From positions 1 through 64,000 of the forward strand of contig NZ_FNEI01000003.1 of NCBI RefSeq assembly GCF_900099975.1: a stretch of 64,000 bases of DNA, in the 5' to 3' direction. A program made the position numbers and the translations under genes. The DNA is from Arthrobacter cupressi (GTDB lineage: Bacteria; Actinomycetota; Actinomycetes; Actinomycetales; Micrococcaceae). Each line of letters opens with the position of its first letter. Within the stretch, counting starts at the first letter, position 1. The notes under the pieces are model-generated. The model had not been told where the DNA came from and did not search any database. It was given only the letters and a program-made list of their open reading frames with translations. Positions 1 through 64,000 of the stretch are shown here, in pieces.

Positions 1-49
1 TGGTACTGCACCCGGGAGGGTGTGGGAGAGTAGGACACCGCCGGACAAC
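1..49 (+). rRNA. rrf: 5S ribosomal RNA, 3' end (partial)
   Basis: The first bases contain GGTGTGGGAGAGTAGGACACC, shown here as the short core GTGTGGGAGAGTAGGACACC, the conserved 3' half of actinobacterial 5S rRNA, ending in a CCGCCGGACA tail. The 5' part lies outside the window. A strong hairpin terminator follows within 15 bases, as expected at the end of an rRNA operon. The exact 3' end is estimated to within a few bases. Confidence 0.85.
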
Positions 50-61
50 CATTCACAGGTC

Positions 62-91
62 GAGGCCCCCGAACACACGTCCGGGGGCCTC
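62..91 (+). terminator. rRNA operon terminator hairpin
   Basis: A perfect 10-bp stem (GAGGCCCCCG / CGGGGGCCTC) closes a 10-base loop and is followed by CCTCATTTAA. Its place right after the 5S rRNA end makes it the rrn operon terminator. Confidence 0.85.
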
Positions 92-345
92 CCTCATTTA
101 ACAACACCACGGCAAGACGACCCGCCGGCCGGGTCACCCACAGTCCCCCTCCGGGAAGGCGGGGCAGCCGCGTTCAGTCCGCCGAACCCGGCAAAAACCC
201 CGGAAATCCAGTGAATTTGGTCAAAAAAGCGCGGAAACACGCGGAATTTGCTGGCCGTGTCCGCCCAAGCTGGTAAGTTTTCGAACAGTGGCTCGTGCGC
301 ACACCGCGCGTGAGCTCGAGACTCGTACAGTCCAGGAGGACAACA

Positions 346-630
346 ATGGCTAAGAACCGTAGCGAACTGGTTGCAGAGGTTGCTGGCAAGGCTGGCACCA
401 GCCAGGCTGCCGTCAACGGCGTGCTCGACGCCCTCTTCGAGGTCTTCGAGGCTTCTGTCGCCGCCGGCGAGAAGATCACCATCCCGGGCTGGCTCGCCAT
501 CGAGCGCACCGACCGCGCCGCACGCACCGGCCGCAACCCGCAGACCGGCGAAACCATCCAGATTGCAGCAGGCCACAGCGTCAAGCTGACCGCCGGCTCC
601 AAGCTGAAGGCAGCTGTCGCCAAGAAGTAA
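346..630 (+). CDS. hup: HU family DNA-binding protein
   Basis: A 94-residue histone-like protein that bends and compacts DNA as a dimer. The family signature GRNPQTGE is at residues 62-69, with the intercalating proline at 65 on the beta-arm, and length is normal for HU. The ATG at 346 is chosen because AGGAGG lies just upstream (335-340) and the protein then begins MAKNRSELV like other HU proteins; the in-frame codons upstream are not conserved-looking. There is no lysine/alanine-rich C-terminal tail of the mycobacterial HupB type. It stands alone between the rRNA operon and the copper/oxidase assembly operon and has its own downstream hairpin. Confidence 0.95.
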   Translation: MAKNRSELVAEVAGKAGTSQAAVNGVLDALFEVFEASVAAGEKITIPGWLAIERTDRAARTGRNPQTGETIQIAAGHSVKLTAGSKLKAAVAKK

Positions 631-650
631 GGCACTTCGGCGAACGCCTC

Positions 651-681
651 GAAGGCGGCAGGCCCCTGGCCTGCCGCCTTC
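651..681 (+). terminator. hairpin after HU gene
   Basis: A 14-bp perfect stem (GAAGGCGGCAGGCC paired with its complement at 668-681) closes a 3-base loop, 20 bases after the HU stop codon. No clear T tract follows, so it may act as a terminator or mRNA-stabilising structure. Confidence 0.65.
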
Positions 682-758
682 CGCACTTAACGCTCTCCAC
701 GTGCCCGGCCGCCGGGCGCCGATTCGCGGCCTCGGCAGCCTTGGCGGACAATGGATAG

Positions 759-2939
759 GTGCCACAAGCAAGAACCTCCGCCACAGCCCCCCAGCCCGCT
801 CCCAAGGCAGCGGCAGGTGCGGGGACGGCACAAGGCATCAGCCTCCCATGGCAGCTTGCCGGCATCGGCGTGCTGCTGCTCGCCCTGGCCGGCGCCCTGC
901 TCTTCTCGGGGGCTGCCGGAGCACGGCAGGTCTCCGACCCCGGCGCCCTGGTCCGGTGGGGCCTGCCGGTCAGCAAGGCGATCCACAACGTGGCGCTGGC
1001 CACGGTGGTCGGCGGGCTGATCTTCGCCGTCGGCATCCTCCCGCGCCACCTTCCCGGGCACCGCAGCAAGGAGACTGAGGCGCCGGAGCATCCGGCCTTC
1101 ACCCGGGCTCTGGCCGTTGCGGCGGCCGCGGGCGCTGTCTGGACCCTTTCCGCCGTCGCGGTTCTGGTGTTCAGCTACGCGGACATCGCGGGGCAGGGCA
1201 TTTCGGGCGACGCCGAGTTCACGCGTTCGCTCGTCTACTTCATGACCGATATCGAGACCGGCAAGGCCTGGCTTGCGGTCACCATCATCGCCGCGGTAGT
1301 CACCACCATCCTCTTTGGCGTCCGCTCCCTGGCGGGACTTGCCTGCACCCTGGTCCTGGCGCTGTGCGGGCTGGTGCCGACCGCGCTGATCGGGCACTCC
1401 TCAAGCTCCAGCGACCACGGCGGCGCCATCAACTCCCTCGGCCTGCACCTGGTGGGCGTCTCCACCTGGGTGGGCGGCATCATCATGCTCGCAGTCCTCT
1501 CGGGCATCCTGGCCGGCAAAGCCTCCGGCGGCAAGGACGCCACCGAACAGACGCTCCGCCGTTTCTCGGGCCTGGCCGGCTTCGCATTCTTCCTGGTCTT
1601 CGCCTCCGGCGTCATTAACGCCAGCATCCGGGTGACCACCTTTCAGGTACTCACCGGCTCCGCCTACGGCCAGCTGATCCTGGCCAAGGCCTTCGCCACG
1701 CTGCTCCTGGGCGGCATCGGCTTCATGCACCGCCGCTGGGTCATCCCGCAGCTGGGCCGGGGCGGCATGTCCGCCCGCCGGGTGCTCTGGCAGCTGGTCC
1801 TTGTTGAGCTGCTGGTGATGGGCGCGACGTCGGGACTCGCCGTGGCACTGGGCCGTTCGGCACCGCCGGAACCGACCACGTACGCGCCGGACGCGTCGCC
1901 GTCGTTCATCCTCTCCGGCTACGAACTGCCCCCGGAACTGACCCCCGAACGCATGCTCAGCGAATGGCGCTTCGACTGGATCTGGGTGACCGTGGCCGTC
2001 TTCGCCGCGGTGGCCTATCTCCTGGGCGTGGCCAAGCTGCGCCGGCGGGGAGATTCCTGGCCATGGCTGCGCACCGTGGTGTGGCTCGTGGGCCTGGCGG
2101 TCCTGACCTACATCACCTCCGGGCCGCTGGCCGTCTACGGCATGGTGCTGTTCTCCATGCACATGGTGGACCACATGGCCCTGACCATGGTGGCGCCGCT
2201 GTTCCTGGTGCTCGGCTCACCCGTCACCCTGGCGCTGCGTGCGCTGCCCGCACGCGGCGAAGGAAGCCGCGGGGACGGTTCCCGGGGCCTGCGGGAGTGG
2301 CTGCTGGTGTTCGTGCACTCGAAGTTCTCCCAGCTGGTGACGCACCCGCTGTTCGCCGCCGCGAACTTCGCCGGGTCGATCGTCATCTTCTACCACTCGG
2401 ATGCCTTCGGCTGGGCCATGCGCGAACACGTGGGCCACGAGCTGATGAACCTGCACTTCCTGCTCACCGGGTACATCTTCGTGCTGACCATGATCGGCAC
2501 GGACCCGCTGCCGCGCCGCGCACCGTACCCGATGCGGCTCCTGCTGCTCCTGGCCACGATGGGCTTCCACGCCTTCTTCGGCGTCTCCATCATGGGCGGC
2601 ACAGGCCTGCTCGCCGCGGACTACTTCGGCAACCTCGGACGCACCTGGGGCGGTTCGGCGATCGCGGACCAGCAACTGGGCGGCGCCGTGGCCTGGGGGA
2701 TCGGCGAGGTGCCCACGCTCCTGGTGGCGATCGGCGTCGCGGTTATGTGGTCCCGGTCAGACGAACGCGAGACCCGGCGGAGGGACCGCGCGGCCGAGCG
2801 GAATAACGACGCCGAACTCAACGCTTACAACGACATGTTTGCCCGGCTCGCGGACCGCGACGCCAAGCTTGCACAAACCGAACACGCACCACGGCCCGCG
2901 AAGCAGGCCGACCCCGACACAAAGCTGGAAGGACGCTGA
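759..2939 (+). CDS. CopD-CtaG fusion membrane protein (copper transport / cytochrome oxidase assembly)
   Basis: A 726-residue polytopic membrane protein. The N-terminal half (to about residue 370) has the many hydrophobic segments and histidines of the CopD copper-resistance family; the C-terminal half (about 400-680) matches the CtaG cytochrome c oxidase assembly family, with His-containing helices such as MHMVDHMALTMVAPLFL and MREHVGHELMNLHFLL. This fused architecture is common in Actinobacteria and is thought to deliver copper to aa3/caa3 oxidase (family knowledge). The GTG start at 759 precedes a Pro/Ala-rich cytoplasmic lead. The charged soluble tail after residue 680 is rich in Asp, Arg and Lys. 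The stop codon overlaps the ATG of the next gene (TGATG), so the two are translationally coupled. Confidence 0.88.
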   Translation: MPQARTSATAPQPAPKAAAGAGTAQGISLPWQLAGIGVLLLALAGALLFSGAAGARQVSDPGALVRWGLPVSKAIHNVALATVVGGLIFAVGILPRHLPGHRSKETEAPEHPAFTRALAVAAAAGAVWTLSAVAVLVFSYADIAGQGISGDAEFTRSLVYFMTDIETGKAWLAVTIIAAVVTTILFGVRSLAGLACTLVLALCGLVPTALIGHSSSSSDHGGAINSLGLHLVGVSTWVGGIIMLAVLSGILAGKASGGKDATEQTLRRFSGLAGFAFFLVFASGVINASIRVTTFQVLTGSAYGQLILAKAFATLLLGGIGFMHRRWVIPQLGRGGMSARRVLWQLVLVELLVMGATSGLAVALGRSAPPEPTTYAPDASPSFILSGYELPPELTPERMLSEWRFDWIWVTVAVFAAVAYLLGVAKLRRRGDSWPWLRTVVWLVGLAVLTYITSGPLAVYGMVLFSMHMVDHMALTMVAPLFLVLGSPVTLALRALPARGEGSRGDGSRGLREWLLVFVHSKFSQLVTHPLFAAANFAGSIVIFYHSDAFGWAMREHVGHELMNLHFLLTGYIFVLTMIGTDPLPRRAPYPMRLLLLLATMGFHAFFGVSIMGGTGLLAADYFGNLGRTWGGSAIADQQLGGAVAWGIGEVPTLLVAIGVAVMWSRSDERETRRRDRAAERNNDAELNAYNDMFARLADRDAKLAQTEHAPRPAKQADPDTKLEGR

Positions 2940-4918
2940 TGAGCGAATCCGTACGCACCCAACACCGGGTCCGGGCCTCCGAACTGGTGGGTCGCGGCTG
3001 GCTCAACACCGGCGGCAAGAACCTGGACCTGGAAGCCCTGCGCGGCAAGATCGTGCTGCTGGACTTCTGGACGTTCTGCTGCATCAACTGCCTCCACGTG
3101 TTGGACGAGCTGCGCCCGCTCGAAGAGAAGTACTCGGACGTGCTGGTGACCGTGGGCGTGCACTCGCCCAAGTTCGAGCACGAGGCCGATCCCGTGGCCC
3201 TCGCCGCGGCCGTGGAGCGCTACGAAATCCATCACCCCGTGCTGGACGACCCGGAGCTCGCCACTTGGAAGGCCTACACCGCCCGTGCCTGGCCGACTCT
3301 GGTGGTCGTGGACCCCGAGGGCTACATCGTGGCGCACCTGTCCGGTGAGGGCCACTCCGGCGGTCTCGCCGTGCTGCTGGAGGAACTCGTTACCGAACAC
3401 GAGGCCAAGGGCACCCTGCACCGCGGCGACGGCCCGTACGTGGCGCCGGTTCCGACGTCGGGCACGCTGCGCTTCCCGGGCAAGGCCACGGCGCTGGAGA
3501 ACGGCAACTACCTGGTGGTCGACTCCGGCCACCACCGCCTGGTGGAGCTGCGCCCCGACCTTGAGACCGTGGAGCGCGTCATCGGTTCCGGCACCAAGGG
3601 CTACCTGGATGGCCAGGCCGAGCTCGCCCAGTTCAACGAGCCGCAGGGTGTGGCTGTGCTGCCCTCCGAGCTTGCCTGGAAGCTCGGCTATGACGCGGTC
3701 GTTGCCGACACTGTGAACCACCGCCTGCGCGGTGTCACCCTGAGTTCCGGTTACGTGCAGACCGTGGCCGGCAACGGCATCCAGCGGCTGCTCGACGCCG
3801 GCCCCGCCCGGGTGAGTGCCACCGGTGCCGCCGAATGGGCTTCCCCCGCCCACCACGAGGGTCCGGCCGATTTCGCCGGCGACGCCGTGGACGTGGGCGT
3901 GCTGGGCCTCGGCACCGGGGTTTCGCTGTCCTCGCCGTGGGACGTGGTGTGGAGCGACAAGCTGCAGCGCGTGGTCGTCGCCATGGCCGGCACGCACCAG
4001 ATCTTCGCGTTCGAGCCGGTTTCCGGTGAGGTGTCCATCCTTGCCGGCTCGGGCCTGGAAGGACTCCTGGACGGTCCCGCCGAGGAAGCCTGGTTCGCCC
4101 AGCCTTCCGGCCTGTCCATCGACTCCGCCGGGGACATCTGGGTGGCCGACTCCGAAACCTCCGCGCTGCGCCGGCTGGTGCTCGGGGAGTCGGGCGGCGT
4201 GACCGTGGAATCCGCCATCGGCAAGGGCCTGTTCGACTTCGGCTTCCGTGACGGCGAGGCCGGCGAAGCCCGCCTCCAGCACCCGCTGGGCGTCACCGTC
4301 CTGCCCGACGGCTCCGTGGCCATCGCCGACACCTACAACGGTGCCGTGCGCCGCTACGACCCCGCGGCGAAGACCGTGTCCACCCTGGCACGCGGCCTCG
4401 CAGAGCCGAGCGACGTCGTCGTGGTCCATCCCGACGGCGGCGAGCCGCTCCTGGTGGTGGTGGAATCCAACAAGCACCAGCTGGTCCTGGTCCCGATTCC
4501 CAAGGAAGCCCAGCAGGTGGACGAGGGTGCCTCGCAGACCCAGCGGCCCAAGAGCCCGGTGGCCCCCGGCAACCTCGAACTCACGGTTCGCTTCACCGCG
4601 CCCACCGGACAGAAGCTGGACGACCGTTGGGGCGATCCCACGCAGCTGAAGATCTCCTCCACCCCGCCGGAGCTGCTGGTATCCGGCGGCGGCACCTCCG
4701 TGGGCCTGCTGCGCACGCTGGAGCTGTCCTCCGAGGTGGCCGAGGGTGTCCTGCACATCACGGCGCGCGCCGCGGCCTGCGACGGCCCCGAGACCGAGGA
4801 CGGCGAAATCCCGGACCACGCCGCTTGCCACCTATACCAGCAGGACTGGGGCATCCCGGTGGTCCTGCAGGCCGACGGCGACACGGACCTGGTGCTGGAC
4901 CTGCGCGGAATGGACTGA
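2939..4918 (+). CDS. thioredoxin-like domain with NHL-repeat propeller
   Basis: A 659-residue two-domain protein. Residues ~20-160 form a TlpA/thioredoxin-like domain with the redox motif C48-I-N-C51 inside FWTFCCINC. Residues ~170-560 carry NHL-type beta-propeller repeats (GYLDGQAELAQFNEPQGVAV, GLLDGPAEEAWFAQPSGLSI, FGFRDGEAGEARLQHPLGV), each with the D-G-x-A-x-x-x-x-F-x-x-P pattern. The C-terminal ~100 residues form a beta-rich module. No signal peptide is visible, so it appears cytoplasmic. It is relative to human NHLRC2-like proteins. Start overlaps the stop of the CopD-CtaG gene, suggesting joint expression, possibly for thiol/copper handling during oxidase assembly (inference). Confidence 0.88.
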   Translation: MSESVRTQHRVRASELVGRGWLNTGGKNLDLEALRGKIVLLDFWTFCCINCLHVLDELRPLEEKYSDVLVTVGVHSPKFEHEADPVALAAAVERYEIHHPVLDDPELATWKAYTARAWPTLVVVDPEGYIVAHLSGEGHSGGLAVLLEELVTEHEAKGTLHRGDGPYVAPVPTSGTLRFPGKATALENGNYLVVDSGHHRLVELRPDLETVERVIGSGTKGYLDGQAELAQFNEPQGVAVLPSELAWKLGYDAVVADTVNHRLRGVTLSSGYVQTVAGNGIQRLLDAGPARVSATGAAEWASPAHHEGPADFAGDAVDVGVLGLGTGVSLSSPWDVVWSDKLQRVVVAMAGTHQIFAFEPVSGEVSILAGSGLEGLLDGPAEEAWFAQPSGLSIDSAGDIWVADSETSALRRLVLGESGGVTVESAIGKGLFDFGFRDGEAGEARLQHPLGVTVLPDGSVAIADTYNGAVRRYDPAAKTVSTLARGLAEPSDVVVVHPDGGEPLLVVVESNKHQLVLVPIPKEAQQVDEGASQTQRPKSPVAPGNLELTVRFTAPTGQKLDDRWGDPTQLKISSTPPELLVSGGGTSVGLLRTLELSSEVAEGVLHITARAAACDGPETEDGEIPDHAACHLYQQDWGIPVVLQADGDTDLVLDLRGMD

Positions 4919-4930
4919 GCGGCTCTAGCG

Positions 4931-4945
4931 TGACTGGAGTGGCCC
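4931..4945 (+). repeat. short repeat TGACTGGAGTGGCCC
   Basis: This 15-mer matches TGACTGAAGTAGCCC at 5918-5932 in 13 of 15 positions, and the reverse-complement copy at 5994-6008. The copies bracket the DUF559 gene. The first copy runs into the terminator stem at 4941. Confidence 0.5.
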
Positions 4946-4977
4946 GGTTCTTGCCCGTTGGGGGCGGGAACCGGGCC
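4941..4977 (+). terminator. terminator of CopD/thioredoxin operon
   Basis: Stem GGCCCGGTTC (4941-4950) pairs perfectly with GAACCGGGCC (4968-4977); ATTTTGC follows. It lies 22 bases after the stop codon of the thioredoxin-NHL gene. Confidence 0.8.
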
Positions 4978-5086
4978 ATTTTGCTGAAGGTCGGGTCCAA
5001 AAAGCGGGCTGGTTCAGTCGGTCAGCTTTTCCACATACGCCGGTTCTTCCCAACAGGTGGCCTCTCCCTGTGCCCACAGTGGACAA

Positions 5087-5920
5087 ATGGAGCCGACGGA
5101 AATTCTCAGGGGCGCTGGCGGTGTGGCCCCGACAAGCCTGCTTATCGCCAACGGAATCGGCAGCCCGGCCATCAGGACCGCCATACGAAACCAGCGGATC
5201 CTCCGGCTGGAGCGTGGCCTGCTGGCGCTCCCCGGGGCGGATCCTGAGTTCGTTGCTGCAAGACGGTCACGGGCCTTGCTCACGTGCATCTCCGCCGGCA
5301 AACGATACGGGCTGTGGCTGTTGCACGAACCCGCCAAGCCGCATTACTGGCACACGAACGGGAGGCGAACGGGCAATTTCGTCAGCCACCGCGCGGCGCT
5401 CGTCCAGTGGCCCTTGGACGAACCCGTTGCTGCCCTTCCGGACGTCCTTCTGCACAGCCTGCTTTGCCTGCCGGCCCTTGAGTCGCTGGTGATGGTGGAG
5501 TGCGCTGTCAACCGGGGAGACATCGAGCTTTCGTGGCTACTCGGTCACCTGCCCGGGAGGCGCTGCGGGAAAGCCCGCAATGTCCTCGCGAAGGTGGACC
5601 GGGGAGCCGACTCGCTCCTTGAAACCCTGGCGCGTGTGCTCTTCCGGGACGCCGGCATCCGGGTGGAAACGCAGGTATGGATCGACGGGATCGGCCGGGT
5701 GGATTTCCTGCTGGAAGGCTTCCTCATCGTGGAACTGGACGGCTTGGCCTTCCATCTTGATCCGCGGCAGTTCAAGAAGGACCGGCGAAGGGACAATGCC
5801 GCAGTTCTGCAGGGTTTTCTCGTCCTTAGGTACTTCTACGACGACATCGTGCATGCGCCAGACACGATGCTCGCTGAGGTGAGGGAAGTACTGCGGACGG
5901 GGTCACTGCGCCACGGCTGA
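5087..5920 (+). CDS. AbiEi-type winged helix / DUF559 nuclease-like protein
   Basis: A 277-residue protein. The N-terminal ~50 residues resemble the AbiEi antitoxin winged-helix domain (S-P-A-I-R-T-A-I-R-N-Q-R-I-L-R-L-E-R-G-L). The C-terminal ~110 residues form a DUF559/Vsr-like PD-(D/E)XK fold: ETQVWIDGIGRVDFLLEG, then IVELDGLAFH, then KKDRRRDNAAVLQGFLVLRY. The conserved D, E-x-D-G and RRR positions are intact, so catalytic potential is plausible though unproven. Start ATG 5087 is preferred; an in-frame ATG lies 30 bases upstream. Such genes are common, scattered accessory genes in Arthrobacter; no partner toxin of AbiEii type is beside it. Short repeats flank the gene. Confidence 0.75.
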   Translation: MEPTEILRGAGGVAPTSLLIANGIGSPAIRTAIRNQRILRLERGLLALPGADPEFVAARRSRALLTCISAGKRYGLWLLHEPAKPHYWHTNGRRTGNFVSHRAALVQWPLDEPVAALPDVLLHSLLCLPALESLVMVECAVNRGDIELSWLLGHLPGRRCGKARNVLAKVDRGADSLLETLARVLFRDAGIRVETQVWIDGIGRVDFLLEGFLIVELDGLAFHLDPRQFKKDRRRDNAAVLQGFLVLRYFYDDIVHAPDTMLAEVREVLRTGSLRHG

Positions 5921-6008
5921 CTGAAGTAGCCCACGTATTGCCAGGATTTTCCCGGCGCATCCAGGCTTGGCGCGGTCGACGTCCCGAAAATTGGGCCACT
6001 TCAGTCAG
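5917..6008. repeat. long-loop inverted repeat between convergent genes
   Basis: Arms at 5917-5933 and 5992-6008 (CTGACTGAAGTAGCCCA against TGGGCCACTTCAGTCAG) pair in 16 of 17 positions around a 58-base spacer. It overlaps the stop codon region of the DUF559 gene and ends just before the 3' end of the next, opposite-strand gene. It may act as a bidirectional terminator or be a relic repeat element. Confidence 0.6.
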
Positions 6009-6014
6009 CGGCGC

Positions 6015-7013
6015 TTAGTAGCTCACCTGCGGGACCACCGCGATGCTGTTCTCGCCGATGTCCAGGCGGGTGGTGAAGCTGAAGTCCTGGACCTCGTTGA
6101 GTGTGCTGACCTGGCCGGTGAACAGGTCGATCTGCTTCGCCGTCACGCGGGCCTTGCCGTCGAGCGGCGCCACGGCCCAGCCGCCGGCGAACGGTTCGAT
6201 GCTGACCTTCGGGTACTGGGTGATCTTCCAGCGGATGGTGCCCGGCTCGATGGGGCTGTTGGTCACGTGGTAGAACGGGCAGTCCGGCTGCAGGCGCTGC
6301 TGCCTGGTGGCCTCCTGGGCGCAGCTGTCCAGGTACTGCTTGACCTTCGCCGCGACGGCGTCGTTCAGGCTGTCCGTGGTCCGGGTCAGGAGGTTCAGGG
6401 GTGTCTGCCCGGAGTCGTTGCTGGTCACCGCGGTGTGGACCGGGATGGCGGTGAAGTATTCCTCGCTGAGGCTGGCCTCGTACTGGCCCGGGTAGAACAC
6501 GGCGAAGCTGTTGCGGCCCTCGGGCAGGTTCACCGGCACGCCGTTGAGGTTCGCCTCGCTGGCGTTTACCACTGTGACGTCAATGGTGGGCAGGGAGGAC
6601 GGCACGAACTCCCAGTGGCCGAAGAACAGCCATTCCGTGGCCGTGCGCTCCAGGAGGAACTCGGTGTGCTGCTGGTTGCCGTCGATCGTGTAATCGAGGG
6701 GAACCATCACGCGTTTCCCGCCGCGGGAGACCGGGGAACCGATCTTGACGTCGGAGACCTTCGAGGCCGCGGTCTGCAAGGCCGTGCCGTCCAGCATGGC
6801 AGCGTTTCCGCCCGGGACCGAGGCCTTCAGAAGGCCCAGCGCCGCGCCGCCGTCGCCCCGTTTCATGGCCGCCAAGTAATCGCGGACCGGCTGCTGCGGA
6901 CTCGCCACGGTGTTGCTCACCAGGTTGATTGCAACGATGCATGCGGCGACAGCAAGCATCAGACCGAGCAGCCATCCGGCTGCGGTCTTGACGAAGGCTT
7001 GGCTGAGCTGCAC
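6015..7013 (-). CDS. membrane-anchored protein of unknown function
   Basis: A 332-residue protein not recognised. One hydrophobic segment near the N-terminus (about residues 11-31, WLLGLMLAVAACIVAINLV) probably anchors it, with the rest outside the membrane. After it comes SNTVASPQQPVRDYLAAMKRGDGGAALGLL, the type of start seen in secreted proteins with an NTF2/DUF4878-like accumulation domain, then repeated beta-rich segments (VTVVNASEANLNGVPVNL) suggesting two or three similar extracellular folds. No catalytic motif seen. It is transcribed alone, convergent with the DUF559 gene. Confidence 0.7.
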   Translation of the reverse strand: MQLSQAFVKTAAGWLLGLMLAVAACIVAINLVSNTVASPQQPVRDYLAAMKRGDGGAALGLLKASVPGGNAAMLDGTALQTAASKVSDVKIGSPVSRGGKRVMVPLDYTIDGNQQHTEFLLERTATEWLFFGHWEFVPSSLPTIDVTVVNASEANLNGVPVNLPEGRNSFAVFYPGQYEASLSEEYFTAIPVHTAVTSNDSGQTPLNLLTRTTDSLNDAVAAKVKQYLDSCAQEATRQQRLQPDCPFYHVTNSPIEPGTIRWKITQYPKVSIEPFAGGWAVAPLDGKARVTAKQIDLFTGQVSTLNEVQDFSFTTRLDIGENSIAVVPQVSY

Positions 7014-7136
7014 GTCCCTTACGTTACCTGCCGGGCCCCCCTAAACTCCTAAACGCTGCCGGTGCGCGTGGCCGGAAAAACCGGAAAATCAAGCACCCGA
7101 CGGCGGCTGGACCGTGCCGTTGTCAGCTGACGCCGG

Positions 7137-7160
7137 GCGCCTGAACAGGCGCCTGAACAG
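7137..7160. repeat. 12-bp tandem repeat in intergenic region 7014-7295
   Basis: GCGCCTGAACAG occurs twice head to tail. The surrounding intergenic stretch of ~280 bases holds the upstream region of the unknown membrane protein and the 3' flank of the HerA-like gene; nothing else convincing is seen there. Confidence 0.5.
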
Positions 7161-7295
7161 GGGAACACGGCGGCCGCCGCAGCCGGGAACGGCGGCCCTC
7201 CGGCCCGGAGGTCAGCTGCCTGGGTGGCCGCTTAATATGAAGCCGGCGCCGGCTCCCGGGCCGCGCCAGACGCTCCGCAGCCGGGGTCCCGCCGC

Positions 7296-9014
7296 TCAGC
7301 GGCGCCGGCGTGAGGAATTCCCGAAGATGCCGCGCATGAGTTCGCGCCCGAGCTGCGTGCCCAGGGAGCGTGCCATGCTTTTCAATCCGCCGCCGAGCGC
7401 GCCGCCCAAGGCGCCTGTCAGATCGCCCAGCCCGCCACCGTCGTGCTGCGTCCCGGAACTCCGCGTCCCGGCACGGCGCGGCTCAGGGGCGGGAGCCGGG
7501 GGCACCTCCAACGGAGGAGCCTGGGGCGCAGGGCGGCTGCTCGGCCGGCCCAGGATTTCCTCCTCGATGCGGCGGGCCTCGGCGTCGATGTCGTATGCGG
7601 TGGTGCTCGCGGGCACGGGAGGCAGTCCGGGTGCGGCGGCGCCGGTGGGCACCGCTGCCTTGCCGCTGAGCTTTTCGTAGGCGGAGAGGTTGTCCACGGC
7701 CGTTCCGTACTTGACCAGCAGGGCGGAGGAGGCCACGGTGCTTCGGACGAGCTCGGCGCTGCTGGGGCCCATGACCGATTCCGGGGCGCGCAGGCGGGTC
7801 AGGGCGACCGGTGTGGGTGCGCCCCGTTCGTTCATCACGGTGATCACGGCCTCGCCGATACCGGCCGAGGTGAGGGTTTCCTCGAGGTCGTAGTCGCTCA
7901 CGGGGAAGGTGGAGACCGTGGCTTTCAGCGCCTTGGCGTCCTCGGGGGTGAAGGCCCGCAGGGCGTGTTGGATGCGGTTGGCCAGCTGGCCCAGGACGTC
8001 GGCCGGAACGTCTTTCGGGGTCTGGGTGACGAAGAAGATGCCCACGCCCTTGGACCGGATGAGCCGGACAGTGGTGGTGATGGCCTCGAGGAAAGCCTTG
8101 GACGCGCCGTTGAAGAGCAGGTGGGCCTCGTCCAGGAAGAAGACCAGCTTGGGCTTGTCGAGGTCGCCGGCCTCGGGAAGCTCCTCGAACAGGTCCGCGA
8201 GCAGCCACATCAGGAACGTGGAGAACAGCATTGGCTTGGTCTGCAGCGTGGGCAGTTCCAAGCAGCTGATGACGCCGCGGCCGTCCGGGGCGGTGCGCAG
8301 CAGTTCGGCGGTATCGAATTCGGGCTCGCCGAAGAACTTCTCCAGGCCCTGCGCCTCCAGGCCCACGAGCTCGCGCAGGATGACGCCCGCGGTCGCCTTG
8401 GAGAGTCCGCCCAGGTTCTCCAGCTCGGCCTTGCCTTCGGCCGAGGTGAGGAACTGGATGACGGAGCGCAGGTCCTTAAGGTCGAGCAGTTCCAGGTTCT
8501 TCTGGTCCGCGAAATGGAAGATGAGCTGCAGGCTGGATTCCTGGGTGTCGTTGAGCTCCATGATCCGGGACAGCAGGATGGGGCCGAAGGACGTGACGGT
8601 GGCCCGAACCGGGATGCCGTTGCCGTCCCCGCCGAGGGCCAGGAATTCCACCGGAAAGTTCCGGCCCGACCAGTCCTGGCCCAGGGCCACGGTGCGGGCG
8701 GTAAGTTTTTCGCTGGCGGTTGCCGCCGTGGCCAGCCCCGAGAGATCGCCCTTGATGTCCGCCAGGAACACCGGAACCCCCGCGGTGGAAAGCTGTTCGG
8801 CCATCATGTGCAGGGTGACCGTCTTGCCGGTGCCCGTTGCGCCGGCCACCAGACCGTGCCGGTTCATCATGGACAGCGGGAGGCGGACCTGTGCTTCCTT
8901 GTGGACTTCGCCGTCCACAATTGCGGCCCCGAGTTCGATGGTGGCGCCCTCCAGGGTGTAGCCCTGCTGGATGGTGGCGAGCTTCTCTGCAGCTGTCTTG
9001 TTGGCCATGCGCAC
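7296..9014 (-). CDS. HerA-like ATPase / helicase (DUF853 family)
   Basis: A 572-residue member of the HerA/VirB4-type ATPases of the YjgR (DUF853) group. Walker A GATGTGKT is at residues 58-65; Walker B is KLVFFLDEAHLLF; IFFVTQTPKDVPADVLGQLANRIQHALRAFTP, given here by its QTPKDVP core, matches the motif after Walker B. The C-terminal ~120 residues are Pro/Ala/Gly-rich and end in SSRRRR, probably a flexible basic tail. The function of YjgR-type proteins is not established; DNA translocation or pumping is assumed from the family. The GTG at 9014 is chosen because AGGA lies seven bases upstream; an ATG six bases further in is the alternative. It is divergent from the isomerase gene at 9111. Confidence 0.88.
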   Translation of the reverse strand: MRMANKTAAEKLATIQQGYTLEGATIELGAAIVDGEVHKEAQVRLPLSMMNRHGLVAGATGTGKTVTLHMMAEQLSTAGVPVFLADIKGDLSGLATAATASEKLTARTVALGQDWSGRNFPVEFLALGGDGNGIPVRATVTSFGPILLSRIMELNDTQESSLQLIFHFADQKNLELLDLKDLRSVIQFLTSAEGKAELENLGGLSKATAGVILRELVGLEAQGLEKFFGEPEFDTAELLRTAPDGRGVISCLELPTLQTKPMLFSTFLMWLLADLFEELPEAGDLDKPKLVFFLDEAHLLFNGASKAFLEAITTTVRLIRSKGVGIFFVTQTPKDVPADVLGQLANRIQHALRAFTPEDAKALKATVSTFPVSDYDLEETLTSAGIGEAVITVMNERGAPTPVALTRLRAPESVMGPSSAELVRSTVASSALLVKYGTAVDNLSAYEKLSGKAAVPTGAAAPGLPPVPASTTAYDIDAEARRIEEEILGRPSSRPAPQAPPLEVPPAPAPEPRRAGTRSSGTQHDGGGLGDLTGALGGALGGGLKSMARSLGTQLGRELMRGIFGNSSRRRR

Positions 9015-9046
9015 AGCTTAGTCCTGCGACCGGGAGGAAAGATTGC

Positions 9047-9064
9047 TTGGAAAGCGCATTCCAA
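9047..9064. promoter_or_regulatory. LacI-family operator upstream of isomerase
   Basis: TTGGAAAGCGCATTCCAA is an 18-bp near-palindrome centred on CG, the form typical of LacI-family operators. It is 47 bases upstream of the isomerase start at 9111 and closely matches two sites next to the LacI gene (11028-11045, 11076-11093). Control of the isomerase by that LacI protein is inferred. Confidence 0.75.
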
Positions 9065-9110
9065 CTAACGTTGGATCAGACTTCGCCCCCTACAGACTGC
9101 GAGACAAACC

Positions 9111-9917
9111 ATGGACCCGGAAACCCGAAACGCCGCACTGAGCGGCACTTTGAGTCCGGGCCTGTGCTCCGTGACGCTCCGTTCCCACAGCGTGGACGAC
9201 GTGGCGGCCCTTGCCGCAGAGGCGGGGCTGGCAGGCATCGAATGGGGCAGTGACGTCCACGTTCCGGATGCCGCCGCGGCCGCCCGCGCACGGAAGGCCT
9301 GCGCCAACGCCGGCCTCCGGGTCCTCTCCCTGGGGTCCTACTACCGCGCCGGCACCTTTGGGGATTTCGAAGCCACGCTGGCGCTCGCCGCCGGGATCGG
9401 AGCGCCGCGCGTCCGGATTTGGGCCGGGAGCCTTGAGCCCCACGAGGCCGACGCCGGCACCTGGGCTGCGGTGGTGGAGGACACCCGGCGGATCGCCGCC
9501 CTTGCGGCCGGCCAGGGCGTCGAGCTCGCCTTCGAATTCCACAACCGCTCGCTCACCAGCACGGTCGAGGGAACCCTGGAACTCCTGGGCCGGGTGGCGC
9601 GGCCGAACGTCGGCACCTACTGGCAGCCCGCCGTCGGCGTGTCCGATGCCGAGGCGCTCGACGCCCTGCGGAGCCTGCTCCCACGGCTGATGGGCATCCA
9701 TTGCTTTTCCTGGTGGCCGCAGGCCGAACGCCTGCCGCTGGACGCCCGCGAGGACCTGTGGCGTGAGGCGCTCGCGATTGCGCGCAGCAGCGGCCGGGAC
9801 CTTGACGTGATGCTCGAGTTCGTCGCGGACGACAGCCCGGAGATCCTGCTCCGCGACGCCGCGACGCTGCGCCGCTGGATCGGCGCCCTTCAAGCTGCGC
9901 GAAGCGGCGCCGTTTAG
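9111..9917 (+). CDS. sugar phosphate isomerase/epimerase family protein
   Basis: A 268-residue AP-endonuclease-2-type TIM barrel. Visible family elements include LAGIEWGSDVHV near residue 40, LAFEFHNRSLTSTVEGTLELL (metal-ligand Glu/His strand; core EFHNRS) and VGTYWQPAVGVSD. Proteins of this family isomerise or epimerise keto-sugars or inosose-type compounds; the substrate cannot be read from sequence. It faces the LacI gene convergently, the two reading frames overlapping by four bases at the stop codons, and has a LacI-type operator upstream. A second, different family member is at 13501-14340. Confidence 0.85.
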   Translation: MDPETRNAALSGTLSPGLCSVTLRSHSVDDVAALAAEAGLAGIEWGSDVHVPDAAAAARARKACANAGLRVLSLGSYYRAGTFGDFEATLALAAGIGAPRVRIWAGSLEPHEADAGTWAAVVEDTRRIAALAAGQGVELAFEFHNRSLTSTVEGTLELLGRVARPNVGTYWQPAVGVSDAEALDALRSLLPRLMGIHCFSWWPQAERLPLDAREDLWREALAIARSSGRDLDVMLEFVADDSPEILLRDAATLRRWIGALQAARSGAV

Positions 9918-10990
9918 GCGGTTTCCGTGCTCCGGCGCAGGCGGACGGTGCCGGTGATTCCGGAGGCGGCATCGTCCTCCGCGGGCAGGTCCGACAGGGC
10001 GCCAAGCGTCACCCTCCGGCCGATTTCCTCCAGCGGCAGCCCCACCGTGGAAAGCTCGGGGCGGAAATCCCGGAGCCATTCGATGTCGTCAAAGCCGGCC
10101 ACGGCGGCTTCCCCGGGCACCGACAGGCCCCGCTCGCGCAGCGCCGCCACGATCCCGATCGCCATGACGTCGTTCCCGGCGAAGATGCACGGCCGCCCGC
10201 CCCGATCGCCGGGGCGCCCGGCCAGTTGCGTTCCGGCGTCGAACCCGCCGTTGCGGCTGAAGGCCGTGTGCAGCACCTCCGCCGGTTCCCGCCCCGCCTC
10301 CGCCAGGCCGCGCTGGAAGCCGCGGACCCGCTCGTCGGACGTGGCCAGGCCGTCCGGGCCGGCCACGATCACGAACGGCCCCGTGTGCGCTGCGGCCAGT
10401 TCCGCCGCCAGCCCGCGGGCCAGCTCCTCGTTCGGCACGGGCAGCGTCCGGTAGCCCTCCGTCTCCGGCAAGCCGATGATCCCCTGCCCGACGACGCCGA
10501 GCCGGCCGCCGTTGCGGCAGTAGCGTTCGAGCTCTGCGGCGAGTTCGCCGTTGGCGGCAGAGTCCTCCGCCCGGGTTGAGCGGGAGCCGGCGATTACGAT
10601 CGCGTCCGCGCGCCGGGCGGCGAAAGCGGCGGCGGCCTCCTTTTCCCCGGCGGGCGTGCCGTCGGTGGTGGCCAGCAGGACCATCCGGCGCTCCTGGCGT
10701 GCCGCGGATTGGACGCCCCGGGCGATGGCCGAGAAGTAGGGGTCGGCAATGTCGTGGACGATCAGCCCGATGAGGCCCGTGCTGGATTTCGCGAGCGCCT
10801 GGGCCTGGGCATTGGCCACGTAGCCGAGGGATTCGGCGGCCTGGCGCACCCGTTCGGCGATGCCGGCCCCGGGTGTGCGGGCGGAACCGTTGAGGACCCG
10901 TGAGGCCGTGGCGGGGGAGACGCCGGCGAGTTTTGCCACTTCGGCCAAGGTGCTTGCGGCCACGGGGTTCCTTTCCATATGGGGGCTCAT
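9914..10990 (-). CDS. LacI family transcriptional regulator
   Basis: A 358-residue repressor. The N-terminal helix-turn-helix TLAEVAKLAGVSPATASRVL (with the hinge helix to LGYVANAQAQALA) is classical LacI. The remainder is a periplasmic-binding-protein-like sensor domain with IFAGNDVMAIGIVAALRERG near the end (core GNDVMAIG). ATG 10990 is preferred because GCGGAG lies five bases upstream; the ATG at 10978 (MERNPVAAS) lacks a clear ribosome site. Three operator-like palindromes of one type flank it, two in the divergent promoter with the Gfo/Idh gene and one before the isomerase at 9111, so it probably controls itself and the surrounding sugar cluster. Confidence 0.92.
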   Translation of the reverse strand: MSPHMERNPVAASTLAEVAKLAGVSPATASRVLNGSARTPGAGIAERVRQAAESLGYVANAQAQALAKSSTGLIGLIVHDIADPYFSAIARGVQSAARQERRMVLLATTDGTPAGEKEAAAAFAARRADAIVIAGSRSTRAEDSAANGELAAELERYCRNGGRLGVVGQGIIGLPETEGYRTLPVPNEELARGLAAELAAAHTGPFVIVAGPDGLATSDERVRGFQRGLAEAGREPAEVLHTAFSRNGGFDAGTQLAGRPGDRGGRPCIFAGNDVMAIGIVAALRERGLSVPGEAAVAGFDDIEWLRDFRPELSTVGLPLEEIGRRVTLGALSDLPAEDDAASGITGTVRLRRSTETA

Positions 10991-11027
10991 GGGGGCTCCG
11001 CCCATTATGGCAGTTTTGAGGCCGGCT

Positions 11028-11045
11028 CGGGAAAGCGCTTGCCAA
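11028..11045. promoter_or_regulatory. LacI-family operator, LacI-proximal
   Basis: CGGGAAAGCGCTTGCCAA, a CG-centred near-palindrome of the same type as the other two operators, 38 bases upstream of the LacI start. Its centre is 48 bp from that of the second site, which would allow cooperative or looping binding (inference). Confidence 0.7.
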
Positions 11046-11075
11046 GGGAGCTGTCCGCGTGCACACTGGAACGAC

Positions 11076-11093
11076 TGGGAATGCGCTTTCCAA
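11076..11093. promoter_or_regulatory. LacI-family operator, Gfo/Idh-proximal
   Basis: TGGGAATGCGCTTTCCAA, followed by CTAA as at the 9047 site (CCAACTAA in both). It is 28 bases before the Gfo/Idh start codon and probably overlaps that promoter, which fits repression. Confidence 0.75.
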
Positions 11094-11120
11094 CTAATCC
11101 CGAGAACTTTTGGAGGACAC

Positions 11121-12290
11121 ATGGGTTTCGAAACCAGGACCATCCGGATTGCCATGAACGGCATCACCGGCCGCATGGGCTACCGCCAGCACCTGCTGCG
11201 CTCTATCCTGCCGATCCGCGACGCCGGCGGCTTCACCCTGGAGGACGGCACCCGCGTCCAGGTGGAGCCGATCCTGGTGGGCCGCAACGAGGCCAAGATC
11301 CGCGAGCTTGCCGAGAAGCACAAGATCGCCGAGTGGACCACGGACCTGGATTCCGTGATCAAGGACCCCTCCGTGGACATCATCTTCGACGCCTCCATGA
11401 CCAGCCTGCGCGCGGCCACCCTGAAGAAGGCCATGCAGGCCGGCAAGCACATCTTCACCGAGAAGCCCACGGCGGAGACCCTCGAGGAAGCCGTGGAACT
11501 GGCGCGGATCGGCAAGCAGGCCGGAGTCACCGCCGGCGTCGTGCACGACAAGCTCTACCTGCCCGGCCTCGTGAAGCTGCGCCGCCTGGTGGACGAAGGC
11601 TTCTTCGGCCGCATCCTCTCCATCCGCGGCGAGTTCGGCTACTGGGTCTTCGAAGGCGACGTGCAGGCAGCCCAGCGCCCGTCCTGGAACTACCGCAAGG
11701 AAGACGGCGGCGGCATGACCACGGACATGTTCTGCCACTGGAACTACGTCCTGGAAGGCATCGTCGGCAAGGTCCGGAGCGTCACCGCCAAGACCGCTAC
11801 CCACATCCCGGTCCGCTGGGACGAGGCCGGCAAGGAATACCAGGCCACGGCGGACGACGCCTCCTACGGCATCTTTGAACTCGAGACCCCGGGCGGGGAC
11901 GCCGTCGTCGGCCAGATCAACTCCTCCTGGGCCGTGCGCGTCTACCGCGACGAACTGGTGGAGTTCCAGGTGGACGGCACGCACGGTTCCGCCGTCGCCG
12001 GTTTGAACAAGTGCGTTGCGCAGCAGCGCGCCCACACCCCCAAGCCGGTCTGGAACCCGGACCTGCCCGTCACCGAATCCTTCCGCGACCAGTGGCAGGA
12101 CGTCCCGGCCAACGCGGAACTGGACAACGGCTTCAAGCTGCAGTGGGAGGAATTCCTGCGCGACGTCGTCGCCGGCCGGGAGCACCGCTTCGGCCTGCTT
12201 TCCGCCGCCCGCGGCGTGCAGCTGGCCGAACTCGGCCTCCAGTCCTCCGCCGAACGCCGTACCGTCGACATTCCGGAGATCGTGCTCTGA
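11121..12290 (+). CDS. Gfo/Idh/MocA family oxidoreductase
   Basis: A 389-residue NAD(P)-dependent dehydrogenase. The Rossmann fold begins MNGITGRMG (residues 12-20) and the family motif E-K-P is at 114-116 in FTEKPTAETLEEA. A catalytic-type segment DGGGMTTDMFCHWNYVLEG fits the D-x-x-x-H pattern used on sugars and inositols. The ATG at 11121 follows TTGGAGGACAC. It is the first gene of a tight three-gene operon under two LacI-type operators; the stop codon overlaps the next start. It probably oxidises a sugar or cyclitol hydroxyl; the substrate is not known. Confidence 0.9.
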   Translation: MGFETRTIRIAMNGITGRMGYRQHLLRSILPIRDAGGFTLEDGTRVQVEPILVGRNEAKIRELAEKHKIAEWTTDLDSVIKDPSVDIIFDASMTSLRAATLKKAMQAGKHIFTEKPTAETLEEAVELARIGKQAGVTAGVVHDKLYLPGLVKLRRLVDEGFFGRILSIRGEFGYWVFEGDVQAAQRPSWNYRKEDGGGMTTDMFCHWNYVLEGIVGKVRSVTAKTATHIPVRWDEAGKEYQATADDASYGIFELETPGGDAVVGQINSSWAVRVYRDELVEFQVDGTHGSAVAGLNKCVAQQRAHTPKPVWNPDLPVTESFRDQWQDVPANAELDNGFKLQWEEFLRDVVAGREHRFGLLSAARGVQLAELGLQSSAERRTVDIPEIVL

Positions 12291-13504
12291 TGACGTCCCT
12301 GATCCTTCCCGACGCCGACGGCGGCACCCGCCGCTACACGGTCCGCCCCGCGACGTCCTGGGCCAGGCCGTCCGCACCTTTGACGTCCCGGCGCGCCTAC
12401 GCCGCGGCGCACGTGATCCCCGAAGCCTCCGCCGACAACACCCCCGGAGCCCCGGCACAGCTCAACTGGGACGCCACCCTGGCCTACCGCCACGAGCTCT
12501 GGTCCTATGGCCTGGGCGTGGCCGACGCCATGGACACCGCGCAGCGCGGCATGGGGCTGGACTGGGCGGCGACCCAGCAGCTCATCAAGCGTTCCGGCGC
12601 CGAGGCCGCTTCTGTGGTGGCCGCGGGGAATGCCGCGACGGCGGGCAAGTCCGTCCGCGACCTCGTCGCCTGCGGCGCCGGGACCGATCAGCTGGACCTG
12701 GACGCCTTGCCGGGCGGCGCCGCCGGCATCCACGCCGTGCTTGACGCGTACCGCGAGCAGATCGCCATCGTGTCCGAAGCCGGGCCCAAGGTGATCCTCA
12801 TGGCCTCGCGTGCCCTCGCCCGCGTTGCTCGCGGCCCGGAGGACTACCTGCACGTCTACTCCACCTTGCTGCGGGAAGTGGAGCAGCCCGTCATCCTGCA
12901 CTGGCTGGGCACTATGTTCGACCCCGCGCTCGCCGGGTACTGGGGTTCCGACGACGTGACACAGGCGACCGACACCTTCCTCGGCCTCATCCGGGAGCAC
13001 GCGGACAAGGTGGACGGCGTGAAGGTCTCGCTGCTGGACGCTGCGCACGAGGTGGCGCTGCGCGCCCAGCTGCCGGCCGGCGTCAGGCTCTACACCGGGG
13101 ACGACTTCAACTACCCGGAACTGATCGACGGCGACGGCACGCACCACTCGGACGCGCTGCTGGGCATCTTTGCGGCCATCTATCCGGCCGCCTCGGTGGC
13201 CCTGCAGAAGTACGACGCCGGCCACGCCGCCGAAGCGCGCGCCATCCTGGATTCCACCCGGGAGCTCGGTAAGCACATCTTCAGCGCACCGACGTTCTAC
13301 TACAAGACCGGCATCGCCTTCCTGTCCTGGCTCAACGGCAAGCAGCCGGGCTTCCAGATGGTCGGCGGCCTGCACTCCGGCCGTTCCGTGGTGCACCTGG
13401 CCCGTACCTTCGAACTGGCGGACCAGGCAGGGCTGCTGCGCGATCCGGCGCTCGCCGCGTTCCGCATGTCCGACTTCCTGCGGATCAACGGGGTGGGTGC
13501 ATGA
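12290..13504 (+). CDS. DUF993 family (dihydrodipicolinate synthase-like) protein
   Basis: A 404-residue protein of the DUF993 family, distantly related to DapA/NAL class I aldolases. The region with GTMFDPALAGYWGSDDV and YTGDDFNYPELIDGDGTHHS (cores GTMFDPALAG and GDDFNYPELI) is typical. Members regularly sit beside Gfo/Idh dehydrogenases and TIM-barrel isomerases in Actinobacteria, as here, so an aldol cleavage or dehydration step in sugar-acid breakdown is likely but unproven. The ATG shares one base with the upstream TGA, and its own stop overlaps the ATG of the following isomerase by four bases. Confidence 0.85.
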   Translation: MTSLILPDADGGTRRYTVRPATSWARPSAPLTSRRAYAAAHVIPEASADNTPGAPAQLNWDATLAYRHELWSYGLGVADAMDTAQRGMGLDWAATQQLIKRSGAEAASVVAAGNAATAGKSVRDLVACGAGTDQLDLDALPGGAAGIHAVLDAYREQIAIVSEAGPKVILMASRALARVARGPEDYLHVYSTLLREVEQPVILHWLGTMFDPALAGYWGSDDVTQATDTFLGLIREHADKVDGVKVSLLDAAHEVALRAQLPAGVRLYTGDDFNYPELIDGDGTHHSDALLGIFAAIYPAASVALQKYDAGHAAEARAILDSTRELGKHIFSAPTFYYKTGIAFLSWLNGKQPGFQMVGGLHSGRSVVHLARTFELADQAGLLRDPALAAFRMSDFLRINGVGA

Positions 13505-14340
13505 GTGACCTGAGCAGGCTTTCCCTGAATACCGCCACCACCAAGAAGTGGACCCTCGCCGAGGCCGTGGACGGCTGCGTCCGGGCGGGCATCCCGGCGA
13601 TCGGGCCGTGGCGGGACCGGGTGCACGAGGCGGGGCTGGATAAGGCGGCCCGGCTGATCAAGGACGCCGGGCTGCGGGTCTCTTCGCTGTGCCGCGGCGG
13701 TTTCCTCACAGCGGCCGACGCCGAAGGGCAGGCGGCCGCGCTCGCCGACAACCGCGATGCCGTCCTCGAAGCGGTGGCACTGGACACGCGCGAACTGTTC
13801 CTCGTCGTCGGCGGCCTGGCCACCGGTGAGAAGGACGTGGTGGCGGCCCGGCAGCGGGTGGCGGACCGGCTTGGGGAACTGGTGCCGTTCGCCGTCGAGC
13901 ACGGGGTACGGCTGGTCCTCGAACCGCTGCACCCGATGTACGCCGCGGACCGGGCACTGATCTCCACGCTCGGGCAGGCGCTGGACCTCGCGGCACCGTA
14001 CCCGGCTGACGCCGTCGGGGTGGCCGTGGATACCTTCCACGTGTGGTGGGACCCGGAGCTGAAGGCGCAGATCGAACGGGCCGGGCGGGAGCAGCGGATC
14101 GCCTCGTACCAGGTGTGCGATTTCAACCTCCCGATCGCCGCGGACGCGCTGCTGTCCCGCGGCATGATGGGCGACGGCGTGATCGACTTCGCGACGATCG
14201 GCAGCTGGGTGCGGGACGCCGGATACAGCGGCGACATCGAGGTGGAAATCTTCAACCAGGACATCTGGGACGCCGACGGCGACGCCGTGCTGGCCACCAT
14301 GAAGGAGCGCTACGCGGAGCTGGTCCTGCCCTTCGCCTGA
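13501..14340 (+). CDS. sugar phosphate isomerase/epimerase family protein
   Basis: A 279-residue TIM-barrel protein. Ordered motifs include VSSLCRGGFLTAADAEG, LVLEPLHPMYAADRALIST (metal-ligand Glu), VAVDTFHVWWDPEL (Asp/His ligands) and a final DIEVEIFNQDIW (Glu ligand); all four metal-ligand positions appear intact. The start overlaps the DUF993 stop codon (ATGA). Together with the two preceding genes it forms a catabolic unit that probably interconverts a keto-sugar or inosose intermediate. Confidence 0.88.
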   Translation: MSDLSRLSLNTATTKKWTLAEAVDGCVRAGIPAIGPWRDRVHEAGLDKAARLIKDAGLRVSSLCRGGFLTAADAEGQAAALADNRDAVLEAVALDTRELFLVVGGLATGEKDVVAARQRVADRLGELVPFAVEHGVRLVLEPLHPMYAADRALISTLGQALDLAAPYPADAVGVAVDTFHVWWDPELKAQIERAGREQRIASYQVCDFNLPIAADALLSRGMMGDGVIDFATIGSWVRDAGYSGDIEVEIFNQDIWDADGDAVLATMKERYAELVLPFA

Positions 14341-14398
14341 GCCGTTTTCAACGCCCGCTTCCAGAGGTGCGGCACCGTGTGATTAATTCCTCTCGGCG

Positions 14399-14422
14399 TC
14401 CCCTTGACGGCGGGCAAGGGGA
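14399..14422 (+). terminator. weak hairpin after isomerase operon
   Basis: TCCCCTTG pairs with CAAGGGGA around an 8-base loop, 59 bases after the operon stop. No T tract follows. It could be the operon terminator or part of the leader of the next gene. Confidence 0.35.
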
Positions 14423-14530
14423 GCCTCCAGCATTGATCGTAGCGTTCATTTCTCGAACGTTTCTTATCGGTGTCGCACTTCCGTTTCCGGGGAAGTGGTG
14501 TCGGGCAAGGGAGCGGATCCTGCGCCGGAA

Positions 14531-14986
14531 ATGGACAACATTGTGGGACTGTGGTTGGACATCGCAGGTTGGGGCGGCGCAGTTGCGATCCTGGCGTCCT
14601 ATCTCTCCGTTTCCATGGGCTGGCTGCGGGCCGGCCGGCGCTTCCAAGCGGCGAACCTCGTGGGTTCCGTCGCCTTCATCATCAACGGGTCCTACTACGG
14701 CGCCTGGCCGTCCGTGGTGACCAACGTCGCCTGGTTCGTGATCTCGGCGGTGGCGCTTGTCCGCATGCAGCGCGCCGCGTCCCGGGCGGGACAGGCTCCC
14801 GAAGCCGAACCGGTGGAAGCCGTGGCGCCGATGGCCCCGGCGCACCCCGTTCCCGTGGTGACCGCCTCGATTCCGGTGGTGCAGGCGCCGGTGCAGGCGG
14901 CCCCGGCACACCCCGTACCGGTCGTCACCGCCTCGGTGCCCTTGGTGCCTGCCTGCCAGGGGTCCCCGCAGCCCGCGGAGGCGTAA
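14531..14986 (+). CDS. small membrane protein of CBU_0592 type with Pro/Val-rich tail
   Basis: A 151-residue protein. The first ~80 residues contain hydrophobic helices with GGAVAILASYL, FQAANLVGSVAFIINGSYYG and NVAWFVISAVALV, the pattern of CBU_0592-domain membrane proteins (function unknown). The last ~65 residues are a low-complexity cytoplasmic or external tail in which PAHPVPVVTAS occurs twice (28 residues apart). ATG 14531 is chosen as the start of the hydrophobic domain; a GTG 36 bases upstream is an alternative. It is not obviously linked to neighbours. Confidence 0.65.
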   Translation: MDNIVGLWLDIAGWGGAVAILASYLSVSMGWLRAGRRFQAANLVGSVAFIINGSYYGAWPSVVTNVAWFVISAVALVRMQRAASRAGQAPEAEPVEAVAPMAPAHPVPVVTASIPVVQAPVQAAPAHPVPVVTASVPLVPACQGSPQPAEA

Positions 14987-15022
14987 GGCCTTTTTCTGCT
15001 TGTCCCGGGCGTCCCGCTCCAC

Positions 15023-15110
15023 ATTCTGCTGGATCACCTCCCGGCCGCCCGCTCGCGTCCGCGTGGTTTGGGGGCGAGGCGTCCTGCCAGTCCGGGTGAT
15101 CCAGCAGAAT
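15023..15110. repeat. palindromic intergenic element, copy 1
   Basis: Arms ATTCTGCTGGATCACC (15023-15038) and GGTGATCCAGCAGAAT (15095-15110) are perfect 16-base complements around a 56-base GC-rich spacer. An identical-length copy lies exactly 210 bp downstream. The gap 14987-15339 (353 bases) contains only these elements; no gene is seen. Confidence 0.8.
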
Positions 15111-15232
15111 CGCCACGGGAAACCCAGCGCACCGGTCCACATGGCTCAATTCAAGATCTAGGGCAACACTGAATCCCTGGCAGGGGCACGGCAGCAGATG
15201 TCGGACGCGCTCCACGAGGCTCCCCGCCGCAC

Positions 15233-15320
15233 ATTCTGCTGGATGACTCCGGCTGCGATCGCCTGTGACCGCGCAATCCCGGGCGGTTCAAGCCGGCCCG
15301 GCCGGGTGATCCAGCAGAAT
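15233..15320. repeat. palindromic intergenic element, copy 2
   Basis: Left arm ATTCTGCTGGATGACT has diverged at a few positions; right arm GGTGATCCAGCAGAAT (15305-15320) is identical to copy 1 and is followed by the same CG-Y-C-A tail and GGAAACCC. The copy has the same 88-bp length as copy 1. Confidence 0.8.
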
Positions 15321-15339
15321 CGTCAACGGAAACCCGGGA

Positions 15340-15900
15340 CTACGCGTCCTTGTTCCGGTAGCTGACGTACACGACGCCGTTGCCGAAGCGGCGTTCCTCC
15401 AGCAGTTCGAGCTGGAGCCCGACTCCGTCCGGCAGGAACCGCTTGCCGCCGCCCACCGTGACGGGGCTGAGGAAGAAACGGAACTCGTCCACGAGCCCGG
15501 CCTTGACCGCTTGCCCCGCCAACCCGGCACCGCCGATGGAGAGTTCCCGCTCGGCCGACTCTTTCAGCGCCCGGACGGCTCCGGCGTCGAAGGCTTTTTC
15601 AATCCGCGTCCTCGCCGTGGAGGGCTGCTCCAGGGACGTGGAGTACACGATCTTGTCCGCCGCATGCCAGATCCCGGCGTAGTCCTTGATGGCCTGGGGT
15701 TCTCCGGAGGTGTCCAGATCCTCCCACCACGCCATGACCTCGTACATCCGGCGGCCGAGCAGGTAGGTGCCGGACCTGCCTTCGAGCTCGTTGACGAAGC
15801 CGTGGACCTCCTCGTCCGGGGCGCTCCAGTCGAAGTTGCCGTCAGCGTCCGCGATGTAGCCGTCCAGGGACATGATGGCGGTGTAGATCAGCTTGGCCAT
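15340..15900 (-). CDS. dihydrofolate reductase family protein (RibD C-terminal type)
   Basis: A 186-residue single-domain reductase. AKLIYTAIMSLDGYIADADG at the N-terminus (core SLDGYIAD), YLLGRRMYEVM and DEFRFFLSPVTVGGGKRFLP (core VTVGGGKRF) are the usual marks of the DHFR-like RibD C-terminal family, which uses NADPH. Many paralogues in Actinobacteria have no known substrate. The ATG at 15900 is chosen because homologues begin with this strand; 15 codons upstream are in frame but not family-like. A related paralogue is at 21655-22275. Confidence 0.85.
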   Translation of the reverse strand: MAKLIYTAIMSLDGYIADADGNFDWSAPDEEVHGFVNELEGRSGTYLLGRRMYEVMAWWEDLDTSGEPQAIKDYAGIWHAADKIVYSTSLEQPSTARTRIEKAFDAGAVRALKESAERELSIGGAGLAGQAVKAGLVDEFRFFLSPVTVGGGKRFLPDGVGLQLELLEERRFGNGVVYVSYRNKDA

Positions 15901-15958
15901 GAGCTGAGGGTACGCCGTTCCGGCTCGCTCCTGAATGCCGTGCACCGGGCTAGTACAG

Positions 15959-17665
15959 CTAGTCCCGGACGCGGTGCAGGCGATGCCAGAGGAGCGCGAC
16001 GGACAGTGAGGTCCGGGACTCGGCCTCGTCCAGGGAAACCCCGAGGCGGTCTTCGAGCTTGCGGATGCGCGCGTAGAGCGCCTGCCTGCTGATGTTTTGA
16101 GCCTTCGCCAACGCGGACATGTTGCCGCCGTGGTCGAGGTAGGCGGACAGCAGGGCCAGGACTTCCGTGTCGAGCGGTTCCAAGAGCGGCCCCAGCTCCG
16201 ACTGCGCGAACGACCTCAACCGGGAGTCGTCGCCCAGGAGCGACAAAAGCCCCCGGAGCCGGACATCCCCGAAGCGGTAGAACGGGCGGTTCCGCGAACC
16301 CAGGGTGGCGGCGGTCTCGGCTACCTGGTCGGCGTCGTCCAGGCCGCGGGCCGCCCGGAGCAGGGAACGGTCCGCCTTGCCCACCCCGAAAGTCCAGACA
16401 ACCCCGGAGGTCCGCGCCCCGGAGGTCGGGGCCCCGGGGGTCCGGACGCCCGCAGTCAGCCGGTGGAGCGTGGAATCCTCAAGCTCCAAGGCATCCAGGG
16501 GCAGCAGGATGGCCACGGAGCCGGCGCGGAGGCTCGCGGCCAAAAGGGATTGCCGCTCCTGCCGCGACCAGTCCTGCAGGGCGTCCAGTAGCGCCCGTTC
16601 GCGGAGCTGCACCGCGGTGGCGTCGGCCGGATCCGCCCCGCCGTCGTGCCGCGCGACCACCGGAATGTAGGCGGCCGCGGAGGACAGGCCGAGCGCTCCC
16701 GCCCGGGCCAGGGCTTCCTTTTCGCTGGGTGGCGAGGCCTGGCGCAGGTCCTGCACCAGGCCGGCCCGCGCCTGGAACAGCAGCTCGCGGCGATCCCGGC
16801 CGGCCATGCGCGCCATGGTGAGCGCCTGGCCGGCGCGCTCGAGGACCTGGAGGGCGTCCGCCAGGTCCCAACCGGCGGGCTCGTTGTCCGTGGTGTCGTC
16901 CGGTGCGGGCGGTGCCACCGCTGGGGCCACAAGCCGCCCCCACCTCTGCCCCTTCAACCCCACGGGGGTCTGGAGCCAGCGCTCGCCGCCGGCGGCGAAT
17001 CCTGTCTGGTTGAGGTAGCCGACAAAACGCGAACGCTCCGCCCAGCCCTCCAGCAGCCGGGTGGGATTCTCTTGCTGCGCGGCGTAGCTCAGCACCAGGT
17101 GCGCCGGGTCCTCGAACACCACAGGGCTGCCCAGGAGCTCCGCCGTGGTCCGGACGATTTCGCCTTCCCCGGCATTCTTCAGGCCAAGGGCGGTGAAGAC
17201 TTCGTGGACCTGACGGGCCCGCTCCAGGCGGACCACCTGCCGGTCCATCAGGGCCCGGTGGGCGGCTTCGGTGACCTGGACGAAGCGGGTCCGGCGGGTG
17301 AGCAGGACCAGCGGCGCTGCCGCGGACTGCGCCGCCGCGCGGAGAACGTCGATCGCCGCACTGTCCGGAGCGCCGTCGTCGTCCACCAGTTCGACGACGA
17401 CGGCGGCCGCGCCCGCCGCGTGGAAGCGCGCCACGAAGGCGGCGGTGAGCTCAGCCGAGTGGCGGAAGGCGAGGCCGGTGGTGAGCACCAGTTCGCCGCC
17501 CTCCAGCAGCGAGCTGGTGTCCGCCTCTTCGGCGATGTGCACCCACCGGACCGGACTGTCGAGCTCGGCGTCACCGGCCAGGACTTCCGGGCCGCCGGCC
17601 GCCAGCGGCGGCAACGCAAGGGTGTCCCGGACGGTCAGAGGACGCTGGGCTGTGGGCGAGAGCAT
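15959..17665 (-). CDS. PucR family transcriptional regulator
   Basis: A 568-residue regulator. The N-terminal purine-catabolism PucR domain (L-T-V-R-D-T-L ... VRWVHIAEEADTSSLLEGGELVLTTG, core GGELVLTTG) is followed by a GGDEF-like middle region and a C-terminal PucR helix-turn-helix (YLDHGGNMSALAKAQNISRQ and RQALYARIRKLEDRLG; core SRQALYARIRKLE). Such proteins control purine, GABA or beta-alanine breakdown. It is divergent from mmsA, with a short dyad at 17697-17709 between them, so activation of mmsA and the aminotransferase in response to the amino acid or semialdehyde is likely. Start ATG 17665 is chosen on family grounds; a GTG at 17701 is possible. Confidence 0.9.
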   Translation of the reverse strand: MLSPTAQRPLTVRDTLALPPLAAGGPEVLAGDAELDSPVRWVHIAEEADTSSLLEGGELVLTTGLAFRHSAELTAAFVARFHAAGAAAVVVELVDDDGAPDSAAIDVLRAAAQSAAAPLVLLTRRTRFVQVTEAAHRALMDRQVVRLERARQVHEVFTALGLKNAGEGEIVRTTAELLGSPVVFEDPAHLVLSYAAQQENPTRLLEGWAERSRFVGYLNQTGFAAGGERWLQTPVGLKGQRWGRLVAPAVAPPAPDDTTDNEPAGWDLADALQVLERAGQALTMARMAGRDRRELLFQARAGLVQDLRQASPPSEKEALARAGALGLSSAAAYIPVVARHDGGADPADATAVQLRERALLDALQDWSRQERQSLLAASLRAGSVAILLPLDALELEDSTLHRLTAGVRTPGAPTSGARTSGVVWTFGVGKADRSLLRAARGLDDADQVAETAATLGSRNRPFYRFGDVRLRGLLSLLGDDSRLRSFAQSELGPLLEPLDTEVLALLSAYLDHGGNMSALAKAQNISRQALYARIRKLEDRLGVSLDEAESRTSLSVALLWHRLHRVRD

Positions 17666-17696
17666 GGACACAGTGTAATGCCGGACTGCAGGATTC

Positions 17697-17709
17697 GACA
17701 CAACGTGTC
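17697..17709. promoter_or_regulatory. candidate PucR binding dyad
   Basis: GACACAACGTGTC has 5-bp arms around a 3-base centre and lies midway in the 106-base divergent gap, 32 bases from the PucR start and 63 from mmsA. Assignment to PucR rests only on position. Confidence 0.4.
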
Positions 17710-17771
17710 AGGTGCGCGCGGGGTTTGCCAGACCAGACCATGGAGGCAGCACACTTCGTGAAAGGACCCCC

Positions 17772-19292
17772 ATGCAGACCACTCATTTGCAGACCACTTC
17801 TTTGCAGACCATCGAACACTGGATCAACGGCACCACCACCGCGGGCGACGGCGCCCGTTTCGGTGACGTGACCAACCCGGCCACCGGAAAGGTGAGCGCC
17901 CGCGTTGCGCTCGCGAGCAAGGCCACCACGGAGGAAGGCATCGCTGCCGCAGCGGCCGCCTTCCCGGCCTGGCGCGACACCTCGCTCGCCCGCCGCGTCC
18001 AGATCCTCTTCGCCTTCCGCGAGCTCCTGAACGCCCGCAAGGGTGAACTCGCCGCCATCATCACCGCCGAACACGGCAAGGTCCTGGACGACGCCCTGGG
18101 CGAGATCGCGCGCGGCCAGGAAGTGGTGGAGTTCGCCTGCGGGATCCCGCACCTGATTAAGGGCGGCTACACCGAGAACGCCTCCACCAAGGTGGACGTG
18201 CACTCGGTCCGCCAGCCGCTCGGCGTCGCCGCCATCATCTCCCCGTTCAATTTCCCGGCCATGGTGCCCATGTGGTTCTTCCCCGTGGCGCTCGCCGCCG
18301 GCAACACGATCGTCCTCAAGCCCAGCGAGAAGGACCCCACCGCCGCCAACTGGCTGGCCGCCCTGTGGAGGGAAGCCGGGCTGCCGGACGGCGTCTTCAA
18401 CGTGGTGCACGGCGACAAGGAATCCGTGGACACTATCCTGGACTCCCCGGAGGTTTCGAGCGTCTCCTTCGTGGGATCCACCCCCATCGCCAAGTACGTC
18501 TACGACCGCGGCACCGCCGCCGGCAAGCGCGTCCAGGCCCTGGGCGGCGCCAAGAACCACATGCTCGTGCTGCCGGATGCGGACCTGGACCTGGCAGCCG
18601 ACGCCGCCGTCAACGCCGGCTTCGGTGCCGCGGGCGAACGCTGCATGGCCATCTCGGCCCTGGTTGCCGTCGACTCGATCGCGGACGAGCTCGTGGCGAA
18701 GATCGCCGAGCGCACCCGCACCCTCCGCATCGGCGACGGCACCCGCGGCTGCGACATGGGTCCGCTCATCACCGCCGCCCACCGCGACAAGGTGGCCGGG
18801 TACATCGACGCCGGCATCGACTCCGGCGCCACCGTGGTGATCGACGGCCGCAACCCCAGCCCGGACGCCGAGGGCGAAGGCTTCTTCCTCAACCCCACCC
18901 TCTTTGACAACGTCACCCCGGAGATGAGCATCTACCAGGACGAGATCTTCGGACCGGTCCTCTCGGTGGTCCGCGTGGACAGCTTCGACGACGGTATGAA
19001 GCTGATCAACTCGAACCTCTACGGCAACGGCACGGCCATTTTCACCAATGACGGCGGCGCGGCCCGCCGCTTCGAGAACGAGGTCACCGTGGGCATGATC
19101 GGCATCAACGTGCCCATTCCCGTGCCCATGGCCTACTACTCCTTCGGCGGCTGGAAGAACTCCCTTTTCGGGGACACCCACGCCTACGGCAGCGAAGGCG
19201 GGCACTTCTTCACCCGCGGCAAGGTGGTCACCTCCCGCTGGCTGGATCCCAGCCACGGCGGCCTGAACCTCGGCTTCCCCACCAACTCCTGA
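17772..19292 (+). CDS. mmsA: CoA-acylating methylmalonate-semialdehyde dehydrogenase
   Basis: A 506-residue aldehyde dehydrogenase that converts malonic or methylmalonic semialdehyde with CoA and NAD to acetyl- or propionyl-CoA. FNFP (159-162), the catalytic Cys291 in GERCMAIS and ALGGAKNH (257-264) are visible; the usual general-base Glu of aldehyde dehydrogenases is absent at ALGG, as expected for this CoA-dependent family. Start ATG 17772 follows GAAAGGACCCCC. The N-terminus has a small internal duplication (LQTTHLQTTSLQT-like). With the downstream aminotransferase and divergent PucR regulator it forms a complete beta-alanine or beta-aminoisobutyrate breakdown pair. A hairpin separates it from the next gene. 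Confidence 0.93.
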   Translation: MQTTHLQTTSLQTIEHWINGTTTAGDGARFGDVTNPATGKVSARVALASKATTEEGIAAAAAAFPAWRDTSLARRVQILFAFRELLNARKGELAAIITAEHGKVLDDALGEIARGQEVVEFACGIPHLIKGGYTENASTKVDVHSVRQPLGVAAIISPFNFPAMVPMWFFPVALAAGNTIVLKPSEKDPTAANWLAALWREAGLPDGVFNVVHGDKESVDTILDSPEVSSVSFVGSTPIAKYVYDRGTAAGKRVQALGGAKNHMLVLPDADLDLAADAAVNAGFGAAGERCMAISALVAVDSIADELVAKIAERTRTLRIGDGTRGCDMGPLITAAHRDKVAGYIDAGIDSGATVVIDGRNPSPDAEGEGFFLNPTLFDNVTPEMSIYQDEIFGPVLSVVRVDSFDDGMKLINSNLYGNGTAIFTNDGGAARRFENEVTVGMIGINVPIPVPMAYYSFGGWKNSLFGDTHAYGSEGGHFFTRGKVVTSRWLDPSHGGLNLGFPTNS

Positions 19293-19307
19293 CTCACCTG
19301 GGTTAGC

Positions 19308-19336
19308 GGACGACGGCGGCGCATCCCGCCGTCGTC
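19308..19336 (+). terminator. hairpin between mmsA and aminotransferase
   Basis: GACGACGGCGG (19309-19319) pairs with CCGCCGTCGTC (19326-19336) around a 6-base loop in the 86-base gap. It could be a partial terminator or stabiliser tuning expression of the second gene. Confidence 0.55.
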
Positions 19337-19378
19337 GTCCTCCTCCCGCTTCACCACACAGAAAAAAGGGGTCACCCC

Positions 19379-20785
19379 ATGACCATCGAGACGCTCCCCG
19401 GCGTGGAGGCCATCCCGCCCACTGCCGAAGAAATCGCCGCCGGCCGCCGCGCCCACGAGCTGGACCGCGCGCACGTGTTCCACTCCTGGTCCGCGCAGGA
19501 CACCCTCAATCCCATGACCATCCTCAAGGCCGCCGGCTCAGAGGTCTGGGACGGTGAGGGCCGGAAGTTCATCGACCTGTCCAGCCAGCTGGTCAACACC
19601 AACATCGGGCACCAGCACCCGCGCGTGGTCGCCGCGATCCACGCGCAGGCGGGCAAGCTCTGCACCGTGGCGCCGCAGCACGTCAACGACGCCCGCTCCG
19701 AAGCCGCCCGGCTCATCACCGAACTGGCGCCGGAGGGCCTGAACCACGTGTTCTTCACCAACGGCGGCGCGGACGCCAACGAGCACGCCATCCGCATGGC
19801 CCGGCTGCACACCGGGCGCCGCAAGGTGTTCTCCGCCTATCGCAGCTACCACGGCGGCACCGACCTGGCGATCAACGTCACCGGCGACCCGCGGCGCGTC
19901 CCGAACGATACGGGCGACGCCGGCGTGGTCCACTTCCTGCCCGCCTACCTCTACCGCTCCTACTTCGGTTCCACCACGGAAGCCGAGGAGACCGCGCGGG
20001 CGCTCAAGCACTTGGAGGACATGATTGTCCTGGAGGGTGCCGCGAATGTGGCCGCCGTGATCCTGGAGTCCGTGCCGGGCACCGCGGGGATCTACGCCCC
20101 GCCGGCCGGGTACCTGGAGGGTGTCCGCGAACTGACTCGGAAGCATGGCATCATGTTCATCGCCGACGAAGTGATGGCAGGTTTCGGCCGCACGGGCGAA
20201 TGGTTCGCCTTCGACCGCTGGGGTGTGACTCCGGACCTCGTGACCTTCGCAAAGGGGGTCAACTCCGGCTACGTTCCGCTCGGCGGCGTGGTCATCTCCG
20301 ACGACATCTTCGACACTTTCCGCCAGCGCGTGTACCCGGGCGGCCTGACCTACTCCGGCCACCCGCTCGCCTGCGCCGCCGCCGTGGCCACCATCGAAAC
20401 GATGCGCGACGAACGGATGGTGGAGAACGCCCGCCGACTCGGTGAGGAGATCATCCGGCCGGCGCTGGAGGCCTTCAGGGAGAAGCACCCCAGCGTGGGC
20501 GATGTCCGCGGCTCCGGCGCGTTCTGGGCGATCGAACTGGTCCGGGACCGGGAAACCCGGGAACCACTGGCGGCCTACGGCGGCTCCAGCCCCGAGATGA
20601 ACGCCGTCATCGCCGAGATCAAGGCCGGCGGTGTGCTGCCCTTCGCCAACTTCAACCGCATCCACGTGGTCCCGGCGCTGAACATCCCGGACGAGCTGCT
20701 CCGCGAGGCGCTCGCCGTGATCGACCGGGCGCTGGACGTCGCTGATGCTGCCGTGGCCGGGATGGCCGGGACGCCTATGCGGTGA
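19379..20785 (+). CDS. class III (omega/beta-alanine type) aminotransferase
   Basis: A 468-residue PLP enzyme. Family marks are FTNGGADANEHAIRMAR (phosphate-binding turn; core NGGADANEHA), FIADEVMAGFGRTGEWFA (core DEVMAGFGRTG, PLP-binding Asp) and the Schiff-base lysine in TFAKGVNSGYVPLGG (core FAKGVNSGY). Proteins of this group move the omega-amino group of beta-alanine, GABA or related amines to pyruvate or oxoglutarate. Being next to mmsA suggests beta-alanine as donor, giving malonic semialdehyde. RBS region AAAAAAGGGG is 5-11 bases upstream of ATG 19379. Confidence 0.9.
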   Translation: MTIETLPGVEAIPPTAEEIAAGRRAHELDRAHVFHSWSAQDTLNPMTILKAAGSEVWDGEGRKFIDLSSQLVNTNIGHQHPRVVAAIHAQAGKLCTVAPQHVNDARSEAARLITELAPEGLNHVFFTNGGADANEHAIRMARLHTGRRKVFSAYRSYHGGTDLAINVTGDPRRVPNDTGDAGVVHFLPAYLYRSYFGSTTEAEETARALKHLEDMIVLEGAANVAAVILESVPGTAGIYAPPAGYLEGVRELTRKHGIMFIADEVMAGFGRTGEWFAFDRWGVTPDLVTFAKGVNSGYVPLGGVVISDDIFDTFRQRVYPGGLTYSGHPLACAAAVATIETMRDERMVENARRLGEEIIRPALEAFREKHPSVGDVRGSGAFWAIELVRDRETREPLAAYGGSSPEMNAVIAEIKAGGVLPFANFNRIHVVPALNIPDELLREALAVIDRALDVADAAVAGMAGTPMR

Positions 20786-20834
20786 AAGCGGACGGGGTAT
20801 AGCGGCAGTAGATGGGCGGTTGTATGGTGCCGCC

Positions 20835-21413
20835 ATGGATGAGAAAGCGACACTGCACCACTACCTGAGCATCCGGCGGACCGAACTGCTGGCCAAGCTG
20901 GACGGTCTGAACGGCTACGACCTCCGGAGGCCGATGACGCCCACCGGAACCAACCTGCTCGGGCTGGTGAAGCATGTGGCCAGTGTGCAACTGGACTACT
21001 TCGGCAAGGTGTTCGGCCGGCCCAGCGGCCGCGAACTTCCCTGGCTGGCCGACGACGCCGAGCCGGACTCCGACCTCTGGGTTGCGGCGGGGGAAACCCC
21101 GGAGAGCGTGATCGAACTGCACCATTTCTCCGCCGCCCACAGCGACGCCACCATCGATGAGCTCCCCCTCGACGCGCCCGGCGTGGTGCCGTGGTGGCCG
21201 GAAGAGAGGCGGAACGTGACCCTGCACAGGATCCTCGTCCACATGCTTTCCGAAACCTCGCAGCACCTGGGGCATGCCGATATCCTCCGGGAACTCATCG
21301 ACGGATCGGCGGGCAAGCCGGGCGACATCAACCTGACCGGGCGCAGCCCCGAGGAATGGGCGCTGCACCGTGCGCGGATCGAAGCCGCGGCGCGGGATGA
21401 TGCGGGGAAGTGA
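20835..21413 (+). CDS. DinB family protein (DUF664-like)
   Basis: A 192-residue four-helix protein of the DinB/YfiT superfamily. The metal-binding histidines fit LVKHVASVQLDYF (first), HHFSAAHSD (second) and LSETSQHLGHADILRELIDG (third; core QHLGHADILRE). In Actinobacteria such proteins are often mycothiol-dependent transferases or of unknown role. ATG 20835 is preferred over longer upstream extensions, which are Gly/Trp-rich and not family-like. The stop overlaps the start of the small membrane gene. Confidence 0.85.
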   Translation: MDEKATLHHYLSIRRTELLAKLDGLNGYDLRRPMTPTGTNLLGLVKHVASVQLDYFGKVFGRPSGRELPWLADDAEPDSDLWVAAGETPESVIELHHFSAAHSDATIDELPLDAPGVVPWWPEERRNVTLHRILVHMLSETSQHLGHADILRELIDGSAGKPGDINLTGRSPEEWALHRARIEAAARDDAGK

Positions 21414-21658
21414 GAGGGCAGTTTGACCTGACCGCGCGGAGCTACTGGTTGCCCCTGTCAGCCATTTTCGGCGTGACAATGGGCGTTGTGGCCATGACCG
21501 ATCCGCCCTGGTCTGTGATCATGGTCGCCGCCTTCATTTTGTTCGTCGTCGTGCAAGGCATCCACAACGGCCAGTTCCGCCGCGAGAGCCAAGGAAAACT
21601 TGCAACAGCCAGCCCCGGAGTCGGCATCCTTCGCCGCTTCGGAATTGGGGCTCCTTAG
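21410..21658 (+). CDS. small two-helix membrane protein
   Basis: An 82-residue protein with two hydrophobic segments (about residues 12-28 and 34-50) separated by TDPPWS, then a basic, soluble tail. Not recognised. The GTG start overlaps the DinB gene stop (GTGA), which argues for translational coupling. The stop overlaps the 3' end of the opposite-strand reductase gene by four bases. Confidence 0.55.
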   Translation: MRGQFDLTARSYWLPLSAIFGVTMGVVAMTDPPWSVIMVAAFILFVVVQGIHNGQFRRESQGKLATASPGVGILRRFGIGAP

Positions 21659-22275
21659 CCCTCTACAACCTCCGTCATGTCCCCGGTGCGGGGCGTCCCC
21701 TCGAGCAGCTCGTAGCGCTGCATCACCGCACCCTTCGGCGAGGCGATCACCGGCTCGATGAGCCGTAGGTTGCTCGGAACCACGCCGTCGGCAAAGACCT
21801 TCTTCCCGCGGCCGAGCAGGATCGGATACACCCAGAGATTCAGCCGGTCGAAGAGCTTCTCCGAGAACAGGGTCTGCACGAGGTCCAGGCTGCCGATCAC
21901 GTGGACGTTCTCGTGCCGCCCGCGCAGTTCCCTGATGGCGGTTACGACATCGGGACCGAGCAGTGTGGAGCCGGCCCATTCGAGGTCCGGGTCCAGGCGC
22001 GAGGCGACATACTTGGGGATGCGGTTGAACAGCTCCGCGATGAAGCCGCTTTGATGCGGCCAGTACGAGGCGAAGATGTCATAGGTCCGGCGCCCAAGCA
22101 GCAGTGCGTCCATTCCTTCCATACCCTCGGCGATCTGCCCGCCGACGACGTCGTCGATCAGCGGAGCCTGCCAGCCGCCGAACGCGAAGCTGTCGTCCGT
22201 GTCCTCTTCCGGCCCGCCGGGCGCCTGCGCGACGCCGTCGAGCGAAGTGAACAAGTCGATGTGGATCAGTCCCAT
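21655..22275 (-). CDS. dihydrofolate reductase family protein
   Basis: A 206-residue RibD C-terminal/DHFR-like reductase. IHIDLFTSLDGVAQAPGG (core FTSLDGV), LLLGRRTYDIFASYWP and LNLWVYPILLGRGKKVF (core YPILLGRGKK) are visible. ATG 22275 is preceded by AAGGGGC at a normal distance; codons further upstream are not family-like. It is only distantly similar to the paralogue at 15340. A strong hairpin lies beyond its 5' side. Confidence 0.85.
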   Translation of the reverse strand: MGLIHIDLFTSLDGVAQAPGGPEEDTDDSFAFGGWQAPLIDDVVGGQIAEGMEGMDALLLGRRTYDIFASYWPHQSGFIAELFNRIPKYVASRLDPDLEWAGSTLLGPDVVTAIRELRGRHENVHVIGSLDLVQTLFSEKLFDRLNLWVYPILLGRGKKVFADGVVPSNLRLIEPVIASPKGAVMQRYELLEGTPRTGDMTEVVEG

Positions 22276-22366
22276 GCCATGCCCCTTCAGTCGCCCGTCG
22301 TCGGACCCGGCGGGATCATTTCGAGGCTGGCACACAAGCAGTGCCGAGACAACAGGGCCTCCCGAA

Positions 22367-22425
22367 TTGAGTGCTCAGTTGTGGCGGGCTTTCCGCGGAA
22401 AAACCCGCCACAAGTGAGCACTCAA
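22367..22425. repeat. intergenic hairpin element, family TGAG..CTCACTTGTGGCGG, copy 1
   Basis: Arms at 22367-22388 and 22404-22425 pair over 22 bases with one mismatch around a 15-base loop; the right arm reads CCCGCCACAAGTGAGCACTC. A related hairpin with the same core (CCGCCACAAGTGAG) is at 35604-35659. It lies beyond the 3' end of the acetyltransferase gene, so may also terminate it. Confidence 0.8.
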
Positions 22426-22430
22426 CGCAG

Positions 22431-22934
22431 CTAACCCAGCTTCTTCACGAACGCGAGGTGCTTGATCTCCTCGGGGTCGGCGTCGAGGTCGAACTGCGGG
22501 ACGTAACCCGTGGCGAGGTAGAGGTTCTTGGCCTCGGGCTGCCGCGGCCCGGTGGTCAGGTAGATCCGGCGGTAGCCGCGGCGGACGGCCTCGGCCTCCA
22601 GTTCGGCGAGGACCAGTCTGGCCAGCCCGCGACGGCGGTGCGACGAATGCGTCCAGATCCGCTTGAGCTCCGCCGTGTGGGAGTCGTAGCGGCGGAACGC
22701 CCCGCCGGCCACCGATTCGCCGTTCTCCTGCAGGATCAGCAGGGCTCCGTGCGGCGCGGCGAACTCCTCCGCAGGATAGCGCCGCAGCTCGTCCTGGACG
22801 TTGCCGAATAGGTTCCCGTAGCGGGTGGAGTACTCGACGGCGAGCTCGTCCAGGAGCGGCTTGACCCGGGGATCGTGCATGGGCAGGCTGAGGACCTTCA
22901 CGCCCGACGTCGGCCGGGTTGGCGTTGCGGTCAT
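22431..22934 (-). CDS. GNAT family N-acetyltransferase
   Basis: A 167-residue acetyltransferase. The acetyl-CoA pyrophosphate loop is HSSHRRRGLARLVLAELE (R-R-G-L-A core), and AKNLYLATGYVP is the C-terminal family segment. ELKRIWTHSSHRR precedes it as motif A. Substrate unknown. ATG 22934 follows AAAGGAAAGC. The stop codon abuts the hairpin at 22367-22425. Confidence 0.88.
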   Translation of the reverse strand: MTATPTRPTSGVKVLSLPMHDPRVKPLLDELAVEYSTRYGNLFGNVQDELRRYPAEEFAAPHGALLILQENGESVAGGAFRRYDSHTAELKRIWTHSSHRRRGLARLVLAELEAEAVRRGYRRIYLTTGPRQPEAKNLYLATGYVPQFDLDADPEEIKHLAFVKKLG

Positions 22935-22957
22935 GGCTTTCCTTTCGTGCGTGGCCA

Positions 22958-23025
22958 GCCCAACTGACTGGCAGTAGTTGTCGTTTTGAGCCGTCAAAAC
23001 GACATTAACTGCGAGCTAGTTGGGC
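22958..23025. repeat. long imperfect hairpin overlapping the end of the FAD gene
   Basis: Arms 22958-22989 and 22993-23025 pair with a few mismatches: outer parts GCCCAACT / AGTTGGGC, inner parts TGTCGTTTTGA / TCAAAACGACA. The structure includes the last codons and stop of the FAD/NAD(P) gene and can serve as its terminator; the inner TCAAAACGAC recurs at 25082-25091 on the other side of that gene. Confidence 0.7.
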
Positions 23026-24969
23026 GGGGGACAGGGGCAGGGCTGCGAGGGCGCCGAGGCGCCCGAGGATGGTCCGCGCCAAGGCATCATTCTCCCGGAA
23101 TGGCGCGGCGTTCGTGTTCGGCCGGGCAAAGGCCCCGGCACCCCAGCCCGAGGTCCACGGCCCGACGGCGAACAGCCCCGGCTGCGGACTGCCCGAGGGC
23201 GTCAGCACCTCGAACGAACCGGACACCAGCAGCTTGCCGGTCGAGTGCGGGCCGTCTGCGGTGAGCAGCCGCTGTTCGGTGCCCCGGCCGGCGTCGTGCA
23301 AGTCCACAAGTGCCGGGTTGGCCGAACGCTCCACGGACGGGGCGGGCAGTCGCGCTTCAATGTACGCAGCGGCCTCCACCAGCACCGGAGACTGGAAGGA
23401 CCCCGCCACAAAGCGCCCGGAGGCCTCGTCCGGCCGTACCCACATTCCGGGGCCCAGGAACTGCAGCAGGCCGGCGTCGTGCAGCGCCAGGATTTCCCGC
23501 AGCCGGTGCGGCGGCGGGCCCGAGTCCACGAAGCTGAAGAATCCGTGCCACCAGCCATGCACCGCCTGCTGCGAGCGGGAGTTCAGGCGCTCCTGCGGAA
23601 CGAGCCGGCCCAGGTCCATATACACCTTGAGCAGTGCCATGAACAGGGCCAGGGTTTCGGAATGGTCCGGGCTGGTCCGCAGCGCCAAGTCGCGCCGGAT
23701 GTACTTCACCACGGCCTGCTGCACGGCCTCGCTATCAGCGAAGGCGCAGCCGCTGAACGGCTGGTCCAGCGCCTCGAGATCCAGCCGGAGCGCGGGGTCC
23801 GGAACCGTGCGGGCCACCAGTTCTTCGCGGGCGTGGCTGTACCAGTCAAGCGCGTCGAAGCTTTCCTCGAACTCGGCCCAGCTGCCGTTCACGCGCTCCG
23901 GGTAGGCGAAGAGCTCACGGTAGTAGGCGTGCCCGGCGTCCTTGGCGATCAGCGGCCAAAGGTGCGCCCGGAAATCCAGTTCGTCGTGCGCGGCCAGAAG
24001 GGTGCCGACGGCGTCGGCCGTGAAGTAGCGCGGCGCACCGGTGGGCTCGCCACGGAAGGTCGAGGAGATCTTGGAATGGAACGGCACCCCGCGCCGCGAC
24101 CCCGCCCAGACCCGCGGCTCGGCGCCCGAAGGCACGTACCGCAGCCCGCCGACGGGCTGTTCCTCGAAGCGGCCGCCGCGGCCCTCGAACAGCAGCACCA
24201 ACAGGTCCACGAACGCCAGCCCCATCCCGGCGACGATCACGTCCTGGCCAGGGCCGATCGGCGAGTAGTCGACGTCGGTGGTGTAGGACGGCGCCGCATG
24301 GAAGCCGCCGTGCCGGGCGGCGAAATCCGAGAGGCGGGCGGTCTCGGCATCCGGCCGGGTGTCGGTGTGCCCGAGCGAATAGACCACCAGGTCCGCCTCC
24401 AGCACCGCTCCGGAGGCGAGCCGCACACGGTGCCGCACGCCGCCGTCGGGAGATCCGCCAACAGAAACGGGCTCGACGGCGGTGGCTGTGTCCTGGTGGA
24501 CGGTCACCGTGGCGGCGCTACCGTCGGCCGGCGAGACCAAAGCGGCGACGGCCCGGCGGAAGAACCACTCCAGGTACTTGCTCTGCAGTTGCCGGGTGGG
24601 GAAGCTGGCGGGCGTGAGCGCGTGCAACTGCTCCACGATGTGTGGCTCGAACGCCGGCACGTCCCGGATGGAACCGTCCAGCACCCCGGCGGCCCAGCCG
24701 CTCAAACCGGGACCGTCCGCAGCCGGGCCCTCGCAGACCACCGAGCCGTCCGTGAACATCGTGATGTCCCCGGCCATGGAGTTCAACAGCAGTCCCGGGG
24801 TCTGGTCATAGCGCCAGATCCTCCCGGAACCGGGCTTGTGCGGCTCCACCACGTGGATGGCCAACGGACCGTCGAACAGCCCGGGCCGGTTGGCGGCCAG
24901 CCTTTCGAGCACGCCGGCAGTGCGCGGACCGCCGCCGATGAAGACGACCGCGGGGATATCTGCGGGCAT
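23005..24969 (-). CDS. FAD/NAD(P)-binding protein (NAD_binding_9 family)
   Basis: A 654-residue flavoprotein-like enzyme. The N-terminus AVVFIGGGPRTAGVLERL has the G-x-G-x-x-x-G dinucleotide motif; IWRYDQTPGLLLNSMAGDITMF (core LLLNSMAGDI) and VIVAGMGLAFVDLLVLLFEG (core GMGLAFVDLL) are typical of this large HI0933/lysine-N-hydroxylase-related group. ATG 24969 follows AGGAGTTCAC. Substrate is unknown. It is divergent from an ABC transporter/flavin monooxygenase operon, a pairing suggesting that it takes part in the same oxidative pathway. Confidence 0.82.
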   Translation of the reverse strand: MPADIPAVVFIGGGPRTAGVLERLAANRPGLFDGPLAIHVVEPHKPGSGRIWRYDQTPGLLLNSMAGDITMFTDGSVVCEGPAADGPGLSGWAAGVLDGSIRDVPAFEPHIVEQLHALTPASFPTRQLQSKYLEWFFRRAVAALVSPADGSAATVTVHQDTATAVEPVSVGGSPDGGVRHRVRLASGAVLEADLVVYSLGHTDTRPDAETARLSDFAARHGGFHAAPSYTTDVDYSPIGPGQDVIVAGMGLAFVDLLVLLFEGRGGRFEEQPVGGLRYVPSGAEPRVWAGSRRGVPFHSKISSTFRGEPTGAPRYFTADAVGTLLAAHDELDFRAHLWPLIAKDAGHAYYRELFAYPERVNGSWAEFEESFDALDWYSHAREELVARTVPDPALRLDLEALDQPFSGCAFADSEAVQQAVVKYIRRDLALRTSPDHSETLALFMALLKVYMDLGRLVPQERLNSRSQQAVHGWWHGFFSFVDSGPPPHRLREILALHDAGLLQFLGPGMWVRPDEASGRFVAGSFQSPVLVEAAAYIEARLPAPSVERSANPALVDLHDAGRGTEQRLLTADGPHSTGKLLVSGSFEVLTPSGSPQPGLFAVGPWTSGWGAGAFARPNTNAAPFRENDALARTILGRLGALAALPLSPAQLARS

Positions 24970-25182
24970 GTGAACTCCTGAAGAAGACTGGCGAAAGGGC
25001 CGGATGGAACCTGAGCCTAGGGACCTTCCTCGGCCCCGGTCGAGGGGCTGGTCACGGCCGGTCACCCCGCGTCACGGCGCGTCAAAACGACGTCAAAAGG
25101 CGCAATGAACCGGAGGCAGATGGCGTTCTGTGACAGGCCGTGAAGCGCCAAGAAGCACCGTGAAGAAGTGCAAAAAGCCGCC

Positions 25183-25212
25183 TTGCAGCGCTTTCCGGGG
25201 CGCCCCTAGATT
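25183..25212 (+). promoter_or_regulatory. candidate promoter of ABC transporter/monooxygenase operon
   Basis: TTGCAG (25183-25188) and TAGATT (25207-25212) with an 18-base spacer resemble -35 and -10 boxes, 47 bases before the permease start. No other strong candidate is seen in the divergent gap 24970-25258. Confidence 0.45.
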
Positions 25213-25258
25213 GGCAGCCATCCGATAGCCAACAACCAATCCCGAAGCGAGGTGGCGC

Positions 25259-26295
25259 ATGAGTTCTGCAGCAACCACGGTGGCGCAGTCCGCACCGTCA
25301 ACCGCAGGCAGGCCGGCGTCCACCGGCGCCGCGGACAGCACCCCAGAGAGCACCGAAACGGGCACCGGAACAGAAGCACCCGCCGTCGACTACTCCGGCT
25401 ACAAGCTGGTCCCGGCCAAGCACCCCGGCCGCTGGGTGGGCACCGTGCTGGTGGCACTCGGCGTCGCCGCCGTGCTGTGGTCCCTGGCCACGAACCCGCG
25501 CTGGGAATGGGGCGTTGTGGCGCAGTGGTTCACCGCGCAGTCGGTGGTGAACGGGCTCATCGAAACCCTCAAGCTCACGGCCATCTCCGGGGCGCTCGGC
25601 TTCATCCTCGGCTTCGTGCTGGCGCTCATGCGGCTCTCCGCGTCGCCGCTGCTGGTGGGGGTGTCCTGGACGTTCTCCTGGATTTTCCGCTCCACCCCGC
25701 TGCTGGTCCAGCTGCTGCTTTGGTACAACCTCGGCTACCTGTACGAGAAGGTCAGCCTCGGCATCCCGTTCACGGACGTCCGCTTCTTCGAGGTCCAGAC
25801 CACCACGCTCATCAGCCAGTTCGCCGCCGCCGTGCTGGGCCTGACCCTGAATCAGGCCGCCTACTCGGCCGAGATCATCCGCGGCGGCATCCTCTCCGTG
25901 GACCAGGGCCAGCTCGAAGCCGCGGCCGCGCTGGGCATCCCGGCCTGGCGGCGCTCCACCCGGATCGTGCTGCCGCAGGCCATGCGCGCCATCCTGCCCA
26001 CGGCCTTCAACGAGATCATCGGCCTGGTCAAGGGCACCTCGATCGTCTACGTCCTGGCCTACTCGGAGCTGTTCTACACGGTGCAGGTCATCTACAACCG
26101 CACCCAGCAGGTGCTGCCGCTGCTGCTCGTGGCCACCCTCTGGTACGTAGTCATCACCTCGGTGCTGAGCGTCTTCCAGTACTACATCGAGCGCCACTAC
26201 TCCAAGGGAGCCGTCCGGAACCTGCCGCTCACGCCGCTGCAGAAGGTCCGCCGCTTCTTCGCCACCCACGCCCCTGCTGACAGGAAGACCCTCCG

Positions 26296-26299
<4 letters not shown>
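25259..26299 (+). CDS. amino acid type ABC transporter permease
   Basis: A 346-residue inner-membrane permease of the polar amino acid (HisMQ) family. An unusually long ~60-residue Ser/Thr/Ala-rich cytoplasmic lead precedes the first membrane helix. The EAA loop contacting the ATPase is EAAAALGIPAWRRSTRIVLPQ (core EAAAALGIPAWRR). It is the sole permease, so it probably works as a homodimer. GAGGTGG is upstream of ATG 25259. The stop overlaps the ATPase start (ATGA). Confidence 0.92.
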
Positions 26300-27144
<845 letters not shown>

Positions 27145-27158
27145 GGACCCGCCACGCC

Positions 27159-28187
27159 ATGCTTCGCACCACTTCCAGTACCCGCAGCAAAACCAAACTC
27201 CTGGCACTTGCCGTGCTGCCCGCCGTCGTCGTCCCGGTCCTGGCCGGCTGCTCCGATCCGGGGGCGTCCGCCAACAGCGGCTCCGGCGCCGGGACGACGG
27301 CGGCCCGCAACGGCGTCGTCTACAACACCGCGCCGGAACAGAACCGGATCCGCGTGGAGAAGGACGCGGCGGCCGCCGGCAAGCTTCCCGCCGCGATCGG
27401 CAAGGACGGCAAGCTGACAGTCGCCACCACGGCAGGGTCCATCCCACTGTCCTTCCACGCCACGGACGATAAGACCCCCATCGGCGTCGAAACGGACATC
27501 GCCCAACTGGTGGCCGACAAACTGGGACTCGAGCTGGACCTGCAGGTCACCTCCTGGGAGAACTGGCCGCTGAAGACCCAGTCCGGCGACGTCGAGGCCG
27601 TGTTCTCCAACGTGGGCATCAACAAGGACCGCGTGAAGCTCTTCGACTTCTCCAGCTACCGGGCGGCCTTCATGGGCTTCGAGGCCAAGAAGTCCTCGAA
27701 CTACAACATCAAGGGCGCGGACGACATCTCCGGCCTGAAGGTCTCCGTGGGCTCGGGCACCAACCAGGAGAAGATCCTCCTGGCCTGGAACAAGGAGCTT
27801 GAGGCGAAGGGCAAGGCGCCGGCCACGCTGCAGTACTACTCCTCCGAGGCCGACACCATCCTGGCCCTGTCCTCCGGCCGTACGGACCTGAACATCGGCC
27901 CGTACCCGTCCACCACGTACCGGGAAAACACCCGGGACGACCTCAAGGTGGTGGGCAAGGTCAACGCCGGCTGGCCGTCCGAAACCCTCGTTGCCGCCAC
28001 CACCCTGAAGGGCAACGGCCTGGCCCCGGCCATCACCGACGCCCTGAACTCGGCCATCAAGGACGGCTCCTACGCCAAGGTGTTGGAGCGCTGGGGCCTG
28101 TCCGAGGAAGCCCTGCCGGAGTCCAAGACCATCACCGAGGCGAACTTCGCGGCCACGAAGGCCGCTGCCCAGGCAGGTTCCAAGTGA
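27159..28187 (+). CDS. ABC transporter substrate-binding lipoprotein
   Basis: A 342-residue binding protein of the polar amino acid (SBP family 3) type. A lipoprotein signal ends in VLAGC with the acylated Cys31. The core has [20 protein letters not shown] and [20 protein letters not shown] (core [11 protein letters not shown]). The family ligand-binding arginine is not obvious in [14 protein letters not shown], which may mean a ligand other than an ordinary amino acid (inference). A truncated homologue occurs at 42058-42570. The stop overlaps the next start (GTGA). Confidence 0.9.
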
Positions 28188-29359
28188 AGTTCCAGGTCCT
28201 GGACATCATCCCGCACCTGCGGAATCCGCTCACCGGGCGGATCGTCTCGACGGCGGAGCGGCTCAACCAGGTGGTGGGGACCGCCCGCCGGGCAGAGGAA
28301 CTGGGCTACGACAGCTTCTCGGTGGGGGAGCGGCATGCGGGGGAGTTCATTTCCTCATCCCCGACGACGGTGCTCGCCGCGATCGCGGCCGTCACCAGCC
28401 GCATCCGGCTGCAGAGCGGCGTCACTGTGCTCTCCGTGCTGGACCCGGTGCGCGTGGCGGAGGATTACGCCACGATCGACCAGCTCAGCCGCGGCCGGCT
28501 GGAACTGGTGATCGGCAAGGGCAACGAGGTGCTGCAGTACCCGCTCTTCGGGCTCACTTTGGACGATCAGTGGGACCTCCTGGCTGAGAAGTACGGGCTG
28601 CTGCGCCGGCTGTGGCGCGAAGAAAACGTCACGTGGTCCGGGCGTTTCCGGCCCGCCCTGACGGAGGAAACGACCACCACGCCGCGGCCCTTCGCGGGTT
28701 CGCCCCGGATTTGGCACGGGTCTGCCACAACGCTGACCTCTGCGGCGCTGGCTGCTGAATGGGGTGATCCCCTGTTCACCGCCAACGCCATCCAACCGCG
28801 GGAGAACTACAAGATCCTGATCGACCACTACCGCGAAGAGTACGAACGCCACGGGCATGACCCCAGGCACCAGTACCTCGGCTCCGGCAGCGGCGCGGGC
28901 GGGGTGTTCATCGCGGACACCACCCAGGAAGCCAAGCGGCAGTTTGGCCCGGTCTACGAGGCCCTGACCGCAGGCCGGAATGTCCCCGGCAACAACTCGC
29001 CGTTCCGGGACATCGACCACGCCGTGGCCGAAGGCCCCGCCCTGGTGGGCAGCCCGGAGCAGGCGGTCGACAAGATCCTCAGCTACCACGGGCTCTACGG
29101 CCACGACCTGCAGTCGATCTCACTGCCCACCACGCTGCCGTTCGAACAGCAGCTGGAGATCCTGGAGCGCTTCGCCCTCGAAGTCATCCCGGCCGTGCGC
29201 GCCGCGGCGCCGACCACGCTATGGGAAGCCGCCGACCCCTACGGGCGGCGCCCGGCCTTTACCGGAGCCGGGGAACCCGACGCCGCTGAACCCGACGCCG
29301 CAGCCGCCGTCGAACGTGACCATGCCATCCATAGGAGCAACCATGCCCTCACCCACTGA
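28184..29359 (+). CDS. LLM class flavin-dependent oxidoreductase
   Basis: A 391-residue luciferase-like monooxygenase (FMNH2-dependent TIM barrel). [19 protein letters not shown] (core FSVGERHA), [32 protein letters not shown] (core [16 protein letters not shown]) and [11 protein letters not shown] are typical. The last ~40 residues are a Pro/Ala-rich extension. GTG 28184 overlaps the binding protein stop, so translation is coupled. It needs reduced flavin from a reductase not seen nearby. Confidence 0.88.
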
Positions 29360-30209
29360 CATTCTTTCCGCCCCGAAAACCAGCCCTGCCTTCGCCGCCG
29401 AATGGGCCGAATGGCACGCCGCCCACGAACGGCACCGCGCCGATCCGCACGGCTTCCTCGCCGTCTCGCACCTGCACTGGCTGGACGGCACACCGCAGCG
29501 CCTCGACGGGGTGCCGGGCACCTGGAGCGTGACCAACGACGTCGTCACCGTGGTCCTGGAGGCGGGCGAAAGCCTGCGCCGGGACGGCCGGGAACTGAAC
29601 GCCACCGACAGCGGAACCAGCCTCAGCTTCGGCCCTATCGCTGAACGCGCCGGGATCAACCTGCAGGCGGGCAGCACCGCCGTCGGGCTGGAAACGGTTG
29701 TCGAACTGGCCAAGCGCGGCGGCGAGTACATCGTCCGCCCGCGGGACCCGCGCAACCCGCTGCTCAACGAATACCGCGGCACCCCGGCCTACGAGCCGGA
29801 CGCCGCGTTCGCCGTCGAGGGCCGCTACGTCCCGTTCGCCGAGCCGCGCAGCACCACGGTGGGTGCCGCCGTCGAAGGCATCCAGCACGTCTACGAAGCT
29901 CCGGGCGAGATCCGCTTCAGCCTCGACGGCCAGGAACTGACGCTGACCGCGTTCAACGGCCACGCCCCGGGCTCGCTCTCCGTGCTGTTCACCGACGCCA
30001 CCTCGGGCAAAACCACCTACGCGGCCAATCGTTCACTCTCGGTGGTTCCGGCGGAGGACGGCTCCGTGCTGCTCGACTTCAACCGGGCCGTGAACCTGCC
30101 CTGCGCCTACACCGACCTGGCCACCTGCCCGCTGCCGCCGGCCGAAAACCGCCTCACCGTGGCCATCGAAGCCGGCGAAAAGATCCCTTACGAAAGGCAG
30201 ACCCCGTGA
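29343..30209 (+). CDS. DUF1684 domain protein
   Basis: A 288-residue protein of the DUF1684 family. WAEWHAAHERHRADPHGFLAVSHLHWLDG at the N-terminus (core HGFLAVSHLHWL) and DFNRAVNLPCAYTDLATCPLPPAENRL at the C-terminus (core NLPCAYTDLATCPLPP) are the two conserved blocks; the latter contains two Cys. Members are cytoplasmic, of unknown activity, and often lie beside luciferase-like monooxygenases. ATG 29343 follows AGGAGCAACC and overlaps the previous gene by 17 bases. Confidence 0.85.
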   Translation: MPSPTDILSAPKTSPAFAAEWAEWHAAHERHRADPHGFLAVSHLHWLDGTPQRLDGVPGTWSVTNDVVTVVLEAGESLRRDGRELNATDSGTSLSFGPIAERAGINLQAGSTAVGLETVVELAKRGGEYIVRPRDPRNPLLNEYRGTPAYEPDAAFAVEGRYVPFAEPRSTTVGAAVEGIQHVYEAPGEIRFSLDGQELTLTAFNGHAPGSLSVLFTDATSGKTTYAANRSLSVVPAEDGSVLLDFNRAVNLPCAYTDLATCPLPPAENRLTVAIEAGEKIPYERQTP

Positions 30210-31399
30210 CCCACTCTTCCAATGCCGGCTTCCTCGCGCTGGAGCTCGACGGCGACGGCGCCCACCCCGCCGCCTGGCGCAAGGCCCGGCACACCCCGGA
30301 TGCCCTGTTGAACGGTGAGCGGATCCGCAGCACCGTCCTGGCCGCCGAATCCGCCGGTTTCCACGCCGCGACGTTCGCGGACGGGCATGTTGCCGAGGGC
30401 GCCGACGTCGCGGGCCGCCTGAATGCCCTGCAGCGCGCGGCCTTCGCCGGGCCCGTCACCGGGTCCATCGCGCTGGTCCCGGAGGTGGACACCGTCTACA
30501 CCGAGCCCTTCCACGCCGCCACGCAGCTTGCCAGCCTCGACTACGTGTCCGGCGGCCGCGGCGGCTGGCTCGTCAAGGCGAGCGGCGACGCCCGGGAGGC
30601 CGCCGCCGTCGGGCGCTCCGTCGCTGCCGAGGACGCCCTGGCGCACGAGGCGGCCGCGTCCGTGGAGGTGGGCCGCAGGCTCTGGGATTCCTGGGAGGAC
30701 GGCGCCGTGATCCGCGACGTCCCCACCGGCCGCTACCTGGACGTCGACAAACTGCACTACGCCGACTTCGAGACGCCGGCAGGTTTCCCGGGGGAGGCGT
30801 ACTCCGTGAAGGGGCCCTCCATCATTCCGCGACCGCTGCAGGGGCAGCTGCCCGTGCTGGCGCCGGCGCAGCTGGTGTCCGTGGACGGCCCGCTGCTGCC
30901 ATCCGCCGTGGATGCCGTGCTGGTTTCGGCCCCGACGCCGGAACTCCTCGCCGCGGAAGCCGCCGAGGTGCGTGCCAACCTGGCCGCTGTTGGGGGCGGC
31001 CCGGCTGGGCGGGCTCCTTTTGAGGTTGGGCCGGCTGTGATTGCCGAGCTCGACGTCGTCCTGGACTCCCGCGGGCAGTTCGCCGCCGCGCGGCTCGCCG
31101 AGCTGGAGGCCTTCACCGCGTGGGAGAGCCCGCGGGCCCGCTTCGTCGGGACCGCCGCGGAACTGGCGGACTTCCTCGCGGAGCTGCTCGCCGCCGTCGA
31201 CGGCGTCCGCATCCACCCTGCCGTGCTGGACGTGGAGTTGGAGGAACTGGCGCAGCTGGTGCTTCCGGAGCTGCGCAGCCGCGGAATCTTGCGGCCTGCC
31301 GCGTCCGGCGGCACCTTCCGCGAGCTGCTCGGCCTGGAACGGCCGGAAAACCGCTACGCCACCGCGCTTCTTAACACCACGATTGGGGAACCGGCATGA
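30206..31399 (+). CDS. LLM class flavin-dependent oxidoreductase
   Basis: A 397-residue luciferase-like TIM barrel, shorter in recognisable motifs than its neighbours. AAESAGFHAATFADGH (substrate-side loop), VPEVDTVYTEPFHAATQLASLDYVSGGRGGWLV (core QLASLDYVSGGR) and GEAYSVKGPS are the family blocks. GTG 30206 overlaps the DUF1684 stop by four bases. A C-terminal degenerate region rich in Ala/Glu replaces the usual last helices. Probably pairs with one of the other two monooxygenases. Confidence 0.82.
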   Translation: MTHSSNAGFLALELDGDGAHPAAWRKARHTPDALLNGERIRSTVLAAESAGFHAATFADGHVAEGADVAGRLNALQRAAFAGPVTGSIALVPEVDTVYTEPFHAATQLASLDYVSGGRGGWLVKASGDAREAAAVGRSVAAEDALAHEAAASVEVGRRLWDSWEDGAVIRDVPTGRYLDVDKLHYADFETPAGFPGEAYSVKGPSIIPRPLQGQLPVLAPAQLVSVDGPLLPSAVDAVLVSAPTPELLAAEAAEVRANLAAVGGGPAGRAPFEVGPAVIAELDVVLDSRGQFAAARLAELEAFTAWESPRARFVGTAAELADFLAELLAAVDGVRIHPAVLDVELEELAQLVLPELRSRGILRPAASGGTFRELLGLERPENRYATALLNTTIGEPA

Positions 31400-32814
31400 G
31401 CCAGGAGAATTCGATTCAGCACGGCCGTGCTACATTCCGGCCGTCGGGCAAGATCCAGTTCGGCGTGTTCTTCCAGGGCGTCAACTCCGGCACTATCTGG
31501 AAGACCCCGGAGGCCGGGTCGCAGACGGATTTCGAGTCCTTCCGCAGGATCGCCCAGACCGCCGAGCGCGGCCTGTTCGCCGCTTTCTTCCTAGGCGAGG
31601 GCCTGCGCCTGCGCGAGCACTTGGGCCGGCCGCACGCCCTTGATGTGGCGGGCCGTCCGGACGCCCAGACCATGCTCGCCGCGCTCGCCTCGGTGACGCG
31701 GAACATCGGTTTGGTGGCCACCCAGAACACCACCTACAACGACCCCGCGGACCTGGCCCATAGGCTGGCCTCCCTTGACCTGCTGTCCGGAGGGCGCGCG
31801 GCGTGGAACGTGGTCACCACGGACAACGCCTGGACGGGCGCCAACTTCCGCCGCGGCGGCTACCTGGACCACTCGGACCGGTACGTGCACGCCGAGGCCT
31901 TCGTGCAGACTGCCAAGCGGATCTGGGATTCGTGGGAAAGCGACGCGGTGGCGGCCTCGACGGCGGCGGATTCCTGGGCCGCGCCCGGACATGTCCGTAC
32001 AGTCCGCCACGAAGGCCAGCACTACACCGTGGACGTGACCCCGCGCCTGCCGCGCAGCGCCCAGTACCGGCCGGTGCTGTTCCAGGCCGGCGACTCCCCG
32101 GATGGCCGCGACTTCGCAGCACGCCAGGCGGACGTCATCTTCTCGGCGCACCCGAAGTTCGAGGCCGCCGTAGCGTTCCGAGAGGACATTGTGGCCCGGA
32201 CCGTTGCGGCCGGCCGCGGCGCCAACGACGTGCAGATCTTCCCCGCCAGCGAGTTCATCCTGGCAGCCACCGACCAGGAGGCTCAGGAGAAGAAGGAGTG
32301 GGTGCGGAGCCTGCAGATCGGCCCGCAGCAGGCCATCGCGTACCTGGAGCAGTTCTGGGGCCGCGAGCTGTCCTCGTTCGATCCGGACGGCCCGCTGCCG
32401 GACATCGATCCCGCGGTGGAAACCACCTCGGAGACCCGCGGCAGCGGCTTCCACGGCGCCAAAGCACGGGAGCTTGCCGAGCAGTGGCGGGCCGAGGCCG
32501 CGGAGCACGGCTGGTCCATCCGGCAGTTCGTGAGCTCCCGGACAGCCCGCATCGATTCCACCTTCACCGGCTCCTACAGCTCGGTGGCGGACACCCTGGC
32601 CGAATACGCCCGGGTGGGGGCCGTGGACGGCTTCAACATCTCGCCGTGGATCATCCCGAGCGGCCTGGACGACATCGTGAACCACCTCGTCCCCGAACTG
32701 CAGGAACGCGGCGTGTACCCCACGGAGTACGCTGGCTCGACGCTGCGGGAGAACCTGGGGCTCGCGACGCCGGAGCGCTCGCCCGAGCTGGTTCCTGTTG
32801 GGAGCGTCAGGTGA
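31396..32814 (+). CDS. NtaA/DmoA family FMN-dependent monooxygenase
   Basis: A 472-residue member of the group that includes nitrilotriacetate, dimethylsulfide and dibenzothiophene monooxygenases. RNIGLVATQNTTYNDPADLAHRLASLDLLSGGRAAWNVVTT (core LASLDLLSGGRAAWNVVT) is the signature; FRRGGYLDHSDRYVHAEAFV (core YLDHSDRYVHAEAF) follows. ATG 31396 overlaps the previous stop (ATGA). Substrate could be an organosulfur or aminocarboxylate compound imported by the co-transcribed ABC transporter. Last clear gene of the operon. Confidence 0.9.
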   Translation: MSQENSIQHGRATFRPSGKIQFGVFFQGVNSGTIWKTPEAGSQTDFESFRRIAQTAERGLFAAFFLGEGLRLREHLGRPHALDVAGRPDAQTMLAALASVTRNIGLVATQNTTYNDPADLAHRLASLDLLSGGRAAWNVVTTDNAWTGANFRRGGYLDHSDRYVHAEAFVQTAKRIWDSWESDAVAASTAADSWAAPGHVRTVRHEGQHYTVDVTPRLPRSAQYRPVLFQAGDSPDGRDFAARQADVIFSAHPKFEAAVAFREDIVARTVAAGRGANDVQIFPASEFILAATDQEAQEKKEWVRSLQIGPQQAIAYLEQFWGRELSSFDPDGPLPDIDPAVETTSETRGSGFHGAKARELAEQWRAEAAEHGWSIRQFVSSRTARIDSTFTGSYSSVADTLAEYARVGAVDGFNISPWIIPSGLDDIVNHLVPELQERGVYPTEYAGSTLRENLGLATPERSPELVPVGSVR

Positions 32815-33202
32815 GCGGGGCTTTGGTGAGTGGCGCTGCGGCGCGTCGGGCTCCCGGGGAGGAGTCCGACGTCGGCGATTCGCTCTGGAGCGAGGAGACG
32901 GTGAGGCTTCAGCTGACTGTGTGGGAGCAGTGGCTTTAGGACTTATTGCGTTGAACAATGTGCTGGGCTCCGGCCAAATGAGGCACTTTCTCAGGATGAT
33001 GCGGATTGCCGGCAAAAGAGAACCAGTGAAACGAAGCTGTCTGCGTAATGCCCACAGCGAGCCACACTCGCCGCTTCCAACCCAACTCGCAGATCGCACA
33101 AACAACAAGCGCGAAAGTAATCCGCGAGCAGCCGCAGGACGAAGGGAACTGGTTCCGGTTCCCGCCAAGGGAACCGGAACCAGCCGCAACGGTGGGAAAC
33201 CT
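32815..33202. other. 388-base region without a convincing gene
   Basis: Downstream of the monooxygenase operon. A GTG at 32811 could begin a 42-codon frame overlapping the previous stop, but its sequence is not protein-like. Base composition drops from about 32930 onward. The only strong structure is the hairpin at 33149-33183. Confidence 0.5.
33149..33183 (-). terminator. perfect 15-bp hairpin after small membrane gene
   Basis: CTGGTTCCGGTTCCC (33149-33163) and its exact complement (33169-33183) flank a 5-base loop, 20 bases beyond the 3' end of the opposite-strand gene at 33203. No T tract; terminator role is probable by position. Confidence 0.55.
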
Positions 33203-33391
33203 CTATCCTTGCCGCACCGAACCTGAGCGCTTAATCTGGCGCCTGCTCAGGAACCAAGAAGCCACCCAGAGAAGCGCAATGAGTGCCAGGGTCTCCGTGC
33301 CATTTGGGGCAAACGGACCCAGCATGAAGGGCAGGATGAGAGCAAGGAATAACGTCCCCGCAACGGCAAATAATACAGCTGACTTGCGCAT
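33203..33391 (-). CDS. small two-helix membrane protein
   Basis: A 62-residue protein with hydrophobic segments at about residues 5-22 and 28-45, ending SRRQIKRSGSVRQG. Start ATG 33391 has AGAGGA seven bases upstream; an ATG two codons before is possible. Not recognised. Base composition is lower in GC than neighbours, and it follows a frameshifted small gene on the same strand by 40 bases, so both may belong to a transferred unit. Confidence 0.6.
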   Translation of the reverse strand: MRKSAVLFAVAGTLFLALILPFMLGPFAPNGTETLALIALLWVASWFLSRRQIKRSGSVRQG

Positions 33392-33431
33392 GATCATTTC
33401 CTCTTTCTTTCCTACGATCCCTACAACGCCA

Positions 33432-33753
33432 TTAGACACCCTTGTAAATCTGCTGGGTACTGTTGCCGTACAGGTAGAACTCGATCCAGGGGCGGTACGT
33501 GCTCGTGCAGCCCAGGTTCCATGGGCACTGCTCAAAGGTTCCGGACTGATAGGTTCGCACCTGCCATCCACCGACCGCATTGGCCTGGATGTCACTCGCA
33601 CCACGATAGTGGAACGTGAAGTCGGTGTAACCGACGGAAGGGAAGGACAACCGGGCTCGATAATGCCATTGCTTTTCGAACCCGATGTCCTCGTTGAAAT
33701 CGAGGACTACGCCGTCCTCGATTGAGCGAAGCTTTTACAGCGGTCACCTTCAT
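33432..33753 (-). pseudogene. small gene interrupted by a frameshift
   Basis: A good start (AGGAG, then ATG at 33753) begins MKVTAVKASL, but that frame becomes basic and not protein-like after ~12 codons. From about 33734 to 33432 another frame on the same strand reads as a normal protein (DGVVLDFNEDIGFEKQW, later GGWQVRTYQSG and CPWNLGC, ending YKGV), open with no start codon except a TTG at 33650. A one-base shift near 33720-33735 would join them into a ~105-residue protein. A 9-bp hairpin (33699-33722) sits at the break. Not recognised; a sequencing error is also possible. Confidence 0.45.
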
Positions 33754-33827
33754 CGCAGCTCCTGGACTGAAAGCGGGCGATGTCCTGAGGCCCCACAAAG
33801 TGGCCTTAACCGGCGGAAATGAACGTT

Positions 33828-34733
33828 CTACCCCCGCTCGATGTGTCGCGTTCGTGCGGTGTCGAACCGTTGGGTGCCGAGTACCGCGAGCAGCTTCAGC
33901 TTTCCCTCCGCGCCGCTCCTGGGCTCGGCGGTGAGCACGAGCAGGGCCTGTGATTGGTCGTCGGTGAACAGCACCTGGCAGTCGAGTTCAATGGGCCCGA
34001 CTTCGCGATGGATGAGCACCTTGTGATCGCTGAAGCGTTGGGCTACTTCGTGCCGCTCCCATAGGTCCCGAAACTCTTCGCTTCGCTTGGCGATTTCGCC
34101 CACGAGCTCGGCTGCGCGCGAGCGGGCCCCCATCGTTCCATGGGCCGCCCGCAGGCCGGCGACCAGGGCCCGGCTTTGCCGCGGCCGGTCGTGCTCCGGG
34201 TAGCGCATGCGTTCGGCCTCGGGGTGGGCGAACCAGCGGTAGCTTTCGTAGCGTTCCCACCCGGTCGCGGCGGAGTGATCACCGAGCAGCGCGCAAGCCA
34301 TCGGGTTTTGCAGGAGCGTCTGGCCGAGGTTCGATATCACGAGCGCCGGTGTGTCAGCGAGGCGGTCGAACACCCGGTGCAGGGCAGGTGTGACGTGCTC
34401 GGACGGGCTGAGCCGATCCGGAACGGCATGCCCGGCGACCCTGTAGAGGTAGTCGCGCTCGTCTGCGCTAAGTCGCAGCGCACGGCTCAACGACGCGAGC
34501 ATCTGGGTGCTTGGCTGCGGTCCGCGCTGCTGTTCCAGGCGGGTGTAGTAGTCGGTCGACATCAGCGCGAGCTGCGCGACTTCCTCCCGGCGCAAGCCGG
34601 CCGCCCTGCGCCGCGGACCCGCCGGCAGGCCGACGCCGCTTGGACGCAAGGTGTCGCGCCGGCGGCGCAGGAAATCGGAAAGGGCTTGGCGATCCACATC
34701 TCCATGGTTCCATGCGCCTTCCGAGGGAACCAT
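33828..34733 (-). CDS. XRE-type HTH regulator with MmyB-like ligand domain
   Basis: A 301-residue regulator. The N-terminal helix-turn-helix is LRREEVAQLALMSTDYYTRLEQ (core EEVAQLALMSTDYY), and residues ~110-280 form the MmyB/PAS-like domain (ALVISNLGQTLLQNPMACALLG, core NPMACALLG; ELDCQVLFTDDQSQALLVLTAEPRS, core LVLTAEPRS). These repressors usually control a divergent oxidoreductase, here the SDR gene at 34799. ATG 34733 is used; a GTG at 34697, starting MDRQALSDFLRRRRD, fits family N-termini better but lacks spacing from a ribosome site. Confidence 0.9.
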   Translation of the reverse strand: MVPSEGAWNHGDVDRQALSDFLRRRRDTLRPSGVGLPAGPRRRAAGLRREEVAQLALMSTDYYTRLEQQRGPQPSTQMLASLSRALRLSADERDYLYRVAGHAVPDRLSPSEHVTPALHRVFDRLADTPALVISNLGQTLLQNPMACALLGDHSAATGWERYESYRWFAHPEAERMRYPEHDRPRQSRALVAGLRAAHGTMGARSRAAELVGEIAKRSEEFRDLWERHEVAQRFSDHKVLIHREVGPIELDCQVLFTDDQSQALLVLTAEPRSGAEGKLKLLAVLGTQRFDTARTRHIERG

Positions 34734-34735
34734 GG
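34702..34735. promoter_or_regulatory. inverted repeat over the regulator start codon
   Basis: CCATGGTTCC (34702-34711) and GGAACCATGG (34726-34735) are exact 10-base complements with a 14-base spacer. One arm covers the ATG at 34733. Position in the regulator's first codons suggests an autoregulatory operator or a translation-blocking hairpin. Confidence 0.45.
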
Positions 34736-34798
34736 GACTGGCAATCCCCCGATAAGCGCTCTCTGGAAACCGCAGGATCCAAGCCGAAGACTTGAGAT

Positions 34799-35566
34799 AT
34801 GCGAACTAGCGAAAACACCATCTTCATTCCCGGAGCGACCAGCGGCATTGGACTTGCCCTCGCAATACGCCTGCACGATGCAGGCAATACGGTGATTGTT
34901 GGCGGGCGACGCGCCGAGCTGCTCGACGAGATCTCCAAACTCCATCCCGGCTTGGATACCGTCCAGATTGACACGGCGGATGCCGCAAGCATCGCATCCG
35001 CGGCACAGGACGTCATCGCCCGCCACCCCGATCTCAACGTCCTGGTAACAATGGCGGGCATCATGCGCGTTGAGGACTGGACCAGCCCTGCAGGGTTTCT
35101 CGGGACCGCGGAGGAAGTGGTCACCACGAACCTCCTTGGCCCCATCCGGCTTATCGGCGCGTTCATCGAACACCTGCGCGCTCAACCGGACGCGACGATC
35201 ATGACCGTTTCCTCCGGCCTGGCGTTCGCCCCGCTGGGGGTGACACCGACCTACAACGCGAGCAAGGCGGCGGTTCATATGCTCAGCGAATCCATCAGGT
35301 TGCAGCTGGCAGACACGACCGTGCGGGTGATCGAACTCCAGCCCCCGGCCGTCCGCACTGGACTGCTCCCAGGCCAAGAGAACAGCTCTTTCGCGATGCC
35401 GCTGGACGAGTTCGTCGACGAGGTCATGATGATCCTCGCCGAACAGCCGCACGCCACCGAGATCCAGGTCGAAAACGTCAAGTTCCTGCGCTACGGCGAA
35501 GCCCGAGGCGACTATGACCACGTCGTGGCGACACTCAATCGGCTCGACCCCCATGCCGGGGCATAA
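34799..35566 (+). CDS. SDR family oxidoreductase (DltE-like)
   Basis: A 255-residue short-chain dehydrogenase. Cofactor motif GATSGIG at 12-18, active-site Ser in VSSGLAF and catalytic Y-N-A-S-K in PTYNASKAAVHML. The Arg pair in GGRRAEL suggests NADP preference. It resembles DltE-type oxidoreductases. Divergent from the MmyB-like regulator and probably controlled by it. No strong ribosome site: GAGAT precedes ATG 34799. Confidence 0.9.
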   Translation: MRTSENTIFIPGATSGIGLALAIRLHDAGNTVIVGGRRAELLDEISKLHPGLDTVQIDTADAASIASAAQDVIARHPDLNVLVTMAGIMRVEDWTSPAGFLGTAEEVVTTNLLGPIRLIGAFIEHLRAQPDATIMTVSSGLAFAPLGVTPTYNASKAAVHMLSESIRLQLADTTVRVIELQPPAVRTGLLPGQENSSFAMPLDEFVDEVMMILAEQPHATEIQVENVKFLRYGEARGDYDHVVATLNRLDPHAGA

Positions 35567-35603
35567 ACGACGGGACCGCCCGCATCGATGTGCCGGTGCA
35601 GCC

Positions 35604-35659
35604 TGAGGGCTCACCTGTGGTGGATTGTTTTGCGACATGCCGCCACAAGTGAGCCCTCA
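35604..35659. repeat. intergenic hairpin element, copy 2
   Basis: TGAGGGCTCACCTGTGGTGG (35604-35623) pairs with CCGCCACAAGTGAGCCCTCA (35640-35659) with two mismatches. It shares the CCGCCACAAGTGAG core with the element at 22367-22425. It lies between convergent genes and may terminate both. Confidence 0.75.
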
Positions 35660-35670
35660 AACTCCTGCGG

Positions 35671-36498
35671 TTACTTCTTGATGAAGTCCAGGATGTCTTC
35701 GCCCAGCTGCTTCTGGAAGTCGCCGTAAATGCCGTGCGGTGCACCCTCATACACCTTCAGTTCGCCGTGACGCACAAGCTCGGCGCTCTTGAGGGCGGCG
35801 GCTTTGATCGGCACAATCTGGTCGTCGTCGCCGTGCGCAATCATGATGGGCACATCAAGTGCCTGCAGGTCGTTGGTGAAGTCCGTTTCGGAGAAGGCAG
35901 CAACGCATTCGTACGCCGCGTGAAGGCCGGTGAGCATGCCCTGACGCCAGAAATCGTCCCGCGCCCCTTGGGAGACGGCGGAACCCTCACGGTTCGCGCC
36001 GAAGAACGGCACGGTGAGGTCCTGGTAGAACTGCGAGCGGTCCTTCAGCACGCTTTCCCGGATGCCGTCGAAGGCCTCGATGGGAGTACCTTCCGGGTTC
36101 GACTCGGACTGCACCATGACGGGAGGCACTGCCCCTACGGTGATGACCTTCGCCACCCGGCCTGCGCCGTGCTGCGCGGCGTAGCGGACCACTTCGCCAC
36201 CGCCGGTGGAGTGACCGATCACCACCAGATCCTGCAGGCCCAGCTGTTCCACCAATTCGGCGAGATCCCGTGCGTAAGTGTCCATGTCGTTGCCCGTCCA
36301 CGGCTGCGAGGAGCGGCCGTGTCCGCGGCGGTCGTGGGCGATTGCTCGGTAGCCGTGATCGGCCAGCAGCTTCAGCTCTACCTGCCAGGCGTCCGAGCTG
36401 AGCGGCCAGCCGTGGCTGAGGATCACCGGGCGGCCCATGGCCGGCCCCTGCTCCGTGTAGTAGATCCGGGTGCCGTCCGTGGTGGTGATGAAAGGCAT
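35671..36498 (-). CDS. alpha/beta hydrolase, non-haem chloroperoxidase type
   Basis: A 275-residue hydrolase. The oxyanion motif HGW is at 29-31, the nucleophile Ser97 in GHSTGGG, the acid in IAHGDDDQIVP and the catalytic His in GAPHGIYGD: a complete Ser-Asp-His triad. This arrangement is typical of cofactor-free haloperoxidases/perhydrolases and esterases. ATG 36498 follows AAAGAGAGAATC. Divergent from the STAND regulator gene 174 bases away, which may control it. Confidence 0.9.
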   Translation of the reverse strand: MPFITTTDGTRIYYTEQGPAMGRPVILSHGWPLSSDAWQVELKLLADHGYRAIAHDRRGHGRSSQPWTGNDMDTYARDLAELVEQLGLQDLVVIGHSTGGGEVVRYAAQHGAGRVAKVITVGAVPPVMVQSESNPEGTPIEAFDGIRESVLKDRSQFYQDLTVPFFGANREGSAVSQGARDDFWRQGMLTGLHAAYECVAAFSETDFTNDLQALDVPIMIAHGDDDQIVPIKAAALKSAELVRHGELKVYEGAPHGIYGDFQKQLGEDILDFIKK

Positions 36499-36672
36499 GA
36501 TTCTCTCTTTCAGTGGGAGGGTTTGGTGGCGATTTGCCTGAGAGGCACGGCGCTGGGACCCTCGGATGGTGGTGACGCTTTCCATTCGACCTGAGCTTTC
36601 CCCGCCCGCACCACGAAGGAACCACGCAGAACTGCGGCTGCGTTCCTGCGTGACCCTGCGTCCAGTGCGCGC

Positions 36673-38982
36673 ATGAGTCCTGCCGGGCACCTTGGCGCGC
36701 TGCTGCGCAGGCACCGCCGCGCCGGAGACTTGACGCTGGAGGCCCTCTCCGAGCGATCAGGAGTGAGCGACCGCACCATCAGCGACATAGAGCGCGGGGT
36801 GAGCCGTGGCCCGCAACACCGCACCATGCTGGCCCTTGCCGATGCGCTCGGTTTGCAGGGAACGGCGCGCGAGCAGCTGCTCGCGTCCGCCCGGGCCGGG
36901 CGGCGGCCGGCATCGCAGGACGGGCCGCCCGTGGATCCGGAACCGCACCGGCTCGCCGACTTTACGGGCCGGGACGCCGAGATTGCCGCCGTCGTCGCCC
37001 ATCTGGTTGCCGGCGGGGCCGTCCGAAGCACTGCCGCGCCGGTGGTGCTCTGCGGTGCGCCGGGCGTAGGCAAGACGTCGATCGCCATCGAAGCCCTGCA
37101 CCGCTGCGCGCCCGCCAAGCCGAGGCGGCTTTTTGTCGACCTGGGAGGGCTCGACGTCGTTCCCTTATCTCCGCTGCAGGTGCTGCAGTCGCTGCTGCGG
37201 CAGCTCACGGGGGAGGCAGATGTGCCTCGCACGCTGGGCGAGGCGGCCACCGCCTGGCGGTCCGCGATTGCCGCTACTCCCGCCGCTGTGCTGCTTGACG
37301 ACGCCGCGAATGAGGCACAGATCCGGCCGGTGCTCTCGCCCGGGTGGCAGGGTGCGGTAGTGGTCACCTCGCGCCGCGAACTGGCCGGACTGGAGGGCGC
37401 ACGCCGGCTCACCATCGGACACCTCTCCCGCTCCGAAAGCGTGGCGCTGCTGGAGAGGATCGTGCCGCCCTCCCAACGGGGCACGGGCGAGCTCGAAGAA
37501 CTGGCCCACTATTGCAATGACATCCCGCTCGCACTCCGCATCGCGGGAAACCGCCTGGCCAGCCGGCCCCGCTGGACCGTGCAGGACTTGGTGCAGCGGC
37601 TAAGCACCGAAGAGCGCCGCCTGGGCGCCCTGGTTGCCGGAGACCTCGCCGTCGAATCCGCGTTTGCCTTGTCCTACGGGCAGCTGGACGAAGCCGGTCA
37701 AACCCTGTTCCGCCGGCTCTCGCTGCTGGACGGCAGCTCGTTTGGTGCGCGGGTGGCGGGCGCCGTCGTCGGGCTGGGGGAGGGGGGCGCACAGGACCAG
37801 CTGGACGGGCTGGTGGGCCTGGGCCTGGTGGAAGCGCTGCATGGCGACCACCACCGTCTGCATGATCTCCTGAGGCTTTATGCCGCCTCGCGGCTTCGCT
37901 CAGAGGAGACGGCAGAGGCGATCGCCGAACACCGCCGGAACCTCCGCGAATGGCTGCTCGAAACCACCATCGCGGCTGGGTCCCGCTTCGAGCCGCGTCG
38001 GCCCGGACCGTCGTCGGACGCGTTGCCCGCTGTCCCTTCGCCGAAAGATGCCTTCGCCTCCGATGAAGCGGCGCGCCGCTGGCTGATCGGCGAGGCCGAG
38101 CACTGGTTTGCCGCCTACCGGGCCGCGGCGGCGCGCGCAGATCATGCCCGGGTGCTCGCAGTAGCGGACTCGTTGCACTGGTTTTCGGACTTGTGGCTTG
38201 CGTGGGGCCGCTGGCACGAGCTGTACGCAGCCTCTGCTGCGGCCGCGGCCGCCATCGCGGACCCCTCGCAGCAGGCGCGGCATCTCGGGTACCTCGCGTG
38301 GGCGCAGCTGGTCGAATCTTTTGATCCGGCAGCTGCGCGCACGACGGCGGAGGCGGCCCTTGCTGCTGCGCGGGAGGCGGGGGATGCCCGGCAGAGTGGC
38401 TGGGCGGGTTTCTATCTCGCGTGGAGCACGTTGCAGCTCGGCGAGCTGGATGTGGCCGCCCAACTGGCAGATGCAGCGGTAACTGATTTCGCCGCGGCGG
38501 GCGACGTGGAAGGGCAGCTGCAGGCGCGTTCCATCAGGACCGACATCCGCGGCCGGCGCGATCCGGAGGCCTCCATCGGAGAATACCGCGAGCTGCTGGA
38601 CTTTCTACGGGAGTCCGGCGACCGGCTTCCGCGGAACATCAGGGTGGTGACCGAGACCAACGCACACGCCGTCATCGCCTTGACCCTTCTTGGCTTCGGC
38701 CGGTACGAGGAAGCCATGGCCGCCGCAACCGATGCCCTTGGCGCGGGCACGCCCGGCGAATTCCCCAGCGGCCAGGCGGCGGCGCACCGGCACCGTGGCT
38801 TTGCCGCCCGAGCCCTCGGCCGGGACGAAGCGGCGCGGGCTGACTTTGTGGATGCGCTCGCGCTGGGAACCGGCACACGCTCCGAGGCGTGGCTTGGTGA
38901 AGTGCGTGAGGCGCTTGCATCGGTTTCGCCTGGTGCACGGTCCGATGCGGCTTCCGGCGCGGTGGCGCCAGGGGTTTCCTAG
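36673..38982 (+). CDS. XRE-HTH / NB-ARC / TPR regulator (STAND ATPase)
   Basis: A 769-residue signal-transduction ATPase. Residues ~5-75 are an XRE helix-turn-helix (LEALSERSGVSDRTISDIERG; core SGVSDRTISDIE), ~95-370 an NB-ARC NTPase with Walker A GAPGVGKT (128-135), Walker B AAVLLDDA and a GLPL-like DIPLALRIAGNRLA, and ~400-769 helical TPR-like repeats (AAREAGDARQSGWAGFYLAWSTL, AAATDALGAGTPGEF). No BTAD domain. Such proteins act as ligand-gated activators of a nearby gene; the divergent hydrolase is the obvious target. Four CTGCG repeats lie just upstream. Confidence 0.88.
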   Translation: MSPAGHLGALLRRHRRAGDLTLEALSERSGVSDRTISDIERGVSRGPQHRTMLALADALGLQGTAREQLLASARAGRRPASQDGPPVDPEPHRLADFTGRDAEIAAVVAHLVAGGAVRSTAAPVVLCGAPGVGKTSIAIEALHRCAPAKPRRLFVDLGGLDVVPLSPLQVLQSLLRQLTGEADVPRTLGEAATAWRSAIAATPAAVLLDDAANEAQIRPVLSPGWQGAVVVTSRRELAGLEGARRLTIGHLSRSESVALLERIVPPSQRGTGELEELAHYCNDIPLALRIAGNRLASRPRWTVQDLVQRLSTEERRLGALVAGDLAVESAFALSYGQLDEAGQTLFRRLSLLDGSSFGARVAGAVVGLGEGGAQDQLDGLVGLGLVEALHGDHHRLHDLLRLYAASRLRSEETAEAIAEHRRNLREWLLETTIAAGSRFEPRRPGPSSDALPAVPSPKDAFASDEAARRWLIGEAEHWFAAYRAAAARADHARVLAVADSLHWFSDLWLAWGRWHELYAASAAAAAAIADPSQQARHLGYLAWAQLVESFDPAAARTTAEAALAAAREAGDARQSGWAGFYLAWSTLQLGELDVAAQLADAAVTDFAAAGDVEGQLQARSIRTDIRGRRDPEASIGEYRELLDFLRESGDRLPRNIRVVTETNAHAVIALTLLGFGRYEEAMAAATDALGAGTPGEFPSGQAAAHRHRGFAARALGRDEAARADFVDALALGTGTRSEAWLGEVREALASVSPGARSDAASGAVAPGVS

Positions 38983-39932
38983 AGCACGCGCACCGGCTTG
39001 CCCTGCGCCCAAGCGCGGACGTCCTCGAACGCCTCGCCGTAATAGCGCGTGTAGCTTTCGGCGGTGACGTACCCGAGGTGCGGGGTGAGCACGGTGCGCG
39101 GCGCGTCCAGGAGCGGGTGGTCCGCGGGGAGGGGCTCGACGTCGTACACGTCCAGGGCGGCGCCGCCCAGCCATCCTTCGTTCAGTCCGCGGAGGAGGGC
39201 GTCCCCGTCCACGAGCGGCCCGCGGGCCGTGTTCACCAGGATCCCGTCCGGCCCGAGCAGCCGGAGTTCCTCCTCTCCGACCACCCCGCGCGAGCGGTCG
39301 GAGAGCCGCACGTGGACGCTTACGACGTCGGCCTCCCGGAAGAGGGCGTCCTTGCTCACCTTGCGGCCGCCGGCCGCAGCCGCGGTTTCCTCGCGCAGGT
39401 TGGGGCTCCAGACGATGACGTCCATGCCGAAGGCCTGCGCGTAGCCGGCCACTTTGGTGCCGATCTTGCCCAGGCCAAGGATGCCGAGGGTCTTGCCGGC
39501 GAGTTCGAAACCGACCGTGCTCTGGAGGCGGCCGGCGCGCATGGCGTTGCCTTCGAACTGGAGGTTCCGCGCGGCGGCGAGCAGCAGGGCCCAGGTCATT
39601 TCCGGTGCGGCCGTCGCGGAGCCGCCGGTGCCGCAGACGGTGATGCCCTGTTCCTTGGCGGCGTCGATGTCGATGGACGGATTGGCCATTCCCGTGGTGA
39701 CCAGCAGTTTCAGTTTGGGCAGCTGGTGGAGGGTGGAAGCCGGGAAGGCCGTGCGTTCGCGCATTGCGACGACGATGCTGACGTCCCGGAGGGCCTGGAC
39801 CAGGTCCTCTTCGTCTTCGAAGGGCTCGCTGAAGACGGTGACGTCGATGCCGTCGGCGGCGAGTTGGTCCCAGGGGGCGTAGTCGTAGGCGACACCCTGG
39901 TAGTCATCGAGGATTGCGAGGCGCTGGCGCAT
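38979..39932 (-). CDS. D-2-hydroxyacid dehydrogenase family protein
   Basis: A 317-residue NAD-dependent dehydrogenase. The nucleotide fold has LGILGLGKIGTKVAGYAQAFG (G-x-G-x-x-G core GLGKIG), the catalytic Arg lies in LVNTARGPLVD, the Glu in DVYDVEPLP, and the His in VLTPHLGYVTAESY. All three catalytic residues are present. ATG 39932 follows AAAGGACCACC. It lies convergent with the STAND gene, the stop codons overlapping in CTAG. Substrate unknown. Confidence 0.9.
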   Translation of the reverse strand: MRQRLAILDDYQGVAYDYAPWDQLAADGIDVTVFSEPFEDEEDLVQALRDVSIVVAMRERTAFPASTLHQLPKLKLLVTTGMANPSIDIDAAKEQGITVCGTGGSATAAPEMTWALLLAAARNLQFEGNAMRAGRLQSTVGFELAGKTLGILGLGKIGTKVAGYAQAFGMDVIVWSPNLREETAAAAGGRKVSKDALFREADVVSVHVRLSDRSRGVVGEEELRLLGPDGILVNTARGPLVDGDALLRGLNEGWLGGAALDVYDVEPLPADHPLLDAPRTVLTPHLGYVTAESYTRYYGEAFEDVRAWAQGKPVRVL

Positions 39933-39995
39933 GGTGGTCCTTTGGGGGAGGGGCGTTCTTGAGTCCACCATATGTGGGTTGGTGGGGCGAGTCCC

Positions 39996-41808
39996 TCAAT
40001 CCTCATCTGGGGTGGCAATCTTGTGACCAAGCTTTGAGGTTCCGGCACTCAGGATGCGCTCTATATGTTGCTGGGTCACTTGGTTGCATTGCTGCCCGTC
40101 TGACAGCGCTGCCTGTAACCAGCCAGGTCCCTTGCGCACTCCAACTTCAGGAGCGAGGCGCTCGAGCTCCCCTTCTTGAACCAAGACCACGCCTGCCCCA
40201 TCGAGCCGGGAAACAAGAGTGCCGGCAGCCTTACGGGCAGCGCCCTTGAACGCAGACATGCCATGCTCTTTGACCGATGCCCAAGGTGATCCTTGAGTTC
40301 GTAGCTGAGCGAGTACGAGTTCGCGCTCTTCACTCGAGAACTGTGAATTTCGCTTGCCCTCAAGAGCTGAAACAATTGCATCTAGCACATGCCCGACTTT
40401 GGCCGGCTCCCGTGGTGCATTTAGATCGGCCGTCGCTGATTTCCAAAGCTTCATCATCTCCTCAGTCCAAGTCCCGCCTACAGAAGTCACAAGGGTTTGA
40501 AGCTTTTTCTGATCGGAAAGCATGTCAAGGTCAGGGGCTGCCACAACAGGAACGTCGACGGCGCTGAGTGCAGCAGAAACTTTGGCCATGCCGTCTTTTC
40601 CGCCGGTCGGAACAAACAAAATCTCGTTCCTCGGCAGGGGATCTTCCTCCCACCCGCCGCAGTCGATGGCAGCCGCGAGATATGCGCAGTCACCTTCCGC
40701 TTCCGCAACAACCACGAGGCGGTGGAATAGTCCATCCAAGACATTCGTGTACTTCAAAACGGGGTCATTCCAAAGCGCCTTCAACTGGTCTGAGTCGAGC
40801 CGGCTTGCTTTGGCCGATCCCTCGCCTCGGGTTAACCTGACCACTGAAACGTCCACCTCGGAGTCGAGGAGACCGGTCAAAAAGCTTCGGTCGTGGGTCG
40901 CCACAAGTATCTGAAGACCTGTCTTGACCGCTAAGCGCCCCAATTCCGCGCCGAGAGCATGAGCCTGCGGCGGGTGCAAAAAGGCCTCGGGTTCATCGAT
41001 AATGACGACCTTGTACGCGGCTGTAACAATTGGAAGCAATTGGCCCATCAAGCTTCGCATGCCATCGCCTTGGTCATCGAGTGGACGCAGGTCAGCCATT
41101 CGTTCACGGTATTCAGCCGGGATATCGTCTATGCGAGGAGCTTCTATGCCAACCTCTCCGACGCGTAGACGAAGGGTGCGACCTAGAGCGTCGAGAGTCA
41201 ATCGGGGCCCAAATACATCCCTCGAAATAGCGCTCACTTTGTCAAGGAGCGGCTTTGAATCCTGTAGATAGTGGATGGGGTGCTGTGGTGGATCCACAAC
41301 TGAATCGCGCATTTCGGCTGAACCATATATTGAATCTTCCTTGGGCGTTGCCGTAGAAGACGACCGAACTTGCGAGAGCGCCGAGCTCGGTGAGGGGGGT
41401 CTGCCAGCTGTTAGTCAGTACATTTGGGCGCTGTATCCCGATCTGTGCCCGCTGAAATCCAGCGTTTGTGCCTTGAACCACGAAGCTCGCGTTTTGGCCA
41501 AGCCAGGAGATGACATCTGCTTTGCTGCCGCGACAGTACAGCTCGAGCGAATCCACCGCTACCCGTGGTTGCTCGGCGAATCCGCGGACGTGCGCTAGTT
41601 TCTCCGAGACTTCCCGGAGAACCGTCGACTTGCCGGCGTTGTTGGCCCCAACGATCGCGGTCACACCGGCCCGTTGAAATGGAATTGATTGGCCGCCAAT
41701 CAGATCTATTCGATCAATTGCAAAGTCGAACTCTTCCGCCTTGCCATTCAGTAGTTGTGAGTACTCCGGAAAAGCTGCTGCGAAGCGTTCAGTCCAATCT
41801 TGAGTCAA
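39996..41808 (-). pseudogene. OLD-family ATP-dependent nuclease, frameshifted
   Basis: Two adjacent frames together encode a ~600-residue OLD-type protein. The 5' part (from TTG 41808, GGGGA upstream) has an ABC-like ATPase Walker A GANNAGKST at 54-62. After GNAQGRF, near 41335-41345, the frame shifts by one base (extra G in CAAGGAAG), and the rest continues in another frame: VVIIDEPEAFLHPPQ (Walker B), LVATHDRSFL and a TOPRIM-like nuclease region with EAEGDCAYL and APDLDML (E, D-x-D). No UvrD partner as in Gabija is present, so it is a class 1-like OLD. DNA is visibly AT-richer than the flanks, pointing to recent transfer. A frameshift in sequencing is not excluded. Confidence 0.75.
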
Positions 41809-42003
41809 GGCGTCCCCTAAGTCCTATGCCCGCGATCACCACAGGTCACCATCCTCCATTCGGAGCAACTGCAGATCTATCTTGGCAGAATATGGGCGGC
41901 GATGGCGTTGGGTGAAGATGGTGGGTGATGGCCCGATAACACCTCATGGTCCTTTGCTATTTTGCTGCATCCGGACAGCAACATGCGGCTTCGCGTGTTC
42001 TCG

Positions 42004-42021
42004 TGACAGCACTGGCTGTCA
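42004..42021. promoter_or_regulatory. 18-bp dyad upstream of OLD-type gene
   Basis: TGACAGCACTGGCTGTCA, perfect 7-bp arms around ACTG, in the 249-base gap between the OLD-type gene and the truncated binding protein (both on the minus strand). Could be an operator or terminator; no other feature is seen in that gap. Confidence 0.35.
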
Positions 42022-42057
42022 GGCGCCATTCCATGCTGCTAAGTCAATAGGCGGAAC

Positions 42058-42570
42058 CTACTTCTTAGGCAACCCCGGCGGGTTCAGCTCCGACTTGGCA
42101 ATAGCCTCCGAAGAAAGCCCCCAGCGGTCCAGGATCTTCCCGTACGTCCCGTTCTTAATGAGCGTATTAAGAGCAGCCTGCGCCGCAACCGCCAGTCCGT
42201 TCCCCTTCTTCGTCGTGAACGCGATGTCGGCCTTCAGCGGCCAGCCGCCGTTGACGGTGCCCACCTGCTTGGTCTTGCCGTCCTTCGCTGCCTTGTACGC
42301 GGCCCCCGCGTTGGGACCGAAGGTCAGGTCCGCACGGCCGGACTGGATTGCCAGCGAGGAGGCCGAGTCGTCGTCGTAATACTGGAAGTCGACCGGCGGC
42401 AGGCCGTTCTTCTTGTTCTCCTCGTCCCAGCGCACCAGGATGGCTTCCTGGTTGGTGCCCGAGCCCACGATCACCCTCTTGCCCGCCACATCCTTCGCTT
42501 CCTTCACGGAGCCAATCGGAGAGTCGCTCTTCGCGTAGAAGCCCAGGAGATCGGTGCGGTAGGGCGGTGG
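42058..42570 (-). pseudogene. ABC amino acid binding protein, 3' half only
   Basis: Encodes the C-terminal ~170 residues of an SBP family 3 protein ([19 protein letters not shown], ... NGTYGKILDRWGLSSEA). It is clearly homologous to residues ~180-330 of the intact binding protein at 27159-28187 (shared [19 protein letters not shown] / ERWGLS). Upstream the frame runs into unrelated sequence at about 42570, where the signal peptide and first lobe are missing. No permease or ATPase is near. A remnant left by a deletion or insertion whose edge coincides with the end of the next gene. Confidence 0.8.
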
Positions 42571-42575
42571 CGAGT

Positions 42576-43406
42576 TTACGGCCCCGCAGGGTGCCTACGT
42601 GCTTGGGGCCGGGCGCGGACTTCGATCATCCGCTCTATATCGGGTCCTCTTGCCAAGCTGGCATCAACTGATAGCAGAGACAGCAATTGCAGCGGGCGTT
42701 GTGATTCTGCTGCAGCCTGCATCTTGTGATGGCCATCAAGCAGGAAGTGAGTAAGACCCCAGTGGGCACAATAGTCGGTGCCGCGGTCCACTGCGGGCTG
42801 GCAGACGTCGAGGATCGAGACAGCCACGGCTGTCGGCGTCGAAGAGTTAGAGAGTTTCCGGGCATACTCTTTGACCCGATCAGGTTCGTTCCAGGCAGGC
42901 GGCACCATTGGGACGACGAACTCGAATGCATGCGCAGACGAGTCGACCGGGGCCTGCCACGTCCGGTAATACGGTGTTTGCGGATATTCGGGCAGACCCC
43001 AGAACCCTGACACTCCCCACGTGTCGACTTGTTCCTCGCTGAAGTAGTCTCCCGCTCTGCCCGGAAACACGAGTTGGGGCTGCAATCTGAGAAGCATCGG
43101 AACATACGACCCACCGGGCAGCATTGTGCAGAACGCTTCAAGAACTCCGTCGTCGATGTTCTCAAGGCCTGAGTTCAGGGACTGCTGCATTTCAGGGAGC
43201 GACAAACGCTCAGTTGCGCCTTCCAGACGCTTGAACAGCAGTGGGCACGTTCCACACCAGAACGAAAGCTCAAAGGCAGGATCCGGGCCTTCCCACATTA
43301 GACGTCGCCCGGCCCACTCGCCCTTCGTTTTCTCCCCTTCGCCGAACCGCAGCACGGACGACTGGGACTCATCGACGAGCCGCGTCCTACCGATTTCCAA
43401 CAACAT
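42576..43406 (-). CDS. protein of unknown function with LLDGHHK motif
   Basis: A 276-residue protein not recognised. Block ending HFLLDGHHKMQAAAES near residue 240 resembles the D-G-H-H/N-R segment of ParB-like or sulfiredoxin-like folds, but the rest does not. Four Cys, two as C-G-T-C in FWCGTCPLLF, may bind metal. ATG 43406 is the first with protein-like sequence after it. The 3' end falls at the breakpoint with the truncated binding protein, so its last ~15 residues (Arg/Pro-rich) may be non-native. GC content is lower than average. Confidence 0.6.
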   Translation of the reverse strand: MLLEIGRTRLVDESQSSVLRFGEGEKTKGEWAGRRLMWEGPDPAFELSFWCGTCPLLFKRLEGATERLSLPEMQQSLNSGLENIDDGVLEAFCTMLPGGSYVPMLLRLQPQLVFPGRAGDYFSEEQVDTWGVSGFWGLPEYPQTPYYRTWQAPVDSSAHAFEFVVPMVPPAWNEPDRVKEYARKLSNSSTPTAVAVSILDVCQPAVDRGTDYCAHWGLTHFLLDGHHKMQAAAESQRPLQLLSLLSVDASLARGPDIERMIEVRARPQARRHPAGP

Positions 43407-43486
43407 GATCGGCAGTCTAGCGAGGCACTCCTCGGGACAGCAGGATAGCTTCCTGGCCGGAGCCCGAGCGCCGCCTACACCACAGG

Positions 43487-43503
43487 TGTCCCGATCTGGC
43501 ACA
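43487..43503. promoter_or_regulatory. candidate GAF-Fis operator, site A (permease)
   Basis: TGTCCCGATCTGGCACA fits the 7-3-7 dyad TGTCCCA-N3-TGGGACA with two changes. It is 63 bases upstream of the APC permease start. A near-identical copy (15 of 17) is at 48032-48048. Confidence 0.6.
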
Positions 43504-43566
43504 GCGTCAGCGGGGTGTCCGCTCGCTACTGTGATTCAGCACTCAGGATTTAGTGACGAGGACTAC

Positions 43567-45030
43567 ATGAACAACACCACCATTGAGGCGCCGAAGGTAG
43601 CGCGCCCCGCCCAGGAGAATCGGCTCAGCGGGAACATGGGAGTCGGGGAGCTCGTGATGAACGTGCTCGCGTTCTCGTCGCCGCTGGCAACTGTCGCCGG
43701 CACGCTGCCCGTCCTGCTGATGTTCAGCGGCCAGACGGCTCCGGCCATTTATATGTTGGTCACATTGATGTTGCTGATCTTCTCCGTCGGCTTCGTGAAG
43801 ATGAGCCGCAGCGTCCGCGGCGCGGGAGGTTTCTACTCCTTTGTCACTGCCGGTTTGGGCAAGCCTGCAGGCCTCGGAGGCGCCTTCTTGGCCCTCTTCG
43901 GCTACATCCTCATTGGATTCTTCGCCCCTTCGTTTTTCGGCGTGACCCTCCAGGGATTTGTCGTCAACACGCTCAACGGCCCCGGCGTTCCCTGGTACTG
44001 GTACGCGCTCGGCATCATCGCCGCCACCACAGTCCTTGCGTATAACCGCATCGACCTCTCTGCGAAGTTGCTCACGGCCGTCATGCTTCTCGAGGTGGCT
44101 GTCATCGTCGTCTTCGACGTGGCGTCATTCTCTGCGAACGGACTTGATGCTGTGCAAGGTGCAGGATTCGCCCTTCCCTCCCTCACTGATGCGAGCATCG
44201 GCCTCGCGCTGCTGTTCGCCGTCGGGAACTTCTTTGGCTTCGAAGCGACTGTGATCTACCGGGACGAGGTTAAAAACCCGGATAAGACGATCTCGCGGGC
44301 AACGTACCTGGCTGTCATTGGCATTGGCCTCTTCTACGCAGTTGCCGCCTGGGCTTTCATCGCCTTCCTCGGGCCAGGCAACGTACAGGCCGCGGCGGAA
44401 AGCAATACTGTGAATCTGTTCAACGACGCCGTTGCCGCATTGGCGGGCAAGATTTTCGCGGATGTTGCCATGATCCTGCTCATTACATCCGTCCTGGCAT
44501 GCATGCTGTCCATCCAGAACATCGCCGCACGGTACAGCTTCTCGCTCGCCGCCGACCATGCATTGCCGCCAGTCCTTGGACGGGTGCATCCCCGCCATAA
44601 GTCGCCGTACGTTTCGGCCCTTGCCGTCGGTCTCCTCTGGGCTGTGGCAACCGTGATTTTCACGGTTCTGGGTGTCGCGCCGGACGCCCTGTATCCCATC
44701 GCCTCGGGCAGCGGCACTTTTGCCGTGCTCCTGCTGATGTTCATCACCAGTTTTGCGGTGTTCGTCTACTTCCTCCGCCGCCGCGGTTCCGCGCCGGAGT
44801 CGGTCTGGAAGACCATCATCGCGCCGATCATCAGCGTGCTCTTCCTTGGCGCCATCACCTACCTGGCGATCACCAACTACCCGGACCTCATCGGAGGCTC
44901 GGCGGTGATGACTGTCATTTTCATGACCTTCACCTTCGCGCTGTTCTTTGGCGGCATCGCGTACGCATTCTTCCTCCGTTCAAAGCGCCCCGAAATCTAC
45001 GCGCGGCTCGGCCGGCGGAAAATCGACTGA
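43567..45030 (+). CDS. APC family amino acid/amine permease
   Basis: A 487-residue transporter with about 12 hydrophobic segments from residue ~28 to ~475. The N-terminal block NMGVGELVMNVLAFSSPLATVAG (core FSSPLATVAG), MSRSVRGAGGFYSFVTAGLGKPAG (core GAGGFYSFVTAGLG) and FFGFEATVIYRDEVKNPDKTI (core FEATVIYRDEVKNPDKTI) are the APC/YhdG-like signatures. ATG 43567 follows GAGGACTAC; long upstream in-frame codons are not membrane-like. It probably imports the nitrogenous substrate of the catabolic island. Confidence 0.92.
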   Translation: MNNTTIEAPKVARPAQENRLSGNMGVGELVMNVLAFSSPLATVAGTLPVLLMFSGQTAPAIYMLVTLMLLIFSVGFVKMSRSVRGAGGFYSFVTAGLGKPAGLGGAFLALFGYILIGFFAPSFFGVTLQGFVVNTLNGPGVPWYWYALGIIAATTVLAYNRIDLSAKLLTAVMLLEVAVIVVFDVASFSANGLDAVQGAGFALPSLTDASIGLALLFAVGNFFGFEATVIYRDEVKNPDKTISRATYLAVIGIGLFYAVAAWAFIAFLGPGNVQAAAESNTVNLFNDAVAALAGKIFADVAMILLITSVLACMLSIQNIAARYSFSLAADHALPPVLGRVHPRHKSPYVSALAVGLLWAVATVIFTVLGVAPDALYPIASGSGTFAVLLLMFITSFAVFVYFLRRRGSAPESVWKTIIAPIISVLFLGAITYLAITNYPDLIGGSAVMTVIFMTFTFALFFGGIAYAFFLRSKRPEIYARLGRRKID

Positions 45031-45069
45031 CGCTTGGAAGCGGTCATGTGGAGCAAAAGGGTCCGGCGC

Positions 45070-45717
45070 TCAGAACTCGATGCCGAGGACGGTTCGCGAA
45101 ATCAGGACCGCCCGGTCCGCGAGCTCCTTGAGCTCGGCGTCGTCGGACTCGGGTGATGCCCACCGCGTGGCTCCCTCGAGCAGCGTCATGACAACTTTGA
45201 CGTGCTCCCGAGGCTTCGGAAATCCCATGTCGTGCGCTGCCGCCACGTACATGTTCTCGTGGAGATCGATCCAGTCGTCCACTTGGGCGCGCAGGTCACG
45301 GGGGAGGATGCCGGCCATTCTGTCCGTCGCTACCAACAAGTCCCAGAGATTGCTCTCGGGCAGTCGCACCTGGCGCGTGAAGTGGAGCCTGACCATGGAG
45401 TCCCAGAATTCATCGGCCGAGGAGGCCGGACTCACGGCCTCGATCAGGGCGACGCCGAAACGATGGAAATGCCAGCGCAGCGACTCGGCCACGATCTCAT
45501 CCCTCCCCGCCGGAAAATGCGAGTAGAGGCTGGGCGGCTTGATGTTGACTGCGTTCGCAATGGTTCGCATGGACACGGAGTTGAAGCCATTGGCTATAGC
45601 CAGTTCGAGGAAAGCTTCGAGGATGTGCTGGCGAGCGGCTTTCTGCCCCGCCCAGTTCCACTCCTCAAGGCGGTGGACAAAGGCGTCAAGGGCGGCCTCG
45701 TATGACGTAACGCTCAT
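45070..45717 (-). CDS. TetR family transcriptional regulator
   Basis: A 215-residue repressor. Helix-turn-helix GFNSVSMRTIANAVNIKPPSLYSHFP (core SMRTIANAVNIKPPSLY) at residues ~42-67. The ligand domain is Trp- and His-rich. Start ATG 45717 is chosen because the preceding in-frame residues are not family-like. Convergent with the permease and divergent from the GAF-Fis regulator; an AT-rich dyad at 45823-45840 lies in the shared upstream region. Confidence 0.9.
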   Translation of the reverse strand: MSVTSYEAALDAFVHRLEEWNWAGQKAARQHILEAFLELAIANGFNSVSMRTIANAVNIKPPSLYSHFPAGRDEIVAESLRWHFHRFGVALIEAVSPASSADEFWDSMVRLHFTRQVRLPESNLWDLLVATDRMAGILPRDLRAQVDDWIDLHENMYVAAAHDMGFPKPREHVKVVMTLLEGATRWASPESDDAELKELADRAVLISRTVLGIEF

Positions 45718-46133
45718 AATTCCGTCATCGTAACAGCCAGGGGGTTGGTCACCCTTGCGGTCCATGGAAAGACGCCCCGGCGGCGCCGCTCGAATGCGCC
45801 AAATCCCGCAAAAAACCCTTCCCTAACGACCATTAGTTAGCTAAGCTGGATCTGGCAGGAAAGGGCACCTCCCTTGGAGCCCTAAGCGTGGTCTGAGCGG
45901 GAAGAGCAAGAACATGGTCACCGAATATCCGGGCGTGGGGGCCAGCCGGAGCGACGTCATCCTTGGCAGCGGCCTTTCAGGCATGGTGGCTGCATATATT
46001 CGTGCCAGGGCACTCGAGGATAATGCGGCCTCGAACGAAAACTGGAACGCCCAGTCTGTGTTCCGACGCAAGGCAGGCCGTGCCAGGAGGCCCTTCGCAT
46101 TCCGCACTCGCAGGACCGAAGAAGGCGGAGAAA
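45718..46133. other. divergent regulatory region between TetR and GAF-Fis genes
   Basis: 416 bases without a convincing gene. It contains the TetR-type dyad at 45823-45840 and the adjacent TTAGCTAA palindrome, and GGAG before the GAF-Fis start. A 77-codon open frame from 45914 has one G-S-G-L-S-G stretch but overlaps the GAF-Fis gene and is not trusted. Confidence 0.5.
45823..45840. promoter_or_regulatory. candidate TetR operator
   Basis: CTAACGACCATTAGTTAG: 5-bp outer arms CTAAC/GTTAG around an AT-rich centre, partly overlapped by TTAGCTAA. It stands out in GC-rich surroundings, 105 bases upstream of the TetR start. Confidence 0.5.
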
Positions 46134-47933
46134 ATGGCCGCGGCTGAAGTGCTGTCCCCCTGGACTCATGAGTCACTACGCGCAACTGATCGAGTTCGTG
46201 AGCTGTTCCTGATGCAACCTCACGCTGATCTGACGGGGATCCGGCCGATCGTGGCCCGCTCCTGGTACCGAAGCCGGGCCGCTGGAGTCGATGCCGTTGC
46301 CGATCGGGGATTCTTCGACGAGGGCCGGGTGGATGAATACACGATCCATGCCGCCGGCCCGCACCTGCAGAAGCTCGATGAGGTTGCGGCGGACTTGGGT
46401 GGATATGTAAGCCTGACGGCGCCTAACGGCGTGCTCGTGAAGGCGGACTTCCTGCGCGATGACGGCTTTCCCGCCGGCTACTCGCTGCTGGAGGAGAGCT
46501 GCGGCAGCAACGGGGAAGGGCTTGCCCTGGAAGAAGGACGGGGAGTCTGGCTGGCCCCTGAGGAACACTTCCGGGAGGACATGCGCGGCAACTGGTGCTT
46601 TGCGTCGCTGGTAAGGGACCCCTTCCACAACCGGGTGCGGGCCGTTATTGGCCTGACGCTTCCCGCCAACCGGGTGTCCACCCTTGAGCCTTCTTCAACG
46701 CTGCTGATGCTCGAAGGCGTAGCCTCACGAATCGAGCGCGACATCGAGGTACGGACTTCTTCCAGGGAGCGTGCGCTGCTTAGCGAATACCTGAGGATTT
46801 CCCGTCGAAGGGGCAACCGTGCCGTTATCGCACTGGACGGAAAAAACTCGCTCCTGAACGCTTCGGCGACCGCTTCATTGGAAGACAGCGACTTCTCGAT
46901 CATCTCGGGCTATGCCAAAGCCGTGATGTCCTCCGGCCGGGACATGACCTGCGAGGTAATGCTGCAGGGACCAGGGCCGGCCACCTTGGAAGTCTCCCCG
47001 GTGACGCTCTCAGCCGCGAATGTCGGGGCTATTGTCGTGGTCCGGCCCCACGCTCCATCCAAAGAACGTACCGTCGAAACCAAGAGCGTCCCGCAGCAGC
47101 TGGAAGGCGCCGGCCAAGGGACCGTGGATCGCTTGATGTCCCAGCTCGACGGGACGAGCACCGAGTTCAAGCGCACCCTGAATCTCGCTCGCAAGGCCGT
47201 TGACCAGGAACGGTCCGTGGTGATGATAGGTGAACTGGGCAGCGGAAAACGCCGCCTGGCCAGCGCCATCGCCTCGCTCCGGGGCGGTCAAATGGTGGTC
47301 GACGCGCGCAGCGGCGCGCTCAGGAATCCGCAGTTCAGGGATCTGGTTCACCGCGTGACAACGGAGCTGCCACAGACGCTGATCGTTGAGCATGCCGATG
47401 AACTCTCGCAGAACGAAGCCAGCGAGATAGCGCAGAGCCTGCGGGGCAACACAGCCACCAAGCTGATCTTCACCATTGCGCGGCCCACGGATGCCACATT
47501 GCTGCTCTCTGAGGCCTTTGACGTCCTTGAGATCTCCGTCGCCCCGCTGCGGAACAGGCGGGAAGATATCCCGCAACTCGCAAACGCCGTCGCCGAGGAA
47601 CTGGGAGAACGAAGGTTGTCCCGGAGGCTCATCACCACACTGACCCACGCCGACTGGCCGAGGAACATTGACCAGCTGCGGGCTGTGGTGTCGAACGCGG
47701 TTGAGCGTGCGGAAGGTGCCGAAGTCACCGTGGACGACCTGCCGCAAGGCTTCCACCGTGTCTTGACCAAGGGTCGGCTCTCGAGGCTGGAAGACGCCGA
47801 GCTCAGCGAACTCCGCAGCGCCCTCACGGAAGCGAACGGCAACCGAAGCCTGGCGGCAGAGACGCTCCAGATCGGCCGCTCGACGCTCTACCGCCGGATG
47901 GATTACTTCCGCAGCCGGGGCTTCGACCTCTAG
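46134..47933 (+). CDS. GAF-Fis transcriptional regulator (AcoR-like, sigma-54-independent)
   Basis: A 599-residue activator. Order: N-terminal helical segment with V-A-R-S-W-Y-R-S, GAF sensor (~residues 75-240; SYSLLEESCGSNGEGLALEEGRGVW-like core EESCGSNGEGLAL), PAS-like linker, a shrunken AAA domain with degenerate Walker A GELGSGKRR, then a Fis helix-turn-helix at the C-terminus (ANGNRSLAAETLQIGRSTLYR; core RSLAAETLQIGRSTLYRR). The sigma-54 contact motif GAFTGA is absent, as expected in Actinobacteria. Start ATG 46134 follows GGCGGAGAAA. It is the best candidate for the factor binding the shared 17-bp dyad in the island. Confidence 0.88.
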   Translation: MAAAEVLSPWTHESLRATDRVRELFLMQPHADLTGIRPIVARSWYRSRAAGVDAVADRGFFDEGRVDEYTIHAAGPHLQKLDEVAADLGGYVSLTAPNGVLVKADFLRDDGFPAGYSLLEESCGSNGEGLALEEGRGVWLAPEEHFREDMRGNWCFASLVRDPFHNRVRAVIGLTLPANRVSTLEPSSTLLMLEGVASRIERDIEVRTSSRERALLSEYLRISRRRGNRAVIALDGKNSLLNASATASLEDSDFSIISGYAKAVMSSGRDMTCEVMLQGPGPATLEVSPVTLSAANVGAIVVVRPHAPSKERTVETKSVPQQLEGAGQGTVDRLMSQLDGTSTEFKRTLNLARKAVDQERSVVMIGELGSGKRRLASAIASLRGGQMVVDARSGALRNPQFRDLVHRVTTELPQTLIVEHADELSQNEASEIAQSLRGNTATKLIFTIARPTDATLLLSEAFDVLEISVAPLRNRREDIPQLANAVAEELGERRLSRRLITTLTHADWPRNIDQLRAVVSNAVERAEGAEVTVDDLPQGFHRVLTKGRLSRLEDAELSELRSALTEANGNRSLAAETLQIGRSTLYRRMDYFRSRGFDL

Positions 47934-47949
47934 CCGAACACCCGGCATA

Positions 47950-47982
47950 GAAGGGCCGGCCATCGTGGATGGCCGGCCCTTC
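47950..47982 (+). terminator. terminator of GAF-Fis gene
   Basis: GAAGGGCCGGCCATC (47950-47964) pairs exactly with 47968-47982 around a 3-base loop, 16 bases after the stop codon. T-poor on the 3' side, but the stem is very strong. Confidence 0.75.
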
Positions 47983-48018
47983 GGGCTGCCCCGGGAGCCT
48001 GGGACCCCCAGGCACAGC

Positions 48019-48048
48019 TGTCCCACCTGTGTGTCTCGATCTGGCACG
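48019..48048. promoter_or_regulatory. candidate GAF-Fis operators, site B (two overlapping copies)
   Basis: TGTCTCGATCTGGCACG (48032-48048) matches site A in 15 of 17 bases. TGTCCCACCTGTGTGTC (48019-48035) has a perfect left half and poor right half; the centres are 13 bp apart. The pair lies 107 bases before the first gene of the six-gene operon. Confidence 0.6.
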
Positions 48049-48154
48049 GATATGCCTGTTGTTATCGCGCTGTACTTGAAATCACCCGAAACCGGCACCT
48101 TCCGAAGGGGTGCTGGCAGCGAACGAGGGTACGACACGAACAGGACGAGAAACT

Positions 48155-49102
48155 ATGACCCGCGATGCCCAGGGAACCATTCTTGTGGCCCCTCACCATT
48201 TCCCGAACCTGGACCGCGAGCATGCGCTTGCGGAAGAGTTCGGCTACAAACTCAATCCCGCGGCAGACGCAGTCGGCTTCCGCGCAGGGCTTCCTGAAGC
48301 CGACATTGTGATGATCACGCCTTACGCCAAACTTACCGCCGCGGATTTCCCGGTGATGCGCAAGTGCCGGGCCGTGATCCGCTACGGCATCGGCTACGAC
48401 AACATCGATGTTGCCGCAGCCACGGAAGCCGGCATTCCTGTATCCATCGTCCCGGGAACTGCTTCGGAAGAGGTCGCCTCGCACGCATTTGCCATGGGCC
48501 TCGCGCTGGCCCGGCGCCTGCCCGCCGGTGACGCCTCGATCCGCGACCTCGGATGGGCCGGAACCATCGGCTACGACACTCCGGTGCTCTCCGAACTCGA
48601 GGTCGGGGTTCTTGGAATGGGGCGAATTGGCCAGCACGTGGCGCGGATGTACCAAGCCGTTGGAGCGCGGGTACGGGCCTATGACCCCTTCGTCACGGAC
48701 AGCTTCGTGGAAATGACCGGACTCGAGGACGTATTGGAGAACTCCGACGTCGTCTCCCTGCATCTTCCCCTGAACGACGACACCGCAAACCTTGTCTCCG
48801 GAGACGTTCTGGCAAAGATGCGCAAGGGCGCCGTGGTCGTTAACGTCTCGCGCGGAGGCCTCATCGATGAAGCCGCCCTCGCAGCAGCGCTGACCTCCGG
48901 GCACATTGCCGGTGCGGGGATCGATACTTTCGCCCACGAGCCCCTCGGTCCGGAGCACCCGCTCCGTTCCGCTCCCAACGCCATCCTCACGCCGCATATC
49001 GCCTGGCGTTCGAACCGCTCGACGGGCGCCCTGCAGGACGGCGCGGTGGAGCGGGTGCGGCTCGCACTCACCGGACAGCCGCTGATCGATCTTGTGAACT
49101 GA
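48155..49102 (+). CDS. D-2-hydroxyacid dehydrogenase, CtBP-like
   Basis: A 315-residue NAD-dependent dehydrogenase of the C-terminal-binding-protein subgroup. CRAVIRYGIGYDNIDVAAATEAGIPV (core YGIGYDNIDV), LEVGVLGMGRIGQHVARMYQ (G-x-G-x-x-G), catalytic Arg in VVNVSRGGLIDE, Glu in DTFAHEPLG and His in ILTPHIAWRS. ATG 48155 follows AGGACGAGAAACT. First gene of a six-gene operon; probably reduces or oxidises a 2-keto/2-hydroxy acid intermediate. Confidence 0.92.
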   Translation: MTRDAQGTILVAPHHFPNLDREHALAEEFGYKLNPAADAVGFRAGLPEADIVMITPYAKLTAADFPVMRKCRAVIRYGIGYDNIDVAAATEAGIPVSIVPGTASEEVASHAFAMGLALARRLPAGDASIRDLGWAGTIGYDTPVLSELEVGVLGMGRIGQHVARMYQAVGARVRAYDPFVTDSFVEMTGLEDVLENSDVVSLHLPLNDDTANLVSGDVLAKMRKGAVVVNVSRGGLIDEAALAAALTSGHIAGAGIDTFAHEPLGPEHPLRSAPNAILTPHIAWRSNRSTGALQDGAVERVRLALTGQPLIDLVN

Positions 49103-49122
49103 AAAGACTGGAGAAGGACGAA

Positions 49123-50421
49123 TTGGGAACGAACACACACTTGGAACACGCCGCAGAGCGCGATCTTGCGGAGGATCCGCACCTGCGCAGGGGACCCCGG
49201 GGTTTCCCCCTGCTGCCGGGTGGCTACGGACGGTCAACCTACTACACCGGTGCACCGAGCCCCTATGCGATCCGGGGCGAAGGCTACCGGGTGTGGGATG
49301 ACCGCGGCCGCGAACTGATCGATGCAAACAACAACTTCACATCACTGATCCACGGCAACGCCCACCCCGAGATCACGGAAGCAGCCACGAAAGCCCTCTC
49401 AAGCGGAGCCAGTTGGGGCATCCCCAACCTCTACGAATGGGACCTTGCAGACCTGCTGCTTTCACGCCTGCCGGACCTCGACCAAGTGCGCTTTACGAAC
49501 TCCGGCACTGAAGCGGTGATGTCGGCGATCCGGATCGCGCGGGCCAGCACCGGCCGGGAGCGGGTCGTTGTCACCAAGGGCGGCTACCACGGCACCTCCG
49601 AGGTCGCGCTGGTGCCTGGCGGTCCGAGCTACACCCGGGGCGTCACCCAGGGCGTCATCGACGACGTCACTGCAGTGCCGCTCAATGACATCCAGTTCCT
49701 GCGCCAGGCTGTTGAAGCCGCACCGGACGCGTACGCGGCCATCATTCTCGACCTCCTGCCCAACCGGGCCGGCCTGCTGAGCATCTCCGAGGATTTCGTA
49801 CGGGAGGCGCGCGATCTCGCGACGCGCTTCGGCATTGTGCTGATCATCGACGAGGTCATCAGCTTGCGACTCGGTTACAACGGCCTGAGCGGAGAATACG
49901 GCGTCGCGCCCGATCTACTCACCACCGGCAAACTGATTGGCGGCGGCTTCGCAGTTGGGGCAGTGGTCGGCCGGGCAGAGCTCATGGCGGAGGTCGACCC
50001 GACCCGCCCTGGCAGCCTTCCCCACGGTGGCACGTTCTCGGGAAACCCCGTCAGCATGGCCGCCGGCGCGGCCGCACTGCGCCTCTACCCGCACGAGGAA
50101 GTGCAGCGCCTGAACCGCCTGGGGGACACCACCCGCGAGGCTGTCCAGTCCAAAATCGCCGAGGCGGGTTGGGAAATCCGTGGCCGTGGCTCGCTGCTCC
50201 GGGCAGTTCCCGGAGGAGCGGAAAAGGTCAGTGAGGACATCCAGCACCGCCTGTGGTGGGCAAGCTACGAGCGCGGCCTGCTTGGTTCGCCGGCCAACCT
50301 GCTCTCCCTCTCCACGCCCATGAACGAACACGTCGCCGCTGACATCGCTGAGCGCCTCGCCGACGCCGTGCTTGCGGTGGCCGGAAGCGCCGAAGCAAAA
50401 GACGGGAGCCAGGAACTGTGA
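49123..50421 (+). CDS. class III aminotransferase (GSA-aminomutase-like)
   Basis: A 432-residue PLP enzyme. FTNSGTEAVMSAIRIARASTGR (core NSGTEAVMSAIRIAR) is the phosphate turn; LIIDEVISLRLGYNG holds the PLP-binding Asp; the Schiff-base Lys is in LLTTGKLIGGGFAVGAV (core TGKLIGGG). The latter resembles glutamate-1-semialdehyde aminomutase relatives, but heme-gene context is lacking; a role as transaminase is more likely here. TTG 49123 is preceded by AGAAGGACGAA. Followed after a 4-base overlap by the FAH gene. Confidence 0.9.
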   Translation: MGTNTHLEHAAERDLAEDPHLRRGPRGFPLLPGGYGRSTYYTGAPSPYAIRGEGYRVWDDRGRELIDANNNFTSLIHGNAHPEITEAATKALSSGASWGIPNLYEWDLADLLLSRLPDLDQVRFTNSGTEAVMSAIRIARASTGRERVVVTKGGYHGTSEVALVPGGPSYTRGVTQGVIDDVTAVPLNDIQFLRQAVEAAPDAYAAIILDLLPNRAGLLSISEDFVREARDLATRFGIVLIIDEVISLRLGYNGLSGEYGVAPDLLTTGKLIGGGFAVGAVVGRAELMAEVDPTRPGSLPHGGTFSGNPVSMAAGAAALRLYPHEEVQRLNRLGDTTREAVQSKIAEAGWEIRGRGSLLRAVPGGAEKVSEDIQHRLWWASYERGLLGSPANLLSLSTPMNEHVAADIAERLADAVLAVAGSAEAKDGSQEL

Positions 50422-51317
50422 AGCTCATCTCCTACGAACACGAATCCGGTATCCGGGGCGGGGTCCTGATTGAAGACTCGGTCTACGACCTCGAGCTCCT
50501 TCTGCAGGGGTCGAAGGAAGCAGTCCACGGCGCAACGGCCTCCGTCCGAGAATTCCTCGAACTCTACGGTGAACGGATCGCGGCGATCTCTGCCGAGGTG
50601 ACCGCGCTCGTTGCGCAGGACCCGGTGGCCCGGGTCGGCGCGCTGTCCGACGTTCGGATCACGACCCCGGTCACGGACCCGGCGAAGGTGCTCTGCATCG
50701 GACTCAACTACAAGGACCACGTGGCGGAAACCGGACGGGCATTCCCCGAATACCCGGACGTCTTTGCCAAGTTCGCCTCCACCATGATCGGTCCCGAGGA
50801 CGAGATCGGCGGGGCCCGCGTCAGCGAAAACCTCGACTTCGAAGGGGAGGTCGCAGTGGTCATCGGGCGCCGCGCAAGCGACGTTTCGGAAGCCGAAGCA
50901 CTCCAGTACGTCGCCGCCCTCGCACCGTTGAACGACGTGACCGCCCGCGATCTCCAGTACCGCGGAACCCAGTGGCTGGCCGGCAAAGCCGTTGATGGCT
51001 CAACGCCCTGGGGACCGGCCCTGGTCACCCTCGATGAAATCGGAGACCCGCAAACACTTGAGCTGGTCACACGGGTGAACGGCGTTGAAATGCAGCGCTC
51101 CAACACGCGTCACCAGATCTTCCCCATCGCGCGCATCGTTTCCTACTTGTCGAGCTTCCTCACGCTCGAGCCGGGTGACGTCATCGCGACCGGGACACCG
51201 CAAGGCATCGGTGCGAAGCGGAACCCGCCCGTCTGGCTGGAGCCGGGCGACACGGTGGAAATCGAGATCGAAAAAGTGGGGCTGCTTCGCAACCGCGTCG
51301 GCAAACCCCAGCTCTAA
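50418..51317 (+). CDS. fumarylacetoacetate hydrolase family protein
   Basis: A 299-residue metal-dependent C-C hydrolase or decarboxylase/tautomerase. VLCIGLNYKDHVAETG (core IGLNYKDHVAE), E-x-E metal ligands in NLDFEGEVAVVIGRRA and Asp in FAHs RDLQYRGTQWLAGKAVDGSTPWGP (core GKAVDGSTPWGP), LSSFLTLEPGDVIATGTPQGIG (core DVIATGTPQGIG) are all intact. GTG 50418 overlaps the aminotransferase stop. Likely cleaves an acylpyruvate-type product or acts on an oxo-acid in the pathway. Confidence 0.92.
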   Translation: MKLISYEHESGIRGGVLIEDSVYDLELLLQGSKEAVHGATASVREFLELYGERIAAISAEVTALVAQDPVARVGALSDVRITTPVTDPAKVLCIGLNYKDHVAETGRAFPEYPDVFAKFASTMIGPEDEIGGARVSENLDFEGEVAVVIGRRASDVSEAEALQYVAALAPLNDVTARDLQYRGTQWLAGKAVDGSTPWGPALVTLDEIGDPQTLELVTRVNGVEMQRSNTRHQIFPIARIVSYLSSFLTLEPGDVIATGTPQGIGAKRNPPVWLEPGDTVEIEIEKVGLLRNRVGKPQL

Positions 51318-51351
51318 ACCCCTGCAAACTCTACGAAAGTAACAAAGAACC

Positions 51352-53442
51352 ATGAGTGAAGTTCAAACACAGCCAAGCGAGGCGAGGTACCGCATCGCCG
51401 TCGACACGGGCGGCACGTTCACGGACGTGGTGCTCGACTCAACCACGGGCGACATGGCAGTCGGCAAGGCACTGACCACCTATGACCGTGTCTTTACCGG
51501 CTTCGAAGCTTCGGTCCGCCGGGCCGCCGAGTCCGTTGGATGGAGCGGCGACGAGGTCCTGCGCAACGCGGACGTGATCGTGTACGGCACCACCCACGCC
51601 ACCAACGCAGTCCTCACCGGCAAGGTCGCCAAGACCGCACTGCTGACCACCGAAGGCTTTGCCGATACCCTGCTGCTCCGCGAAGGTGGACGCCGCGACG
51701 CGTTCGACTCCAAGGCCGCCTACCCGCCGCCCTACATTCCGCGCCAGCTGACCTTCGAGATCCGGGAACGTGTTTCCGCTGAAGGCGATGTCCTGGTGCC
51801 GTTGGACGAAGAGCAGGTCCGCGAAATCCTGGGCTCCTTCAAGGAGCAGGGCATCGAGGCCGTGGCCGTCTCCTTCCTCTGGTCGATCATCAACGACGTC
51901 CACGAGCGGCGCATCGCGGAACTCATCAAGGAAATCCTGCCTGGTGTTCCATACACGCTCTCCAACGAGGCGAACCCCACCATCCGCGAGTACCGCCGTT
52001 CCTCGGCTGCCTCAATCGACGCCTCCTTGAAGCCGCTAATGGCCGACCACTTGGGCAAGCTGCGTTCGGACCTTCAGGAATTCGGTTTCGCGGGGGACCT
52101 GCTGGTGGTTACCTCCGAAGGCGCCGTGCTCGACGTCGCGGACGTCCTGGACCGTCCGGTGCTGCTGCTGAACTCCGGCCCCTCCATGGCGCCGCTCGTG
52201 GGTGCGGCGGCCGCCCCGGACCGCGACACCGTAGTGGTATGCGACATGGGTGGCACCACGTTCGATGTTTCCCTCGTGGAAGAGGGCGTTGTCCGCCACA
52301 CCAGGGAAGCCTGGCTCGGCGAGCCGTTCGTCGGCCACCTGACCGGCCTGTCTTCCGTGGCCGTCTCCAGCATCGGTGCCGGTGGCGGCAGCATTGCATG
52401 GATCGACGGCGGCGGCCTGCTTCGCGTGGGTCCGCAAAGTGCACGCAGCACCCCCGGCCCAGCTGCCTACGGCCGCGGTGGTGAAGAACCCACGGTCACC
52501 GACGCCTGCGTGGCGCTCGGTTACCTCGACACCGAAGGCTTCGAAGGCGGGTTCACCCTCGACCGCGAGGCGGCCGTCAGGGCCATCGACACCCGAATCG
52601 CCGGCCCCCTCAAGATGGACACCTTGCAGGCTGCGCAGGCCATCCTGGACGTTTCCGCCAACCATATGGCCACGGCCATCCGCCAGGCCGCACTCGAACA
52701 GGGCGTGGACCCCCGCGGCGCCCTGATCGTGGCCGGCGGTGGCGCCGGTGCCATGGTTGCCGCCGCGATCGGTGTCCTTCTTGAAGCCGACACCGTGCTC
52801 ATTCCGGCAACCGCCGGTGTTTTGGCCGCCTATGGCGCCCACCGCGCACCGATCGCAACGGAGTTCCTCTCGCCGTTGCACAACGACACCCGCAGTTTCG
52901 ACGCCGGTTCGGCCGCCCGCGCGGTGAAGGAGCTCACGTCCAAGGCGAACGTCTTCGCCGAGCGTTTCAACGGCGTGGGCGAGGCGCCGAACGTCAGCTA
53001 CTTCGTCGATGCCCGCTACCCGGGCCAGGCGTGGGATCTGCGCGTCTACCTTGACGCGGCCCCCGACGCCGCCGGCGACGCCGCAGCAACTATTGAGCGC
53101 GCCTTCCACGAAGAGCACGACCGCCGCAACGGTACGCACGATCCGGACAGCCGTGTCGAAATCATCACCTGGGGCGTCCGGGTGGAAATCCCCCGGCCGG
53201 AGCACTCCAAGGAGGATGCGGAAGTCAGCCGGACCGGAGAAGTTCACCGCACCGACTCCATTGTTTTCGGCGGCGAAAGCTTCAGCACCCAGCGGTACCG
53301 CGGCGTGACGCTTGCACCCCGGGACAAGATCGTCGGTCCCGCGGTTATCGACCAGCCCACCACCACCATCGTCGTGCCGCCGGAGTGGAACGCCACCCTC
53401 GACGAACGATCCAACATCTACCTCACCCGTAAGGAGGCGTAA
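51352..53442 (+). CDS. hydantoinase/oxoprolinase subunit A
   Basis: A 696-residue ATP-binding subunit of the HyuA/5-oxoprolinase A family. N-terminal phosphate-binding RIAVDTGGTFTDVVLD (core DTGGTFTDVV) and a second nucleotide block VVVCDMGGTTFDVSLV (core DMGGTTFDVS) are of the actin-like ATPase type; the C-terminal third carries GGGGAGAMVAAAIG. Together with subunit B it hydrolyses cyclic amides (hydantoins, oxoproline, lactams such as caprolactam) or carboxylates ketones at the cost of ATP; the present substrate is unknown. Two bases separate it from subunit B. Confidence 0.92.
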   Translation: MSEVQTQPSEARYRIAVDTGGTFTDVVLDSTTGDMAVGKALTTYDRVFTGFEASVRRAAESVGWSGDEVLRNADVIVYGTTHATNAVLTGKVAKTALLTTEGFADTLLLREGGRRDAFDSKAAYPPPYIPRQLTFEIRERVSAEGDVLVPLDEEQVREILGSFKEQGIEAVAVSFLWSIINDVHERRIAELIKEILPGVPYTLSNEANPTIREYRRSSAASIDASLKPLMADHLGKLRSDLQEFGFAGDLLVVTSEGAVLDVADVLDRPVLLLNSGPSMAPLVGAAAAPDRDTVVVCDMGGTTFDVSLVEEGVVRHTREAWLGEPFVGHLTGLSSVAVSSIGAGGGSIAWIDGGGLLRVGPQSARSTPGPAAYGRGGEEPTVTDACVALGYLDTEGFEGGFTLDREAAVRAIDTRIAGPLKMDTLQAAQAILDVSANHMATAIRQAALEQGVDPRGALIVAGGGAGAMVAAAIGVLLEADTVLIPATAGVLAAYGAHRAPIATEFLSPLHNDTRSFDAGSAARAVKELTSKANVFAERFNGVGEAPNVSYFVDARYPGQAWDLRVYLDAAPDAAGDAAATIERAFHEEHDRRNGTHDPDSRVEIITWGVRVEIPRPEHSKEDAEVSRTGEVHRTDSIVFGGESFSTQRYRGVTLAPRDKIVGPAVIDQPTTTIVVPPEWNATLDERSNIYLTRKEA

Positions 53443-53444
53443 CC

Positions 53445-55205
53445 GTGGCGCGCGAATTCGACCCCGTAAAGCTCTCGGTACTAGCCAACGCATTCGACGG
53501 CATCGTCCGGGAGATGACCAGCGGCCTGCTGCGCTCGGCCCGTTCGTCTGTCATCAACACGGCCCGCGACTTCTCCTGTGCCGTGCTGACGGCCGACAAC
53601 CAGCTGCTCGCCGCTGCCGAAGGCGTGCCGGTGCACGTGTTCGGGGCCGGCCCGCTCGGCGAAGACATGGTGGAACTGCACAACGACATCCGGGAAGGCG
53701 ATGCGTTCCTGCACAACGACCCCTACCTGGGTAACTCGCACGCGGCCGACCATGTGATCCTGGTGCCCATCTTCATCCAGGGACGGCACCTGTTCACCGC
53801 AGTTACCAAGGCCCACCAGGCAGACTGCGGCAACTCGCTTCCCACCACGTTCTTCGCCACTGCCCGGGACGTTTACGAGGAAGGTGCCCTGATCTTCCCG
53901 TGCGTCCGCATCCAGCGTGACTACACGGACATCGACGACATCATCCGCATGTGCCGCTCCCGCATCCGTGTGCCGGACCAGTGGTACGGCGACTACCTCG
54001 CATCGGTGGGTGCTTCCCGCATCGCCGAACGCCGAATCCACGAGCTCGCCGAAAAGTTCGGCGTCGACGACCTGGTGGACTTCGTGGACGCCTGGTTCGA
54101 CTACTCCGAACGCTTGACGGCCAGCGCCATTGAGACCCTGCCCGAGTACGTCCTCCACGGCACCTCGGCCCACGACCCGTTCCCGGGCACTGGCCCGGAC
54201 GGCGTGCACCTGCAGGCAACCCTCGAGGTGAAGCCCAAGCAAGGAAAGATTGTCATCGACCTTCGCGACAACCCGGACAACCTCCCCAACGGCCTGAACC
54301 TGACGAAGGCTACCGCAACGGGTGCCGCACTGGCGGGCATCCTCTCGGGGATCCCGGAGAACCTGCCGAGCAACGCGGGTACGTTCCGCCGGGTTGAAGT
54401 GCTGTTGCGGGACGGCTGCGCCGTTGGCGTCCCGAAGCACCCGTACTCGTGCTCGTCTGGCACCACCAACCTCGCTGACCGCGTGGTGAACATCGTCCAG
54501 GCCGCGTTCTCCCAGATCGACGACGGTTACGGCACCGCTGAGGGGGCTGCCGGTCAGGCACCTGCCAAGTCCGTCATCTCGGGCATCGATGACCGCAACG
54601 GCAACCCCTACGTGAACCAGATCCTGGTGGGCGGCGTCGGCGGTCCGGCGACTCCCTACGTCGATGGCTGGCCAACCTACCAGCGCCCCGTCTGCGGAGC
54701 CCTCCTGTACCACGACAGCGTCGAGGTGGACGAGCAGCGCTACCCGATCCTGATCCACGAACGCTCCCTGGTGGCAGATTCCGGCGGAGCAGGCCGGCAG
54801 CGCGGCGGACTCGCTACCCGCGTCACCATGGAACCTCGTGGGGAAAGCGTGACCCTCACCTACGGCATCGAGGGCAAGCTGAACCCGCCCAAGGGCGTTC
54901 GGGGCGGCCACGACGGCGCCGTGCCCTCAACCTGGGTGGAGGACCTGGCAACCGGTGAACGCCGCGAGATTCCCGTAGTAGGCCGCTATGACCTGCAGTC
55001 CGGCGAAAAGGTCGTTTCCATCACGCCCGGCGGTGGCGGATACGGCAACCCGCTGGAACGTGACGTCCTGGCAGTCCTCGACGACTACCGCGAATCCCGG
55101 GTGTCCCTGGAAGCGGCGGCCGCAGACTACGGCGTCGTCATCGCTGACGGCAAAGTGGACGAAGAAGCCACGGCCAAGGCCCGCCAAGAGCGCCTCGCCA
55201 GCTAA
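53445..55205 (+). CDS. hydantoinase/oxoprolinase subunit B
   Basis: A 586-residue subunit B. SVLANAFDGIVREMTSGLLRSARSSVINTARDFSCAVL (core RSARSSVINTARDFSCA), HNDPYLGNSHAADHVILVPIF (core NDPYLGNSHAADH, metal ligands) and SGGAGRQRGGLATRV are typical; a C-terminal GYGNPLERD marks the usual end. GTG 53445 follows AAGGAGGC immediately after the subunit A stop. Length is normal for bacterial HyuB. Forms the catalytic part of the ATP-dependent amidohydrolase or carboxylase with subunit A. Confidence 0.92.
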   Translation: MAREFDPVKLSVLANAFDGIVREMTSGLLRSARSSVINTARDFSCAVLTADNQLLAAAEGVPVHVFGAGPLGEDMVELHNDIREGDAFLHNDPYLGNSHAADHVILVPIFIQGRHLFTAVTKAHQADCGNSLPTTFFATARDVYEEGALIFPCVRIQRDYTDIDDIIRMCRSRIRVPDQWYGDYLASVGASRIAERRIHELAEKFGVDDLVDFVDAWFDYSERLTASAIETLPEYVLHGTSAHDPFPGTGPDGVHLQATLEVKPKQGKIVIDLRDNPDNLPNGLNLTKATATGAALAGILSGIPENLPSNAGTFRRVEVLLRDGCAVGVPKHPYSCSSGTTNLADRVVNIVQAAFSQIDDGYGTAEGAAGQAPAKSVISGIDDRNGNPYVNQILVGGVGGPATPYVDGWPTYQRPVCGALLYHDSVEVDEQRYPILIHERSLVADSGGAGRQRGGLATRVTMEPRGESVTLTYGIEGKLNPPKGVRGGHDGAVPSTWVEDLATGERREIPVVGRYDLQSGEKVVSITPGGGGYGNPLERDVLAVLDDYRESRVSLEAAAADYGVVIADGKVDEEATAKARQERLAS

Positions 55206-55226
55206 GACACCAGCTCTCGCAACTAG

Positions 55227-55258
55227 TTCCGGGGCGGGGTATATTCCTCGCCCCGGAA
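55227..55258 (+). terminator. hairpin between hydantoinase B and Gfo/Idh
   Basis: TTCCGGGGCG (55227-55236) pairs with CGCCCCGGAA (55249-55258); loop 12 bases; GGTTTCAATAA follows. Could terminate part of the operon or tune expression of the last gene. Confidence 0.6.
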
Positions 55259-55288
55259 GGTTTCAATAACTAAGTACGGAGATTCACC

Positions 55289-56422
55289 ATGGAACCCATT
55301 CGAGTCGGCATCATCGGCGTCGGAAACGTTCTCAATCAATACCTGGACAAGATCGGCGTCCATCCTGACGTCGAGGTCGTGGCGCTCGCGGACGTGAATT
55401 CGGAAGCCGTCAAAGCCCGGGCAGCAGAATATTCGGTTCCCAAGGCGCTCTCACCCGAGGAACTGCTGGCCGACGACGAGGTGGAACTGGTCCTCAACCT
55501 TACGCCGCCGAAGCTCCACGCGCCCGTGACCCTCCAGGCCATTGCCGCGGGCAAACACGTTCTCTCGGAAAAGCCGTTTGCCACCTCCCTCGAGGAAGCC
55601 CGGCAGATCCTCGACGCCGCACGCGAGGCAGGTGTCAAAGTAGGCTCAGCGCCAACCACCTTCCTGGGCTCGGGCATGCAGACCAGCCGCAAGCTCATCG
55701 ACGACGGCTGGATTGGACGGCCCGTGGCTGCCTTCGCGTCGTTTGCCTGCCGCGGCTACGAGCACTGGCACCCGAATGTCGATCCCTTCTACAGCCCTGG
55801 CGCCGGGCCGATGCTCGACATCGGGCCCTACCTCATCACCAACCTCGTGAACTTTTTCGGCCCGGTCAAGCGCGTATCCGCAACTGCGCCGCGTTCATCG
55901 GAAACCCGCCCCCGTCCCGGCAAGGATGGCGAGGTCATCCAGATCCAAACCCCGACGCACGTCACCGGCACCATCGACTTCGAGTCCGGCGCTGCCGCCA
56001 CCGTGATCGTCAGCTGGGACATCTGGAACCACAACCTGCCGCACCTGGAGATTTACGGCACGGGCGGCTCCCTGGCCGCGCCCAACCCGGACCACTTCTC
56101 CGGAGCGCCGGTCCTGCGCCGTGGCGAACCCGGCGACCTCGCGCTGGACATGACTCCCCCGGGCGGGGGCGACTGGCGGGAGACGCCGATTACGCACCGG
56201 GACGACGCCTACCGTGGCATCGGGCTGGCTGAGTTCGGTTATGCCATCCGCAAGGGACTCGAACCCCGCACCGGCGGCGACTTCGCTTATCACGTCCTGG
56301 AAGTTCTGCTCGCCTTCGAAGCATCCTCGGAGCAGGGCCGCCACATCGAAATCGAAAGCACCTGCGAGCGGCCGCGGCCGCTGCCTTCGGTCGGCCCGCA
56401 GGAGCCTTACCGGTTCGATTGA
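55289..56422 (+). CDS. Gfo/Idh/MocA family oxidoreductase
   Basis: A 377-residue NAD(P)-dependent dehydrogenase. Rossmann start RVGIIGVGNVLNQYL (core GIIGVGNV), family motif VLSEKPFATSLEEA (E-K-P). GPMLDIGPYLITNLVNFFG (D-x-x-x-Y instead of the usual D-x-x-x-H) suggests an altered catalytic His. Length and composition normal. Last gene of the operon, followed by a very strong terminator. Acts probably on a cyclitol- or sugar-like hydroxyl or an imine. Confidence 0.9.
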   Translation: MEPIRVGIIGVGNVLNQYLDKIGVHPDVEVVALADVNSEAVKARAAEYSVPKALSPEELLADDEVELVLNLTPPKLHAPVTLQAIAAGKHVLSEKPFATSLEEARQILDAAREAGVKVGSAPTTFLGSGMQTSRKLIDDGWIGRPVAAFASFACRGYEHWHPNVDPFYSPGAGPMLDIGPYLITNLVNFFGPVKRVSATAPRSSETRPRPGKDGEVIQIQTPTHVTGTIDFESGAAATVIVSWDIWNHNLPHLEIYGTGGSLAAPNPDHFSGAPVLRRGEPGDLALDMTPPGGGDWRETPITHRDDAYRGIGLAEFGYAIRKGLEPRTGGDFAYHVLEVLLAFEASSEQGRHIEIESTCERPRPLPSVGPQEPYRFD

Positions 56423-56433
56423 CAGCCGAAAAA

Positions 56434-56475
56434 CAGCAGCCGACGGCGGTACGTACGTGCCGCCGTCGGCTGCTG
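56434..56475 (+). terminator. terminator of the hydantoinase operon
   Basis: CAGCAGCCGACGGCGG (56434-56449) pairs perfectly over 16 bp with 56460-56475; 10-base loop TACGTACGTG; TTGTG follows. It starts 11 bases after the Gfo/Idh stop codon. Confidence 0.8.
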
Positions 56476-56500
56476 TTGTGCTGTCCTACGCCGGAAACTG

Positions 56501-56517
56501 CGTCCCAAACTGGGACA
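56501..56517. promoter_or_regulatory. candidate GAF-Fis operator, site C (IolD-like operon)
   Basis: CGTCCCAAACTGGGACA matches the 7-3-7 dyad in all but the first base. It lies 85 bases before the start at 56603, between the terminator and the gene. Confidence 0.65.
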
Positions 56518-56602
56518 CAACTTTTCCTCCCCGCGGTGAAAACCTGATGTTCGGGCGAATCGGTTTGCAAGTGCCGACGCACCTACGAATTTAGGAGAAC
56601 GC

Positions 56603-58552
56603 ATGACTAGCACAGCCGCTGCTGATATCGGCACCGACGTCGGCACCAAGAACGTCCGCCGCCGCACTGTCGCGCAAGCGATCGTTGAGTACCTTCAGGT
56701 CCAGTACAGCGAACTCGACGGTGAGCGGAGGCGCCTGGTGGCCGGCATGTACGGCATTTTCGGCCACGGTAACTCCGTTGGCCTCGCGCAGGGAATTGAC
56801 GAGTACGGTGTGGACTTCCCCCACTATCAGGGCAAGAACGAGCAGTCGATGGTCCACGCCGCGATCGGCTTCGCGAAGGCTTCCAACCGCGCCGCCACCC
56901 TTGCCTGCACAGCCTCTGCCGGCCCGGGATCCACCAACATGATTTCGGGTGCTGCCACGGCCACCACCAACCGCCTTCCTGTGCTCCTGTTCCCCGCGGA
57001 CATCATCAACAACCGTTTCGGTGATCCGGTGCTGCAGCAGATTGAGCACCCCGTTGAACGGGATGTCTCCGCGAACGACTGCTTCCGTCCGGTCAGCCGC
57101 TACTTCGACCGGATCACCCACCCGGCACAGTTGCTGTCGACGCTGCCGGAGGCAATGCGCGTCCTCACCGATCCCGTGGAAACCGGTGCCGTAGTGGTGT
57201 GCCTGCCGCAGGACATCCAGGGTGCGGAATTCGACTTCCCGGAGTCCTTCTTCACCCCGCGCGTCTGGCACATCCGCCGCCGCCCGGCCGTGGAGGATGA
57301 GATCCGCGATGCTGCCGAGATCATCCGCAATGCGCAGCGTCCCCTGCTCATCGCAGGCGGCGGCGTTCGCTACTCGAAGGCACAGGAGGAACTGGCCCGC
57401 TTCAGCACAGAGTTCGGCATCCCCGTCTCCGAGACTTTTGCCGGCAAGGGAAGCGGCCCGATCAGCGAACTCAACGTTGGCGCCCTGGGCGTCACCGGAA
57501 CGGTTGGTGCCAATGAGATCGCCGACGGCGCCGATTGTGTCATCACCGTGGGTTCCCGCCTCCAGGACTTCATCACGGCTTCCCACTCGCTGTTCCAGAA
57601 CCCGGACGTGAAGTTCGTCCACCTCAACGTGAGCTCGTTCGATGCACACAAGATGGGTTCGTTCCCGGTGGTGGGCGATGCCAGGCTGTCCCTGTCTGCG
57701 CTGCGGGAATGGCTCGCCGCGGCGGGCTACGGTACCTCGGAAGCCTTCCGCAGCGACGTTGCGGATGCCCAGAAGGCCACTCGCGAAGTTCGCAAGCACG
57801 ACCTCCAGGCTTTCCCCGGCGAGAAGATGAGCCAGGCTCAGGTCATCGAGGTGCTCAACAAGCAGGCGACCAGCGAAGATGCCCTGATCCTGGGTTCCGG
57901 CGGCGTCGTCGAAGGTATCCACAAGGCCTGGGACCCGTCCAACGGCACTGAAATCCACTTTGAATACGCCAACTCCTGCATGGGGCACGAAATCCCTGCA
58001 GGTCTCGGATACAGGCTAGCCCGCCCGGATGCCCCCGGCGAAGTATTCGTGCTGATCGGCGATGGCACGTACCTCATGCAGCCGACCGAACTCGTCACCG
58101 CGGTGCAGGAACGCAAGAAGATCATCACCGTCGTGATCGACAACCGCGGACACCAGTGCATCTGGCCGCTCCAGGTCTCCAAGGGTGGACCTGGACGTGA
58201 GTTCGGCACCCAGTACCGCGAACGCGGCAACACGTCCGGCCGGCTGGACGGGGCGGTCCTTGAATTCGATATCGCCGCCAATGCGGCCAGCATGGGTTGC
58301 GCCGCGTGGTCCACGACGACGATCGAGGAGTTCTCTGCCGCCCTCACCGAGGCGCGGAAGGTCGAAGGACCGGCCGTCATCGTCGCGAAGGTGGAGCCCT
58401 GGCGCTACCTCTCCGGCAACGGCTCCTTCTGGGACGTCGGAGTTCCGATGACCTCCCAGCGGCCCGGGAGCCAGGAGGGGACCGCCAAGCACCTTGAGGG
58501 CCGTGCCCGCCAGCGTTACTACGCAGCGACCACCGCTCCCGAAGCAGGTTGA
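56603..58552 (+). CDS. IolD-like ThDP-dependent enzyme (trihydroxycyclohexanedione hydrolase family)
   Basis: A 649-residue thiamine-diphosphate enzyme close to 3D-(3,5/4)-trihydroxycyclohexane-1,2-dione hydrolase (IolD). Signature blocks are GMYGIFGHGNSVGLAQG (core GIFGHGN), the ThDP-activating Glu80 in GKNEQSMVHAA, CTASAGPGSTNMISGAATATTNRLPVL (core AGPGSTNMISGAATATTNR) and GDGTYLMQPTEL with VVIDNRGHQCIW (Mg-ThDP G-D-G ... N). IolD opens a six-membered 1,2-dione ring in inositol breakdown; other inositol genes are not in this window, so a related ring or acyloin substrate is possible. ATG 56603 follows TTTAGGAGAACGC. Confidence 0.88.
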   Translation: MTSTAAADIGTDVGTKNVRRRTVAQAIVEYLQVQYSELDGERRRLVAGMYGIFGHGNSVGLAQGIDEYGVDFPHYQGKNEQSMVHAAIGFAKASNRAATLACTASAGPGSTNMISGAATATTNRLPVLLFPADIINNRFGDPVLQQIEHPVERDVSANDCFRPVSRYFDRITHPAQLLSTLPEAMRVLTDPVETGAVVVCLPQDIQGAEFDFPESFFTPRVWHIRRRPAVEDEIRDAAEIIRNAQRPLLIAGGGVRYSKAQEELARFSTEFGIPVSETFAGKGSGPISELNVGALGVTGTVGANEIADGADCVITVGSRLQDFITASHSLFQNPDVKFVHLNVSSFDAHKMGSFPVVGDARLSLSALREWLAAAGYGTSEAFRSDVADAQKATREVRKHDLQAFPGEKMSQAQVIEVLNKQATSEDALILGSGGVVEGIHKAWDPSNGTEIHFEYANSCMGHEIPAGLGYRLARPDAPGEVFVLIGDGTYLMQPTELVTAVQERKKIITVVIDNRGHQCIWPLQVSKGGPGREFGTQYRERGNTSGRLDGAVLEFDIAANAASMGCAAWSTTTIEEFSAALTEARKVEGPAVIVAKVEPWRYLSGNGSFWDVGVPMTSQRPGSQEGTAKHLEGRARQRYYAATTAPEAG

Positions 58553-58559
58553 GCAGGCA

Positions 58560-58589
58560 GGGCGGGACCGTCGGAGGACGGTCCCGCCC
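58560..58589 (+). terminator. hairpin after IolD-like gene
   Basis: GGGCGGGACCGTC (58560-58572) pairs exactly with 58577-58589; 4-base loop; CGCCTTGCT follows. It may partly separate expression of the IolD-like and aldehyde dehydrogenase genes. Confidence 0.6.
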
Positions 58590-58652
58590 GCCTTGCTATC
58601 AGCTCACCGGACCCCAGGACAACCGAACCAAAGACAAAAGGAGCACCGCATA

Positions 58653-60008
58653 ATGGGAGCATTTGCCGTTATTGACCCGGCCACGGGCGCGACTCACGCT
58701 GAGTACCCCGCGGCCACCGATGCAGAGGTCGAGGCAGGTCTCAGCGCTGCGCAGAAGACCTACCAGGAATGGGCACGCACCACCACCGTGGCTGAGCGGG
58801 CTGCGCTGGCCCAACGCCTGGCTGACCTCTTTGTTGAGCGCAAGGACAAGCTCGCAGCCATCATCAACCGGGAGATGGGCAAACCCCTCCACCAAGCCGT
58901 TGGGGAGGCCGAGTTTTCCGGTTCCATCGCGGCAGCGTTTGCAGAGCACGCCGAGGAATGGCTTGCCGACGAGGAACTCGAGGTCGCTGACGGCCTGAGG
59001 AGCTTCTTCCGGTACCAGGGCGTTGGGGTGATCCTCGGCATCATGCCCTGGAACTACCCCTACTACCAGGTGGCCCGCTTCGCGATCCCCAACATCATCC
59101 TGGGCAACACCGTCATTGTCCGCCACGCCAGCCAGTGCCCGGAGTCGGCGCTTGCGCTGGAGGAACTCTTCCGCGATGCAGGTTTCCCCGAGGGCGCCTA
59201 CGTCAACCTTTTCGCCACCCACCAGCAAATCTCCGACATCATTGCCGATGACCGGGTGCAGGGCGTTTCGCTGACAGGCTCGGAGCAGGTTGGCGCCATC
59301 GTGGCTGAGCAGGCCGGACGCGCGCTGAAGAAATGTGTGCTGGAACTCGGCGGTGCTGACGTGTTCCTGGTGCTCGACACTGACGACATTGACCTCGCGG
59401 TGAAGAAGGCCGTGATGGGCCGCATGGGCAACACCGGGCAGTCCTGCAACGGCTCAAAGAGGATCGTCGTGCTGGACGAGTACTTCGACGAGTTCTCGGC
59501 GAAGTTCAAGGCAGCGATTGCCGGCCAGTCCTACGAGAACGGTGACTTCGGGCCGCTCTCTTCGGATTCGGCCACCAGGTTCCTGACCGCGCAGGTGCGG
59601 GGCGCCCTTGAGCAGGGTGCTGAAATCCTGGTGGGCAACAACGAGCCCCAGGGCAACGTCTTCACTCCGACGGTGATCACCAATATCACCCCCTCGATGG
59701 ATGTCTACAGCGAGGAACTCTTCGGGCCGGTGGCGCAGCTTTACAAGGTAGGCAGCGACGAGGAAGCGATCAAGCTCGCGAACTCTTCGCCGTACGGCCT
59801 TGGTTCCGTGATTATCTGCGACGATCTTGAGCGCGCCGAGCGCGTCGGCAACCAGCTCGACGTCGGCATGGTCTTCGTCGGCGCCTATGACCTCAGCGGC
59901 GCCGACGTTCCGTTTGGCGGCGTGAAGAAGTCCGGTTACGGGCGGGAACTGGGCAAGGTCGGCATGCTGGAGTTCGCGAACAAGAAGTTGTTTCGTTTCG
60001 CGAAGTAG
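58653..60008 (+). CDS. succinate-semialdehyde-type aldehyde dehydrogenase
   Basis: A 451-residue NAD(P)-dependent aldehyde dehydrogenase near GabD1-type enzymes. VGVILGIMPWNYPYYQVARF (core MPWNYPYYQV), the base Glu in LELGGADVFLVLD, and catalytic Cys in NTGQSCNGSKRIVV (core GQSCNGS) are intact. ATG 58653 follows AAAAGGAGCACCGCATA; upstream codons are not family-like. Shares the promoter region of the IolD-like gene. It would oxidise an aldehyde produced by the aminotransferase or the ThDP enzyme. Confidence 0.92.
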   Translation: MGAFAVIDPATGATHAEYPAATDAEVEAGLSAAQKTYQEWARTTTVAERAALAQRLADLFVERKDKLAAIINREMGKPLHQAVGEAEFSGSIAAAFAEHAEEWLADEELEVADGLRSFFRYQGVGVILGIMPWNYPYYQVARFAIPNIILGNTVIVRHASQCPESALALEELFRDAGFPEGAYVNLFATHQQISDIIADDRVQGVSLTGSEQVGAIVAEQAGRALKKCVLELGGADVFLVLDTDDIDLAVKKAVMGRMGNTGQSCNGSKRIVVLDEYFDEFSAKFKAAIAGQSYENGDFGPLSSDSATRFLTAQVRGALEQGAEILVGNNEPQGNVFTPTVITNITPSMDVYSEELFGPVAQLYKVGSDEEAIKLANSSPYGLGSVIICDDLERAERVGNQLDVGMVFVGAYDLSGADVPFGGVKKSGYGRELGKVGMLEFANKKLFRFAK

Positions 60009-60020
60009 ACCGCTTCGCTG

Positions 60021-60056
60021 AAAGGAGGCCGGATCTCGCGATCCGGCCTCCTTTTT
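60021..60056 (+). terminator. rho-independent terminator of IolD-ALDH operon
   Basis: AAAGGAGGCCGGATC (60021-60035) and its exact complement (60040-60054) with loop TCGC, followed by TT. This is the best textbook terminator in the window, only 12 bases after the stop codon; it also lies close to the 3' end of the opposite-strand monooxygenase gene. Confidence 0.9.
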
Positions 60057-60075
60057 CACTTCTTGACGTAGCCGC

Positions 60076-61902
60076 TCAGCCGTTCGGGTCTGTAAGCGGC
60101 ATGGTGCCCGCTTCCATTGCCGCAAGCTGCAGCGCGAGCAGCTTCGAGTAGAACCTGCCGTCGCCGATCGCGAGCGAAACCATGAACCACAACTGGTCGA
60201 CTCCGCTGCGGCGCCAGAGCCGCCCGTATTCGCGGTCCTCACCAACCATCGCGAATTCCCCCACCCGATCGGCGATGTTGTCGCCGAGCACCTCGCGCAC
60301 CACCGTCGGGGCGCCGCGGTAGCCAGTTGCAAAGACGACGAGATCAGCCTCGATGGACTGGCCGCCGTCGAGCACGACCCCGGTGGCGGTGAGGCCCTCG
60401 ACGCTACCGTGACGGAGCTTAATGGTGCCGTCGATGATCAATTCGGACGCCCCGGCGTTGTAGTAATAGCCAGTCGCGTTCTGGCCAAAGATCAGTCCGA
60501 GGACTCCCTGCCCGCTCGGTCCGTCACTTAGCTCGAAACCTGCTTCGACAAGGCCATCCAGGAGCTCCCGGTCCATTGCCTTGACCAGTTCCACATGCTT
60601 CGGACCGTGTGCAGGGAGTGCCCCGAATGGCGTGGCGGCATTGACCAGATCCGCCTCCTCAGTGCTGTACGTGCCACCGACGTGGTTGGCGTGCATAACC
60701 GCATGGAACGTCGAGGTATTCATGACGAATGTTCCCGAACGCTGAATCATGGTGACATCGACGCCGTGCTCCGCCAGATCTTGGGCGATGTCGTGTCCGC
60801 TCACGCCGGACCCGACAACCACGGCCCGCTTTCCGCGCCACTCGGCGTGGCCACGGTAGTCAACCGCGTGAATCACCATTCCCCGGAATTCGTCCTGCCC
60901 GGGAAGGCACGGAAGATTCGGCGCCGCATTCATCCCTGTCGCGAACACGAGATGCCTCGGACTCACCCGGCGGGCAGATCCATCGGCCCGCCTGACATCC
61001 ACATTCCAACGTCCCGCAGCCGCATCGAACTCCGTGGCCTCCACGTTGGTTCCAGCCCAGACCGGGAGATCCAAGAGCGTTGCGTAGCTCTCCAGGAAAT
61101 CGCCTAGCTTGTCTTTCGGTGTGAAACGCGGCCAGGTGGATGGAAACGGTAGGTAGGGCAAATGATCGGATGCGAGTGGAGTGTGCAGCGCAAGCGAGCT
61201 GTAGCGCTTGCGCCAGTTGTCGCCCACCCGCTCGTTCTGCTCCACGACCAGCGCGGGGACACCAAGCGCCCTCAGTCGAGCTGCCAGCATGAGCCCATTG
61301 TGGCCGGCGCCCAAAATGAGGACTGCCGGATCATGTGACTCGAAGTCCCGGTCGAGCCCTTCGCTCCAACTCAGGCGGTCCTGAACCGGGCCGTGGGTCT
61401 TCCCGGCGGGACGGGCATCGAGGTGCCGCTCCGGATGGGTGTCGATCGAGTCGAGCGCGAGAACGAAATTGGCCGCACGCCAAGCACCGTCTTCCTCCCG
61501 AACGAGCTTCACATGGCCGAGGCCTCCTCCATGTCCTGTCCGAAACTGGAGAAACGACGTTAGGGACACCTGGCCCCCTTCCTCAGCGAAAGTGGCGGAG
61601 TTGCCGGCACGGACCTCAAGCGAAATCGGCGGTGTCGAGCCGGGTGCGGTCAGGAGCCCTGCGATTTCCTCGCGTCCAACGGCGTTGCGGAATTCCCAGG
61701 CCAAGGCCAGGAGGTCGCGAGCGACTCCGTCCCGTTGGAAAAAGTCCGCCACATTGGTTGCGTTTCGCGACGCCATCGCGGATCGGAGCGCGACGGCCCA
61801 TTCATGCACGATTTCCTCGGGCGCTTTGATCGAAGCGAACGCGTTCGCGGCAGCTGGTACGGCTACATCAGTCATCTGAAGTGGTTCCTTTGTGTCAGTC
61901 AT
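60076..61902 (-). CDS. flavin-containing monooxygenase with NTF2-like N-terminus
   Basis: A 608-residue enzyme. Residues ~20-160 look like a SnoaL/NTF2-fold module (VGREEIAGLLTAPG, WRAANFVLALDSIDTHP), then an FMO: FAD motif GAGHNG (198-203), NADPH motif GSGVSGHDIA, and FRGMVIHAVDYRG, i.e. F-x-G-x-x-x-H-x-x-x-Y, the FMO rather than Baeyer-Villiger form. Start is ambiguous: ATG 61902 and an in-frame ATG at 61875 each have AAGGAACCA upstream, produced by a 27-base duplication. Second gene of an SDR-FMO operon on the minus strand. Confidence 0.88.
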   Translation of the reverse strand: MTDTKEPLQMTDVAVPAAANAFASIKAPEEIVHEWAVALRSAMASRNATNVADFFQRDGVARDLLALAWEFRNAVGREEIAGLLTAPGSTPPISLEVRAGNSATFAEEGGQVSLTSFLQFRTGHGGGLGHVKLVREEDGAWRAANFVLALDSIDTHPERHLDARPAGKTHGPVQDRLSWSEGLDRDFESHDPAVLILGAGHNGLMLAARLRALGVPALVVEQNERVGDNWRKRYSSLALHTPLASDHLPYLPFPSTWPRFTPKDKLGDFLESYATLLDLPVWAGTNVEATEFDAAAGRWNVDVRRADGSARRVSPRHLVFATGMNAAPNLPCLPGQDEFRGMVIHAVDYRGHAEWRGKRAVVVGSGVSGHDIAQDLAEHGVDVTMIQRSGTFVMNTSTFHAVMHANHVGGTYSTEEADLVNAATPFGALPAHGPKHVELVKAMDRELLDGLVEAGFELSDGPSGQGVLGLIFGQNATGYYYNAGASELIIDGTIKLRHGSVEGLTATGVVLDGGQSIEADLVVFATGYRGAPTVVREVLGDNIADRVGEFAMVGEDREYGRLWRRSGVDQLWFMVSLAIGDGRFYSKLLALQLAAMEAGTMPLTDPNG

Positions 61903-61951
61903 TGAAATGGTTCCTTCGGGGTGGGGGAGCATTGACTGCGTCGCCGCTGCT

Positions 61952-62701
61952 CTATTGGGCGGTATAGCCGCCGTCGATAAGGAGGTCTGCGCCGGTGACG
62001 TAGCTGGCTTCGTCGCTTGCCAAATACAGGACGCCGTAGCTCACTTCGATGGGCTGGGCGGCACGCTTCATGGGCGTCGCATGGCTGAACTCGCGGTTGG
62101 AATCTTCGCCTTCCTCAAGCGCCATGGGGGTCATCACAAGTCCGGGAGAGACTGAATTGACCCTGACTCCGCGGTGTGCGTATTCCATCGCGGCGGCGCG
62201 CGTCATCATTTTCACTGCGCCCTTCGATGCCTGGTAGGAGAACCCGCCAGGGTTTCCGACGGTTCCGTTGATCGAGCACGTGTTGACGATCGCGCCCCCT
62301 CCGCTTCGCTCAATTGCGGGGGCGCCGTACTTGAGGCCGAGGAAAACACCCTGTTGATTGATCGCGGTCGTCTTTGACCAGCCATCCAGGCCCTCTTCCG
62401 CGACGGACTTCATCGTCCCGACGATGCCGGCGTTGTTGATCAGGATGTTGACGCGTCCCCAGCGCTGTTCGGCGGCCGAGATCACGGTCTCCCAATCACC
62501 CTCTGAAGCGACATTCAAGTGCATGTAGTGCACGTCAAAGCCGGAGTGCCGCAGATCCCGGGCTACGGCTTCGCCGCTTTCATCGAGCATGTCGGTGACC
62601 AGCACCGACGCGCCTTCTTGAGCGAAAAGCCGCGCGTGCGACTCGCCTTGCCCCCTCGCGCCGCCGGTGATGATCGTTACCTTGCCCTGCACACGGCCCA
62701 T
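61952..62701 (-). CDS. SDR family oxidoreductase
   Basis: A 249-residue short-chain dehydrogenase. GGARGQGESHARLFA (cofactor loop G-x-x-x-G-x-G), INNAGIVGTM, catalytic Ser in NTCSINGTVG and Y-Q-A-S-K in FSYQASKGAVKMM. An Asp after beta-2 (VTDMLDE) points to NAD preference. ATG 62701 follows CTAAGGAGAAAATC. Divergent from another SDR; site E lies midway. Probably oxidises an alcohol made by the neighbouring monooxygenase. Confidence 0.92.
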   Translation of the reverse strand: MGRVQGKVTIITGGARGQGESHARLFAQEGASVLVTDMLDESGEAVARDLRHSGFDVHYMHLNVASEGDWETVISAAEQRWGRVNILINNAGIVGTMKSVAEEGLDGWSKTTAINQQGVFLGLKYGAPAIERSGGGAIVNTCSINGTVGNPGGFSYQASKGAVKMMTRAAAMEYAHRGVRVNSVSPGLVMTPMALEEGEDSNREFSHATPMKRAAQPIEVSYGVLYLASDEASYVTGADLLIDGGYTAQ

Positions 62702-62783
62702 GATTTTCTCCTTAGTGATCTTGGGTTGCTGCTGAATGCGTCTCACGCTTTGGAAGAGGCTACTGAGCGCATTCCGCCGGATT

Positions 62784-62800
62784 TGTGCCAGAAAGGTACA
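62784..62800. promoter_or_regulatory. candidate GAF-Fis operator, site E (divergent SDRs)
   Basis: TGTGCCAGAAAGGTACA matches the 7-3-7 dyad with lower identity (TGT-CCA left, GG-ACA right). It lies 82 bases from the 61952-62701 start and 83 from the 62884 start, so one site can serve both operons. Confidence 0.5.
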
Positions 62801-62883
62801 TTTTTGGCCCCTTGTTGCAGACCACCATGGGCGGACAACGCGCGGCACCGGGTTGCGTGTAGTCGAAAGGGAACGGTCTGGAT

Positions 62884-63624
62884 ATGAGGCTCGAAGGAAA
62901 GACGGCAATCGTCACTGGGGCGGCATCGGGGCAAGGGCTGGCAACCGTGCGGGCGCTTGTGAGACACGGCGCCAACGTCATGGCCGCGGATATCGACGAT
63001 GCCGGCCTCGAAGACCTGGCGAGGGAAAACGATCGCATTGCGATCCAGCGCTGCGATGTCAGCAAGCCGGCAGATGTCGAGCGGCTCGTAGACGCAGCGG
63101 AGCAGCAGTTCGGGGCGGTCCACGCGATGCTCAATTGCGCCGGTTTCCTTCGCGCCGCCTCTGTGCTGGAGACGACCGAGGACATGCTGGATCGGATCGT
63201 CGACATCAATTTGAAGGGCGTCTTCTACGGCTGCAAGTACGTCATCCCGGCCTTGCAGAGGGCAGGCGGCGGATCGATCGTCAACTGGGGGTCTGTGAAC
63301 TCCATGGTTGCTGAACCGGACATTGCGGCGTACTCGGCGTCGAAAGGCGCGGTCTTGATGATCACGAAGTCCGTCGCCGTGGAATACGCCAAGGACAACA
63401 TCAGGGCGAACTGTCTCTGCCCGGGAGGTGTGCGCACTCCGATGGTCGAGGCTTTCTTTGACGACAATTTCCTCAATGACGAGCAGGCGCAGCGCGCCTA
63501 CCAGCCGCTTGGCCTGATCGTCCCGGAGGAAGTGGCCGACGTCGCGGTTTTCCTCGTCTCCGATGACTCGCGCAAGATGACCGGGTCCGCTGTGGTGGTG
63601 GACGCCGGCTATACGGCGATCTGA
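62884..63624 (+). CDS. SDR family oxidoreductase
   Basis: A 246-residue short-chain dehydrogenase. Cofactor motif GAASGQG near residue 12, AADIDDAG (NAD-type Asp), MLNCAGFLRAA, Ser in VNWGSVNSMVA and Y-S-A-S-K in AAYSASKGAVLMI; ends TGSAVVVDAGYTAI. ATG 62884 has no strong ribosome site (GAACGGTCTGGAT). Different from its divergent neighbour: about a third identical by eye. Single-gene unit. Confidence 0.9.
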   Translation: MRLEGKTAIVTGAASGQGLATVRALVRHGANVMAADIDDAGLEDLARENDRIAIQRCDVSKPADVERLVDAAEQQFGAVHAMLNCAGFLRAASVLETTEDMLDRIVDINLKGVFYGCKYVIPALQRAGGGSIVNWGSVNSMVAEPDIAAYSASKGAVLMITKSVAVEYAKDNIRANCLCPGGVRTPMVEAFFDDNFLNDEQAQRAYQPLGLIVPEEVADVAVFLVSDDSRKMTGSAVVVDAGYTAI

Positions 63625-63630
63625 GGCAGA

Positions 63631-63647
63631 TGTCCCACCCTGGGACA
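63631..63647. promoter_or_regulatory. candidate GAF-Fis operator, site D (terminal ALDH)
   Basis: TGTCCCACCCTGGGACA is a perfect 7-3-7 inverted repeat and the best match in the window. It is 84 bases upstream of the ATG at 63732, almost the same distance as site C from its gene. Confidence 0.7.
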
Positions 63648-63731
63648 GTCGCGGGCACGGGCGGTGCGTAGCCTCGACAGAACCTACCGCCGGACGTGGC
63701 GGAAATTGATCTACAAAGGAGTTTCTTGGCG

Positions 63732-64000
63732 ATGGCCATTGACGCGCAGCAAGCTTTCGCGGCCCGGGTGACAGAGCAAAGGCGGACACCCCACACAACC
63801 GTTCCCCATGTCATCGCTGGCAGGACGTACTTCGACGGGCAGGCTATCCAGCGGGAGGATCCCAGCAACCCGAATCTGATCGTCAGCGCATGCCACGATG
63901 CGCCGGCGGATCTGGTCGAGCAGGCCGTGGCGGCGAGCCGGGAGGCCCAGCGCGAATGGTCGCGCGTTCCCCTCACTGAGCGCATCGAACGAGTGCGCCG
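63732..64000 (+). CDS. aldehyde dehydrogenase family protein, 5' part
   Basis: The first ~89 residues of an aldehyde dehydrogenase: HVIAGRTYFDGQAIQREDPSN (N-terminal strand; core VIAGRTYFDGQ) and VEQAVAASREAQREWSRVPLTERIERVR, the usual helix pair before the NAD fold. The catalytic part lies outside the window. AAAGGAG is at 63716-63721; ATG 63732 is used, but TTG 63726 in the same frame is better spaced. Belongs to the island by its site D operator. Confidence 0.85.
   Translation, partial: MAIDAQQAFAARVTEQRRTPHTTVPHVIAGRTYFDGQAIQREDPSNPNLIVSACHDAPADLVEQAVAASREAQREWSRVPLTERIERVR

Follow-up and report, generated by a model that had tools for sequence, protein, structure and literature searches.

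The 64,000-nucleotide window analyzed here (positions 1 to 64,000 of contig NZ_FNEI01000003.1 of Arthrobacter cupressi, C23 in the following) carries copies of one 17-bp dyad in front of catabolic genes, which raises the question of which protein binds it and how a site in this position would act on transcription. For the dyad we computed the motif, its genomic confinement, its conservation and its co-occurrence with regulators, and the spacing to a −10 hexamer that is seen at about half of the sites; in addition, we computed that the regulators lack GAFTGA and that no sigma-54 is detectable in the host.

The preliminary description had listed five dyads in intergenic gaps, 63–107 bases from a start codon. 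All five 17-mers were present and intergenic by the gene starts chosen here, at distances of 64, 107, 86, 83/84 and 84 bases, with 2, 4, 1, 3 and 0 mismatches to the strict consensus (dyads at 43487, 48032, 56501, 62784 and 63631, respectively). The dyad TGTCCCGATCTGGCACA (43487..43503, + strand) lies upstream of an APC-type amino acid permease (43567..45030, +; Pfam AA_permease_2), a putative target, and is followed after 23 bp by a TAnnnT hexamer, the predicted −10 element TACTGT (43527..43532, +), in a stretch common to related APC promoters. The weak dyad TGTCTCGATCTGGCACG (48032..48048, +) precedes a putative target operon (48155..56422, +; operon status inferred from gene spacing) for a 2-hydroxyacid dehydrogenase, a class III aminotransferase, an FAA hydrolase, hydantoinases A and B and a GFO/IDH oxidoreductase. 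An extra half-site, TGTCCCA (48019..48025, +), is found 13 bp upstream of this dyad and is kept in six of six aligned loci. The dyad CGTCCCAAACTGGGACA (56501..56517, +), with no TAnnnT at the expected place, precedes the putative target genes of an IolD-type TPP enzyme and an aldehyde dehydrogenase (56603..60008, +; Pfam Aldedh for the latter), the former scoring 758.8 bits against NCBIfam TIGR04377 (cut-off 715). The dyad TGTGCCAGAAAGGTACA (62784..62800) occupies the divergent gap between SDR and FMO genes (60076..62701, −; SDR start 62701 chosen here, ORF reaching 62908) and a second SDR gene (62884..63624, +), all putative targets; a predicted −10 element TAGCCT (62757..62762, −) faces SDR/FMO at 21 bp. 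Finally, the perfect dyad TGTCCCACCCTGGGACA (63631..63647, +), with a predicted −10 element TAGCCT 21 bp past it (63669..63674, +), precedes an ALDH gene (63696..64000, +, continuing past the window to C23:65261; ORF from 63696, likely ATG 63732) and the gene for the regulator GAF-Fis 2. The set of five had been described as complete, with this ALDH as its last unit. However, further dyads follow on C23 at 67133, 70147, 73931, 76803, 79984 and 83002, those at 67133, 79984 and 83002 being weak. We thus counted 11 sites in the island, all intergenic by the gene starts chosen here.

Within the window alone, the strict pattern was not significant (four matches at up to three mismatches versus 2.68 expected, Poisson P = 0.28). 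At the same level it was not enriched genome-wide, i.e., 70 matches were found versus 98 for the reversed control, and a loose scan would hence have missed the signal. With the first pattern TGTNCCANNNTGGNACA at up to one mismatch we obtained seven genome-wide matches, six of them at C23:43487-76819 (uniform-placement P = 2e-12). A genome-wide scan was also run with the refined motif TGTNYCA-N3-TGRNACA. At up to one mismatch, nine of its ten matches in the A. cupressi genome fell in C23:43487-83018, an island stretch of 39.5 kb that starts inside the window and extends 19 kb beyond its end; the uniform-placement P of 8e-18 for this clustering is optimistic because the motif was derived from island, Streptomyces and Rhizobium sites. 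Outlier matches on C18, C25 and C29 were rejected as regulon members, as no TAnnnT was found within 90 bp on either side; this check took in these three contigs and left out C31:83462.

Across nine promoters, with A. celericrescens not included, the dyad was 91% identical in relatives, which within one genus share ancestry, versus 45% in the 30 bp upstream and 57% in the 20 bp downstream. Its identity was above that of both flanks in 25 of 25 comparisons, of which at least one for APC (APC1 of S39 C10) was made against a paralogous promoter. Dyad identity was that of the best match within about 330 bp, with 8–12 of 17 letters for the second best; excluded were the SDR1, GFO2 and FAD-oxidase directions and the APC1 row of G152, which lies in the same place as its APC3. 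The weak 48032 dyad retained 16–17 of 17 letters in the loci of five relatives. At up to one mismatch, six of seven matches in A. celericrescens lay on the island contig (reversed control, three genome-wide), eight of ten in Arthrobacter S39 in its two islands (reversed control, one genome-wide) and four of eight in Streptomyces in the regulator locus, the other half outside (reversed control, two genome-wide). In StoSoilB13-2, all five exact matches fell in the island. Other islands held 5–11 dyads at up to two mismatches versus 0–2 reversed-control matches, and at this level three dyad matches were intragenic, two of them from A. celericrescens and one from S39 C10. The Rhizobium stretch had one site with no mismatch and two sites with two (reversed control, two at up to two mismatches); there, the refined motif, which itself drew on these sites, gave two exact matches versus one for the control.

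One GAF-Fis gene had been described in the island, where we found two. GAF-Fis 1 (45963..47933, +; ORF from 45963, likely start 46134) combines a degenerate AAA+ domain, in which Walker A (GELGSGK) is present, with HTH_8. GAF-Fis 2 (C23:65292-67115) lies beyond the window end and begins 30 bp after the ALDH gene. In Pfam searches, HTH_8 and AAA_lid_14 were above cut-off in both and the Sigma54_activ models below it. Pfam GAF was not matched at E ≤ 1 in GAF-Fis 1, GAF-Fis 2 or the Streptomyces relative, and PF01590 was matched in the L074 relative and in part of the L048 relative; we infer the GAF label of the island proteins from relatives. A genome search with GAF-Fis 2 (E ≤ 0.001) returned three matches, i.e., two in the island with HTH_8 and one on C34 that has a GAF domain but lacks HTH_8. 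The recognition helix IGRSTLYR is invariant in 11 of 11 regulators, although identity between types 1 and 2 is 34%; with this shared helix, both could bind the dyad. The exact GAFTGA string was absent from all 11 island-type regulators and from eight of eight other GAF-Fis proteins, the latter checked in stop-to-stop frames (the HTH of L057 lies in another frame). Moreover, sigma-54 (PF04552) had no match in the A. cupressi genome (34 contigs, completeness 100) and was found in four of 14 control genomes. With the AAA/HTH part of a structure model of the A. celericrescens orthologue (mean pLDDT 58 for the model, which was poor in its N-terminal half), the best Foldseek match was 1ojl (ZraR; E = 1.8e-10). 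A phylum-wide search with GAF-Fis 2 at E ≤ 1e-70 found the own genome alone among 396, and two of 295 genomes were returned when the family was searched at 1e-60. With such strict limits not every GAF-Fis protein is counted, and more distant ones were found in the family dyad test below.

Two GAF-Fis and two TetR proteins were recognised as island regulators, and the GAF-Fis type was the sole type that recurred in all compared dyad-bearing island loci. G152 has three exact dyads, and the sole regulator to pass E ≤ 1e-60 there was a relative of GAF-Fis 1; the Streptomyces and Rhizobium stretches have dyads, weaker in Rhizobium, and a regulator of the GAF-Fis 2 type only. TetR operators are palindromes near promoters, and a different regulator might instead bind the dyad, above all either TetR protein encoded in the island (45070..45765, −, Pfam TetR_N, divergent from GAF-Fis 1; and C23:83404-84078). 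However, neither has a homologue in the Streptomyces or Rhizobium stretches (tblastn, E ≤ 1e-15), where the dyads are still found. Moreover, the TetR genes adjoin a different palindrome, CTAACGNNCGTTAG, whose three genome matches at up to one mismatch are all in the island (the reversed control also gave three) and which had no match at this level in the Streptomyces and Rhizobium stretches. We hence rejected TetR as the dyad binder, in a comparison that covered the regulators recognised in the island, and regard binding by another regulator, which might also be encoded elsewhere in the genome, as highly improbable. The predicted TetR-type operator CTAACGACCATTAG (45823..45836, +), one of the three island matches, in the divergent gap of TetR and GAF-Fis 1 and conserved in Arthrobacter relatives, rather adds a separate, second regulatory layer. 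The single regulon proposed before is supported in part, insofar as the dyads form one set that is nearly confined to the island. This candidate regulon runs past the window, and the TetR-type operator would add its own layer.

A −10 hexamer of the form TAnnnT started 21–23 bp past the dyad at nine of the 17 oriented sites and was found at no other offset within 90 bp, which has P = 2e-10 at the island intergenic rate; this rate was used in place of an earlier binomial test (null 0/901, P 0), which was set aside. The 17 sites comprise 12 own ones (62784 and 70147 counted once per direction, and 83002 excluded) and five from Streptomyces, the five Rhizobium sites being uncounted. The −10 score peak was reached by none of 2000 shuffles. 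TAnnnT was missing at the expected place in the other eight, i.e., at 2-hydroxyacid DH, IolD, SDR2, APC2, SDR3, ABC and two Streptomyces sites. A −35 box was not detected at the dyad promoters (mean best match 2.0 of 6 versus 2.5 by chance). With start sites assumed from the −10 hexamer seen in nine of 17 cases, the computed dyad centre falls at −42 to −44, where a −35 box is expected. The preliminary description invoked repeats upstream of the promoters; a site at about −43 would lie over the −35 position and not act as a remote upstream enhancer. Such an overlap would fit equally well a GAF-Fis protein that is mainly a repressor, blocking the −35 region until released by an inducer. Yet these promoters have no recognisable −35 box to repress, which suits dependence on an activator, and we consider repression unlikely.

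The lack of enrichment of the strict pattern, both in the window and genome-wide, would also agree with chance palindromes or with RNA hairpins such as terminators or leader structures. This is opposed by the clustering, the conservation in relatives and the −10 spacing. Moreover, several dyads are asymmetric in hairpin-breaking ways, and a dyad, lying upstream of the predicted start, would not be transcribed from that promoter. We give this explanation hardly any credence.

Leaving aside G000 and G152, the family test covered 31 regions that contain an exact dyad (36 sites, 27 genomes). A GAF-Fis protein was present in eight of them versus none of 16 control stretches (Fisher P = 0.025), the controls being few and their positions chosen by the analyst. 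In five of the eight positive regions, which stem from about four regulator lineages, TAnnnT and the dyad were separated by exactly 22 bp; among 13 dyads whose orientation was assigned after the family-test result was seen, three lacked the spacing. For 23 of the 31 regions no GAF-Fis protein was found within the stretch read, and exact dyads therefore also arise by chance or serve other proteins. Tandem dyads were observed in L052, L053 and L054, for which our model offers no explanation.

Because the dyad precedes the island operons, often at a fixed distance from a −10 hexamer, and travels with the regulator family, it is very likely a GAF-Fis switch site. We are fairly confident that it is the operator of sigma-54-independent class II activators of the GAF-Fis type. 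From these sequence data we infer binding, activation, ligand and the assignment of regulator to site as follows. The two island regulators probably bind TGTnYCA-N3-TGRnACA through their shared Fis-type recognition helix. The dyad would span about −51 to −35 and stand in for the −35 box; the bound regulator therefore most likely recruits housekeeping RNA polymerase to −10-only promoters, i.e., class II activation with no sigma-54. As the signal, the N-terminal GAF-like region probably senses a metabolite of the pathway; judging speculatively from the encoded enzymes, the substrate may be an amino-sugar or cyclitol-like compound. GAF-Fis 2, whose gene follows the perfect dyad and the ALDH gene, would therefore amplify itself, and GAF-Fis 1 shares a gap with the TetR gene and the separate, predicted TetR-type operator.

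NtrC-type enhancer-binding proteins resemble the island regulators in their C-terminal Fis-type HTH_8, an AAA+ remnant with Walker A and a palindromic TGT...ACA site; the NifA upstream site is TGT-N10-ACA. Unlike these proteins, the island regulators have no GAFTGA, their host has no detected sigma-54 and their site is at about −43, not far upstream. The VpsR binding site has a class II position, and the sensor regions of VpsR, DhaR and TyrR differ from those of the island regulators. These three proteins share AAA+ plus HTH and the missing GAFTGA with the island regulators and differ from them in using another DNA word, the island hosts being actinobacterial. Actinobacterial NtrC-like proteins are often named sigma-54-dependent. 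PMC3162934 describes the sigma-54 system as missing from Actinobacteria and TyrR, DhaR and VpsR as NtrC relatives with defective GAFTGA. VpsR works with sigma-70 RNA polymerase in vitro according to a review that also labels it sigma-54-dependent (PMC9303241). AcoR-type regulators of Actinobacteria resemble the island regulators in Walker A and HTH, as described for SLINC_1037 of the AcoR family in passages of PMC10763038 that do not give an operator for it. In the literature searched, with subscription papers mostly outside, we found no assignment of the dyad, be it to an AcoR-type regulator or otherwise.

We slightly favor the broader proposal that a dyad with a −10 hexamer starting 22 (21–23) bp past it forms a general promoter code of sigma-54-independent GAF-Fis regulators of Actinobacteria, and perhaps beyond. 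An NtrC-type fold would then have turned into a class II activator of housekeeping RNA polymerase after losing its contact with sigma-54, with one DNA word kept across regulators of about 30% identity. This predicts how an NtrC-like protein could function without sigma-54. For A. cupressi, the dyads delineate one candidate regulon over about 40 kb of catabolic genes. For NtrC-like actinobacterial regulators, they provide a concrete candidate operator and promoter geometry, with which regulons would be readable from sequence.

The preliminary description had reported five copies of a 17-bp inverted repeat (the dyad, given there as TGTCCCA-N3-TGGGACA and refined here to TGTnYCA-N3-TGRnACA) in the window, and we confirmed their sequences at 43487, 48032, 56501, 62784 and 63631. 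The set proved larger, since 11 dyads were counted across a catabolic island that runs past the window end on the same contig (C23, of which the window is the first 64 kb), the further ones at 67133, 70147, 73931, 76803, 79984 and 83002. Four of the 11 (48032, 67133, 79984, 83002) are weak. As described for the first five, all 11 are intergenic under our chosen gene starts, although non-coding DNA makes up 7.6% of the stretch; with longest-ORF starts instead, 62784 falls inside an SDR ORF and 79984 at the oxidase ORF start.

Between 43 kb and about 88 kb, the island encodes four APC permeases, a sugar-type ABC transporter, a class III aminotransferase, FAA hydrolase, GFO/IDH oxidoreductases, ALDHs, SDRs, FMO, an IlvD/Edd dehydratase, 2-hydroxyacid dehydrogenases and an FAD oxidase. 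Hydantoinase A/B is caprolactamase-like with a score below the curated cut-off; the IolD-type enzyme scores above its cut-off. A long GC-rich inverted repeat (AACAGCAGCCGACGGCGGTACG...) 3' of the GFO/IDH gene at about 56431–56477 is also conserved among relatives and resembles a terminator that would separate the hydantoinase operon from IolD. Two APC permease promoters (43487–43566 and C23:73931–73993) have the dyad, TAnTGTGATTCAGCACTCA and a leader in common and look like duplicates.

The window alone gives no support for the dyad, i.e., a strict pattern matched four times at up to three mismatches with 2.68 expected. The genome-wide scan proposed earlier (4.06 Mb, 34 contigs) gave a divided answer. 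A loose pattern was not enriched (70 matches vs 98 for the reversed control), whereas tighter patterns concentrated in the island. TGTNCCANNNTGGNACA had three exact matches, all on C23, and seven at up to one mismatch, six of them within C23:43487–76819. TGTNYCANNNTGRNACA, derived from own, Streptomyces and Rhizobium sites, matched exactly four times, always in the island; of its ten matches at up to one mismatch nine were in the island and one on contig C31 (reversed control, four).

The island was found whole or in part in A. celericrescens, in Arthrobacter S39 and on plasmid StoSoilB13-2; the relative genome G152 showed parts of it. S39 (G690) has two partial copies, on its contigs C8 (stretches L037, L027, L028) and C10 (L038, L029, L030); GAF-Fis 1 and TetR are both present in the C8 copy, where the stretches read showed no GAF-Fis 2. 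The core gene set (SDR, aminotransferase, FAA hydrolase, ALDH, GAF-Fis, APC permease, 2-hydroxyacid DH) also occurs in Streptomyces carpinensis, and Rhizobium leguminosarum plasmid pPR1 carries it in a less conserved form. At up to two mismatches, dyads vs reversed controls numbered 11 vs 2 in the A. celericrescens locus, 8 vs 1 in S39 C10, 6 vs 2 in S39 C8, 8 vs 1 in StoSoilB13, 5 vs 0 in Streptomyces and 3 vs 2 in Rhizobium; three of these matches lie inside genes. Across whole genomes at up to one mismatch, 6/7 dyads were on the island contig in A. celericrescens (control 3), 8/10 in the islands in S39 (control 1) and 4/8 in the island locus in Streptomyces (control 2).

Dyad identity was 91%, vs 45% upstream and 57% downstream (dyad ahead of both flanks in 25/25 comparisons, nine promoters, A. 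celericrescens left out). The dyad value is biased upward because the best match within about 330 bp was taken (second best 8–12/17), and one or more of the APC comparisons involve a paralogous promoter. A half-site TGTCCCA (48019–48025), 11–13 bp upstream of the weak 48032 dyad and kept in 6/6 aligned loci, may compensate for it.

A −10-like score peaked in the 4-base bins starting 20 and 21 bp past the dyad, at a height reached in 0/2000 shuffles. TAnnnT stood at offset 21–23 bp in 9/17 oriented sites and nowhere else within the 90 bp (P = 7e-15 with the rate over 116 kb as background, and 2e-10 with that of the island's intergenic DNA); the other eight have a weaker −10 or none at the expected place. 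No −35 box was seen at dyad promoters. If the −10 boxes take their usual position, the dyads are centred at −42 to −44.

The island had been credited with one GAF-Fis regulator. With GAF-Fis 2 (C23:65292–67115) as the query, the own genome yielded three proteins at E ≤ 0.001, namely that regulator, a second island regulator, GAF-Fis 1 (45963–47933; 34% identical), and a protein on contig C34 with a GAF domain and no HTH_8. The nearest named GAF-Fis 2 relative found is from A. celericrescens (95% identity; very near records may be missing), which makes Arthrobacter the probable source of the genome. Pfam assigned HTH_8 and AAA lid to both and matched GAF in neither; the GAF label stems from resemblance to related proteins, for example that of L074 from another family genome (29% over 623 residues), which has its own GAF match. 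The best match to solved AAA+ activators comprises lid and HTH, and the regulators also resemble these by fold. All 11 aligned regulators share an unchanged recognition helix, IGRSTLYR. The two island proteins keep Walker A; GAFTGA is absent from the regulators checked, and sigma-54 was not found in the own genome. G152 has a GAF-Fis 1 relative and three exact dyads, with no second GAF-Fis match at E ≤ 1e-60. In the Streptomyces and Rhizobium stretches, the GAF-Fis 2 type was the sole one detected.

Exact dyads occurred in 29 of 295 family genomes, and we examined each of the 31 regions (36 sites in 27 genomes) that lie outside G152 and G000, apparently the own genome. A different GAF-Fis-type protein was encoded in eight (L055–L059, L074, L077, L078; about four lineages) vs 0/16 control stretches at positions that we picked (Fisher P 0.025). 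Five of the eight have TAnnnT exactly 22 bp from the dyad. L056, L057 and L077 have two dyads each, with nAnnnT at 22 for one and not for the other; overall, nAnnnT stood at 22 in 10/13 dyads, with orientations picked after seeing regional results. A hydantoinase-like gene adjoins in L056 and L057, the two inspected. L075 and L076 have TAnnnT at 22 and no GAF-Fis gene in the stretch, and their genomes carry one elsewhere (L074, L078). In the remaining 21 regions, TAnnnT stands at 21 or 23 in L052 and L053, whose dyad is tandem, and at 20 in L072; the other 18 showed neither GAF-Fis protein nor spaced TAnnnT in the stretch read. Tandem dyads 24–25 bp apart occur at L052:9995–10036, L053:8061–8102 and L054:9961–10001, and no GAF-Fis gene was found in these stretches as read.

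A palindrome, CTAACGNNCGTTAG, is likely a second regulatory layer, as a putative TetR-type operator. All three genome matches at up to one mismatch are in the island, i.e., at 45823–45836 adjoining TetR 1/GAF-Fis 1, at C23:83357–83370 before the second TetR gene and at C23:84150–84163 before an APC permease. Because the reversed control also gave three, the count is not enriched and placement is what matters. The palindrome is kept in Arthrobacter islands and absent at up to one mismatch from the Streptomyces and Rhizobium loci, with one match at two mismatches in Rhizobium.

From this computational case, we conclude that the dyad is most likely the operator of sigma-54-independent GAF-Fis-type regulators, predicted to act from a class II position.
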